Assembly (NCBI RefSeq): GCF_026151205.1
Contig: NC_087076.1
Span: forward strand, 12,385,675-12,449,674
Length of the DNA: 64,000 nucleotides
Source of the DNA: Bolinopsis microptera
Taxonomy: Eukaryota > Ctenophora > Tentaculata > Lobata > Bolinopsidae
Direction: 5' to 3'
How positions within the stretch are numbered: position 1 is the stretch's first letter; every line of letters begins with the position of its first letter. The notes below the pieces were generated by a model that saw nothing but the letters and a program-made list of their open reading frames with translations, was not told where the DNA came from and ran no database searches. Of the stretch, positions 1-64,000 are shown one piece after another. The position numbers and the translations under genes were made by a program.

Positions 1-3000
1 TCCCATCAGGATACAAACAGACATCGTATTCCAATGAGGCTACCACATCTTGAGTCCTCTGGTCTTGATTAAAACTTGTAAAAACTATATTTCTTGGAAA
101 CAGTAGGGTCACTTTTAATTCGTAGGCGCACTACTAATTCATATACCCTTATTTTAAGACTCAGTGATGCGAGACAAGAAAGATTGATTTGTACTTCCCA
201 AAATTTCGAAAAGGATACACAGATCAACACTAAATTCAACAAATATCATGATTACTCAGCTACTAGCCAGCACGAACATTTCGAAAATTGTCATGGAATT
301 AACCTATCATCTCTCTCGTGTAACTAATGTCAGAACCAAAATCAGGTTGCAATACTGGTGTTGTATCAGATTTTCAGATGTGACAGGAATAAAACTTTGT
401 GTTCATACTTGCTTACTTGATCGTGTAAAGTATCTGTGGTCCTCAGCGAAGCAGTATTGAAAACATTGTCAACTCAAGGGGACACATATAATCAATCTAT
501 TGGAAAACTGGGGCTGAAGGGACATCAATTATAGTCAATATATAGCATATTATATCACATTGGTTTTCATAAATGTTTGAATTTCTAAATTTCGCAGATA
601 ATTAAATGTTTTTTTTTTTAATTTAAAAAACATTAAAAGCTCACTTTGTCATAGAAAAATATATGTGAAGATCATTACGTTCATATAGACGCCTACATTT
701 GATGTTTACCCGGGAACCGGGTATTAGGGCGGAGGACAAGACGCTAGAGCGGAGGACACGAGGGTGGAACCAAATAGGCAAATATCCTCATAAATAAAGA
801 ACTAGTAATGACACCACACAATTTGATTTAACTTTTGTTTCCTCCACCCTCATGTCCTAGACCAGAGTGGGTAAATGGGTATCGGACACAAGAGCCGACA
901 CTGAAGTTCCACACGTCTACTGCAAATAACAACAAATCCCACAAACCTGTTGGCTAGTTCTAAGTCTGGTGCGCTGTTATTGTAGGAGGGCTTAAAAAGG
1001 TGAGGAGGTTGAGAGCAGACAGACAGGGACCTGATGAGGAGGGGGGAGGAGGGGGTGTCTCGATTCTTTCTTATCACTCCGCTTTAGGGGCTCTTCTGGA
1101 CTGAAATAGTGGTGAAATTATTGTTAGGTACAATTCGTTGTAGCTGATGTATGGTGTGCAAAAAACGCTGAACACATGTGCGTTTGTTAATTCTACGCGT
1201 ATTGTATTTGATAAAACCTGTATGCGTGCGCAGATATAAAATTGTGTACAACGCGCGTTCCAAATAAAATATTATGTAGACCTTTGAAGATCTCTAGAAC
1301 GGATCAGGAGTCCAAGACTAAGCATGTTGTAAGTGGCGATCCCTAGCAACGGTGGCGATCCCTAGCAACGGTCGAATTACTAGGAAGTAAGATGGAGTAT
1401 CTAGGCGTAAAGCCTGGCGGTAATTTACTTTGGCATGAACTTAATGACCCAGCTGTATTTGAAATGTGTGTAACAGTCATGATATAAATATTCGCGATTT
1501 TATAATCAGTAAATGGTCTTTAACAGCAGCTGATCAATGATTTTGCAAACCACAAATAAATAAAAAATATATAGAAATTAGACTACAGTAGAGAATTAAA
1601 CTTTCTCATGGCAAGGCACCATATGTCACGCTTTGATTGGTCAATCAGTATCCTCCACAGCATCAGCTATATAACGGATCACAGTCCAATATGAAAGTGA
1701 GACTCTATACTCTGAGCATTGCGTGTGGCCGCCACACTGGGACACCTCTAACCAGTGTAGTAGCGGGAGTATTATTACTTACTACTACTATTATTGATCA
1801 GTACTGCTTGATGGACGCAGTACAACAAGTTGCACTGTAGTATATAGTATGTGTTATTCTCACCACCAGATTGCTTCCCACAGGACACACCTCAGTGATA
1901 CTGCGATACTGTGAACTGTGCAGTTATTCATGAGCAATATCATGCAACTAAAAAATAAACACAAAGTACCAATTAGTTCACAATACACTGATTGTATTGT
2001 GTATCCTAGGACAGTGACCGTGTATCAGACTGAGTAGTTACTTCACAGTTGACACGGCTATAATATTCATTATTCAGCACAAACAGTAAGTATTTAGTAT
2101 ATCTAGGGGTTATTCATAAAAATTAAGTACATTATTATATATAATCATTACTCACCAGATTGCGTTGGCTTGATTTTATGAATGACAGAAGTCTAAGATC
2201 CATATAATTTGATGATAAATATTCCGAGGAAGGACAGAAATAGGGCAGGTTAAAATTCTGCTTGTTACATTTATGATGGTTCAATCTCACAGACACCTGT
2301 ACATTGTGATAACATTTTAATTGTCATATTGTCAAGATGTTATGATAAATCAGATTAAACGAACAAGCACAATAATTAATAGGTATTCATTATAACAAGC
2401 ATAATAGGTATTCACTATAAGGACGTGGTGGTGATGGTATTTTATGAACCAGTTTTTACCAGCATTAATGCGTTACTATGCAACTGCTGTACGGTAATTA
2501 CTAAATGCAGCGTTCCCTGGGAAATTATAATGGGCAAGTGATATATATTTGTAAATTCTTGGATCGAGTAATTGGACCAAATTATGATACTTGACAATCA
2601 TATATTTTATCATTTTTCTACATAATTTGCGAGTTGCGACGACCGATTCGAATATTCATAAATTTTACCAATAATGCTCCTCGAATAAAAGGAAAATGTA
2701 GTACCTATACTCTCAGAAGAATCATACCCATAGGCCATATATTGCAGACGAAATACAATCCCTAATAAATAAAACATATTCCACATTCCACATTTCACTT
2801 ATTACATATCATTACAAGTTATCCGATCATATTAGTTATTTGCAGCGGTGATATTTACTGCTTGGTAAATGAATACAGTGCGAAATTCAATAGCTATTTT
2901 TGAATGGAACATTTGACTAAATGTATTAGAAGTTAGAACATGAATGCTGAGTATTATGTTAAGAAATTTGCTTTTAAAATTAAAACGTGCTTGCAAGACT

Positions 3001-3952
3001 GCAACAATGGCAAAGTGGAAATTCTCAAAAACACAGTTTCAGTACTGTTTAAACTGATTCAGTGATTCAATCTGAATACGTTGATGCAGTACGTGAGTCA
3101 ATCAGACATGAGACAAAACAGAGACTATGTACATATTGACCTTAGGGAACACCATGTCACAGACATGGTGTTCATTTCATGTAAACAAAATAGCTATCAA
3201 AATAAGTTTTCAGTCACCTGACTTTTCTCGATCGAGGGATAAATTGTTCTACCGTTTAATATTTCAGACGTACGTATAACGTAGTATGTTTTCATTGCAT
3301 AATCCTCGTTTTTAGTATTTAAACACAACCTCAAATATCGACAAAACGTAGCGTATAATATGTAGGATATTTAAACTATGTATAATATGTAGGATATTTG
3401 AACTATGTTAAGCTAGTTTGTCCACCCTAGTTATTGTTAGCACGTGTCAGAACAATTGTCATTGTTTGTAATCTAGTGGTCCAGTTAAAAACACTTTGAA
3501 AACAGTTTTAAAACGACCAAAAATAATCTTCTTGTTTATACACATTTGATGATATAAATATTCAGAACAATTTATTGATAAGAAACTATATGATGTATGT
3601 TGACTAAAATCAAGATTGAGTGGTAAAACTCAAATTTTTCCAATATGATTTGCAACCATTTTTCAAAAGTACTGACAATGAAAGTGCCCTGTTTACATAC
3701 GGGCCACTAACAATAATATCTCTAAACGTCTAAAAAGTCGTAAGTTTAATCAAAGTGTCCACCATTCTCACCTATTTAGGAATTCCTATGACGATTCAAG
3801 AAACAAGTGACTAAGTAAGACAAACAAGTGACTAAGACGAATTTCTGCCATCGAAATTTCTTTTTTTGATTGCGAGTCTTGAAACATAATTACGGAGAGA
3901 AGATTAAACGACGTGAACAAGGAGAAATTATTGAAAAAGTGCGCAGTAAAAT
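1..3952. other. AT-rich region without a recognised gene
   Basis: I see no exon with a convincing frame plus splice sites here. Short open frames exist on both strands but show no domain, no splice consensus and no composition shift. Small local duplications are visible: a 22-bp unit near 1330-1375, a 28-bp unit near 3350-3405 and an imperfect one near 2360-2420. Exons of the minus-strand gene seen at 4.5 kb could continue into this stretch, but I could not place one. Confidence 0.5.
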
Positions 3953-4534
3953 TTCCTCCTAATAACTCACCAGTGATATCTTCCTGTGACACTGATCAAG
4001 AGACCGGAGAGTAACATTTCCTCCTAATAACTCACCAGTGATATCTTCCTGTGGCACTGATCAAGGGACCGGAGAGTAACATTTCCTCCTAATAACTCAC
4101 CAGTGATATCTTCCTGTGACACTGATCAAGAGACCGGAGAGTAACATTTCCTCCTAATAACTCACCAGTGATATCTTCCTGTGACACTGATCAAGGGACC
4201 GGAGAGTAACATTTCCTCCTAATAACTCACCAGTGATATCTTCCTGTGGCACTGATCAAGGGACCGGAGAGTAACATTTCCTCCTAATAACTCACCAGTG
4301 ATATCTTCCTGTGACACTGATCAAGAGACCGGAGAGTAACATTTCCTCCTAATAACTCACCAGTGATATCTTCCTGTGACACTGATCAAGGGACAGGAGA
4401 GTAACATTTCCTCCTAATAACTCACCAGTGATATCTTCCTGTGACACTGATCAAGGGACCGGAGAGTAACATTTCCTCCTAATAACTCACCAGTGATATC
4501 TTCCTGTGGCACTGATCAAGGGACCGGAGAGTAA
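3953..4534. repeat. 65-bp minisatellite copying an exon 3' end plus its splice donor
   Basis: About nine copies of a 65-bp unit, with few substitutions. Read on the minus strand, each unit holds the last ~40 bp of the exon at 4491-4618 followed by its GTGAGT donor and ~24 bp of intron. The array lies immediately downstream of that donor, so the intron begins with a series of copies of its own 5' splice site and exon end. Confidence 0.9.
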
Positions 4535-4618
4535 CGTCTCCCTCGTCCCCACTCTCGTCACTCTCCTGCCAGCAGTTCCACTCACGTGCCAGGTGTGGCG
4601 CTAGCGGGATAGGACTGT
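4491..4618 (-). CDS. Internal exon of an unidentified minus-strand gene
   Basis: This is a 128-bp exon with a TTTCAG acceptor before it and a GTGAGT donor after it. It enters in phase 1 and leaves in phase 0. Its single open frame encodes 42 residues with a Trp-rich stretch (REWNCWQ) followed by an acidic run (ESDESGDEGD). I do not recognise the family. Both edges are flanked by minisatellites built from this exon's own junction sequence: 14 copies on the acceptor side and nine on the donor side. Neighbouring exons are not certain. The exon candidate at 5861-5918 joins in frame only in its less natural reading. The exon call rests on phase, splice sites and peptide quality. Confidence 0.6.
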
Positions 4619-5445
4619 CTGAAATAATAGTAATATAATAGGTATTTATTACCAGGTGCGGCGCTAGCGGGATAGGACTGTCTGAAATAATAGTAATATA
4701 ATAGGTATTTATTACCAGGTGTGGCGCTAGCGGGATAGGACTGTCTGAAATAATAGTAATATAATAGGTATTTATTACCAGGTGTGGTGCTAGCGGGATA
4801 GGACTGTCTGAAATAATAGTAATATAATAGGTATTTATTACCAGGTGCGGCGCTAGCGGGATAGGACTGTCTGAAATAATAGTAATATAATAGGTATTTA
4901 TTACCAGGTGCGGCGCTAGCGGGATAGGACTGTCTGAAATAATAGTAATATAATAGGTATTTATTACCAGGTGCGGTGCTAGCGGGATAGGACTGTCTGA
5001 AATAATAGTAATATAATAGGTATTTATTACCAGGTGCGGCGCTAGCGGGATAGGACTGTCTGAAATAATAGTAATATAATAGGTATTTATTACCAGGTGC
5101 GGCGCTAGCGGGATAGGACTGTCTGAAATAATAGTAATATAATGGGTATTTATTACCAGGTGCGGCGCTAGCGGGATAGGACTGTCTGAAATAATAGTAA
5201 TATAATAGGTATTTATTACCAGGTGCGGCGCTAGCGGGATAGGACTGTCTGAAATAATAGTAATATAATAGGTATTTATTACCAGGTGTGGTGCTAGCGG
5301 GATAGGACTGTCTGAAATAATAGTAATATAATAGGTATTTATTACCAGGTGTGGTGCTAGCGGGATAGGACTGTCTGAAATAATAGTAATATAATAGGTA
5401 TTTATTACCAGGTGTGGTGCTACCGGGATAGGACTGTCTGAAATA
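4588..5445. repeat. 63-bp minisatellite copying an acceptor plus exon start
   Basis: Fourteen copies of a 63-bp unit, starting every 63 bp from 4591 to 5410. On the minus strand each unit contains ATTATTTCAG (a 3' splice site) followed by the first ~27-31 bp of the exon at 4491-4618, then GTAATA. Because 63 is a multiple of three, the array reads through as a long artificial open frame of a 21-residue repeat. I do not regard that as protein-coding. Variation is mostly C/T exchange in a few positions of the exon-derived part. Confidence 0.9.
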
Positions 5446-5581
5446 ATAATATTGTAATATTAGAAGACGATGTACACTTGTATTTTGAAAGCTCTTGCTA
5501 AAACAAACTTTTCGTATCACTTACATGTTTTAAATAATCTCCCTCCAGGATTATAATAGGTATTTATTACGTAAGAATTTA

Positions 5582-5626
5582 TTTCAACGTTTCGCCCATG
5601 ACATAGGCGAATAGTCAAAACGTCGA
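5582..5626 (-). other. Possible decayed hammerhead-ribozyme-like motif
   Basis: On the minus strand a TTGACTATTCGCC segment is followed by a short GGGC closing strand and CGAAACG. This resembles the CTGANGA / stem II / GAAAC core of type I hammerhead ribozymes found in Penelope-like retroelements, but at least two core bases of CTGANGA are changed, so activity is unlikely. The surrounding minus-strand open frame (5517-5807) shows no domain I recognise. This may be a leftover of a retroelement. Confidence 0.25.
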
Positions 5627-5860
5627 CAACATTTTGTTTATTACACTGAGTGGAGTCTCTCACTTCGTCCCCAACAATCAGATAGCATTTTAAATTGTAA
5701 CTACTGGAATTGGTGAACAGGTTTATCCGCTTTGTCTTGGTTGTTTCCCAGTACTGAGTACCGTCTATATTAATTGGTATATGTCTAAATTTCTCCATTA
5801 AAATCATTGAAAGTAAAGTTTATCTCAACAACATAAAAAGCATAAAAAAGTCTATCTTAC

Positions 5861-5918
5861 TTGGTATTCGTCTGTTTCCTCTAGAAAACTTGCAGGTAGC
5901 CCCCCAACCTTCACGTCT
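5861..5918 (-). CDS. Candidate 58-bp exon, unidentified gene
   Basis: A short segment bounded by CTTTCAG and GTAAGA on the minus strand. Two frames are open. One gives a natural-looking peptide ending PASFLEETDEYQ and leaving in phase 0. The other leaves in phase 1, as the exon at 4491-4618 requires, but reads less naturally. An intermediate exon may be missing. It probably belongs to the same minus-strand gene as the exon at 4.5 kb. Confidence 0.35.
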
Positions 5919-7271
5919 CTGAAAGGATAATTAAACTATTAACTTTGTGCACAGAATTGTTTGAGCAACTCCTGTAAAGATTGCAACTTGCTTAATTAAT
6001 AGACTGAAGAAATATAGAATGAGGGGACTGTGGTCACCACATTGCTTGATATAATGATATAATCATGGGAATGATGTGCATTGATTATGCCTACTATAAC
6101 ATAATATGCTAGTAGACAATTTAATCATGTCGCCAGCTCTGCATTGGATTGGAATTATTTCTCACTCTGTCGGTTAACAGAGGAAAGACGTAAACCTCAC
6201 TAGGATTGCCTTCAATAATAACAGTAAGCTCCTTCTCGATTACTCTGTGAACCTGACTACAACTTTTGTATGCATATTTTGTTGTAAATATAATATATGT
6301 TTCAGAATTATGTAATGTAACGTGATGGAAATATTTTAAACGGGCAAATCCTGTCCAAACCCAGGATGCACTACATGAAGAATTCGTTGTAACTTTGTTT
6401 GAAAAGCATTAATATCGCACTCATCACCTTCAGCTTTATTGACTAGATCAGCTGCACAAGTTCACACTGTTAATTTCATCATAGAAGTACCAGGGGAGGA
6501 TCAACAATCTATTAACTACTGCTATCTGGAAAACGATGCAACTTCATCTGATGAAATTCCAAAATGTATCTGTTCCCTCAATCTCATGTTAAGTCTAGGA
6601 CTGTGTGATTTTAGATTTCCCAAACTTCCCATTTTCTGTGGATCCAATAGCTTTTAAATAGCAATTATTTTTAGATCCACTGAAAACTGATGTTTTTTTT
6701 TCATGTCTACTACCTGAGAAATAGGTAAATATTTTGCCAGTATCCAGATTCCATATAGCCTGTCGCATGTTCTATAACTTAATACGTAAAGGAAATATCT
6801 CAACGTTAGGACACATTGGAAAGATTGTGGGAACTATGATTGTGGAGAGTAAGACTGGGTATTCCTTCAAAAACAATATGTTTAGCACGGACAATTAGGT
6901 GAATAATTCAGATTACTAGGTCAGATACTATTTCCTCACTGTGTCAGTAGTTACTGATGAGCACAAACATTTGATATTACTCCTTTCAGATCACCCTCTT
7001 TTCAGTTCACATATTTATTTCATAACTTCTTTAATTGGGCGAAAAATCTGCACTTCAGGCCCCAAGTCCCCACTATAATAAAAGCCCTTATTTTGATAGA
7101 TAAACAGTGACCTCAGCTCAGATTATGATCACTTGATGTAAAATCGTGGTAGAAACATAAACCAAGACGTATGCTTTGCTTCTTAGCCCACTAAGAACAC
7201 TGTGTACTGTAATAAGTGGTTGTATCTGCATGAGGTACATGTGCTATGATCACTGCAGTAATGTCAAGTAA
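5919..7271. other. Non-coding stretch, no supported gene
   Basis: One plus-strand open frame at about 6400-6657 encodes a cysteine-containing peptide that ends at a normal stop, but it has no initiating context, clear splice acceptor or known domain. It may be a gene or retroelement remnant. I see nothing else that can be supported. Confidence 0.4.
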
Positions 7272-7588
7272 TCTTACTATATATAAAGCGAGACGATATA
7301 TATATATATATCTGTGCCATTTTACTGACACCACGGCATCAACTTTAACGCGACTTTCCGCAAAAACCGTAAAAGATATACAACTGAAACTTTTTTGGCT
7401 GGGTCAAATGCTTTAATGGCCTCCAAATCAGTATGAAAAAATAAAAAATTGGCCAAGGAATAATGATTTTAGAGCCGAAAATTTGGACCCCCAAGTGGTG
7501 TCAAAAACGCCAAATAAATAAGTAATAATTATTTTAGTATCTTGAGTCTTGACACCGTTTAGGGTTATATTATACGGGTTCCTGCTAG
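7272..7588 (+). mobile_element. Non-autonomous Helitron, copy 1
   Basis: A 317-bp element beginning TCTTACTATATATAAAGC and ending GGGTTCCTGCTAG, inserted between A and T. This matches the Helitron rule (5' TC, 3' CTRR, A|T target, no duplication). A second copy lies inverted at 38845-39167. Alignment of the two defines both ends exactly, because the flanks are unrelated outside TC...CTAG. It contains a (TA)n run but no gene. Confidence 0.8.
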
Positions 7589-9560
7589 TAAACCTAATTG
7601 TCGTGATCTATGTTAGAAGGTTTCTTGGTTTTGATAACATTATGTATGTATGTAAGCACATGATTATTATATATTTTATCAATCATTTAAAAGCCCCATA
7701 AATATTATGTATATCATACAGACGATCTACATTTACAATGATATACCTACTTCTGCACAGTTTCAAATAGAAAAATTTCACCAAAATCAAAGCCAACTGT
7801 TTCAAAACTTTGACCGCCAAACATGTCTATGTGTCAAATACATAATACATGTTGTTTAAGATTTACCTTTTCTTTCTCAAGGGAATGGTGTTCACTGGAT
7901 GAATATTTCTCCCTCTTCATAGCTCATGTGTCATTCTCTTCCTGGAAACAGTTAAGTCAAATGACTGCACAACATTATATGTAGTAACTACAGGGGGATG
8001 CCAGTTTCAAAAAACGTTTTCAATGAAACTGTTTAAGAACTTCTTCTGCCTTTCAATTCTCTGAGGGGAGAGGGGCGCCAAAACGGGGATACTAAGGGCA
8101 CATGGGGGTGTCGCCATGAAACTTACGCCACTACTCATATTCATAACATTTTGGTAATTATGATAACAACATAGAATAATCTCTATTAAATACTGGTTTT
8201 AATATTCGAGAAAGTTTTCAAACAATATAATATACACATTCAATTAAATCAATTGATGCAATTGGCAGAGCACAATACACAGGTAACAGAAATTGTCCAC
8301 TGCTACCAATATTATATATGAAATATTAACAATCAAAATTCAAATGTATACACAAATCACAATACACATCTACTCCATCATAGGGGCAGGGATGAGGTTG
8401 TACGAGACTTCTGATAAAGGGGTTTCAATTTTTTTGTCCATTTTCTTGCCTCTGTAACCTCGTAGAGCAATGAGTGTTGTTCTTAACATTGCGAATCTTA
8501 TTCTTGTTCTCACATGTCTAATACTGGTTTTACTTCCCTAAAAACTTTCACTTTTCTGATATAGTATTTCGTTTGGCAATTCCTTTTTTAGAGAGGCTGG
8601 ACCTAGATGGTTCACAAAAGGATAGCACCAGGATGCTCTGCCTGCCTCTATGTTATGGCAACCCTGTAGTGGAGATGATGGAGGTAAGTGGCGAGTAATA
8701 TGAGGGTGATGAGTAGATGCTTTAATAAAGTCGCAGTTTTTTATTAGGGGCTGGTTTTGGTTAAAACACGAACATAAAGTTATTCTGTCTAGGGCTACTC
8801 GAAATAGTTGTTAATAAAACTTTGGGAGTCACTCATCCAAACGCCCATCACCATCCCATCATACCTCCTCTTTTAACATCACCAGTATGCCTAATGCCTA
8901 TTGCCTATCGTCTTTCCATGTTGGAGCAAGGTATGTAGTAGAATTATTTAAATTGTAGCGTGGAAAATGTAATTTTTAATTTACTAGCTTAATCAACGTC
9001 ATAATTTACATAAGTTGCTGAGAATTATGGCACATAAATCTCTGGATAGAAATCGCATTATATGACAATAAAGGAAAACAGTTATTTGGAGTAATTATCT
9101 TTTTGACAATTTGTATATCCCTCTACCTCTCCTCTCCGTGATCACATTTACACAAAGCTACCATTTCGGAACCATCCTCCCCTCAGAGATTACGTTATAT
9201 GTCTACGCTTCTGTAAACTGTTAGTCTTAGACTTAGCCATCCCATAAACTTCAATACGCACAAATGCTCTGCCCGGTTCTTGGCCGTAAGTCGTTTACAC
9301 GCTCTCCTCATCTCCAAGAGTTGAGATAAGCAGTGGCCTTCGGCACTTGAAACCTCTTCAAACCTCCCCTGATTTATTTATTATTGATATTGTTTGATTG
9401 TGCCGTAAAAATAAATATTTGTTTTATTAATATTTGTTTTATTAAATATTTGTTTTATTAAACAATGCCATTAGATCATGAGCTCTAGATCCTGGGGCTT
9501 CTAGATGTGCATAACAAAGAATCTTACCCCGGCTAATCGAGGCTAAGAACCACACGCAGA
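7589..9560. other. Intergenic, no supported gene
   Basis: No exon with consistent splice sites was found. The stretch contains the retroelement tail described separately and a short TTTGTTTTATTAA tandem near 9415-9462. Confidence 0.5.
8590..8735 (-). mobile_element. 5'-truncated tail of the non-LTR retroelement family
   Basis: The sequence following a T-rich tract at ~8584 aligns with the 3' end of the retroelement at 13.1 kb (shared GAGAGGCTGG start, then diverged similarity for about 140 bp). This is the normal product of truncated target-primed reverse transcription on the minus strand. It is clearly older than the 13-17 kb copy, with many substitutions and a short decayed A-tail. Confidence 0.7.
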
Positions 9561-9667
9561 CCAGTTTGGCGTCCAGCTTCAACAATGACATTTGTAAACA
9601 GATCACCACAAACTCGCTTACTCTCTACGATTTGCTTTCTGCTAAAACAGAGATTTTTGGTAAAGAA

Positions 9668-11696
9668 ATGAGGTTTATCCTTAATCTGAGTTTACTGCTC
9701 AGTTTGATGGTATATCAGATTCAGTGCACAAACCTGGAGATTCCCATCACCGGATCATCAGCAAACAGTTGGGGCCAGTTAATAGATCACCGACCGGCTA
9801 TAAGCCGGCTACTAACCGGCTATAAGCCGGCTTATAGCCGGCTACAATTTTTATAGCCGGCTATAAGTCGGCTTATAGCCGGTTAGTAGCCGCTTACATT
9901 TGTTGTTGAGCGACGGCTATTAGCCGGTTATAAGCCTGCTATTAGCCGTTTTGGTATTAAAAGTGGTTATAAGCCGGCTATAAGCCGGTTATAAGATATT
10001 AACTCAACTACATCGTACTGAACGATAGTCAGGAGCCGGCTATAAGAAATTCAGTGAAAACGGCTATTAGCCGGTTATAAGCCGGCTATTAGCCGTTTAG
10101 GTATCGAAAGTGGTTATAAGCCGGCTATAAGCCGGTTAGGGAAATTGGTAGATCACCGACCGGCTATAAGCCGGTTATAAGCCGGCTATTAGCCGTTTAG
10201 GTATCGAAAGTGGTTATAAGCCGGCTTTAAGCCGGTTATAAGCCGGTTATAAGATATTAACTCAGTTCAGTACGATGAAGTTAAGTTAATATCTTATAGC
10301 CGGCTTATAGCCGGCTTATAACCACTTTCGATACCTAAACGGCTAATAGCCGGCTTATAACCGGCTAATAGCCGTTTTCGCTGAATTTCTTATAGCCGGC
10401 TCCTGACTATCGTTCAGTACGATGAAGTTGAGTTAATATCTTATAACCGGCTTATAGCCGGCTTATAACCACTTTCGATACCTAAACGGCTAATAGCCGG
10501 CTTATAACCGGCTAATAGCCGTTTTCACTGAATTTCTTATAGCCGATACCTAAACGGCTAATAGCCGGCTTATAACCGGCTAATAGCCGTCGCTCAACAA
10601 CAAATGTAAGCGGCTACTAACCGGCTATAAGCCGGCTTATAGCCGGCTATAAAAATTGTAGCCGGCTATAAGCCGGTTTATAGCCGGCTTATAACCGGCT
10701 TATAGCCGGTCGGTGATCTACCAATTTCCCACAGTTGGTACAGAGACGATACAGCACCCGACAGATTCCAGCCTTCCAACGTGTATGACAAAGATTACAC
10801 AACCATCTACAGTGTCAAAGATGAAGACAGTGATGGCAACTTCCTGAATCTGTATTTCTCTGAAATAAACGCTATCTATGAAGTGAAGATAACAAACAGA
10901 TTGGACGCAAACGTGTGTTGCACTCACAGAATCGATGGTACTGCTGTATTCGTTTACTTCAAAGAAGACGAGGATAATGAAAAAGAAGTCAAACGTTGTG
11001 GTGATATTCTAGGTAAGATAAGAGTAAAATTAAATTTCAAACCTTTACTTCTTATCATAATAATTAGTTAAAATAACTATAATAGTAGAAGATGTCATTA
11101 GAGTCAAATTCCGGCATGCACACCACTATTGCTTTATAGTTATTCACAACAAGATTTCCTCAGAAATGTCAGGAGGATCCAAAACTGACAAAGACGCTCA
11201 AACGTACACTATAGATTGTCAAGGAGCTCTCGGAAACATGGTTAAAATCACAGACGAGGTGACCGTAGGAGGTGTAGGACACGGACTTTCTGAAGTGAAG
11301 GTTTTTGGATCCAGTAAGTGCACTTTAGAGTCTAGATGAATAAAAAATTCATATTTATGGCAATCTGATACATAAATATAATTCACATGTAAGTCATATA
11401 TTTACCTGATTTACGATGAAATGATAGATATGCTACCGGTCGCGTCAAAATATGGTTCAAACTGAGTTCATATTTTTCAACAAGCTTTCTACCGGCAGTT
11501 CTAGTTGACTGCACTGGACTGAAGGCTGAGTGGACAAGTACGATTACCTCGTTATCAGAGTTCCCGGTTGTCCCAGAAGCGGTCATTGAGGTGACCTGTT
11601 CTGATTCAGTAGCCCTCAACAAAGGTAGCAGTAAAGTGACCTGCACAGCGGAGAAAGAATTTACTTTTGTAAAGAAGCCCAGCTGCTCGCGGCCAG
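9668..11696 (+). pseudogene. Secreted fucolectin-like + Sushi-like protein, exon 1 broken by a transposon
   Basis: Three exons are visible: 9668-9772 joined to 10739-11012 (exon 1, split by the element at 9773-10730), 11164-11313, and 11499-11696. The ATG at 9668 starts a signal peptide (MRFILNLSLLLSLMVYQIQC). Without the element and one copy of its 8-bp duplication the frame continues exactly from ANSW to YRDD. Exons 1-2 encode an F-lectin-like (fucolectin) domain: NxYDKDYTT, then VKITNRLD, a CCTHRIDG motif, and in exon 2 a C..G..V.I segment ending LSEVKVFGS. Exon 3 has the four-cysteine pattern of a Sushi/CCP module (DCTGL, EVTCSDS, KVTCTAEKEF, PSCSRP). All three visible introns are in phase 1, typical of shuffled extracellular modules. 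The last visible donor is GTAGTA at 11697, and further exons were not found. With the insertion, translation ends inside the element, so this allele should be non-functional. Confidence 0.8.
9773..10730. mobile_element. hAT-like non-autonomous inverted-repeat element in a lectin exon
   Basis: A 958-bp element flanked by a perfect 8-bp direct repeat ACAGTTGG (9765-9772 and 10731-10738). Its ends are inverted repeats sharing TAGATCACCGACCGGC. The interior is almost entirely reiterated GCCGGCTATAA / TTATAGCCGG motifs arranged as a nested palindrome. It has no open reading frame. An 8-bp duplication suggests the hAT class. It would form a very long hairpin. Confidence 0.85.
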
Positions 11697-11879
11697 GTAG
11701 TACAGTTCTTGTTCGCACTGCAAATAGTATAGTGGCAAATGGGGTTGGTATTACAAATGGGATGACCAGGTTAAACGCATTTCAACAAACACAAATCAAA
11801 ACTATTTCAAAATCACCGCAAATACCTAACTCAGATATTTTATTTATACCACTAGTCAAACTTTAATATAGTGAAAATA

Positions 11880-13056
11880 TTAGCTTGTTGAGCTCCGCGC
11901 GCGCTCGTAACTTTATTGCATTTGCACGCTTCAAACATTCCAAAAATGCAATTGCACCACGTACCACGTAATACAATTCAGCCAATCAGAGAACAAGAAT
12001 CCGCAAAGTTAAAGCTGCACACTTTTATTGGGCCCAAAATCATACAATTCGTGATAATTCAAAATATATCATGTCCCAAATTTGGCTTTTACTAATTCGC
12101 TCGCCCAAAAATTTCGCGTGACTTTGATTTTTTTTGGTTTTACAGCCGTACAAAACGGTTTTACATAAACCCTAATCCCACCCTAACCCTAACCATAACC
12201 CACAGGGGGAGCTGAAACCAGGTTTTCGATCAAACGCTGCCATGTGTAGTCAAACGTCGCCAAAAGTTGCTCTCGTCCAATGAAATCGCTGCATTTTGCA
12301 AGGCAAGCTCCGCATATGAATATATGTAATTCAATTATGCATACTGACTTGCAAAATGCAGCGATTCCATTGGACGAGAGCAACTGTTGCATGTTGGCGA
12401 CGTTTGACTACAAATGGCAGCATTTGATCGGAATCCTGGTTTCAGCCCCCCCCCCCCCCCCCTGTGAAGCCCGAAGCTATCTATAACCCTTACCACAACC
12501 CTAACCCCAACCCGAGCCTTCACATAGCCATGTGTATACACGTACTTCGGCGGTCGCGCTTGACCATTGTTAATGATTTGGCCCGGCGCGCGCTACTTCG
12601 ATCGTAGCACTTGCCATCGGGCATTTCGAGATGAAAGCGGCGCGCGCTACTTCGAAGAAATTTAGACGAGTAACATCCGTCAACGGTCGCGCGCTACTGC
12701 AAGCGGGACGGCTCTGGTTATAGCAAATCCGAGCCCTAAACAATCGAATTCATGTTTTACTTGTAGGTTTATAACTTACCAGGAACATATATTTTACGAG
12801 TATCGCCCGTTAATGTTTTATTAGCCTGTCACCAGTCACGTGACCAAAACAGTTTTTGTCCATAACTCTCCAGGGAAGCATTTCTACCCTACGTCATGAG
12901 AGGTGATTCGGATCCGCGTCCAAAATGCAAAAATACACCGATTCAGATCGATTAAGGCCTTTTCACAAGAATTTTCTTAAAATTTGGGTGATCGATTTAG
13001 TAGGAGCGCCCAAATTTTGTTCCTGGTGAGCTAACTTTAGTTTTACAAACGCTTCA
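11880..13056. repeat. Dispersed repeat family with telomere-like tracts, copy 1
   Basis: This sequence aligns with 19040-19990: shared GCTCGCCCAAAAATTTC, ACAAAACGGTTTTACATAAA, CCCTAACCCTAACC tracts, AGCCTGTCACGTGACC and CCAGGGAAGCATTT. It contains interstitial CCCTAA-type repeats at about 12170-12200 and 12485-12515, and CpG-rich GCGCGCGCTACT segments. A foldback element (12201-12466) is inserted here and missing from the other copy. No gene is seen. Confidence 0.75.
12201..12466. mobile_element. Foldback MITE nested in the dispersed repeat
   Basis: A 266-bp inverted repeat with arms of roughly 100 bp, starting CACAGGGGG and ending CCCCCTGTG. The right end holds a run of 17 C. The related copy near 19700 passes from ATAACC directly to CCGAAG, which is the empty site. 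I see no clear target duplication beyond a few C. Confidence 0.7.
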
Positions 13057-13058
13057 CG

Positions 13059-13096
<38 letters not shown>

Positions 13097-13306
13097 AGAG
13101 GCTGGGCCTGGTTGGCCCACGAGAGGATAGCATATGAATGCTTTGCCTACCTCTGGGGTATGGCAGTCCTGTGGGAGGATGCCAGTGGAATCAAGATGTG
13201 TAATCAAGGATGATGGTAAGTGTTGTGGGGTGTGTCATGGATAAACGCTTAAGTGGTGGTTGAGTGTGGAAGAGAGAGGCGAAATAAGACGGCGTTAAAA
13301 TAGTCG

Positions 13307-15748
13307 CTATGTTACACCTGTCTGGTCCAACTCCTCTGGCACCACTAAGCGTTTAGTGTGGTTTGTAAAGTTGACAATGGTGGAGATGTGTTGGTTGTCG
13401 AATATGTCATTGACAGAGAGGTAGTAGTCCCGGAAATATTGACCTCTTATTTGGGCAATAGCCGGGCACTGTCCGAGAAAGTGTGAGACAGTCTCCTCTT
13501 CGTCGCCGCATTTAGGACAAGCACTTGTGTCTGATTTGCGAATGGTGTGTAGGTGTTTGTTGAGGCCACAATGTCCCGTGATGAGGTGCACTGCAGTTCT
13601 ATAATTTTGTCTGTTGTTACTGAGTGTAGTGTTGAGATTTTTGATGATGTTGATGTTTTTATGTCCAAGTGTCAGTTTAGTCTGTCTGGGACCATCAGTA
13701 ATCCATGATTCTTGATTAAGTTTTGTGACTTTGTCGTTGATCAGGCGTTTGATGTAAGATTGTGGAATTGGGCAATTCAAAGTGGATTCACTGGTTGTAC
13801 CATTTTTGGCCAGCTCGTCTGCTTTTTCATTACCCCACAATCCAATGTGTGCAGCTATCCATCTGATCTCTAAGGTGTTAGTGGATCCGAGTGTATTGAG
13901 GGTGTCGTAACAGTCTCTAGTAGTCCTACTCCTCGTTGAAGGTGAGGATATGGCTTGAATAGAAGAGAGACTGTCTGACCATATGATGATATGTGTGTTT
14001 GTGTAAGTTGATGGATGTTTACAAGCTTCGATGATGGCAGTGAGTTCTGTTTGATATACGGTGCAATAATCGGGAAGCTTGAATGATCTTTCATCTAGTG
14101 TAGTGTTGTTGTTGTCTGTGGTGATAATATAACCAGCCCCGCTACCTGAGTCTGTGCGTGACCCGTCTGTGTAGCAGGTGATGGTTTCACTGGGGATGTT
14201 GTCGATGGTGTTTTGGAGTGAGCCTCTATATCCAATGTTGTCAGCTCCAGGAGTGGTGACCGTGAAGCGTCGTTCAAGCATCATGGTTGGTATAGATAGG
14301 TCTCTCTCTGCTTTGAGTGGTATGTTGAGATCTACCATGAATTGTTTGTTGATAGTGGTGTGAGTTGTGATGGTACCTTTTCTGGGGGCGATAGTTTCGA
14401 GGGTTAGGCTTCCATAGGCTTGAAGCCTGGCTGTGCCCTTTGCTGCTTCACCTCTCAGGAAAAGTATGATATCTGGAGTGTTAGTGAGGTGGTTCAGTGC
14501 GATGAAGGGAGTACTAGGCATGGCACCAGACATCATTCTCAATGCCAATGCCTGAACTCGTTTGAACTTCCTCGCGTTGGTGTCTGTTTGAGTTGCTCTA
14601 ATCCATATACTACAGCAGTATGATAGAATAGGTCTGATGACAGCGGTGTACATCCATTTGCATGTTTTAGGGCTCATACCCCAAGTGGGGCCGACAGCTC
14701 TTCTACATTGCATAAGGGATGCCGTAGCTTTTTTGGTGGTATTGGTGATATGTTCATTGAAATTGAGCTTGCTGTCGAGGGTCACTCCTAGGAATTTGGC
14801 AGATTTGGATAGACCTATAGTGGTGTTACCCACCACCACAGGTCTTAGTGTCCATTTCTTATTCCAGGTAAACATGACTATTTGAGTTTTGAGTGCGCTT
14901 ATGGATAGATCTTTGGTTTGGCACCATTTTTCTATTGTGTTGATGGTTTTGCGTGTTCTGTTCCAGATGATATCTAAATCATTCCCCTCCGCTAGAGAGA
15001 GCAGATCGTCTGCAAAAGCTTGCAGATAACCTGGTATGTCTCTTGCGGTGTAGGCCAGGAGATCATCGACTACCAGGTTCCAGAGGAAAGGGGAAAGGAT
15101 GCCACCTTGAGGGCACCCTCTCCGGATCCGAACCCTTGTCGACTTATCCTTATGATTTAATGTGATGAATCTGTTAGTTACCATGTTGATAATCCATTGT
15201 GCTGTGGCCAGATCCACTTTCGTGGTCTTGATAGCGTCAGAAATAGCCTTGAAAGAGACATTATCAAAAGCTCCCTCTATATCTAGAAAGACGCCTAGGA
15301 CATATCCCTTCTTAGCTATCCTGCGCTCGATGGTGTGAGTAACTTTATGAAGGGCTGCTTCGGTTGAACATCCTTTCTTAAAGCCAAATTGTCGTTTGTT
15401 GATGTCTTTAGCGATATTAAGGTCGTGTTGCATATGCCACAGTATCACCTTCTCCTGTAGTTTTAACATCACTGGAGAAAGGGTGATAGTGCGAAATGAC
15501 TTTGGTTGGTTGTAGTCAGTTTTTCCAGGCTTTGGGAGAAAGATTCCAAGGGATTCTTTCCACAAAGTTGGAATGTGTTGGGTTTCATGATTTTTTGTCA
15601 TAATGGTTCTGGTGATGTCTTTGATGTGTGTCCAAGCTTTCTGTATCATGATAGGTTTGAGGGTGTCGGGTCCAGCAGCTTTCAACGGATCGAAGGATTT
15701 AAGAGCCTCCTCGATTCTGTCTGGGCTGTAGATGGTATTGAGTAAGGT
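13307..15748 (-). CDS. Retroelement reverse transcriptase / RNase H ORF (C-terminal ~800 residues of ORF2)
   Basis: An uninterrupted frame of about 810 codons ending at a stop near 13307. The RT palm is clear: FLDIEGAFD (motif A), RRGCPQGGILSPFLWN (motif B) and AFADDLL (motif C, the catalytic aspartates). An RNase H domain follows (CYTDGSRTDSGSGAGYI; later WIAAHIGLWGNEKADELAK), and the C-terminus has a CPKC...H...C zinc knuckle. It copies element RNA into DNA at a nicked target. There is no proper start: the frame is the downstream part of a longer ORF2 whose upstream part is interrupted at about 15.75 kb. It is surprisingly intact compared with the endonuclease part. Confidence 0.85.
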   Translation of the reverse strand, partial: TLLNTIYSPDRIEEALKSFDPLKAAGPDTLKPIMIQKAWTHIKDITRTIMTKNHETQHIPTLWKESLGIFLPKPGKTDYNQPKSFRTITLSPVMLKLQEKVILWHMQHDLNIAKDINKRQFGFKKGCSTEAALHKVTHTIERRIAKKGYVLGVFLDIEGAFDNVSFKAISDAIKTTKVDLATAQWIINMVTNRFITLNHKDKSTRVRIRRGCPQGGILSPFLWNLVVDDLLAYTARDIPGYLQAFADDLLSLAEGNDLDIIWNRTRKTINTIEKWCQTKDLSISALKTQIVMFTWNKKWTLRPVVVGNTTIGLSKSAKFLGVTLDSKLNFNEHITNTTKKATASLMQCRRAVGPTWGMSPKTCKWMYTAVIRPILSYCCSIWIRATQTDTNARKFKRVQALALRMMSGAMPSTPFIALNHLTNTPDIILFLRGEAAKGTARLQAYGSLTLETIAPRKGTITTHTTINKQFMVDLNIPLKAERDLSIPTMMLERRFTVTTPGADNIGYRGSLQNTIDNIPSETITCYTDGSRTDSGSGAGYIITTDNNNTTLDERSFKLPDYCTVYQTELTAIIEACKHPSTYTNTHIIIWSDSLSSIQAISSPSTRSRTTRDCYDTLNTLGSTNTLEIRWIAAHIGLWGNEKADELAKNGTTSESTLNCPIPQSYIKRLINDKVTKLNQESWITDGPRQTKLTLGHKNINIIKNLNTTLSNNRQNYRTAVHLITGHCGLNKHLHTIRKSDTSACPKCGDEEETVSHFLGQCPAIAQIRGQYFRDYYLSVNDIFDNQHISTIVNFTNHTKRLVVPEELDQTGVT

Positions 15749-15749
15749 T

Positions 15750-15960
15750 TTTTATTTGAAAATTTATTTGAAAATTCAATTAATTATTATATATATATAA
15801 ATCAAGCGTTACATTTCAGCCATGCAAAATTACAATGACATATTTTGATATACTAATTGATAAATGGAACTGCAATATAAGTTGCTTAATGTTTGGCCGG
15901 ATGACAACTAACTAAAAGAGAAAAATAAACTTGATTACATAATAATTAATTCGGCTGAAC
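15750..15960. mobile_element. AT-rich insertion inside retroelement ORF2
   Basis: Between the endonuclease/linker coding sequence and the RT frame lie about 200 bp with no coding character and with stops in all minus-strand frames. The edges carry AATTAATTATTAT and an inverted ATAATAATTAATT, with inverted ATCAAG just inside. This looks like a small MITE, but the ends and a duplication are not certain. Confidence 0.45.
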
Positions 15961-17492
15961 CAACACATAGCAAGAGCCACATTAACGTTGGGGCCGTCGA
16001 AAAAGGTGGTGGTGATTGGTAGAGGACCAGGTGGAGGCACTGGCGGATCAGTGACACTATCCTTGAAGTGGGTTCGTGTCATGACTTCCAATGTCTCCTC
16101 TGCATTTTTGGTGAGGTCTCCGTTTGGTTTGTAAACGGCTTCTAGTGTATGTTTGTTGTCGTTACAGGATTTCAGAATCTTATTCATCCTTCCGGATTCC
16201 TTAACAGACTCTGTTTCCTGACAAAAAGTTCTCCAAGCATTACGCTGGGAGTTGGTTATAAGTCTGTTGTATTGTTTGTTGCTCTCTCTAAGAGCGAGCC
16301 ACAGGGCATCAGTCTTCTTTTTGCGGGCAGTAATCAGTTTTTGTCTTATTCCCCTCTGTGCTTCCTCTACTTCTCGAGTTAGCCAGGGGGGTTTGCGGAC
16401 GGAACTTGAGATGTAAGTAATGGGGCATGCCTCCTCGAAGGCTTCCTTTAGTGCAGTATTGATTATGTCTATTTTGTGATCAATTTCAGTCGTAGTGTTG
16501 ATTTGTGTGTTGTTAAGGTTGGGGTTATTCGATAGGATCTCATCAAATCTGTCCCAGTCAGTGTTTTTGACTAGTCGGATCTGTTTGGGTTCCTTCTTTG
16601 GCCCTGTAGTTATATCGAACATAATATAGCGATGGTCAGAGTTGGAGTAATGTCACTAACATGCCAGTTACTAATGAGATCTCCTCCCAACTGGTTTGTT
16701 ATTGTGAGATCGATAATTGAGTTGTGGCCTCGAGAGTTGAGGAAGGTTGGGGATGATCCTTTGTTGGCACATGACAGCCCTAGGGAGGAGAGAAAGTCAA
16801 GAAGCTCCTCTCCCCTTTTATTGCATGCCTTGTTCCCCCCAAAGGGTGTGGTGGGAATTGGTGTCCGACCCTATAATGAGCGGGATGTTGTTATCATTTG
16901 CGTATTTTGCTAGAGGTGATGTTTCTTGTGGCGGTACCGGCCCATTTATATCCATGTACGAAGCTGCCAGAATGAGTTCTGTCGAGCTGAGTTGGATTTT
17001 AATGGCCACTTGATCGGGTGTTGTGAATTGTGTAAGTTCCCAACATTTTACTGTCAGGTTTTTGTGCAGTACAATAGCGGCACGGGGTCTTTTATCCCCG
17101 ACCTTGTAGTAATATTGGGTGAGATCCTTATTGATGGGTGGTATTAGGTTTTTGTTATTAGAGTACGGTTCTGTTGCAAGAATGATTGGATTTCTCCGGC
17201 CGTGAGTGTTGATAAGGAGGGTTTTCCATGCATTGAACTTGCGTTTGAGATTAATTTGGGTGACAGAGTAAGTTTCAGACTGCTTGTTGCGTGCTGCAAC
17301 AGTAGTCTTTAACTTTTTTTGGCGTCTCTTCTTTTTTGTGCTAGTTTGAGCGTCATTGAGCGGAGTGGAAGCCGTCCCTCCCCCTAGACAGGTATTATGA
17401 CCTATCATTGCCGGTGGGGCGCTGAGGAGTTGGACAGGGTCGGGTAGCAGCAGCTGGCCCCCCAGAAGGTACGCATGGTCCCTTCCAGACAA
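15960..17492 (-). pseudogene. Retroelement endonuclease and linker, frameshifted
   Basis: This is the N-terminal part of ORF2. At 17.4-16.85 kb, one frame shows endonuclease features: TQINLKRKFNAW, ILATEPY (catalytic Glu) and LIIGSDTNSHHTLWG (Asp/Asn). At 16.85-16.65 kb another frame carries TFLNSRGHNSIIDLTI, and at ~16.64 kb a third carries the SDHRYIMF catalytic motif, continuing into the linker to ~16.0 kb. At least two frame changes are therefore needed, and this part cannot produce one protein. Confidence 0.75.
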
Positions 17493-17559
17493 ACAGCCCC
17501 CGCCAGACCTTCCCTGAACATGGCTCCCACAGTCCGCTCAATAGACGTTTGTGTGTGAA

Positions 17560-18129
17560 ATTGTGTTTGTTGTTATCTTTTGTTTGTGACCATATGTTCT
17601 CACGTGGGTGCGCGCACCCGCGCGAAGATATGATTTTTTTAGCTTTTAACACAATAATGTCGTATGTCGGTTGGACCATTGAGACTTGCCGAGAGTCAAA
17701 AGTGGTCGGTTGAAAGTAGATTGTTGGTCTGATCGCAATGCCAACTGTCGATTCAAAGTCCCCATCCGGCCCGACTGCAAACAACTTTACTTGCTTAAGC
17801 TGGTCGTTATGGATAGTGACCGTCCCTCCAGTTGGCACCACTGTTGGCAGTAAAGGTTGGTTTTTGGTGTTGTTACAGTATATTATTTTATAGGGTTCGT
17901 GGACGGTGCACAAAGTGCATGAGTCAGACCCAAGAGTCCGTGCACATACATTCGTGTTTGCCGAAGCACACTCTATCCACGATCTATAAAGCAAATGGTT
18001 GATCAGTGAGGGTGTATCGTGAGTTTTAACACTTTCTGCGAATCGTAGAAAGATGCTGAGAAATACTACGACGACAGTGTTGAAATGCCGCCCAATAAAA
18101 CAGGGAAAATGGGTGCTAATGATCGGCAT
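17560..18129 (-). CDS. Unrecognised ORF with N-terminal hydrophobic segment
   Basis: An open frame of about 190-240 codons directly upstream of the retroelement on the same strand. It starts with an ATG at 18129 and a hydrophobic stretch (NTVVVVFLSIFL) that could be a signal peptide or membrane segment, followed by a cysteine cluster (C..C...C..C..C). I do not know the family. Part of it (17735-17840) is duplicated at 18617-18725. It could be an extra ORF of a mobile element or an exon of a host gene fused by the insertion. Its 3' end runs into the retroelement frame. Confidence 0.35.
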
Positions 18130-18599
18130 TAAGGGCCCGACCTGAAGCGCACACCCTAAACTTCAAAAACCCTATAGCTCAATGTGAATGAAAGCTGTGA
18201 GTGCTCAGGGAGGAAGGATCAGGTGAGTTAAATAGCCAAAAGAAGTGCACGTGCGACTTATGTCCAGTGATGCCCAGCTGGACAGTACGACTTAGTTTCG
18301 GCAGGTCGAGTGAAGCCGAGTAAGCCCCCTTACCACGTCAAGGTCACTTAACCGAATCCAGGCTGCTGTTCCAATCAATCCAAGAATGAAAGACACGAAC
18401 AAGAATTGGGTTGAAAGGAATTACAGTCAGATAAATCAGAGTAAGTGGGCGGAGTCTTCACGAATGCTTTGGTGCTCAGGACTGACTCCGCCGCCGTACT
18501 TATAATCCCAGAAATTCTAAAGCGTCCAGGAGGCCCCAGACGAGAGGCGGGAGCCCAAACCCCCCGTGCCAGCCCCGAGAAACGGGTCCAAGGCCCGAG

Positions 18600-18727
18600 A
18601 GTTTGACAAGAGCCAGGATCGCAATGCTAACTGTCGATTCAAAGTTCCCATCCGTCCCGACTGCAAACAACTTTACTTGCTTAAGCTGGTCGGTATGAAT
18701 AGTAACCGTCCCTCCAGCCAGCACCAC
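18600..18727 (-). pseudogene. Partial duplicate of the ORF at 17.56-18.13 kb
   Basis: About 108 bp at 18617-18725 match 17735-17840 at roughly 90% identity in the same orientation, 882 bp away. Both encode the same local peptide (TVTIH.DQLKQVKLFAVG). Outside this block the two sequences differ. The block ends at a GCACCA on one side and at GATCGCAATG on the other, so it is a discrete segment. Confidence 0.6.
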
Positions 18728-19039
18728 TCACCCATCCCCGCCGCACCCCCGTGCCAACCCCCAGATCTCAGACCATACCACGAGGAGCACGAACCCACAC
18801 CAATCCCGCCCAGGACCCACCCAGCCGCTCGAATTACCGGGAAGCTGCCTGGCTAATGCTCTGGAGCTTTACGGGTGATACTCGTAAAATATCCGTTCCA
18901 TATATTGGACCGTCGACGAGTCCAACTCGGCGCGCGTCCTGGTAGGTTGTAAATCTACAACGAAACGCGCGCGCGAACATTTTGTTGAAAACCAGAACTT
19001 TCTATTTATTTTACTTCCGAATAGAAGTTAGGCCTTTAT

Positions 19040-19990
19040 CAAAAAGGTTTCCTGGGCGTGCAAGAAGCTCGAGCGTGCTAAATCACTCTACACTACAGTC
19101 GATCTTGGAGATTTTTCTAAAAGACGGTTGCTAAAGGGGTATATAAATATTCAATTTCAATTTTCGTGCTTGTCAGAACTGTGATGAGTTAACTATACTA
19201 CTAATAACTACTAATAACTAGCTTGTATTGCTAGACTATTTGCTATTCCTCGTTACTAGCGTCTCGCGCGCATGTATATGCGAGAATTGCTCGAGAAGAG
19301 CGCCGTGCCAGATAATATGATGGACAAGTTAATGAAAATCATAAATGTTCACCTAACCATGTGCTTTCGCGCCACTGCGGGCGCGCTTCTTTCACAAGTC
19401 AAGAGGCGGGCGCGCGCTACTGCAAGCGCAAGGGCTCTGGATAGAGCAATCATAAATGCAAAATGAGCAAGAGTACGGCAATGCGGCTACGGCAAATACA
19501 AAATTTGAATAAAATTATATTATTATTATTGATATGGGACTGGGCCGAAATTATATTTATAACATATAACATGCTGCAAAATGTGGCTCTTACTAAATCG
19601 CTCGCCCAAAAATTTCACGTGACTTTGGTTTTTTTGGTTTCGCAGCCTTACAAAACGGTTTTACATAAACCCTAATCCCAACCCTAACCCTAACCATAAC
19701 CCCGAAGTTATCCATAATCTTAACCACAACCCTAACCCTAACCCGAGCCCTAAATAATCGAATTCACGTTTTACTAGCCTGTCACGTGACCAAAACGGTT
19801 TTTTGCCCATAACTGTCCAGGGAAGCATTTTAACCCTACGTCATGGGGGGTGATTCGGAATCAGCGTCCAAAAATACACCGATTCAGATCACTTTCATGC
19901 CTAAAGGGCCTTTTCACAAGAGTTTTCTTAAAATTTGGGCGAGCGATTTAGTAGGAGCGGCAAAATGTGGGGAATTTTTTCAATTAGATT
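19040..19990. repeat. Dispersed repeat family with telomere-like tracts, copy 2
   Basis: This is the partner of 11880-13056, in the same orientation, without the foldback MITE. It has CCCTAACCCTAACC-type tracts at about 19668-19748. Its start matches a third, diverged and partly inverted piece at 34143-34460 (CGAGCGTGCTAAATCACTCTAC). No gene is present. Confidence 0.7.
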
Positions 19991-19999
19991 GGCCAGTTT

Positions 20000-21095
20000 G
20001 TAAAGAACGTTACATCACTGTTAGGTAGGGGTATAGTGAATTGAAGGTGAACAGGTTTGCAAATATCTCACGGCCTGTATTAGTATCTTATAAAATATTT
20101 ATACTGAGAGACGGGTAGTCGGTCGATTAATTTAAAGTCTTTATCAATTTAGAAAATATTAGGAGTCAGCGTAACAAGCTGAAAGTTGTAAGGTTTGTAT
20201 GATTGAAATGTCTCACGGCGTGAAGCTGTAGTTAGTATTTTAAGCCGTTGTAAATTAGTAGTTATTTGGAATTGTGACGTTCCCGGTGGGAAAAGTAGTG
20301 GCTTGAAGATTGTTAAAGTTTCAAATTTATTATAACTTATAGTTAAAAGAATACTTACAATTATTTTAACAGCATTGATTTTTGATTATTGTGTTGACGA
20401 ACTAGCCGAGGTTTTACAAGAGTGCCATGAGAATCAACTCCCCCTTCAACTCCCCAAAGACCTGTCAACCAGCAGTCTACAAAAAGGGGAGCTCGCCTGC
20501 TGCTCGCCGCCTTCCGCCTTTCGCCTTTCTGCCTTTTCCCTTATCTCCGGCCCGGGGTCAAGTTCTGCTGTGCCCGTTCTCTCTCCACTCGTTACTAATT
20601 TTCATTATAGGTTTGTAGTTTTAAAGTTAAGTTTTTGGTCATATTGTTATCGTTGCTTCAAATTGTAATTGTATCAAAATGTTGATGTTAAGATTAGTTC
20701 ATACTTAGGTTAAGTTCTGTTGCAGAATGCATAATAATAATATGCGGTTAAGATATTTATACATAATACCTCACCAGATTGTCTCGCCGCACTACTTGTT
20801 CCCGATCGATCCTTCCAGCAGCTAGTCTAAACTATGGGGATCTATTCCCGAGGTATTGTTCTTACATTAAATATTAATCAAATGTTCATAAAAATAGTAT
20901 TTTCCACTTGTTTAATGTTGATACACGTTTTGTAGCATTAGAATTAGATTCATTTATTGTCCGCTAATTATTTGGTTTCTAATAGTTTATTAATTCCTAG
21001 GTGATATTACGGTGATACCCATCCCACCTGCTCTACTTGTCCTTACCTAAGTTCCACCCGTAGTATTACATCGTAAGTTATTTGAGCCTTATTTG
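20000..21095. other. Non-coding, no supported gene
   Basis: There is a plus-strand open frame at about 20375-20668 but no recognisable domain or splice context. Otherwise AT-rich sequence. Confidence 0.45.
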
Positions 21096-21098
21096 TTA

Positions 21099-21960
21099 TA
21101 GTAGAGGCTCTTACGGGCATTGTCTGCTCGATACGTTAGGGACCCCAGATACACCTTACTAGACGTATTTTTGACCGTAGAATCGATTGAAAGTGGTTTC
21201 AAGATGATTGGACTGATTGTTCTGGGGTAAAATCGCAAAAAAACCGATTTTTGGGCCAAAAATAGGCCAAAAAACCATGTTTTTTGATATTTTGAGCAAG
21301 TTAATTTTGTTGGCATGTCGGCAAAACTTGCATAAAGATAGCTAAAAGACAGCCGCACAAGATTGTATAAAAATAAAACAAATCCCTCTATTTGTTCTGA
21401 GGTAAAAATCCAAAAAAGTGGTAAAAATTTTGACTTTTTTGCTTGAAGTTTGAATAATTTTTTGCAGTTGTATTAAATCAACCCAAAAATAGTCACATCG
21501 TGTTTGCCTAAATTTTTCCTTTCCGAGAAGTACCCACTTCATATACTTTATCGAAGTTTGAATATTGTCACTCCGCAAGCGTTTTTGCCAAATTTTCGAC
21601 GCGCACTACGCGCAAAAGCATTTAGTTGTTATCAATTGGCACCCGCGCGTTCATCATAAATTTCAAACAGCTATAACTCAGCGAGATTATGTCCGTTCTA
21701 GCTCATATTTTCACACTAAATAGAAAATAATGTGATCTTATTGCTGACAAAATATGAATATAATTACTTTATTTGCCTTAGAGTAATAGACTGTCAAAGT
21801 TTAAAACGCGCATTGGTATAGCACGTGACTAATAAGTCCAAATTTATACTTCTTAACATATTATCGATCCTTAGACATCATACTATTGTGTCCAATTAGC
21901 GGTTAGGTCTCTAAACTCGTAGCAGAAAACACGTCTTTTTGCCCGTAAGAGCCTCTACTA
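21099..21960. mobile_element. Terminal-inverted-repeat element flanked by TTA
   Basis: An 862-bp element with inverted ends TAGTAGAGGCTCTTACGGGC and its complement at 21940-21960, flanked by TTA on both sides (21096-21098, 21961-21963). A 3-bp TTA duplication suggests PIF/Harbinger. It has no transposase: the two minus-strand open frames inside are AT-rich and unrecognised, so it is non-autonomous. Confidence 0.7.
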
Positions 21961-22317
21961 TTAAGTTCCTACAAAAGTTGTACTTTCCTTTATTTAATTT
22001 AGCCTAATTAGTTAATAATTGTTACTAGATAGTCGGTCCTTTTATTTATAATTTGTCTCTTTTCAGACCGTTCCTAACCGTTGTAAGACTAAGGCTCATG
22101 GTAGTCGGGTGCCGCGCGGACTTATCGCTCGGTCGATCGAGCGATAAGTAGCTCCTTATCGCTCGTGCGCGTCGTCACTTCAAGCACAATTGCGCGTCGT
22201 ATCGTACTCGATGCTTGCCAAAGAGCTTTAATACTTTGGTTTTGGCGTGTTACATCTGAAGTCCAGAAGATGAATCCGAGATTGTGGAACCAGATGATAC
22301 GGTTTTTGAGGCATTTT

Positions 22318-23215
22318 GATACGGTCATTTCAGTCTTTTAAAGTAGTTTCAGAGTGCTGGAAATGGTTGTACGGTGTAGGGGGATGTGTTTACTAACTAT
22401 TTTGACGTCAAAATTGTCGCCAGAGGCTCCCTGAGTTATGGAATGAACGGAATGAACAAAAATGAAATTTTTTTCTAAAACTCGTCGGATTGCCCCAAAA
22501 CAGGTCGGAATCGTTTGGTATTGACCCTTATAGTGTTCCTACAAAGTTTGGTGGCCCTAGCACTCGACTCCCAGAACGCCCACTAGAGACTTAATTCCAT
22601 TTCCGTATCAAAAAGCTGGTTTCTGAGTATCCGATATTGATACGGTCATTTCAGTCTGTTAAAGGGGCTGCAGAGTGCTGGAGATGATTGTACGGTGTAG
22701 GGGGATGTGTTTACTAACTATTTTGACGTCAAAATAGTCGCCCAAGACTCCCTGAGTCATGGAATGAACGGAATGAACAAAAATGAAATTTTTTCTAAAA
22801 CTCGTCGGATTGCCCCAAAACAGGTCGGAATCGTTTGGTATTGACCCTTATAGTGTTCCTACAAAGTTTGGTGGCCCTAGCACTCCCAGAACGCCCACTA
22901 GAGACTTAATTCCATTTCCGTATCAAAAAGCTGGTTCCTGAGTATCCGATATTGATACGGTCATTTCAGTCTGTTAAAGGGGCTGCAGAGTGCTGGAGAT
23001 GATTGTACGGTATAGGGGATGTGTTTACTAACTATTTTGACGTCAAAATAGTCGCCCAAGACTCCCTGAGTCATGGAATGAACGGAATGAACAAAAATGA
23101 ACATTTTTCTAAAACTCGTCGGATGGCCCCAAAACAGGTAGGAATCGTTTGGTATTGACCCTAATAGTGTTACCACAAAGTTTGGTGGCCCTAGCACTCC
23201 CAGAACACCCATTAT
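22318..23215. repeat. Subterminal ~317-bp direct repeats, left arm
   Basis: Three tandem units start at GATACGGTCATTTCAGTCT (22318, 22638, 22955), each with TTTTGACGTCAAAATAGTCG and TTTGGTGGCCCTAGCACTC. The matching units occur in mirror image at 30722-32790 in the right arm. Units two and three share changes (GGGGCTGCAGAGTGC), so they duplicated more recently than unit one. The TGACGTCA palindrome in every unit equals a consensus CRE/bZIP site. Confidence 0.85.
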
Positions 23216-23650
23216 ACCCTTGGCTGGATTCAAGAATTTAGAACCAGTTGAGCAGATAAAACGGATTTTGAGAAATTTTGTTTGCTTGTGTTGTTGCAGA
23301 GAGTTGAATTTGGTTCAACAGTATTCAAACAAGATGTGTTCCAACTTAGTTTTGTAGCCCTACCAGTTTCAGAACGTCCACTAGAATCCGGTTCCATTTT
23401 CTTCCAAGAAGCTGTAGACAAGGTTGTTTGAAATTTAAATTTAACCTCTCTGGTAATACAACTTTTTACTTGGATGGATTTCAATAATTAAAGAGAGCAG
23501 ATTGTTACTTTGTTATTTTTGAGATTTGATTTTTTGATATCATATATATAAATGTATAAATCAGTTTCTACAAATTGTAACAGCAATTGGCAGTAATAAA
23601 GCGGTAGTAATAGTTTTGCACAACATCAATCATAATATCATTCAATACCT

Positions 23651-25021
23651 TCAAAATAATTTAACTCGGTTATAATAATTTAAACGCAGACCTAAAAGAA
23701 CTAAGCACAGTAGTAGGATGAACTTCCAGGCAAGGTTGGAGGAAGGTAGAGGTGAAGCTGTGGGTAAGGATAGTAGGCTGGGAAGGATCCATTTCTGATC
23801 CAGAGCTGATGATTTGGGTTGAACTGATGATTTAGGTGGTACAGATGATTTGGGTTGAGCTGATGATTTGGGTTGAGCTGATGATTTGGGTTGAACTGAT
23901 GATTTGGGTTGAGCTGATGATTTTGGTTGAGCTGAAGATTTGGGTTGAGCTGATGATTTGGGTTGAGCTGATGATTTGGGTTGAACTGATGATTTGGGTT
24001 GAGCTGATGATTTTGGTTGAGCTGAAGATTTGGGTTGAGCTGATGATTTGGGTTGAGCTGATGATTTGGGTTGAGCTGATGATTTGGGTTGAGCTGATGA
24101 TTTAGGTGGTACAGATGAGTTGGGTGGTACAGATGAGTTGGGTGGTACAGATGAGTTGGGTGGTACAGATGAGTTGGGTGGTACAGATGATTTGGATGAG
24201 GGACGAGAGGAAGACAGTTCCTTAATACAATCTAGACTATGTTTGGAAATAGATGGATCAATCTTTACATAATCAGAAAACTTAGGCAAATCTATATCTG
24301 AACGTTTCAACTTCTTACTCCTAAACTTAGGTGCTTGCTCGAAATCCTCGTCTGAGTCGACAGAGGGTTTGACTGAATGTTTACGTGACTGATTATCTAA
24401 CTTGGCACCTAGTTACTTCCTATTCTGGAGTACCTGTTCGGCAGAACAAATCATAACAGAGTACGACTTGTCTGCCCGAACTTCCTCAACAGAATGAAAC
24501 AACTGGTAAGAGTATCTAACTAAAATCTTAGAACTTATGGAGGTGTGGAAACTTGCAACTATTCCATCTAATACTTTCTGGCTCTCCAAGAGATTAAACT
24601 TAAGAGACCTATCAGTTATTATGCAGCTATATAAATTTAAGAGAGCCTCTATAGAGCCATCCTTATCTAGTGAGCAGTGGTCAGAACATTCATATACATC
24701 TAAAGTGTGCTTACAGGGGAAAAAGTGCTTAAAGAACTGTTGCAACTTATCAGATAAAGGAAACATGAGCTGAACTAAGGAACTACAAAACAATCTAACG
24801 TGGGGTATCTTAGGACCTGACTTAAGATCAGAAATGAACACATAAGAACCACACTCTAACCGCAGTACTACAGAGGAGCACACGGTCAGGGGGTCAGAAT
24901 AAGCATGTGATAAAGGAGGCAAAGCATCCTGCATATTATGATAATATACACCTAAAGATGAATCGAACTTGTGGGAGTCACGAATGAGCTCAACCACGGC
25001 ATTTACCTGAGATGTATCCAT
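23651..25021 (-). CDS. Palindrome gene, left copy: stop-interrupted ORF
   Basis: One frame runs from ATG at 25021 to a stop at 23651, with a single in-frame TAA at 24413-24415 after 202 codons. The 102 bp between the TAA and the next usual start are open and in the same frame, so the protein would be ~456 residues if the stop is read through. The part before the stop has clustered cysteines (FPCKHTLDVYECSDHCSLD) and no domain I know. After the stop come an acidic segment, a basic KFKSKKLKR stretch, ~25 hexapeptides of type SSAQPK/SSVPPN, and a C-terminal hydrophobic segment (WKFILLLCLVLLGLRL) suited to tail anchoring. The TAA context is AAG-TAA-CTA-G. It is nearly identical to the right-arm copy; at one residue this copy has Ile where the other has Val. 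Confidence 0.7.
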
Positions 25022-25335
25022 AGGGAGTAGTCGTGTTGACTGAGTTAGCTGTAAAAAACAGCCAATAAGTAAAACTCAGATAGGGAGAAGTGTAGTCAAA
25101 GAACTGGTTGTAGGAAACAACACAGTCCAGATAGGAGTAGGAAGGGAGGACTCAGAACTAGTTGTAGAAAACAACGTAGTTTAGAGTAAAGTAGGCAAAG
25201 AAGACAGGCACGTAGCGTAAACTACAAAATAAAAATGTGTATTTGAAAGATAGAGCTTAAAGTTGAAATGTCAAAAGATTGTACTCAGTGTGTGAAATAG
25301 TAAACTGAAACCGGGTGAGCTATATTTCAAGAGGG

Positions 25336-25343
25336 TATTTATA
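25336..25343 (-). promoter_or_regulatory. TATA box of the left palindrome gene
   Basis: TATAAATA on the minus strand inside the small palindrome GGGTATAAATACCC, 315-322 bp upstream of the ATG. The flanking sequence is the same in the other arm. Confidence 0.6.
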
Positions 25344-25574
25344 CCCGCTTCATCGTGACAGGGATAACGAGCCAATTGTTTACAAACAAGCAGCAAGCAT
25401 GTGAATCCTTCTTGATAAGGTTCAGATCACGTTTGATCGCATGCAGGGTTCTTGTCTCCGATAGATCAGATCATTGTCTTCTAAGAAGATCATATCCTCG
25501 TTCTTGCCCCCTCTGGCTCCAGTGGATCTCATCATTACTCGATAAGCATCGGATCAAATGATTGCCTCAAAAAC

Positions 25575-26040
25575 CGTATCATCTGGTTCCACAATCTCGT
25601 ATACTCAGGAACCAGCTTTTTAATACGGAAATGGAACCAAGTCTCTAGTGGGCGTTCTGGGAGTGCTAGGGCCACCAAACTTTGCAGGAACACTATTAGG
25701 GTCAATACCAAACGATTCCGATCTGTTTTGGGGCAATCCGACAAGTTTAGAAAAAATTTCATTTTTGTTCATTCCGTTCATTCCATGACTCAGGGAGCCT
25801 CTGGCGACAATTTTGACGTCAAAATAGTTAGTAAACACATCCCCCTACACCGTACAACCATTTCCAGCACTCTGAAACTACTTTAACAGACTGAAATGAC
25901 TGTATCAAAATGCCTCAAAAACCGTATCATCTGGTTCCACAATCTCGGATACTCAGGAACCAGCTTTTTGATACGGAAATGGAACCAAGTCTCTAGTGGG
26001 CGTTCTGGGAGTGCTAGGGCCACCAAACTTAGGCATCCAA
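25575..26040. repeat. Inner inverted copies of the 317-bp repeat, left arm
   Basis: One nearly complete and one partial unit, inverted relative to the outer units of the same arm. Their mirror images lie at 27885-28345. The second is cut at CCACCAAACTTAGGCATC. This places repeat copies on both sides of the gene, which resembles a smaller inner element with its own inverted ends. Confidence 0.75.
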
Positions 26041-26889
26041 TCTTTGCAGTTGTTTCTTTCATGGTAGTTGCGAGCGTCTATACTTTCAGTCTTTAGCTTG
26101 CTCATTTTGTATTTACATCATTTGTACAAGACTAGATGGTAGCCATGTTCTGTGTCCTAAACCTAACTTTAGTGTGCATGTTATCTATTATGTTGGTCTC
26201 AGTTTAAACCTGAAAGCCATTGAATATGTTTGCCACTGCTTCTCAGCTGATCATAAATAATTTAAAATAGGGTTCAGTGTTCTGACCATTTGTGTATGTA
26301 GATGAAGCAAGGTCAGGAACCCAGCACGGTGAAGGATTAGGCCGGTTATCTAGCAAAGATCTCTGTCACTATACTTTTGTTGCTCAGTATCATTAGTATC
26401 ATCATTGAAGATTGTGCATACACAACTTTATTAAAGTAAATGTTAGACAGTGTTATTTCGAATACATCCCAGCACAAATATTATCAGCTTCATCAATCTT
26501 GATATCTTAACGATGACCCTGGTCAAACAATTTAAAACTTCTGTAATTTCATTTCTAGTATGCGTATAGGAAATCGATAAGGCTTTAAAATGATATGTTC
26601 GGCGACCTTTTAGCTCAATCACGAGACTCAGTAGGAGTGATTGAACTGTAAGGGATAATTGAGGCTAACGAATTAGCAGTTTCAAGTTAAGTTTAATATA
26701 ATAACGAATTAATTATAATAACCAATGAATTATACAGGTTGTACGTACACGCCACAGAATTAAAAACGTTCTGATCGAGCTGCACTTGCACTGATGAGCT
26801 GAACGTTTGCGGAGTTAAAATCGCAAGCTACCAACGCGATACTTCCGAATATAGTTGCGCGGCTTATTAGTAAAATTAAAAATTAGCTT

Positions 26890-27015
26890 TCGAATGTTTA
26901 TTGTTTATTTTGATTTTGTTGCATATTGTTTTGAATTAAATTATATCTAATTTACAATTTATAAATAAAATGTATACTGAATACAACAATTTTTTAAAAA
27001 TCTAATTATAGTCTG
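26890..27015. other. Central spacer of the palindrome
   Basis: 126 bp of AT-rich single-copy sequence between the arms. The adjoining ~70 bp of each arm (about 26815-26889 and 27016-27090) pair with many mismatches, unlike the rest of the arms. Confidence 0.8.
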
Positions 27016-28562
27016 AAGCTAATTTTTAATTTTACCTATAAGCCGCGCAATTGCCTTTTGAAAGTTTCGCGTTTGTAGCTCGCGATTGTAACTCCGCAAA
27101 CGTTCAGCTCATCAGTGCAAGTGCAGCTCGATCAGAACGTTTTTAATTCTGTGGCGTGTACGTACAACCTGTATAATTCATTGGTTATTATAATTAATTC
27201 GTTATTATATTAAACTTAACTTGAAACTGCTAATTCGTTAGCCTCAATTGTCCCTTACAGTTCAATCACTCCTACTGAGTCTCGTGATTGAGCTAAAAGG
27301 TCGCCGAACATATCATTTTGAAGCCTTATCGATTTCCTATACGCATACTAGAAATGAAATTACAGAAGTTTTAAATTGTTTGACCAGGGTCATCGTTTTG
27401 ATATCAAGATTGATGAAGCTGATAATATTTGTGCTGGGATGTATTCGAAATAACACTGTCTAACATTTACTTTAATAAAGTTGTGTATGCACAATCTTCA
27501 ATGATGATACTAATGATACTGAGCAACAAAAGTATAGTGACAGAGATCTTTGCTAGATAACCGGCCTAATCCTTCACCGTGCTGGGTTCCTGACCTTGCT
27601 TCATCTACATACACAAATGGTCAGAACACTGAACCCTATTTTAAATTATTTATGATCAGCTGAGAAGCAGTGGCAAACATATTCAATGGCTTTCAGGTTT
27701 AAACTGAGACCAACATAATAGATAACATGCACACTAAAGTTAGGTTTAGGACACAGAACATGGCTACCATCTAGTCTTGTACAAATGATGTAAATACAAA
27801 ATGAGCAAGCTAAAGACTGAAAGTATAGACGCTCGCAACTACCATGAAAGAAACAACTGCAAAGATTGGATGCCTAAGTTTGGTGGCCCTAGCACTCCCA
27901 GAACGCCCACTAGAGACTTGGTTCCATTTCCGTATCAAAAAGCTGGTTCCTGAGTATCCGAGATTGTGGAACCAGATGATACGGTTTTTGAGGCATTTTG
28001 ATACAGTCATTTCAGTCTGTTAAAGTAGTTTCAGAGTGCTGGAAATGGTTGTACGGTGTAGGGGGATGTGTTTACTAACTATTTTGACGTCAAAATTGTC
28101 GCCAGAGGCTCCCTGAGTCATGGAATGAACGGAATGAACAAAAATGAAATTTTTTCTAAACTTGTCGGATTGCCCCAAAACAGATCGGAATCGTTTGGTA
28201 TTGACCCTAATAGTGTTCCTGCAAAGTTTGGTGGCCCTAGCACTCCCAGAACGCCCACTAGAGACTTGGTTCCATTTCCGTATTAAAAAGCTGGTTCCTG
28301 AGTATACGAGATTGTGGAACCAGATGATACGGTTTTTGAGGCAATCATTTGATCCGATGCTTATCGAGTAATGATGAGATCCACTGGAGCCAGAGGGGGC
28401 AAGAACGAGGATATGATCTTCTTAGAAGACAATGATCTGATCTATCGGAGACAAGAACCCTGCATGCGATCAAACGTGATCTGAACCTTATCAAGAAGGA
28501 TTCACATGCTTGCTGCTTGTTTGTAAACAATTGGCTCGTTATCCCTGTCACGATGAAGCGGG

Positions 28563-28570
28563 TATAAATA
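28563..28570 (+). promoter_or_regulatory. TATA box of the right palindrome gene
   Basis: TATAAATA in GCGGGTATAAATACCC, ~315-322 bp upstream of the ATG at 28885. It mirrors the left copy, so the two genes have matching divergent promoters. Confidence 0.6.
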
Positions 28571-28884
28571 CCCTCGTGAAATATAGCTCACCCGGTTTCA
28601 GTTTACTATTTCACACACTGAGTACAATCTTTTGACATTTCAACTTTAAGCTCTATCTTTCAAATACTCATTTTTATTTTGTAGTTTACGCTACGTGCCT
28701 GTCTTCTTTGCCTACTTTACTCTAAACTACGTTGTTTTCTACAACTAGTTCTGAGTCCTCCCTTCCTACTCCTATCTGGACTGTGTTGTTTCCTACAACC
28801 AGTTCTTTGACTACACTTCTCCCTATCTGAGTTTTACTTATTGGCTGTTTTTTACAGCTAACTCAGTCAACACGACTACTCCCT

Positions 28885-30273
28885 ATGGATACATCTCAGG
28901 TAAATGCCGTGGTTGAGCTCATTCGTGACTCCCACAAGTTCGATTCATCTTTAGGTGTATATTATCATAATATGCAGGATGCTTTGCCTCCTTTATCACA
29001 TGCTTATTCTGACCCCCTGACCGTGTGCTCCTCTGTAGTACTGCGGTTAGAGTGTGGTTCTTATGTGTTCATTTCTGATCTTAAGTCAGGTCCTAAGATA
29101 CCCCACGTTAGATTGTTTTGTAGTTCCTTAGTTCAGCTCATGTTTCCTTTATCTGATAAGTTGCAACAGTTCTTTAAGCACTTTTTCCCCTGTAAGCACA
29201 CTTTAGATGTATATGAATGTTCTGACCACTGCTCACTAGATAAGGATGGCTCTGTAGAGGCTCTCTTAAATTTATATAGCTGCATAATAACTGATAGGTC
29301 TCTTAAGTTTAATCTCTTGGAGAGCCAGAAAGTATTAGATGGAATAGTTGCAAGTTTCCACACCTCCATAAGTTCTAAGATTTTAGTTAGATACTCTTAC
29401 CAGTTGTTTCATTCTGTTGAGGAAGTTCGGGCAGACAAGTCGTACTCTGTTATGATTTGTTCTGCCGAACAGGTACTCCAGAATAGGAAGTAACTAGGTG
29501 CCAAGTTAGATAATCAGTCACGTAAACATTCAGTCAAACCCTCTGTCGACTCAGACGAGGATTTCGAGCAAGCACCTAAGTTTAAGAGTAAGAAGTTGAA
29601 ACGTTCAGATATAGATTTGCCTAAGTTTTCTGATTATGTAAAGATTGATCCATCTATTTCCAAACATAGTCTAGATTGTATTAAGGAACTGTCTTCCTCT
29701 CGTCCCTCATCCAAATCATCTGTACCACCCAACTCATCTGTACCACCCAACTCATCTGTACCACCCAACTCATCTGTACCACCCAACTCATCTGTACCAC
29801 CTAAATCATCAGCTCAACCCAAATCATCAGCTCAACCCAAATCATCAGCTCAACCCAAATCATCAGCTCAACCAAAATCTTCAGCTCAACCAAAATCATC
29901 AGCTCAACCCAAATCATCAGTTCAACCCAAATCATCAGCTCAACCCAAATCATCAGCTCAACCCAAATCATCAGCTCAACCCAAATCTTCAGCTCAACCA
30001 AAATCATCAGCTCAACCCAAATCATCAGTTCAACCCAAATCATCAACTCAACCCAAATCATCAGCTCAACCCAAATCATCTGTACCACCTAAATCATCAG
30101 TTCAACCCAAATCATCAGCTCTGGATCAGAAATGGATCCTTCCCAGCCTACTATCCTTACCCACAGCTTCACCTCTACCTTCCTCCAACCTTGCCTGGAA
30201 GTTCATCCTACTACTGTGCTTAGTTCTTTTAGGTCTGCGTTTAAATTATTATAACCGAGTTAAATTATTTTGA
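28885..30273 (+). CDS. Palindrome gene, right copy: stop-interrupted ORF
   Basis: Mirror copy of the left-arm gene. ATG at 28885, in-frame TAA at 29491-29493, continuation in the same frame to the stop at 30271-30273 (462 codons plus stop, counting the TAA). It has one more SSxQPK hexapeptide than the left copy: an 18-bp unit difference that keeps the frame. It also has Val instead of Ile near residue 123. The same TAA and CTAG follow. A TATA box lies ~320 bp upstream. The intact frame on both sides of the stop in both copies argues against simple decay. The alternatives are programmed readthrough, two separately translated proteins, or a stop that arose just before the inverted duplication. 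Confidence 0.7.
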
Positions 30274-30995
30274 AGGTATTGAAGTATTGAATGATATTAT
30301 GATTGATGTTGTGCAAAACTATTACTACCGCTTTATTACTGCCAATTGCTGTTACAATTTGTAGAAACTGATTTATACATTTATATATATGATATCAAAA
30401 AATCAAATCTCAAAAACAACAAAGTAACAATCTGCTCTCTTTAATTATTGAAATCCATCCAAGTAAAAAGTTGTATTACCAGAGAGGTTAAATTTAAATT
30501 TCAAACAACCTTGTCTACAGCTTCTTGGAAGAAAATGGAACCGGATTCTAGTGGACGTTCTGAAACTGGTAGGGCTACAAAACTAAGTTGGAACACATCT
30601 TGTTTGAATACTGTTGAACCAAATTCAACTCTCTGCAACAACACAAGCAGACAAAATTTCTCAAAATCCGTTTTATCTGCTCAACTGGTTCTAAATTCTT
30701 GAATCCAGCCAAGGGTATAATGGGTGTTCTGGGAGTGCTAGGGCCACCAAACTTTGTGGGAACACTATTATGGTCAATACCAAACGATTCCTACCTGTTT
30801 TGGGGCCATCCGACGAGTTTTAGAAAAATGTTCATTTTTGTTCATTTCGTTCATTCCATGACTCAGGGAGTCTTGGGCGACTATTTTGACGTCAAAATAG
30901 TTAGTAAACACATCCCCCTACACCGTACAATCATCTCCAGCACTCTGCAGCCCCTTTAACAGACTGAAATGACCGTATCAATATCGGATACTCAG

Positions 30996-32186
30996 TAGGC
31001 TATCCACTCCGATAATTGTAACCGATAATTATCTCCGATAATTCGTTAAAAAAAGTTATCTGTTTATCTAGATAAAACATACTTTTATCGGTATAAAAAT
31101 TCACTAGATATTACCGAAAATACTGCCACAATACTGTAAAATTGTAAAGAAATATTAGTGTTTCTGCCTTCCCAAGTAATCCAAGAAACAGTCCCAAACG
31201 TCTTCTAGTATGATAGAAGAGGTAGTTTATTTAAACGTGAGCTTAAGAGGTTTATTTACATTTGTATACCTCTGGAACTGTAGAAGTAGAACTGTATGAA
31301 CTGTAGAAATCCAGAGAAGGTTATTGACATTGTTCTGTTGAGGAAGATGCTGGCATTTTATCTTACAACCATTTTGGAGACGGGCACGAGCATGTTACTG
31401 TTAACAAGAGTCAAAAATACCTGCAGGGCACTCAATTGAATTCCGTAAGTGTTCTGGGCGTGAAACATTGTCTTCAGGAGAAGGAATCTGTTGCTCCAAG
31501 TTATCAACAGGATAAGAAAATGGTTCACTGAATCACTTTAAATGCTTTACTGTTTCTCAGTCTATTGTTTTGAAGAGAACAAGTACACTACTGTTCTCAG
31601 GAGAAGAAAGCCGGTGGTCTACTGTTTTGAAGAGAACTAGTGCTTTACTGTTCTCAGGAGAAGAAAACCGGTGGTCTACTGTTTTGAAGAGAACTAGTGC
31701 GTTACTGTTCTCATGAGAAGAAAACCGGTGGTCTACTGTTTTGAAGAGAACTAGTGCGTTACTGTTCTCAGGAGAAGAAAACCGGTGGTCACTGGTTTAC
31801 TGTTTTGAAGAGAACAGGTGTACTACTGTTCTCAGGAGAAGGAAACCCTTGGCCTTGGTCTACTGTTTCGAAGAGAACTGTTACACTACTGTTCTTAGGA
31901 GAATAAAACCGTTGGTCTACTATTTTGAAGAAAACTGGTGCACTTCTGCTCCCCGGAGAAGAAAACTGATGCTCTAATATTTTCAAAAGAAAGGAAGTGG
32001 TACTTTAGCAAGATTACTGGTAAAGAGTAATAAAAGTCGACAATTAGTTTTTGTGAAATTTGGAAAACATTTTGGCTTTAGCCTTCAGCAGAAAAATTAT
32101 CGGTTTTATCGGTTTTATCTAGATAAAACCTAAATCTTTATCTGTTTATCTAGATAAAAGATTTCATACCGATAATGGATAGCCTA
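30996..32186. mobile_element. hAT-like element inserted in the right palindrome arm only
   Basis: A 1191-bp element with ends TAGGCTATCCA / TGGATAGCCTA and a perfect 8-bp duplication ATACTCAG (30988-30995, 32187-32194). The left arm carries the uninterrupted site (CTGAGTATCC at ~22940), so the insertion followed arm formation or the last arm homogenisation. The subterminal regions are rich in TTATCTAGATAAAA motifs. It has no transposase. Its core is a tandem array (separate entry). Confidence 0.9.
31560..31975. repeat. ~57-bp tandem array inside the hAT-like element
   Basis: About seven imperfect units of TGTTTTGAAGAGAACTAGTG plus CTGTTCTCAGGAGAAGAAAA, 54-66 bp each. Units near the middle are nearly identical and those at the right end are diverged. 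The short open frames over it are repeat artefacts. Confidence 0.8.
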
Positions 32187-33035
32187 ATACTCAGGAACCA
32201 GCTTTTTGATACGGAAATGGAATAAAGTCTCTAGTGGGCGTTCTGGGAGTGCTAGGGCCACCAAACTTTGTAGGAACACTATAAGGGTCAATACCAAACG
32301 ATTCCGACCTGTTTTGGGGCAATCCGACGAGTTTTAGAAAAAATTTCATTTTTGTTCATTCCGTTCATTCCATGACTCAGGGAGTCTTGGGCGACTATTT
32401 TGACGTCAAAATAGTTAGTAAACACATCCCCCTACACCGTACAATCATCTCCAGCACTCTGCAGCCCCTTTAACAGACTGAAATGACCGTATCAATATCG
32501 GATACTCAGAAACCAGCTTTTTGATACGGAAATGGAATTAAGTCTCTAGTGGGCGTTCTGGGAGTGCTAGGGCCACCAAACTTTGTAGGAACACTATAAG
32601 GGTCAATACCAAACGATTCCGACCTGTTTTGGGGCAATCCGACGAGTTTTAGAAAAAATTTCATTTTTGTTCATTCCGTTCATTCCATGACTCAGGGAGC
32701 CTCTGGCGACAATTTTGACGTCAAAATAGTTAGTAAACACATCCCCCTACACCGTACAACCATTTCCAGCACTCTGAAACTACTTTAAAAGACTGAAATG
32801 ACCGTATCAAAATGCCTCAAAAACCGTATCATCTGGTTCCACAATCTCGGATTCATCTTCTGGACTTCAGATGTAACACGCCAAAACCAAAGTATTAAAG
32901 CTTTTTGGCAAGCATCGAGTACGATACGACGCGCAATTGTGCTTGAAGTGACGACGCGCACGAGCGATAAGGAGCTACTTATCGCTCGATCGACCGAGCG
33001 ATAAGTCCGCGCGGCACCCGACTACCATGAGCCTT

Positions 33036-36000
33036 ATCACGGTCAGTCGCTATAGAGTTATTGTAATTGTATTGTTAAGTGTTGATAGTTATTAGTATTA
33101 CATATTATTGTTTGATCCGTGCGGCCGTGTCCCGACATTCTTAATTAAGTTCATCGTTATAATTAATGCGGTCTGGAAACATTATATTGATCTAAGTTTA
33201 CTTCAGAGAGAGAGACAACTGGCACTGCGACCTCGTGAAACATCATCCAATCAACCGATCGTCCTTACTAATTGCTTTCCACCTCACCACATCCGCTGCC
33301 ACCTTACTTGGGGTAAACGGACTTTCGTTATGATAGTTGATTCAATATTGTGGTCATATTTAATACAATTATTTTACCATCTTATTTGCTTGTTTTAATT
33401 GGTTATCTTCCAGATATAAATTCACATAAAATTCTGAAGTCCATAATTACAATAGAAATTACTGTCCTAAAATGTATCTGTACAAAGAGAGTTTGGGTTT
33501 GAACTGTGCCCTGAGTGAGTCTCAAACCGGGAGGTATTCCATAATATCGGAACCTGAATTTCCATACTCTAGTTAAAAGGAGCCCATTATACGTAGTTAA
33601 ATTAATGTCATCTAAATTTAATGAAATATAATAAATAAATAATCTCTAGAAGTCATGGGAAATTGGAGCATTAAATAGGCCGTTAAGTAAGTTGTCGTGC
33701 TGAAACCCGAGTACGCCTCTTAACAATCACATGATCGTTCAATTTAATACAACAAAGAACGTTCAAGGACAATGATCCACAATAATTATAGTTTCTAAAC
33801 AATTCAAGATGTATTCCAAAATTGCACACATAGAAGTTGTGATCATTTTATTGAGCTAGACTACCCTTCTCTTTTACGTTCGGCATAACTGATAACGATT
33901 GACGCCGTTTCAGCAGGTAATCTTACAATAGATTGTAGTCCAATTCAGCAAATTGTCATTGTTACAAGCTTGAATTGTTGTCAATTACTAAAAATCTGAT
34001 AGTAAGAAAAGGGACTCAATTTTAATCTGTTGGGGAGTGCGGTCAACATTGAATTTGATGAGTTATTCATTTGTTGTCAACTTGCCATTGTTATAATAGA
34101 CTAACAGTTACTTATAAAAGTATCATCCCTCTACTCAATTCATTTGTTGCTACGCACGAGCGTGCTAAATCACTCTACAGTCGATCTTCGAGATTGTTCT
34201 AATAGGGCCCCCGATTCCCGACTGTTGTAACCAACTTCAATAGAATTAGATGTATTTTTGGACGCTGATTCACCCCCATGACATTCACATAGGGTTAAAT
34301 TAAAAATGCTCCCCTGACGAGATATTGGCGAAAAAGTGTCTTGATCACGTGATATGACCGTATAACTATATAATAAGGAAGTTAGTCTAATTTCTCGTTA
34401 GGATTAGAGCATATTTTTTGTTAAGGATTGGGTTAGGGTTAGGGTTGGGGTCATCTAAGTAAACTATAGGTAAAAATATAATATTAATCATAAGCTAAAA
34501 TGTACTAATCTTTGTATTCTAAATGGGGAAAAAGGAGAAACATTGTCAGTCAGTCGAGAAAATTGTCAGTCAGGCTATATGGCAGCTTTGTAGATGTTGT
34601 GACTATGCTAGTAGTGGTCCCAGGCTTGCGACTGGAATTGCGGTGTTAAATCGATTTAATGGTACCAACGATCCACCTCCCACTTGTTGTTTGGTACTTA
34701 GCATTAATAGTGTTAGCTGTAGCCATTTATAGCAAGAATCTTAAAACTAAAGGGGATGACAAGGAAAAGAGGAAGGAAAAAGAATAACGGGACAAACAAT
34801 TAATTAAAGTATTTATAGGAGCATTAGATATTGTAATTACAAGCTTCAATAATAAATCACTGACTAAAACTTCTAATTAAAATGACACTTGGTACGCTCG
34901 CCCATTTTCACTGGTCAGTCTGAACTTCGGTTTAGCACGTTGTACACTTATTCACCTAAGTTTCAGAATTTGTTCAGTTTAGCAGAGTTAGTACCCGTGT
35001 TTCAATAAATCAAAAGATATCAGGGGAGTTCTTTAATAATGTTACGGTCATCTAGAATACCGAACTTCCTGAAAACGTTATCATATTTCCTCAGACAACG
35101 TTTAATGCCTTTAATCAGTCTATCACGGCTATATCCTCTATCAATTACTATTAGAATTTTGAATATTTTGTGAAGATGGGAGGTAAAGATATCCAATCTA
35201 GTGCAAACATTACCATATCTAAGAACTTGACTTGAAAAAACGTTGTAGCCAACCTCGTATTAGAGGGTTAGGGTTTCAAAAAGTCGTTCAGAACCAGCTA
35301 GAGGACGGGTTGAAAAAGTCACGTGACAGTCGATTGTAGAGTGATTAATCATCATCCTGCTACGCACGATTCATCCTCATCCCAATTTTCCGCATTATCA
35401 GCAGATCAGCTCATCACGCAATGATTTTTATAAAGGCCTTGTATTATACATCTGCGGGAAATTGTTTTGTGTGTTTTTCATTATTTTTGATTAAACTTCT
35501 TCTTTTTAGCACTTAAACGTTGTCATGTCTCTGTGAGCGAGCGATTTAGAAGGAGCAATTTGGAATAACAATCAAAACAATTAATTTTCAGATTAAAGTT
35601 TTAGAATAGCTATTTCAAAACATCAACAACTTTTCATATAAAGATATAATCATCACGCTACCTATAATGTGCGACCCAACGCTGATAAAGTATGACTGAT
35701 TGATTTGTGATCACCACCGTGATGGGGCTGGGTATAGTGCAGATACAGATCTGGATGTACTGGTTCAGTATATCAGTATATTCTACCTGACAGCGGTCAC
35801 CCAACCAGCCTTCATTTTCCAGTCCTGACCATTAAAACCTAGAATCACTGTCACTGCATGTTGAAACAAATATGTTTCACCCCCAAGAAGTATCCAGATC
35901 TATGATATTCTGATCATTTGTGATTTACCGACCAATCTCAGCTAGAACTCTAGTGGAATTATAAAAAGATATTACAGTTATGTTAACGGTACCGTCGTAA

Positions 36001-36729
36001 TACGGCCGTCCAAATGTGTTTGAATAAAATTCTTATTTTTGTATTGCATAGATACCATTCTGTATTCGGTATAATATGCAGTTAAAATAGAAAAGTTTCT
36101 ACAACATTTTGACGGCCCCATTTTGACGGAACCGGTAGCATTCCCTTTTAAACACAAACGTTTTCCTCTATGATATTATTTGAACACATCTAAGATGTTA
36201 GGATGTCAGAACTCAAACGAGTGAGTGTCTTAAAAAATACTCATTAAACTTAATTCGTGAAGAATATGGGGTCAATTAGGGTAATTAGGGTAATTAGGGT
36301 AATGCGAATTAATAAATTGAAAATGTATATCCCTCCACATAACAAACCTGCATAACAAACCTAAACATTGGTTCCTAAACATTATAATAAAGGTAAACAA
36401 AATCTATCCAATCGAACTAATATCATACGCAAACGGCCTTGCAGACTCCTACGACTAACAGCCTTGCACTGATTGATGAAAATCATCTCGTCAATCTTTC
36501 GTCAATCAGACTACGCACAAATCTAAACATATCATTCAGATTATATTACAAAGATTGATTACAGCTCAGCAACACTGCTGCGATCGCTCAACTAGCCCAA
36601 ACGACCGCGGGGCGCGGACGTAAAACTTGTCATATTATTACTAGCACGTGTTACAGGTTACTAGCACATGTTACTAGCAATTGCACAATATGGGAATAAT
36701 GTCTGACAAACAGAAGCTGTGAGTGCTGC
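33036..36729. other. Intergenic with repeat remnants
   Basis: No supported gene. At 34143-34460 lies a diverged inverted piece of the 12/19-kb dispersed family, including GGTTAGGGTTAGGGTTGGGG. A smaller piece is at about 35290-35420. At 36270-36303 there are 3.5 copies of the 10-mer TAATTAGGGT. The short open frame at 33108-33398 has no features I can interpret. Confidence 0.5.
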
Positions 36730-39700
36730 TTAGTAGGCTGGTTTTGTGAGGAACTTTCTGTAAGGTATAACTCCCTTAAAACCAGTGTCGTATGTGTTGA
36801 TCACGTGGTAGAAATCGTTCTCATCCACCCTGCAAATAGGGAGTGTCAAAAGTCATCCACCCTGCAAATAGGGAGTGTCAAAAGTCATCCACCCTGCAAA
36901 TAGGGAGTGTCAAAAGTCATCCACCCTGCAAATAGGGAGTGTCAAAAGTCATCCACCCTGCAAATAGGGAGTGTCAAAAGTCATCCACCCTGCAAATAGG
37001 GAGTGTCAAAAGTCATCCACCCTGCAAATAGGGAGTGTCAAAAGTCATAATTTATGCGATTGTTGTACAATTTACGGTACAAATCCTCTTATCAGATTAG
37101 AAAACAAAAAGGGAACAACAAAGCCACAATATAAATAGAAGCGCAAACAAGATTTTTGAGAAAGCGATTGAGACCCATTCTAAACGAGGGTGCCATGGTA
37201 CCCTAATATCCTCGTCTAGAAAGAAAAGTGTACCATCTCACGTGACTAGTCATGTGATATCAGACATCCTTGAGTTTGAACAGAGAAACCAGAAAATTGC
37301 AGAAAATCGGTTATAATGACTGATTATGAGCAGATGTGGCAGGTTTTATGATCATAAACTCAGCGATAAATCATTCTGTTATTCTCTTTTCTGACGGTTG
37401 ATTTCTCGAAAATGCACTGAAAATCGATGACAGTCAGCAAGACCAAATAGAAAATATTATTTTATGCAGGTGTTCAAGCGTTTCAGACAATATTGGTGCT
37501 TTAGATAGCAAATCAAAGAGAAAGTGTCTCAATTATTCCACAACACTATACTATTCCAACTTCAAAGATTCCGCGATCCATTTTACAGTTTGTGGTGAGA
37601 TGTTGATAAGTGTAGTAAACTATTCCGTTAGGATCAGCGGTGCATTAAGGTTGTTTGTTTGTATATGTGTGCATGTGTGATACTGATAAGATCAGGGAAG
37701 CTGAAAAGGTACTGACTTGATGTTGAATTGGGAGAGCAAGTCCCGGAAAGTGCCGATGTTGATATGGCCGTCTCGCTGAGTGTCGTAGTGCTGCATTACT
37801 CGTCTCAGAGGGGCCGTGTCAGAACCAAACTGCGAACAAATGTTTCTTCGGTTATAATTATTCGGTTGTAATTATGTTACAGGATAAAAAGCTAGTTTAA
37901 TAACTTTTTATCACGTATTATTCCAGAAATGTTTTACTTTTAAGTTTAATGCCCACAGTGAGGCTGTCGTACTGTTTAACATTATGATAATTAATAAATA
38001 AATGTTTTGACTCTTAAGCTTTAACAGTATAAACTAAACATCAAGATTTTGACGCATCGGTCAGGTGAAATTTTTGGACTCAACAAAAGTGATCGTTGTA
38101 ATCGACGTTGAATTTTTAAATGTTCATTGTTCCCAAACTTCAAATGGTGAGATTTGTGGTACGACTTACCTTCCTGAAAATCTGCCCTTGAATAGTGTTG
38201 CTGGTAATATTCAGATTTACTGGCCTTCTCGTTCCTCCCTTCTGAAATAGTGAGATTTTAAACTTGTGTTGCTTTATCGTTATTCTTTATCCTCATGTTG
38301 GTAACATGGTGTTACTTCTTACTTTCACAAACATTCACGAATACAATAAATTAAACATGCATATTAATAGAATCATGTTTAAATTCCAGAAAATTGCGAA
38401 GGTTGATGCTGGAATTCTTTTGTTAAGGCTGTGCGATACTAATCGTCCATTTCATTTTCAGAAAGAAAACTGCGCCTTTCTTTTCTGTGTGTGATGAAAA
38501 TGTGCTCGTCAAGAAAGTAAGCTAACCAAGCTAACATTTTTGTTATTTGTAAGCTTGGTATGTAAGCTTTCTATTTTATCACTGAATGATCTGTGCCATA
38601 TCATATCTCTTATCGCTGCTGAGTTCGGCACTTATCGTCATCACTCTCGTCGTTACTAAGTTCCCCCTTAGATGGAGGTGATCCAGAAGATCGATCCTTA
38701 GTGTTAACTAGAAATTTTAACCTTTTCTCTCATGTCTAAATGCTAGGATAAATTTTTGAACTTCCTGGAACTTCTATATTTCTCAAAAAATAGGGGCTTA
38801 AATTCTATGATATTTTAATTTCATCATCTTAAACGTTAGACATACTAGCAGGAACCCGTATAATATAAGTATAACCCTAAATGGTGTATAGACTCAAGAG
38901 ACTAAAATAATTATTACCTATTTAATTCGCGTTTTTGACACCACTTGGGGGTCCAAATTTTGGGCTCTAAAATCACTATTCCTTGGCCAATTTTTTATTT
39001 TTACATGCTGATTTGAAGGCCATTAAAGCATTTGATCCAGTCAAAAAAGTTTCAGTTGTATATCTTTTGCGGTTTTTGCGGAAAGTCGCGTTAAAGTTGA
39101 TGCCGTGGTGTCAGTAAAATGGCACGGATATATATATATATATCGTCTCGCTTTATATATAGTAAGATTGTGTTCACCTTTAACAAAATATAGTCTCCTA
39201 TCTTATATATATCTTATGGATAACAGAAAGGATATCAGATGCAACTCGACCAAGCATTTTCCATCGACTTCGCTCCATTTTAGCCTAAACTTTGTAATCA
39301 TGGCGAACAATTTATAATATAGAGTTTGAATACAAAGATTACGATCTTTTACGTTGGGCAGTGCAAATTAAAATTAAGAAAGATTTATGCGCATTATCTC
39401 ATTTATTCTTGGTAGTACTAGTCGCGGGCGTCGCCATTGGCACGGAAGTAGATCATTATCGTGGATATCAAATAACGTCTAGCAACAATTTGATAGGAAT
39501 ATGCAGAGACAGCAACGTTAAAATTTTCATAATTTTCTCCGATTTCTAATACGGTATATCGTTTGTTTGTGAGACTCCCACTCTACCACGTAGACAGGTA
39601 AGGAGGCTAAGTTAACCATAGGTTTAAGAACTGATGTTTGATGGGGTCCCTCTGATGCAAGGATGAGCTTTATAACTGAACTATGTTCTGGGCCAAGTTC

Positions 39701-42700
39701 AGATATATGCTCCCAGAGGACGAAGCCTTGTTGTCATAGTTATATAACCTATAATATGCCATAGTTTTTATTTATTTTGAATTGATGTATTATAGTCAAG
39801 ACTCTCATTGACAAATTTATACTTATTCCTGTTGAATCCTGTTTAGTGTCTAAGCCATAGGGAGAATGCCACTCAGATCAAAGCATACTCCCGGTAGATT
39901 TGTTACGGTAGATTAAACCGAATATTTCACACTCGGATCAGTAGTTTTTTCATTTGATTCTTAACTATATGGTTATTTTATATTCTGAACGATAGTAGAA
40001 TCAAACCCCTGTCAGCCGCCACATAGCACGAAAGCATGAAGTTCAGTAATCCTGACATAGCAGTCCAAAAGCCGATCCCGGCGCCCCTGGACACTGAGTA
40101 CCCGGTCACTGCGTGGGGTGTGGACCAGTGTGGGGAGAGTTTCAAACAGTTAACTATCTACCGGCCTCAAGTAGGCAAACACGATGTCAAGTTCGAGCTA
40201 AAGTTCTGTGGAATTTGTCATTCTGATGTCCACAATGTGCTCAATGAGATGTCTGAAAAATGGGGTAAGATGATTGATGATTGTTATCTTTATGGCAATT
40301 AAATATAGATTTTGTGAACCGTGTTGTGTGCCATGTTCCAACAAGTTCTTAACCCACTACTACTTACCGTGTTCCAACAAGTTCTTAACCCACTACTACT
40401 TACCGTGTTCCAACAAGTTCTTAACCCACTACTACTTACCGTGTTCCAACAAGTTCTTAACCCACTACTACTTACCGTGTTCCAACAAGTTCTTAACCCA
40501 CTACTACTTACCGTGTTCCAACAAGTTCTTAACCCACTACTACTTACCGTGTTCCAACAAGTTCCTAACCCACTACTACTTACCGTGTTCCAACAAGTTC
40601 TTAACCCACTACTACTTACCGTGTTCCAACAAGTTCTTAACCCACTACTACTTACCGTGTTCCAACAAGTTCTTAACCCACTACTACTTACCGTGTTCCA
40701 ACAAGTTCTTAACCCACTACTACTTACCGTGTTCCAACAAGTTCTTAACCCACTACTACTTACCGTGTTCCAACAAGTTCTTAACCCACTACTACTTACC
40801 GTGTTCCAACAAGTTCTTAACCCACTACTACTTACCGTGTTCCGACAAGTTCTTAACCCACTACTACTTACCGTGTTCCAACAAGTTCTTAACCCACTAC
40901 TACTTACCGTGTTCCAACAAGTTCTTAACCCACTACTACTTACCGTGTTCCAACAAGTTCTTAACCCACTACTACTTACCGTGTTCCAACAAGTTCTTAA
41001 CCCACTACTACTTACCGTGTTCCAACAAGTTCTTAACCCACTACTACTTACCGTGTTCCAACAAGTTCTTAACCCACTACTACTTACCGTGTTCCAACAA
41101 GTTCTTAACCCACTACTACTTACCGTGTTCCAACAAGTTCTTAACCCACTACTACTTACCGTGTTCCAACAAGTTCTTAACCCACTACTACTTACCGTGT
41201 TCCAACAAGTTCTTAACCCACTACTACTTACCGTGTTCCAACAAGTTCTTAACCCACTACTACTTACCGTGTTCCAACAAGTTCTTAACCCACTACTACT
41301 TACCGTGTTCCAACAAGTTCTTAACCCACTATTACTTGCCAGGATCAACGTACCCAATTGTACCGGGTCACGAGTTAGTGGGGACAGTGGTGGAGGTGGG
41401 AGAGAAAGTGAGCCGAGTAAAGGTGGGGGACAATGTGGGGGTGGGTTGCATCAGGGATAGCTGTCTGATTTGTGAGGTGTGCCACAAGGGTGAGGAGTGC
41501 TACTGTGTTAATGGCTTTACACACACTTACAATACTCCTAAGAAGAAGGTGGGTTTTTCTTTTTTGTGTTACAAAAATGTCCAATTGAAACTTTTCTTTA
41601 AATTATTCTTGAGCGCAATACAAATTTATGATATCTTTGTTATGTTCATATATCGTAGGAAAACTGCCACATAGGAGGAAACCCGGAGGTACAGAACTGG
41701 GGAGGTTACTCTGAGTTTGACGTGGTCCACGAACACTTCATAATCAAGATACCAGAGGGGATGCCACTGGAAAAGGCAGGACCTATCCTGTGTGCAGGGA
41801 TCACAATGTGGTCTCCACTGAACCACTGGGGAGCAACAAACACGGAAAAGAAGCTGAATATCGGGATAGTCGGGATCGGGGGACTGGGCACAATGGGCAT
41901 CAAGTTAGCGGCCGCTCTGGGACACCGAGTTGTGGCCATTTCCAGCAGCGACAAGAAGATCGATATAGCAAAATCTAAAGGAGCGGCGGATTATGTTGTG
42001 TCCAAAGATGCTGACTCAGTGGGGAGGGAGCGAGGAAAGTTAGACCTGATCATTAACACTGTCTCCGCTCCACACGACATAGCTCCTTACATCTCCATGC
42101 TGAAGACTGACGGTACTCTCGTCCAACTGGGCTGCATTGCAGCGCCCATGCAATACAATCAGTTTATGCTAATATTGAAGAGGATATCCATTGCTGGTTC
42201 TCTGATCGGCGGAATCCCCGCCACGCAGGAGGTGGTGGATTTCTGCTTTAAAAACGAGATATACCCGGACATAGAGCTTGTAGAAGCAGGGCAGCTGGAT
42301 AAAATTTACACTGAGCTTCAGGAGAACAACAGTACGGCGGTCAGGTACGTGCTGGATATCAAAAAGAGTCTGGAGACGACCAAATAATAAGCTTTTCTTA
42401 AACAGCAGCAATTATGTGGCTCCAGAACCTTCTCCGTGTTAAAAAATCAGTTGATCGTTCAAGTAGAAAAGTTAGCTTTTTAAATGATTCTTTTTGTTTA
42501 AATTTTGTATTGAATTGGTAAATATACTCGTAAATATTTCTTTTAAATTCAGCTTATAAACTTCTATTCCTGTTTCTTCTAATCTAGTAAAATCGTGATT
42601 TAGTGAATTTGTTGATTATATTTTTAATTTGTTGCAGCTATATGACTGTTCAGTTTTTACACGCTTGATAAAACTATGCTTTATGAGAACTAATAAAAAA

Positions 42701-45700
42701 AAGGATGTCACCTAAGTGTCTTCTAAAAATACTAATGTCCATGCTGTAAACATGATGTAAACATGCAGTAAACATGCTGTAAACATGCTGTAAACATGCA
42801 GTAAACATGCTGTAAACATGCTGTAAACATGCTGTAAACATGCTGTAAACATGCTGTAAAAGTGCTGTAAAAGTGCTGTAAAAGTGCCGACAATAAATAT
42901 CTTACCAGAAGTTTACAGTTCTCAATCTTAACAAGAGCCTTATGTCTCGGATCCTTGTGAACCGGTTGTAGGTTCAAACTCAGCTGTTGAAACTGCATGT
43001 CAGGGTCCTCCTCCGCTGTCGTGTAAGCGTGGGACAACGCCTGCAGATATAGGGTTCATAGACTTTAACAACGCCTGCAGATATAGGGTTCATAAACTTT
43101 AACGGAGACAACGCCTGCAGATATAGGGTTCATAAACTTTAACGGAGACAGGGCCTGCAGATATAGGGTTCATAAACTTTAACGGAGCGATGTGGGACAA
43201 CGCCTGCAGATATAGGGTTCATTAACTTTAACGGAGACAACGCCTGCAGATATAGGGTTCATAAACTTTAACGGAGACAACGCCTGCAGATATAGGGTTC
43301 ATAAACTTTAACGGAGCGATGTAGGGCCATCATTCAAAATCTTTTAATTGAGAATTGATAACGATTGAATGTTATGATTAATGACCCCACACAATCTTTT
43401 GATCTTGGTTGATTTAAAAGAACAGCGCTCATCACTTTTCATCCACTCTGTAAATTAGCATACCAGAAGGGGGATTATAACAAGTTCTGAGTTGTGACTG
43501 CTTGAGTAATATGGGTATGACAGCAAGCATACTTAATTTTAATCAGCCAATATGACCGTAACTAAACAAGAGTTGGTAACAAATCGACCTCCCAACGTCC
43601 CAAATTCAAATTTACTGGAAAGAGCATTGAATGCATGCCATCAACTTTTAGAAAGTTTTCGTATCACAGGAATCATTATGACTTTATTGGTTTAGGATAT
43701 TATGATGTACCATGCAGGCGCATATTTTTATGTATAATGTACATAAGTGGGTACACCCTCCAGGCTTTTCTCACAACGGAGCTTTAAATTTATTTCAATT
43801 TCAATGCCCCGAAGAATAGCGAAGCGGAAATTCATTCAATTTGAAAATCAATATGAACGCAAGTCAGTTAACACTTCCTTTGCAGCACTGATAGTGTCAT
43901 AGTGATGATCATTGAAGAAAGCGTTAAAATTTGTAGAAAAATAAATTGAAATTATAGAGGTATGGAAGAGACTGGTATGCATACCTTAGTCAAGTGCAAG
44001 AAAGCCATGGCTTTGCAGAGTCAAAACAACGAGACAACAGTAGCTCAGTGCACAAGTTTTCGCACTCAGCGTCCGCTGTCTTAATTGAAACTATTCAAAC
44101 TGCACTATCTCCAGTCCAGCTGTACTAATAAATCAGAGAAGACCAACAAATCATCTGATTGGCTGTCGGTAAGTAACGTGATCCTCATCATCAGCCCTGA
44201 TTGGTTAAAATGCGAGATCTCGAACATCTTCCCACGAAGGAAGCAGCAGCTTGTCAGTGCAGCACTCTCACAACAGGTTACCATGACGACTACAATACCG
44301 CGTGTTTACCACCACAACTAATTCATTATTTTTCAACCTGCTGCAGGTGTGCAGGTAATGTGAAGTTACTTGACAGCTACATGAAATTGGGATCACCAAG
44401 GTTTTGATGGTCGGTAAAACGGGATAAAAAAGTAATAAAGTAATGTAGTGCTAGTTACCAAGGCTGGAGTTACCATAGCTAGTTACCATGGCTAGTTACC
44501 ATGGCTGATAAAGTAATGTAGTGCTAGTTACCATGGCTAGTTACCATGGCTGAAAAAGTAATGTAGTGCTAGTTACCATGGCTGGAGTTATCATAGCTAG
44601 TTACCATGGCTAGTTACCATGGCTAGTTACCATGGCTGATAAAGTAATGTAGTGCTAGTTACCATGGCTAGTTACCATGGCTGATAAAGTAATGTAGTGC
44701 TAGTTACCAAGGCTGGAGTTACCATAGCTAGTTACCATGGCTAGTTACCATGGCTGATAAAGTAATGTAGTACTAGTTACTATGGCTAGTTACCATGGCT
44801 GAAAAAGTAATGTAGTGCTAGTTACCATGGCTGGAGTTATCATAGCTAGTTACCATGGCTAGTTACCATGGCTAGTTACCATGGCTGATAAAGTAATGTA
44901 GTGCTAGTTACCATAGCTAGTTACTATGACTAGTTACCATGGCTGATAAAGTAATGTAGTGCTAGTTACCATGGCTAGTTACCATGGCTGATAAAGTAAT
45001 GTAGTCTAGTTACCATGGCTGGAGTTACCATAGCTAGTTACCATGGCTGATAAAGTAATGTAGTGCTAGTTACCATGGCTAGTTACCATGGCTGATAAAG
45101 TAATGTAGTCTAGTTACCATGGCTGGAGTTACCATAGCTAGTTACCATGGCTGATAAAGTAATGTAGTGCTAGTTACCATGGCTAGTTACCGTGGCTGGA
45201 GTTACCATGGCTAGTTACCATGGTTGATAAAGTAATGTAGTCTAGTTACCATGGCTAGTTACCATGGCTAGTTACCATGGCTGATAAAGTAATGTAGTGC
45301 TAGTTACCATGGCTAGTTACCATGGCTGATAAAGTAATGTAGTCTAGTTACCATGGCTGGAGTTACCATAGCTAGTTACCATGGCTGATAAAGTAATGTA
45401 GTGCTAGTTACCATGGCTAGTTACCATGGCTGAAAAAGTAATGTAGTGCTAGTTACCATGGCTGGAGTTACCATGGCTAGTTACCATGGCTGATAAAGTA
45501 ATGTAGTGCTAGTTACCATGGCTAGTTACTATGGCTAGTTACCATGGCTAGTTACCATGGTTGATAAAGTAATGTAGTGCTAGTTACCATGGCTAGTTAC
45601 CATGGCTGATAAAGTAATGTAGTCTAGTTACCATGGCTGGAGTTACCATAGCTAGTTACCATGGCTAGTTACCATGGCTAGTTACCATGGCTGATAAAGT

Positions 45701-48700
45701 AATGTAGTGCTAGTTACCATGGCTAGTTACCATGGCTGATAAAGTAATGTAGTCTAGTTACCATGGCTGGAGTTACCATGGCTAGTTACCATGGCTGAAA
45801 AAGTAATGTAGTGCTAGTTACCATGGCTGGAGTTACCATAGCTAGTTACCATGGCTGATAAAGTAATGTAGTGCTAGTTACCATGGCTGGAGTTACCATG
45901 GCTAGTTACCATGGCTGATAAAGTAATGTAGTGCTAGTTACCATGGCTGGAGTTACCATAGCTAGTTACCATGGCTAGTTACCATGGCTAGTTACCATGG
46001 CTGATAAAGTAATGTAGTGCTAGTTACCATGGCTAGTTACCATGGCTGATAAAGTAATGTAGTCTAGTTACCATGGCTGGAGTTACCATAGCTAGTTACC
46101 ATGGCTAGTTACCATGGCTAGTTACCATGGCTGATAAAGTAATGTAGTGCTAGTTACCATGGCTAGTTACCATGGCTGATAAAGTAATGTAGTCTAGTTA
46201 CCATGGCTGGAGTTACCATAGCTAGTTACCATGGCTGATAAAGTAATGTAGTGCTAGTTACTATGGCTAGTTACCATGGCTGATAAAGTAATGTAGTCTA
46301 GTTACCGTGGCTGGAGTTACCATGGCTAGTTACCATGGTTGATAAAGTAATGTAGTCTAGTTACCATGGCTAGTTACCATGGCTAGTTACCATGGCTGAT
46401 AAAGTAATGTAGTGCTAGTTACCATGGCTAGTTACCATGGCTGATAAAGTAATGTAGTCTAGTTACCATGGCTGGAGTTACCATAGCTAGTTACCATGGC
46501 TGATAAAGTAATGTAGTGCTAGTTACCATGGCTAGTTACTATGGCTAGTTACCATGGCTAGTTACCATGGCTGGAGTTACCATGGCTAGTTACCATGGTT
46601 GATAAAGTAATGTAGTGCTAGTTACCATGGCTAGTTACCATGGTTGATAAAGTAATGTAGTGCTAGTTACTATGGCTAGTTACCATGGTTGATAAAGTAA
46701 TGTAGTCTAGTTACCATGGCTAGTTACCTGGCTGATAAAGTAATGTAGTGCTAGTTACCATGGCTAGTTACCATGGCTGATAAAGTAATGTAGTGCTAGT
46801 TACCATGGCTAGTTACCATGGTTGATAAAGTAATGTAGTGCTAGTTACCATGGCTGGAGGAGCGGTCTGTGGTCGTGTTTTCTCTTTAGTAGCTGGAGTT
46901 TCCGGAGGTCTGAAAAACAGATTTTAGTTACGGAAAAATCCATATTTACATACAGGGTGGCCCAAAAGTGACTACCCACACGCAACCTTTTAATAACTCA
47001 CGTAATTCGTCTTTAAATTGCACCAAAATTTCAGAGAATATAGATATGGGTCAAACTTAGATTTCCCGAAAGTTTCGTAAGCCACGCCCAATTACAGTGG
47101 GCTTGGCTTGACACTCCCTCTTTTTCACTATTGTCTTCATAAAATGAGAACGCTTTAAGCTAAGAACTCCAAATTTTGTGCACACATTTGGCTCGATAAT
47201 TTAAAACCTTTCCCAAAGTTTCAAGTTCATTGTTCAAAATTTTGCTGAGTTATGACCATTTCAAAATTCATCGGATACGTGATCCGAGCACTCAGTGATC
47301 TCTGCACTCAATCAGTGATCTCGCCACCCAATCTGATCAAGAGTAAGGCGTTAGCGTATATTAATGAGGTTCATTAGGCTTTACCAAACATACTGAGGAG
47401 ATGACGACCTGATCATGATTGATTGGATACCGATAATGACTTTAATAGACAGGAAAACACCAAATTCTTCGTAAAAGTAAGGTCCTAGGATTCCACGAGA
47501 ACTGATGGCGCACCAGATCGTGACCTTTTCAGGAAAATCAGGAATCACGGTCTTAAAGTTGGTGTTTCTTTGTGATCCGATAGGCCCGGTTAGAAAGATC
47601 TCACTTTAGGATTCGTTGAAGGGATGTTCTGCTGAGGTCTAAGGCAGGAGCTCGTTTTCGGGTGCCAATTTTAGGTGTATCCATCACGTCACAAACAACC
47701 ATGGTGACGACGATTAACACATGTTTATTGAAAGCTTCTACAAGTTAAATCATCGTATCTCTTATATGTTTTTAACCCAACTCCACTCAGAACCATGGTG
47801 ATGTTTTCTTCGGTCCTCGCAGTTCGTCTTCTGCCGACTCTTCGCCGATCGTTTGCAGAAAAAGTAAACTTGATCTTGTGATGCATATCAAAGCAGCTTT
47901 TCCGGCAAGGGGATGGTCGGTTGAATTTCATTTGAAATTGTCGTTTAAGCTGAGTGCTGAACCCATTCTCTTTCTTCAGGTAGACAAACAATCGTTGTTC
48001 CGCAGTATAGGGAGGATAGTGAACCATTTTCGATGATTCTATGGATAGTTCATTCCTTTTTATCGATTGTAAGGAACGAACCTGTGACTAGCAGGGCTAA
48101 CAAGCCCTGCAACCAATCAAGCGGTGCATGTGAGCCAAACAGGCCATTAACCAAGTGCAGAGATCACTGACTGAGTGCTCGGATCACGTATCCGATGAAT
48201 TTTGAAATGGTCATAACTCAGCCAAATTTTTAACAATGAACTTGAAACTTTGGGAAAGGTTTTAAATTATCAAGCCAAATGTGTGCAAAAAATTTGGAGT
48301 TCTTAGCTTAAAGCGTTCTCATTTTATGAGGACAATAGTGAAAAAGAGGGAGTGTCACGCCACGCCCACTGTAATTGGGCGTGGCTTACGAAACTTTCAG
48401 GAAATCTAAGTTTGACCCATATCTATATTCTCTGAAATTTTTGTGCAAGTTGAAGACGAATTACGTGAGTTATTAAAAGGTTGCGTGTGGGTAGTCACTT
48501 TTGGGCCACCCTGTAGTTTTTACTGCGTTTAATTTTAACGCTTTAGTTTTAATCAAAATGAAAAAGACAAATCCTTTTGAAATGACTATCAATCACTGGA
48601 AATTTTGACCGCACAAAAGATAACCAAGAGAAATATACGAATTACGATCAACTGATACTCACAGAAGGGCGACAGAGTTGAGATAATCCACATAATTAAC

Positions 48701-51700
48701 AACGTCATCCTCATGTTGTGGACCTGGAATCTGTAACCCGTAGTCTGACATGATATTCTTGAAGTCAGAGTACGGTACGCAGCCTGTCTCGTCTTTATCT
48801 AAAGACCTGAAAATGGGTAATAATAGTAATATTATTTTTGGTCTGTCAAATTAGACCCTCAACCAGTAACCACCCAGATACATCGGAGTATGGATTGGAT
48901 AATATAAAAAAAATTCTGCAGCGTAAATAAGGTTATGCAACATTTGGAGTTTAATTTATTAATCACTTGCCTACAAAAGGTAAAAAACGTTTTTTACTAA
49001 CAAAATTCTCCGGCGAAATACCTGAAATTGTCAAGAACGTCCACAAAGTCAGAGTGGAGCTGAGCGAAGAGTCGTGCCTCAGCAATGTCCGCGAACTCAG
49101 TGTCCCCAGTCTGTGGGCGATCGGAGCAGTTCTTCACGTAACCGCTCCTGCCTCTCTCCATGTACTTGCGGAGGAAGGTCTTGTAGGGTACTCGGTCCAT
49201 TATCCACGCGTCCACTAAGTCAGATCTGGAAATAAGTTGGCCATTGAAAACGAATGGATTAAATTCTTAGATAAAGAAACGAAAATTTAAATTGTTCAGC
49301 ATTTTAAACTATGAGAAAAGTCTGAAACACATTGAAGAATATGCCTCGAACCAAACCTTTGAAGTAGGGTCTCAATCTGAGATTTGGTGAGATCGACAGT
49401 GAAATGTCTCAAAACTCGCTTGAAGTCTTCTCTGGATAGAAGTCCTCGGTTTCCTTTATCGTAAACTTCAAACGCTTTCACCATGTCTAGATACCCTGCG
49501 TTAACCTGAGAAGAGAATCCACTCTGATCACACTTGCTATTTGTTTCAAAAATCAAAATTAACTGTTTAATTATTGTCCTCGCCAATCCCAGTTGTAGCT
49601 GCTCATGGTGCTCAAGCTCTTTATCAGCTGGAGGTCTTGTCACATTTTGTATGCCTACAATCTACAATGAAATATAGCAGAATACACATGGACATTGGAC
49701 AATAGAATGTTTGTATAAAATTTACGGTTGCTGATTTACGTTGGTAGCCAGCTGCCAATATCACGAATAGTTACTTGGAGTAACAGAAACCTCGGTTTTA
49801 CGGCACAACTTGGCTTTTGTGATAAGAACAGTTAACATCATCCCAGCTGGTACTTCCCCAGAACACCACCAATAAGAATGAGCCTTAGATGGGGCACCAG
49901 CTGTTTTTGTTGTCATGAAACTTTTCACGGGCGGTACAACGTTGCCCGCTTAACACGTTTAACTACAAAAAGTGAATATTTTTCTTCCATATAAAAGTTT
50001 GTGATTGTAATAAACGTCTGGTCCCTATGCTTGTGCGTGGTCGAATATTTGTCATTATACTTTTCCTGGTTAAGTAAGTATGCACAGTCTTCCAGATTTG
50101 CAAGTCTATCAATATTAGTGTTTCGAGGCAGATAACACTATAACACACATCAATTAAATATTCGCTTGATTTATTTAAAATCTGACAAATGCAGCTCTAA
50201 CAATTTCCTCACTCAGTATAGAAGAAGCACCGTGCAGTTCTAACAATTTCCTCACTCAGTATAGAAGAAGCACCGTGCAGTTCTAACAATTTCCTCACTC
50301 AGTATAGAAGAAGCACCGTGCAGTTCTAACAATTTCCTCACTCAGTATAGAAGAAGCACCGTGCAGTTCTAACAATTTCCTCACTCAGTATAGAAGAAGC
50401 ACCGTGCAGTCACTCAGGCACAATAGATGGGGAGACGAGCATAAACCTTTTAAAGAGTTACTTCTGTATCGGAGACCCAAAATGGCCGGACCACATCCAA
50501 GATCATGCTCTGAAAGCGCTGTGTAAAACTTTCAGAGCGACAGTCTGCGATTACGACTTACCAACCCTGAAAGAAATAATCACGTGGCTTAAGGAAATCA
50601 ACTCCAACTTGGGCAGCAGCGAAAAGAGGGATAAATTCAATGGTTGTTTGGAGGGTGAGTTTGAGAGGTTTTTAGAGAAGCTGCTCTGTTGGGGCCGGAA
50701 GAGTAAGGTTTACATGAAGACTTGTTTAGGGTTTGCTAAATTGTGGACCTGCGAACACACGGAGAAAGGATTATGCTACATAATGACATTTCTTTATCCC
50801 AAAGCGGATTTCTTAGTAGAAACCATCGCTGATTTCTGCCCAAAAACACGCAAGATCAACACCGACCATCATGGTAACTATGGTAACCATAGAGTAGTCA
50901 AAAGACAATACGACGTTTCCTCGATGATATCTCTGGTTAAGACAATGGTTTGTAGGGTAGACAGTATCCGGCAGATAGCCCGGTATATAGAGGAACACGT
51001 GGTGACTGATCTTCCAGGGATCACTGAGCTGGCTGATTTAATGTCCGGACCAGCTTGCTGCGTCCTGGACTCTATCAAGTAAAGTAAGTCTCTAAAGTAG
51101 GACTCTATCAAGTAAAGTATGACTCTAAAGTAGGACTCTAAAGTATGACTCTAAAGTAGGACTCTAAAGTAGGACTCTAAATTATGACTCTTAAGTAGGA
51201 CTTTATCAAGTAAAGTAGAAATCTAAAGTAGGACTCTAAAGTAGGACTCTAAAGTAGGACTCTAAAGTAGGACTCTAAAGTAGGACTCTAAAGTATGACT
51301 CTAAAGTAGGACTCTAAAGTAGGACTCTAAATTATGACTCTAAAGTAGGACTTCATCAAGTAAAGTAGAAATCTAAAGTAGGACTCTAAAGTAGGGCTCT
51401 AAAGTAGGACTCTAAAGTAGAACTCTTAAGTGGGACTCTAAAGTGGGACTCTAAAGTAAGACTCTAAAGTAGGACTCTATCAAGTAAAGTATGACTCTAA
51501 AGTAGGACTCTAAAGTATGACTCTAAAGTAGGACTCTAAAGTAGGACTCTAAAGTAGGACTCTAAAGTATGACTCTAAAGTAGGACTCTAAAGTATGACT
51601 CTAAAGTAGGACTCTAAAGTAGGACTCTAAGGTATGACTCTAAAGTAGGACTCTAAAGTAGGACTCTAAAGTATGACTCTAAAGTAGGACTCTATCAAGT

Positions 51701-54603
51701 AGTTTATTTGTGGCAATAGTTCATTTTTGAGAAGCTTTGTTAACCCTGTTAACCAGCTGTTATGCTTGGAAGGTCAAACTGGATTTTTGTAAATAAACTA
51801 GTAAAAACTAAAACGGCAGAGAGTTTATTTACAAACGATATTCAAACTGATCTGAACATTTCTGAACGACACTGAAGAAAATAAGTAACTAAATATTGTG
51901 TGATATTCTAATGGATCGTTACCTTCTGTCTTATGACATTGTAAAGTGGTGAGCTATCCTGGGTATCGTTTGAGAATAAGCTGACATCAGACATTCTCGA
52001 ACATGATCCTCTGGATACTTTGTCGTACCTGGGGTATTTAATTGTATTTAATTGGTATATAATTGGTATTTAATTGGTACAAGAGCCATTATACTTTCAT
52101 TCTACGCACGGTGACCAGACAGTATTTAATATAATTTGTACGACTTTAAATCAATTTCAAGATGCCTTGAGTTATGAATGTTTCTGTTATGTATGTTGTA
52201 CCTGAGGAATTTACTCTACCACAAAAATGACAAGTCAATATTTCCTTGATTTCGATGAAAAGTTGGAACGGTGTCATAATTTATAATTTTCATCAAAAGA
52301 ACGATTGTGATGTTGGTTGCTTAGCAAGATACGTGAGTTATAAACGTACATTTATCTTTCCACTGCTCTAATTTTGACAACATTTAGTAAATTTCCGCAC
52401 AGTACTCGCTAAAATGACATTCCAATTTCATCGAATAATACACCAAATTCCTAAAATTGGACAGGGTTCACAACTTCAAAATATCAAGGAAAATAAAGAG
52501 TGAAACTTACGACGAGACCAGCTTTTCGACAGCGTGAGTAGGAAGGGATATCCCGGTTTCCGATAAGGATTCTCTGTAAGACAACGCTTCCTTTGTCTTG
52601 GCACTTCTTGCACTCCCCGGGCGACTGCCCCTGCTAGCTAAAGAAGCTCTACTCGGTTGAGAAGCCCTGTTTCCAGGAGTTACCGGGGTTACCGGGCCGG
52701 AGTGGGGTCGCTTCCTGGATGAGGAACCACTCGGGGGACGCGACACCGCACTTCTGGGACGAACAGACCGCGCCTGTCGGAAAGTCCAGTCATTAATTCA
52801 AGTTTACCTTCAAAATTAATTTACCATTGATATTGTTGAACCTTTCATTCCATGGAATCATGCCATCTAAAGGCCGGGAGATAAAGCAGACTCACGATGC
52901 TAGAAGCAGTCTGCGCCCGGGAGGGAGGGCGGGTAACAGACAGGGCGTGGGGACTCATTATGTGATCACGTGATGGGGTGTGATCACGTGATGCCGGGGT
53001 GTGAGAGTGGCTGGTGGAGGGACGGGATGTCTTGAGAGAGCTCCTGCTGGGGAGCTGCTGTTCTGTGGCCACTCTCTGGGACACGTGCTCTAGGAGGTCC
53101 TCTGACATCAGGCTCCAATTCTGAGGAATGGGTGTATATTAAATAGCATCGCAAATCGCAATATTGTCATAGTCATTGTTCTAGAATGTAAATTCCTATA
53201 GCTGATACCTATGTTATCTTATTTAATTACAGTAAAACCCCAATTTACCGCGAGCATTTCAGTCCCCAAACTCGGGGTTTTACTGTAAAGACCTGGTTAA
53301 ACTTACCCCAAACTCGGGGTTTTACTGTAAAGACCTGGTTAAACTTACCCCAAACTCGGGGTTTTACTGTAAAGACCTGGTTAAACTTACCGACAGAGGA
53401 CTGCAAGCCACACTTCTTGTAACCGGTGGAGGCCCTGACAGTTCTCCTGATACTATGCCTGCAAATACTTTAGGAAACATTAGTTCCTTGTAATGCTACA
53501 TCACTGACACATGAACTGACACCTTACTTACCAACACATGATAAACTGACACACTAGTACAACACAGGATAAACTGACACCTTACTTACCAACTAATCGG
53601 TCCAGTGACTCCTGAATGCTCAACTGACGAGTTTTCTTAATCACACAAATTATTCATACTTGCTTTAAAAATGCTAAGACACAAATGACCTACACATGGT
53701 CACACACATTAAATCTAATTGCACAACACTTGACATGGAGACAGAAAGTTCAGGCAATCAAAATCATTCGTGAGATCTGGGATGCAATTAGGTTGAGAAA
53801 TGCTCCTGAAGAGAAATTTGCAAATCGAAAGAAAAATATGAACAATTATTTAACTGATTCAGGGCGAATATTCGGTATACATAGTTTATTATATTAATTA
53901 CTAGGAAAGGGGTGAGAAGAATGAAGATTAACTCTATGTTAAAATATATTCTGCATATTCTGAAAATGTCTCACGGTTCTTGATGTTGCTGACTTCCGCT
54001 GATTCCTGCCTATGAGCATTCCTTGTCCGGGTAAGTTCCAGAAGATCAGCTGTACTCTCAGCCACTGAAGGGACCGCGACATCACCTGGACCTTCAATGT
54101 TTAGTTTAAGACGTTAATACTTAAAATCACGTTCATAACCGGTAGAAGAATAAGAACACAGATGAAATATTATATTTACAAGATCCTGACCTAATCTCCG
54201 GACAACACTTGCAGGTCGCCAGGATTGCTCTGAAGGTCCCCGGGACTCCTTCCTGGACTCCCTGCTCTGCTGCTCCCTCAAGAGGGCCTCGTCTATCAGC
54301 TGGATGCGGGGGGAGGTGGAGGGAGGTGGTGGAGGAGGTTTGTTATAGTGACTCCCACTCTTACATCCTCGCTTCAGAATATCATTCCCTTTTATTGAAA
54401 TTCCTGAGGATTTGCTCATATGAAGTTTAATCGATAGTGAAAATAGCGAAAAAAATCAAGACGAAATATTAGTTATGGAACTTAAAAATAAATCTTTAAA
54501 GAAAGAGACATTATGGTAATTTGAGCTGACCTAGTTCACCCTGTTTAGGAGTGTTGAGTTGTGGAAGGGAGTTGAGGCGGCGAGGTGGTTGCCTGGTTGG
54601 CAT
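36730..54603 (-). CDS. EF-hand protein (EFCAB6-like), 15 exons, ~680 residues
   Basis: Exons in transcript order: 54531-54603, 54191-54403, 53975-54091, 53391-53458, 52896-53120, 52511-52773, 51923-52028, 49357-49505, 49022-49225, 48663-48806, 46849-46909, 42906-43040, 38170-38241, 37717-37829, 36730-36829. Every junction is GT-AG and phases match throughout, giving 2043 bp. The ATG at 54603 has an in-frame TAA 12 bp upstream; the stop is TAA at 36730-36732. Residues 1-320 are Pro/Ser/Arg-rich and probably disordered. From ~356 on there are EF-hand-like units: FEVYDKGNRGLLSREDF, SLDKDETGCVPYSDF, MQHYDTQRDGHINIGTF and VINTYDTGFKGVIPYRKF. Several loops lack ligand residues, so calcium binding is likely weak or structural. 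Family and layout recall axonemal EF-hand proteins such as EFCAB6, by inference. Two plus-strand genes lie inside its introns. Minisatellites sit at the edges of exons 4, 11, 12 and 15. Confidence 0.8.
36822..37046. repeat. 32-bp minisatellite copying the last-exon acceptor
   Basis: Seven almost perfect copies, starting every 32 bp from 36822 to 37014. On the minus strand each contains CCTATTTGCAG followed by GGTGGATG, the first 8 bp of the EF-hand gene's last exon (starts 36829). The intron thus ends with seven consecutive identical 3' splice sites. Confidence 0.95.
38845..39167 (-). mobile_element. Non-autonomous Helitron, copy 2
   Basis: 323 bp, reverse-complement copy of 7272-7588 with the same TC and CTAG termini and an A|T target. 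It lies in intron 12 of the EF-hand gene, 5' of the nested dehydrogenase gene. Confidence 0.8.
40036..42387 (+). CDS. Zinc-dependent alcohol dehydrogenase, cinnamyl-alcohol-dehydrogenase type
   Basis: Exons 40036-40264, 41343-41548 and 41659-42387 (GT-AG; intron phases 1 and 0) encode 387 residues. It is a medium-chain dehydrogenase that interconverts aldehydes and alcohols with NADP(H). Catalytic zinc ligands are Cys58 (CGICHSD), His86 (GHE) and Cys190 (ILCAGIT). The structural zinc site is Cys117, 120, 123 and 131 in the expected C-x2-C-x2-C-x7-C spacing. The nucleotide fold has GIGGLG at 217-222, followed by SSSDKK, which favours NADPH. Length is slightly above the usual 350-360. All key residues are present. 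It is nested, antisense, in intron 12 of the EF-hand gene. Intron 1 is nearly filled by a 36-bp minisatellite. The family is commonest in plants, fungi and bacteria, so an old transfer is possible, but the introns show it is settled in this genome. Confidence 0.9.
40325..41342. repeat. 36-bp minisatellite filling dehydrogenase intron 1
   Basis: About 28 copies of a 36-bp unit with only a handful of substitutions. Each unit has TTCTTAAC, a good branch-point match, followed by ACTACTACTTACC. The last unit is altered to ACTATTACTTGCCAG, and its AG is the 3' splice site at 41341-41342. The array therefore multiplies the region just upstream of the acceptor. Long open frames over it on both strands are artefacts of the period being a multiple of three. 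Confidence 0.95.
42692..42697 (+). promoter_or_regulatory. Candidate poly(A) signal of the dehydrogenase gene
   Basis: AATAAA 305 bp after the stop codon, before the first bases of the antisense 11-bp array. It is the closest canonical hexamer downstream of the stop. Confidence 0.5.
42735..42890. repeat. 11-bp minisatellite near the exon 12 donor of the EF-hand gene
   Basis: About 14 copies of CATGCTGTAAA with a few A/G variants (AGTGCTGTAAA at the exon-proximal end). It begins about 15 bp inside the intron after the GTAAGA donor. On the minus strand each unit reads TTTACAGCATG. Confidence 0.85.
43034..43325. repeat. ~40-bp minisatellite copying the exon 12 acceptor
   Basis: Seven units starting at 43034, 43068, 43108, 43148, 43197, 43237 and 43277. 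On the minus strand each contains CCTATATCTGCAG followed by GCGTTGT, the first bases of exon 12 (starts 43040). Two units also carry GGGACAACGC, extending the exon copy to about 10-12 bp. Unit length varies from 34 to 49 bp. Confidence 0.9.
44440..46850. repeat. 2.4-kb composite minisatellite copying the exon 11 donor
   Basis: Built from a 14-bp core GCTAGTTACCATGG and a longer unit adding CTGATAAAGTAATGTAGT, arranged in higher-order blocks of ~45-110 bp. On the minus strand the core reads GCCATG|GTAACTAG, which is exactly the end of exon 11 plus its 5' splice site at 46848-46849. The intron of the EF-hand gene therefore starts with roughly a hundred copies of its own donor. One- and two-base variants (CATAGC, CTATGG, CCGTGG) recur in linked patterns, a sign of block duplication. 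Confidence 0.95.
46953..48513. mobile_element. Degenerate mariner-type element with long inverted repeats
   Basis: 1561 bp flanked by TA (46951-46952, 48514-48515), ends CAGGGTGGCCCAAAAGTGAC and complement. The inverted repeats extend inward for ~330 bp with good identity. It holds remnants of a minus-strand transposase. The TA target and the CAGGGTGGCCC end match the Tc1/mariner superfamily (rosa-like). It lies in intron 10 of the EF-hand gene. Confidence 0.85.
47400..48027 (-). pseudogene. Mariner transposase remnant
   Basis: The N-terminal ~100 codons (48027-47725) begin MVHYPPYTAEQRLFVYL, a helix-turn-helix DNA-binding start usual for mariner-like transposases. Downstream, another frame has a VTIWCAISSRGILGPYF-type segment near 47.5 kb, typical of the catalytic core after the second Asp. 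The parts between are deleted or frameshifted, and the DD(E/D) triad cannot be followed, so it is inactive. Confidence 0.7.
49990..49997 (+). promoter_or_regulatory. TATA box of the nested secreted-protein gene
   Basis: TATAAAAG lies 37 bp upstream of the ATG at 50027. If initiation is ~28 bp downstream, the 5' UTR is only about ten bases. Confidence 0.55.
50027..51082 (+). CDS. Small secreted cysteine-containing protein, two exons, unknown family
   Basis: Exon 1 is 50027-50073 and exon 2 is 50389-51082, joined GTAAGT...CTCACTCAG in phase 2, giving 246 residues. Exon 1 encodes a short signal peptide (MLVRGRIFVIILFLV). The mature part has about 14 cysteines (for example WTCEHTEKGLCYI, PACCVLD), looks mainly helical, and ends DSIK before a TAA stop. 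I do not recognise it. It lies antisense in intron 7 of the EF-hand gene. Its only intron ends in five copies of a 43-bp unit containing the acceptor, and the DNA after its stop is an array containing copies of the stop region. A TATA box 37 bp upstream supports the start. Confidence 0.75.
50191..50405. repeat. 43-bp minisatellite copying the exon 2 acceptor
   Basis: Five copies starting every 43 bp from 50191 to 50363. Each holds TTCTAAC (branch-point match), a pyrimidine tract, CTCACTCAG and the first ~17-20 bp of exon 2 of the secreted-protein gene. Use of an upstream copy would add exactly 43 bp or a multiple, changing the frame unless three are added. Confidence 0.95.
51067..51700. repeat. 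Array containing copies of the gene's 3' end
   Basis: Units of 14 bp (GACTCTAAAGTAGGA and variants) are interspersed with the longer GACTCTATCAAGTAAAGTA. The latter copies the last codons and stop of the secreted-protein gene (GACTCTATCAAGTAA). It starts at the stop codon and runs ~630 bp. Confidence 0.85.
53262..53390. repeat. Three-copy 43-bp repeat at the exon 4 donor
   Basis: Units of AAACTCGGGGTTTTACTG plus TAAAGACCTGGTTAAACTTACC. On the minus strand each starts GGTAAGTTTAACCAGG, the same as the true donor of exon 4 (53391). Three good 5' splice sites therefore stand in series. Each unit also contains CTTTACAG, a possible acceptor. Confidence 0.85.
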
Positions 54604-55097
54604 GGCAACCACTTAACCCAACTTCTTCACTGATATCAAACAGCACTCCTGGTCCTAATGTACAGAGAAACAACGTAAGACATAAAATACTGCATTATTT
54701 TAACAATGAACATACGTAATGCGATCTATAATTAATCGAAGATAGTTTACAATAAAGCATTCAATGATCCGTAAAGGCATGTGCAATATAAAAAGTTGTC
54801 CAGCCGACAAGCACTTTATTAAAACAGAGAATAAGTGGATTTATACTGTTGTGCAGAGTTAACACTAGCTAACACTTATCACTCCTGCATCACAAGGACG
54901 CAGCTCTTAGTGGTCACTAAATCCAATCCAGCACAACAAAGACTACTAAATTACAAACTTACTAATAAACAACAGATGAAAAGTCAAGCAGAAAACAGTA
55001 CGCCAGCCTCTGTACTGAGAGAGCTAGAGAGAGAGAATTGTAGAATTAGCAAGCTTAGCAATCTGTTTCTACCATGCAAGAGGTGTATACACTGTGA

Positions 55098-55348
<251 letters not shown>

Positions 55349-55973
55349 GGAGCGCCAGTATCACCCCCACCAGCTAGTAATCTACCACCATGGAACCTCG
55401 TGTGGGCACAGGAGTACTGACTACTAGTATTCAGTTGTAAAACTGACAATTGAGGCAGTGGAACAGAAAAAGGAGGACTATTCATAAAAGAGATCAATCA
55501 ACACGCTGCTCATGATTTTGATCATTGAAAGGCATTACTGGTTGTTGTCATGGTAACCAGAGAAACACTTAAAAAATTGTCAATCGAGCCAAAGGTAACC
55601 ACTGTCAAATGAATATTGAATGCCCGATCGATAACATATCACCGAAAATGTCCAATAACATATCACCGAAAATGAATCAATAACATTATCATTTATCAGT
55701 CGAAAGATAAGCATAATGACACTCAGAGAGCATGCCATAATGTAGGACGTTGCTATCGTAATCAAAAGAAAAATAAAGTATCCTAGCAACAGAGCGATCC
55801 AGGGGTGGTACCAGATGGCAACCGGTATTTAAAACATCCGGAATTAATAAGGGGCAGACCGATATAAAGTTAATACACTGTCCCGTGATCAGTATCCCTG
55901 CACTAAAGTAGTAACAGGAAGATTATATTCGCAATTACTCCACTCCAATACATCACTGTTCGGAGATTTGTAA

Positions 55974-56262
55974 AAGTGAGTCAGTGAGTCAGTGAGTCAG
56001 TGAGTCAGTGAGTCAGTGAGTCAGTGAGTCAGTGAGTCAGTGAGTCAGTGAGTCAGTGAGTCAGTGAGTCAGTGAGTCAGTGAGTCAGTGAGTCAGTGAG
56101 TCAGTGAGTCAGTGAGTCAGTGAGTCAGTGAGTCAGTGAGTCAGTGAGTCAGTGAGTCAGTGAGTCAGTGAGTCAGTGAGTCAGTGAGTCAGTGAGTCAG
56201 TGAGTCAGCCAGTCAGCCAGTGAGTCAGTCAGCCAGTGAGTCAGTCAGCCAGTGAGCCAGTA
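55974..56262. repeat. (GTGAGTCA)n octamer array
   Basis: About 30 perfect copies of an 8-bp unit, degrading at the right end into GCCA-containing variants. Every unit contains TGAGTCA, the consensus AP-1 (bZIP) site, and also a GTGAGT donor core. Confidence 0.95.
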
Positions 56263-56269
56263 ATTGTGA

Positions 56270-59200
56270 TGCGATGGGCCCAGAGCCAGTCAGTCACTCG
56301 GCTCTAAGAAAATGATTTTAGATACTTGTGAATGTGCATCAAGGTGGCGATAAGGCTCTTAATCAGGAACAGTAACTAATATACTATTAGATTCGGGAGG
56401 ATCCAGTAAAATTGCGATCCTGTTAAACAAGAGATTGACGTAACATTGACAATTCATCAAAACCCAAACTGGAATCCATTTTTCAACAATAAAGGCCAAC
56501 AATAAAGTTCAACGATGCGGATAAAGGCCAATAGTACGGATAAAGGCCAATAATGAAGGTCCCGACAGTTTTAAGCAATTAACCCTGAGCTCATGAGCAG
56601 TTCCACCCAACTTTTTATCATACCTTTCTTACTAATAACCAGTACAGTACCAGTACAGATATCACCCCTATATTCGGGCGTTTAAATGTATCAAATTATC
56701 AACAGAAAACGGAAAACTTGTCAATCGGGACAAATCAGTCGAAGAAAAGATCTAGTGGAAGACGAATTGTGGGGTTAATCCAGGTGAATAATAGAAATGT
56801 GTCTGCAAAAGATTGCAGCAAATTGGCAGAATATGAAACGTTTCCCTCGCGTCATTGAATCGGTGGATTGCAGATCACCAGTTTCACAATCCTAAAGTGT
56901 AGTGGCAGGGGAGCAGCTGGCACTCACCGCATATACAACGCCACTGGTACTTATCAAGAGCATCAACTCATGGCCATCTCTTATGATTCAAATTCACGCT
57001 TCAATAGAAAATAGGCTTACATGAGTATAATCTGCTCATATTATACAGCATTTCAAAACATATTATGCTAAGAACAGACTGAAACCGAATACGAAGAAAT
57101 CATCCAATGAAGCCACTTGAACTTTCCACTGTTCCCTTTTATGGCGATATTGTGTCCCATTAACATTAGGGGTCATGTCCAGTTCACATTAAACGTAATT
57201 TAGATTTTAGTAAACCGAATAGAAGTAAAAATAATAGTAAAACTTAGTGTAGAATGTGCAACTGCTATCACCATGACAACAAGAACTGCTGTCACTGACT
57301 GCCGTAGAAATGAAAAAAAGTTGAGTGACTCTAATCGTCTGATTTTCTTATCGCTGATCTGGTTAGAAATTTGTAGCCTTATCAAACCAAAAGTAGAAAA
57401 CCCTAAAATGCGAGCACACGCCAGTCAAACAGAAACAAATTAAAGTTAAACAAGAACTAAAACCAGGACACAAGTTACCATGACACTAGAAATAATTTAT
57501 CATTTCTGATGCATTCTGTTGTAGCAGTAACCAAGGTAACCGATGATAAATAATGCAGGTATCGTGTCCCTAATCGAATTTGAACACTTAGCGCTGTGCT
57601 GGGTCAGTAGCAGCACTCCTCCACTCCAAAAAAGGAGGACCTGAACTAACTTGTGAAATTCCACAAGTTTAAAACTTAATCAAAATAAAATATTACACAC
57701 TTAATCTTTTTAAATAACCTAATAAGCTAAACTGTTAAGATAAAGTTCATACGCCCGCTTCAGACCCGGTTCTTGTTCTTTCCTGAGCCTAATTTATCAA
57801 CAAGTCCCCATAATGAACATTTGTAATAATATATTTTGCAGGTTCTCCAATTAAATCAATTATTTAATAGCCGCGGTCGTGGTATAAAGTAGATCCGCTT
57901 CAGGCCGTGAACTAACAAACTTTATCAATCTTATCAGATTAGTGCCACAATTAGAAGGGCCGTACTAGCCCGGAGGTTTCCTTCTCACCACCGCAAACTG
58001 AGTCGTGGTTTTTTATTTTAGCGTTCGGTCCGTTTCACCAGATTTTGTAACTTAGTTTCTAAACAACCAAAAAACCGTTAATACATGGCAGCCAAGAACT
58101 TGATGCCAGAAGAAGTGGCGTAACGTTGCAGTACAGTGGGGTCAGCGGGGCCCTTCGTTATACGCCACTGAATTGGATGCCTACGAAGTGATGCAAAAAC
58201 TTATCTTATATAAGTGCACACACGTGCAGAACAACAAACAAACGAACAGACTGACACACACATGTACGCACCTTCACCAGAGCCCTCAGCTGCTCTCCTT
58301 ATTCATTACTGCATTTTTATTTGCATATTTCAAGTTGTTGTCTTCTCGATAAAACCCCGATGTGAACCCATGGTTTAGAGAAATTCGTTTCCCTTTTTCC
58401 AATTTCCGATACATAACATGACCTCATCAATCATATTATTCAAACATTTGTATTTTGTTTGAGAAATCTGATATCAAGTACAGTCATGGTTCGTTGAGGC
58501 TTGAGCCAGTGAGTCCGCTTACACCAGTACAGATGGTATGATATAAATTGCACGTGACGTAATACCGCCGCGCAAGCGCCATGATACTAATCTGAATAGC
58601 AAGAAAATTAGCCGGATACTCATGGCCCCTACTTGACATTAATCGATGAAAGGCGTGACCTCGCGACATCTTTTAAATTATCATCTTCCAATATCCCGAT
58701 TCGATGAGGTCAGTACAATTAGTATAGGAGGTAGAATTTTCCATTCAATGATTTAGCATGAGAAATTACTCGGATCAAATTGGAAGGGCTGGAGAAGTCC
58801 CGAATTTAGCATATGACCTGCATCATAACATTTGGTTCTAATAGTCTGTTAATCTTCCTTTTTTCCATGTACATATTCATAAAGTTGTGGTTTTTAAAGT
58901 GCAGTCTGTAGAGTTGTCTACCGGCCGACGGTTGTCACAATATTTTCTGTTTATTAGCTCTGTGTTATTGTAGCCGCCGTTTGTGCTTTGCTTTTGTTTT
59001 GTTTTTTCTTTCCTGTTTTTTTTTCTTTTCGGTGACATTTCACAAAATACCGTCGTAGTAGTACTAACCCATCGCTAATCGTTCATCAAAACAGTTACCG
59101 AATGTTATATTTGTCTGAAAAACGAGGAACGTTTGATTTTACATTCCAGAAATCGATTGGACCTCATATAAATTATAGATTGTCGGGCAATGTGAGTTGT

Positions 59201-60182
59201 GACCAGCTTTAAGATGCCTTAAATTGTTCTGCTGTTTGTCAAGAGTGAACCGTGAACATATTTGAAAGAGAGCCCTAAAAACAATTTAAGGCCCCTCACA
59301 AAATGGGTTAGAAAACCTCAAAATGGGTTATATATTAGAAATTAGAAGGTTTATTCACATGAAAAACTTTCTTTGGCATTCTTCTTTCATAATTTACATC
59401 TTTTAACTTCCATTCTTTCGCAAATCGCATTCCTGATCATTCAATAGACTCTTTGTAATGTCTATTTCTAGATTATAATTATAGTCAACTATTTTAACTA
59501 GTCGTCGGAGATGAGACCTAGACGGAGACCTATTTTATAAGTATTTCAGCCTCGTTCAAACATGTCGTATTACTATTAACTGTTTGCATTTGCATATATT
59601 CATTCGTTTATATTCATGTAATCATCTCAAATTTTGTGCTAAATTATCAGTCATTTATCGAATTAAAATTATTTATTTTGGTATAAATGGTTGCATAAAG
59701 TACGACGATTAAGACTTCAGATGAACTCCAGTTGTTTATCAAAGACTATTCAGCCATGCATAAAATACAAATTTATTTGAGCATATTATTCCAGTTATTT
59801 AATTGCAGTATGAAACAAGGAACGAGTTTAAATCCTGGCATCACATATAATTATAAAATGATACATAAAATGTAATACTCAAATTGTCAAAGTCCGTGCC
59901 TCGTTTATCACAAAACGCGCAAATAATCCTAATTTTAGGAATGAACTTGGCAATTAAATTACCGGACTCATAATTCATATGAGACATTATGTAAAATTTA
60001 GTGCCTTAAGAATTTGCACTTCCGATCAAACTTCTTCATTGTATAACATACATTGTCAAACTAAGTAAACTAAATTCAAGCAACATTTCAATTGGCATCT
60101 TCTTTTTCTATCACTAGCATACTCTGTTACACAGTGTGCACATCTTTAAATGTATCCCGTATCTAAATTTCCATTCATCTTA
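56270..60182. other. Non-coding stretch, no supported gene
   Basis: AT-rich sequence with only short open frames lacking splice context or domains. Small duplications occur near 56510-56550. I see nothing I would call a gene. Confidence 0.5.
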
Positions 60183-60533
60183 GGGGCCATATATTTAGGA
60201 CGTCCGCCAAAATCGCAGATTTTCAGACGATCTCCCTCCCCCTGTCCGGGTGTGTCCGAATTTTCAAAACCACCCCTCCCCCGGACGTCCGGATTTCCAG
60301 CAACTTTTAAGTGTACAAATAAAACCAACTCAAATTCATTGTTAACAAAATTCAAAGAGTTGAAATGAAATTCAAAAAGTTGAAATAAATGGACTTTTTC
60401 GTTAATTCTACCAAAATATCCGGACGTCCGGATTTTCAGAAACCCCCCCTCTCCTGCTCCCTCTATCAGGATTTGTCCGAAATTCCAAAACCAGCCCCTC
60501 CCTATTTGCCGGACGTCCTAAGTAGATGGCCCC
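60183..60533. mobile_element. 351-bp inverted-repeat element flanked by TTA
   Basis: Ends GGGGCCAT-TA-TTAGGACGTCC and complement, flanked by TTA (60180-60182, 60534-60536). Internal GGACGTCCGG palindromes recur. A 3-bp TTA duplication suggests a PIF/Harbinger MITE. No gene. Confidence 0.7.
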
Positions 60534-60924
60534 TTACCATTTACCATTAATGAGAAAGGTATGTAAGACTAAGAGGTGTAGGGTCTAGCATTGATGACCG
60601 CAAGTTGAAGTGTTACTCTAAGACTAAGAGTAAAACTTTATACTCAGAAGAAACAATTTGACAGTTTTTACACCTTTCTACAGCTCTAAATTATTCGGAG
60701 ATTACTCAATCGAAATGGGTTATTTTCGAATAAATGTGGCAGGTGTGTTTTTGTTCATATCTTTCTATTATGTAAGTCAATATCTGGTTAATTATAGTAG
60801 TAGTCGTTTAACATTTTGTAATTTGTAACAACTGCAGCCAGCTCTGTTATCATTTTATTTAACCTGATAAAACGTTCTTGTCACTGCTCGTTATGCAGCC
60901 TATTTCTCATCGGTAACAGTTCAC

Positions 60925-61239
60925 GGCAGTATCCAAGTAGCCCGACAGGTGTTCCCGAACAGGTGTTTTCGGACAGGGTTATGGTTATGGTTATGGTTAT
61001 GGTTATGGTTATGGTTATGGTTATGGTTATGGTTATGGTTATGGTTATGGTTATGGTTATGGTTATGGTTATGGTTATGGTTATGGTTATGGTTATGGTT
61101 ATGGTTATGGTTAGGGGTACGGATAAGGGTACGGATAAAGGTACGGTTAGATAGTGGTACGATAAGGGGCACGGTTAGGATTAACCTTAACCCTAACACA
61201 CCTGTTCGGGAACACCTGTCGGGCTACTTGGATACTGCC
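60925..61239. mobile_element. Foldback element with telomere-like core
   Basis: Inverted ends of ~42 bp starting GGCAGTATCCAAGTAGCCCG enclose a hexamer array. Both arms are essentially identical, so the element is recent. No clear target duplication. Confidence 0.75.
60975..61118. repeat. (TTATGG)n telomere-variant array
   Basis: About 24 perfect copies of TTATGG, one base from TTAGGG. It passes into degenerate GGTACGGATAAGG units and, before the right inverted end, AACCTTAACCCTAAC in opposite orientation. Confidence 0.95.
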
Positions 61240-62920
61240 CAATTTACATGGTTCCTTTATTCACCCAAAGGGACATTACTATTAGTGAACAACTTTTTGT
61301 TCCACCGTGAACAGTTTTGCTCCTTTTCAGCTTCATCGCTAGATGGTCATAGGTGAGCTCAATATTTCATTTTATAGTCCCGAAATTTAGTTTGACATTT
61401 ACTTTAGATATTTAACAATTAGGGTACTGATACTCGAAGATACAGTTCAGCACAGGAACGGACCTCAATTTTGAGTTTCCATTCGTTTTTTTACGGCCAA
61501 AAAGCTAGGTATATATTATAAGTGTAACCAACGTAGTCCATCCTTTCGAGCAGTATTAATCGGGTAGTAACAATTGTATTTCATAGATTTATAATGTTAT
61601 TAATGGTGCACCAACGACGCACCTTAAAGTTCAAATGTTTACTCAAAGATATTTTCACCGTGAAAACGGAGGTCGATTTTAAACACAATAGCATCCGTCA
61701 AATTAAGATTTTTAAAAGCTGGTAGGAGCGGTGGGTTATATTATGTTTGCAGAAAATTAAGTCACAATGTTGTTAATTTTTAAATGATCTGCAAAATTTC
61801 CAAAAAACTGAAAAACTCTCCTTTTAAAACCAGGCTCCATCCTATTGTTGGTGGCTTTTGCAGAGTATAACGACAAAAAGTCTACGGTCGGAACTGTGAA
61901 GCCGGAAAACCGATCACGGAGCTCCCTGTCCAGTGTCCCGGGTCCCTAGATTCAGTGCCTGGTGTTGAGAGCCGCCGCTGTATCCAATTGTTGCATCCTG
62001 TCTCTCCTCAATCCTGATCAGCTTATAAACTGCCAGTAACTCCACAGTGCCACCCTGATCCCGCGGCTGGTGCTGTGTGACACCAACAAATAGCCTCAAA
62101 AACTAATAAGATCACATGTAGGAGCAATCAGGGGAAGGTGTGTCGGGTAGACACCGGAATCCGGATGTGAGCTGAGATCAATGAGAAGGATAATGAGGGC
62201 TGGAGCCCTATTAGTGCTCAACACTTTCTATAACCCCTCCTGATATGTCTTTCAAAAACCCAGCTCCCTGATATGTCTTCAGCACACTGTTGTTCTTACT
62301 TTCTCACTGCTCTGTCGTGTTCAAACATACTTTCCAAAGTGCTGTTCTATAGAATAAGCATAACATTTTTGTTGTTGTTGATACGCTTAATGCAGTGCTG
62401 GTGTGTCCCCTGTACTGTATATATATATATATATATATACTATATAGTATACTGATTGATACCTGTTAATTAGTAGAACACGCAGGAACCTTGCTCCTCT
62501 TATTACATAATTATGCGAGGTATCAACTCCTAACTGAATTAGGATCTAGAAATATTGCAACTGAGCGTTCCAAGATGGGTCTACAGATTCGGGTGATAAC
62601 AAAGCGGTTTTGTCTGATCCAGTCCGTGCAACAATGTGACAGACTGTACTACGGTCAACAGAATACGTGCAAACTGTGCGGCAATGATACACCAGGATCG
62701 TTATTGTAAGGAATCGTTACTTTGACATTCAACTTCCCTTATTCGTCGCCCGTTTCTTGGACTTGCAGACTCTCTGTCTGATTAGCTGTGAGATAAGATG
62801 ATTACTTTTAATGCAATATTATGCAGATTAGTTAGCTGTTGAACATTTCCATGAAGGCAAAAGGGGCTTAATGAGTCGATTATTTTAACAAAGTATGCCA
62901 ACCCCTCACCCGGGTCTTGA
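61240..62920. other. Mostly non-coding; one possible exon
   Basis: Besides the candidate exon at 61864-61949 I see no supportable gene. The plus-strand frame at 62491-62709 has a C-x2-C pair near its end but no splice or start support. A (TA)n run is at 62418-62440. Confidence 0.4.
61864..61949 (+). CDS. Candidate terminal exon, unknown gene
   Basis: Follows TGGCTTTTGCAG and encodes 28 residues rich in Lys and Ser (YNDKKSTVGTVKPENRSRSS...) before TAG at 61947. It would enter in phase 1. No upstream exon of matching phase was found, so this is tentative. The minus strand is also open here. Confidence 0.3.
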
Positions 62921-62924
62921 AACT

Positions 62925-64000
62925 CCAGGGTAACAATATCTCCAGAGTAACAATATCTCCAGGGTAACAATATCTCCAGGGTAACAATAACTCCAGGGTA
63001 ACAATATCTTCAGGAACAATATCAGGGTAACAATATCTCCAGGGTAACAATATCTCCAGGGTAACAATATCTCCAGGGTAACAATATCTCCAGGGTAACA
63101 ATATCTCCAGGGTAACAATATCTCCAGGGTAACAATATCTCCAGGGTAACAATATCTCCAGGGTAACAATATCTCCAGGGTAACAATATCTCCAGGGTAA
63201 CAATATCTCCAGGGTAACAATATCTCCAGGGTAACAATATCTCCAGGGTAACAATATCTCCAGGGTAACAATATCTCCAGGGTAACAATATCTCCAGGGT
63301 AACAATATCTCCAGGGTAACAATATCTCCAGGGTAACAATATCTCCAGGGTAACAATATCTCCAGGGTAACAATATCTCCAGGGTAACAATATCTCCAGG
63401 GTAACAATATCTCCAGGGTAACAATATCTCCAGGGTAACAATATCTCCAGGGTAACAATATCTCCAGGGTAACAATATCTCCAGGGTAACAATATCTCCA
63501 GGGTAACAATATCTCCAGGGTAACAATTTCTCCAGGGTAACAATAACTCCAGGGTAACAATATCTCCAGGGTAACAATATCTCCAGGGTAACAATATCTC
63601 CAGGGTAACAATATCTCCAGGGTAACAATATCTTCAGGGTAACAATATCTCCAGGGTAACAATTTCTCCAGGGTAACAATAACTCCAGGGTAACAATATC
63701 TCCAGGGTAACAATATCTCCAGGGTAACAATATCTCCAGGGTAACAATATCTCCAGGGTAACAATATCTCCAGGGTAACAATATCTCCAGGGTAACAATA
63801 TCTCCAGGGTAACAATATCTCCAGGGTAACAATATCTCCAGGGTAACAATAACTCCAGGGTAACAATATCTCCAGGGTAACAATATCTCCAGGGTAACAA
63901 TATCTCCAGGGTAACAATATCTCCAGGGTAACAATATCTCCAGGGTAACAATATCTTCAGGGTAACAATATCTCCAGGGTAACAATATCTCCAGGGTAAC
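62925..64000. repeat. 17-bp minisatellite running off the window
   Basis: More than 60 copies of GGTAACAATATCTCCAG, very uniform; variants (TAACTCC, TTTCTCC, TCTTCAGG) recur at spaced intervals. The unit joins CTCCAG to GGTAAC, so it has both an AG and a GTAAC splice-like core. The real length is unknown because the window ends inside it. Confidence 0.95.

Follow-up and report, generated by a model that had tools for sequence, protein, structure and literature searches.

The window, by which we mean the whole 64,000-nucleotide stretch analyzed, is Bolinopsis microptera DNA and corresponds to C5:12385675-12449674 of an assembly of 264.65 Mb in 232 contigs. The published genome of this comb jelly comprises, according to the portions of the literature available to us, 13 chromosome-scale scaffolds with an estimated size of 254 Mb, and RNA-seq and Iso-Seq data exist beside it. 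The minus strand encodes LOC134815972, an EF-hand gene similar to EFCAB6 (E = 3.5e-27 for the best match in the Protein Data Bank). Its isoform X2 (protein record P0121) was placed by exact match over 680 of 681 residues in 15 minus-strand exons, the missing residue being a split codon; exon edges at split codons were left unrefined in this placement. This record pins the donors of exons 4 and 11 to 53391 and 46849 and the acceptor of exon 12 to 43040, and it puts the exon 15 acceptor at 36829 with one base allowed for a split codon. The exon numbers are identical to those of an earlier first-pass annotation, except that the start of exon 4, set there at 53458, is placed upstream by the protein record (exon 4, 53391 to 53465).

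Each of these four junctions carries a minus-strand tandem array. The array at the exon 4 donor (J4, 53264 to 53391; 42 bp, 3.0 copies) starts at the donor GT and copies no exon beyond one shared G, just as had been claimed for this unit, which was said to hold only donor and intron. The array at the donor of exon 11 (exon, 46849 to 46908; J5, 44450 to 46859) is a composite based on a 13-bp unit, covered by several overlapping Tandem Repeats Finder rows, and it holds 98 exact copies of CCATG joined to GTAACT, with about 5 to 8 exon bases in each unit. At the acceptor of exon 12 (exon, 42906 to 43040; J6, 43033 to 43316) there are 34-, 40-, and 49-bp units (40 bp, 7.0 copies in Tandem Repeats Finder) with six extra acceptors; the single 49-bp unit includes 12 exon bases, and the 40- or 34-bp units include 8 or 7. 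The fourth array (J7, 36821 to 37048; 32 bp, 7.1 copies) lies at the acceptor of exon 15, the last exon (36733 to 36829, mapped by P0121), and its unit consists of 23 bp of intron and 9 bp of exon. When matches at 17 or more of the 24 bases round a junction were counted as junction copies, with the used site included, GTAACT was present in 99 of 99 copies in J5 and AG in 7 of 7 copies in each of J6 and J7.

Two plus-strand genes are nested in this minus-strand gene, at 40036 to 42387 in intron 12 and at 50027 to 51082 in intron 7, which fits the gene nesting described in ctenophores in the parts of the literature at hand. The gene in intron 7 is modeled as a two-exon gene for a secreted protein, with exon 2 starting at 50390, and the acceptor of this exon lies inside the last unit of a plus-strand array (J3, 50190 to 50410; 43 bp, 5.1 copies) whose unit combines 22 bp of intron and 21 bp of exon. 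The intron/exon splits of J3 to J6 were read by eye from the sequence outputs. The acceptor at 50390 fits the two of four homologues that reach that far (P0123 and, from Mnemiopsis, P0124); the four protein matches of the gene include no Bolinopsis record. The stop codon of this gene is also where a 13-bp array begins (51080 to 51694), with units resembling the gene's last codons. The gene in intron 12 is a three-exon alcohol dehydrogenase identified by protein match, 96% identical over the query to a Bolinopsis microptera NCBI entry (P0001) that carries the exon 2 splice. Its intron 1 contains a plus-strand array (J8, 40334 to 41337; 36 bp, 27.9 copies), absent from the first-pass list, that stops 5 bp short of the acceptor of exon 2; J8 adjoins the junction without copying it, and of its units only the final one runs on into the AG.

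Near the start of the window, a candidate internal exon on the minus strand (4491 to 4618) has arrays on both sides. It is predicted from its open reading frame and favorable splice signals, and it yielded no Pfam match and no protein support. Its putative acceptor array (J1, 4589 to 5459; 63 bp, 13.8 copies) has a unit of 31 bp of intron and 32 bp of exon, with AG in 14 of 14 junction copies, and its putative donor array (J2, 3945 to 4535; 65 bp, 9.1 copies) has a unit in which about 45 bp come from the exon and 20 bp from the intron, with GT in 9 of 9. The J1 array is itself open in frame and may be a coding repeat.

Several features of the window stand apart from these arrays. A foldback-like stretch of CCGGCTATAAG palindromes at 9786 to 10722, judging from visual inspection, separates two coding parts of a gene for a secreted protein. 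An open frame of 792 residues at 13307 to 15685 resembles a reverse transcriptase of the non-LTR type that includes a ribonuclease H portion. The segment from 23651 to 30273 is an inverted gene duplication with an 18-bp coding repeat, present as 21.8 units in one copy and 22.8 in the other. Two further arrays, at 55975 to 56261 and 62923 to 64000, have units with donor-like words (GTGAGT and GGTAAC) and no exon recognized alongside.

The observation that minisatellites in this region are built from exon-intron junctions is thus largely right. All seven arrays named by the first-pass annotation were recovered by Tandem Repeats Finder, with periods that match the unit lengths given there to within 1 bp. 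As for the seven junctions themselves, the four in the EF-hand gene stand on P0121 and a fifth, in the secreted gene, on homologues; the two at 4491 to 4618 were not confirmed. Six of the seven units copy exon bases, over a range of about 5 to about 45 bp. The tandem unit holds an exon-intron boundary at the four junctions fixed by P0121 (in J4, donor and intron only) and, outside the window, at one fixed by an LMF1_C match (see below). The extra copies sit on the intron side, and the annotated proteins use the outermost site, i.e., the first donor or the last acceptor, as checked at the four EF-hand junctions and in the dehydrogenase from P0121 and P0001. Across unrelated genes, the units in the window range from 13 to 65 bp and are unrelated in sequence to each other; these differences in sequence and length, together with a unit length at exon 12 that is unequal between two contigs taken as alleles, bear out the earlier proposal that the arrays arose independently.

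The second of these contigs, C39, is 97% identical to the window in the dehydrogenase exons and aligns with it from about 39.2 kb onward; on the basis of this identity, we take it to be the probable second allele of the region. It is clean up to window position 49.1 kb and of raw-read quality beyond, where about 1.4 kb of the window (49095 to 50478) is skipped; this drop in quality and the skipped stretch are probably an assembly fault in a haplotig. J3 and J4 lie in this poorer part and fall outside the comparison. All three arrays covered by clean C39 sequence, namely, J5, J6, and the adjoining J8, differ between the two contigs. The exon 11 donor CCATGGTAACT is present in 98 copies in the window and 225 in C39, J6 has six extra acceptors at 34- to 49-bp spacing in the window and two at 34-bp spacing in C39, and J8 has 27.9 copies against 16.9. 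In each case, the exon edge is unchanged. An insert with inverted ends (46952 to 48514), which to us has a mariner-like look, is missing from the same place in C39.

We then asked how far the position of the arrays departs from chance in the part of the window where the exons are known (36733 to 54603, 17.9 kb), which holds 34 junctions and 8 qualifying arrays (score of at least 100, period of 10 to 150, and a minimum of 2.5 copies; weaker rows were left out, and J5 was delimited by hand from several rows). Under a constrained null model, in which arrays are limited to 70 coding bases each and never engulf an exon, 6 of the 8 arrays touch a junction or come within 6 bp of one where 1.08 are expected (P = 1.2e-4, post hoc), and 5 of the 8 overlap a junction where 0.99 are expected (P = 1.1e-3, post hoc); the sixth near-junction array is J8. 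An unconstrained test, run before some junctions were shifted by 1 to 5 bp, gave P = 0.08. Since the window was chosen for this pattern, all of these P values are optimistic.

The strongest new result comes from the genome as a whole. Three GTAAGT words spaced 26 to 56 bp apart occur 17,645 times (8,582 + 9,063), against 3,157 times (1,701 + 1,456) for the control pattern with the letters reversed, an excess of about 5.6-fold in a count that tallies copies rather than arrays and in which long arrays weigh heavily. In 419,160 non-array bases from the window and the sample (both strands), single GTAAGT words and their reversed counterparts are nearly equal in number (131 versus 127), so that the donor excess belongs to the arrays. 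The listed matches, which cover C1 up to 1.29 Mb on the forward strand, comprise at least nine distinct GTAAGT arrays; taken at face value, a crude extrapolation from this one chromosome end would give some thousands of arrays per genome.

Flanks were read for seven of these nine arrays (those other than 217513 and 377705), and three of the seven copy the donor of a recognizable exon. In L025, 41 to 45 bases are copied from a Sushi-like exon (Pfam E = 0.0025, below the cut-off); in L029, 45 bases are copied from a dynein-like exon (AAA_8 E = 1.7e-5, just below the cut-off); and in L030, 32 bases are copied from another dynein-like exon (AAA_9 E = 8e-4, below the cut-off). Beside the donor array of L030, at about 190 to 510, the dynein-like coding exon also contains an in-frame tandem duplication of about 180 bp. 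L026 has arrays on both sides of an LMF1-like exon (LMF1_C E = 8e-29): the listed 14-bp GTAAGT array ends about 5 bp from the acceptor without copying it, and a 65-bp array on the other side copies the donor, with 61 exon bases and GTAA. The array in L027 likewise stops short of an acceptor, by about 10 bp, and does not copy it, and that in L031, which resembles ABHD17, lies about 60 bp inside an intron. No exon was recognized beside the array in L028. A donor array in the sample outside the window, L016, copies 58 exon bases; neither L016 nor L031 has a Pfam match.

Tests on array units gave a mixed picture. About 226 kb of genome letters were sampled and 41 arrays were scored, 16 in the window and 25 outside it; an initial exon search set to strict cut-offs found few of the true exons and was set aside. 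In splice scores against random fragments, the 16 window arrays are enriched (Fisher 0.005 for donors and 0.015 for acceptors), and enrichment is not significant in the 25 from outside it (0.09 and 0.32). The rank of GTAAGT among its letter permutations in the 41 arrays is not significant (18 of 90 do as well). In the permutation test on units of arrays outside the window, GTAAGT, GTGAGT, and TTGCAG are absent, and GTAAGG (1 of 60 permutations at least as common) and TTTCAG (5 of 120) rank high. The earlier suggestion of a preference for junctions accordingly holds for donors genome-wide, in a count weighted by copy number, and is not significant in the small sample outside the window.

Minisatellites at splice junctions had been presented as unexpected, and this needs correction in light of the "mirages" of amphioxus. 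In the parts of the two reports that we could draw on, these are tandem duplications of exon-intron boundaries, at both donors and acceptors, in Adh3, the globins BflGb6 and BflGb9, troponin C, and PGBD5, with units of 10 to 72 bp in Adh3, about 150 to 160 bp in the globins, and 60 and 108 bp in PGBD5 (PMC3087553, PMC3902484). The same accounts describe copy number that is unequal between BflGb6 haplotypes, undisturbed splicing, and somatic instability of the Adh3 mirages; they call the origin of mirages unclear and propose a role in intron gain (PMC3087553, PMC3902484). The comb jelly arrays share with the mirages so described the boundary-containing units, the occurrence at both donors and acceptors, and a copy number that is unequal between contigs taken as alleles. 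They differ in the ctenophore host, in the up to 225 copies of one donor, in the genome-wide excess of the donor word, and in the arrays on both sides of one exon. We therefore consider the junction arrays to be mirage-type minisatellites, a kind known before from amphioxus (PMC3087553, PMC3902484), with a probability of roughly three in four. What is new, as far as the literature searched goes, is the host and the apparent scale: no report of junction arrays in ctenophores was found in the open-license literature searched, and the portions of the Hormiphora genome paper covered, which describe 13% tandem repeats, nested genes, and trans-splicing, do not mention repeats at junctions. In this comb jelly genome, the mirage structure looks widespread.

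Two other systems invite comparison. As in the Rogers model of tandem duplication of AG/GT (cited in PMC3087553, as far as that source was available), an intron grows or arises through duplication of a segment that includes a splice site; unlike in that model, the comb jelly intron pre-exists and is extended by the extra copies, and no new intron is shown. A further parallel is offered by dispersed intronic elements. Introners and introner-like elements are repetitive sequences associated with introns and splice sites; the comb jelly units, unlike these, look local and differ between genes by inspection. Arrays of spliced-leader genes were also considered because ctenophores trans-splice, according to the portions of the literature available, and are disfavored by the 13- to 65-bp units with exon tails.

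The explanation that we favor, about as firmly as the mirage assignment itself, is that a short stretch spanning an exon edge is duplicated in tandem and that its copy number then grows. The duplication might occur at short matching bases: the exon copy in L026 begins with GTAA, as does the donor, and one 49-bp unit of J6 still joins the exon bases CCCAC to the intron bases ATCGC. The extra copies would leave with the intron and do little harm, surviving where duplications within exons do not, and surviving arrays could expand by slippage or unequal exchange. Given splicing at the outermost site, which removes the copies, such a change should be close to neutral and able to grow, and this filter explains why the copies sit on the intron side. 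Tolerance alone would fail to explain the excess over intron interiors, and some junction bias in the starting or growing of arrays, the simplest supplement to the filter, is hence likely. Overall, tolerance through splicing is likely to be part of the junction preference, and a mutational bias toward junctions is possible.

In one alternative, splice sites are mutational hot spots at which cotranscriptional processes such as R-loops, pausing, or template switching start the duplications. The recurrence at unrelated genes with unrelated units, the arrays on both sides of the exon at 4491 to 4618 and of the LMF1-like exon in L026, and the genome-wide donor excess are all consistent with such hot spots, which we nonetheless hold to be improbable. 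The results favor none of the causes named earlier, namely, break repair at R-loops, paused splicing complexes, or reinserted splicing intermediates. A slightly less probable alternative is that selection acts only as a filter, with duplications starting evenly, exonic ones being lost, and no preference for junctions. The unconstrained window test (P = 0.08) and the nonsignificant sample outside the window speak for it, but it is difficult to reconcile with a 5.6-fold donor excess at array spacing without an excess of single words, though the former is copy weighted, or with 6 of 8 arrays against 1.08 expected under the filter model itself.

The order of events might instead be reversed, a dispersed or introner-like unit with a donor-like word having landed near an exon that later adopted its splice site. 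J4, which copies no exon, and J5, which copies only about 5 to 8 bp, could be read in this way, and the short J5-like word GTTACCAT is dispersed, occurring 31 times against 5 for its reversed form in 248,765 other bases (15 of the 31 in L016). We regard this as quite unlikely, as the 12- and 14-base J5 words occur 0 times in the same 248,765 bases, and the 7 to 61 bp of exon copied in J1 to J3, J6, J7, L016, L025, L026, L029, and L030 would be unexpected of a landed repeat, with the caveat that J1 and J2 belong to an unproven exon. An artifact of assembling long-read data is very improbable: the raw-read quality of C39 past window position 49.1 kb means that copy numbers may be wrong, but two contigs carry J5, J6, and J8 between clean flanking sequences.

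Beyond the favored explanation of tandem duplication across exon edges, one may tentatively conceive of ctenophore splice sites as hot spots of tandem duplication at large, with thousands of self-copied exon edges and introns that grow outward, a process that may feed intron growth and gain; we consider this broader picture possible but short of probable. If the junction arrays do number in the thousands in an animal as far from chordates as a ctenophore, mirages would be a recurrent route of intron growth rather than a lancelet oddity. The chromosome-scale genome with its RNA-seq and Iso-Seq data would let one ask how the cell picks one site among up to 225 and whether new introns arise from such arrays.
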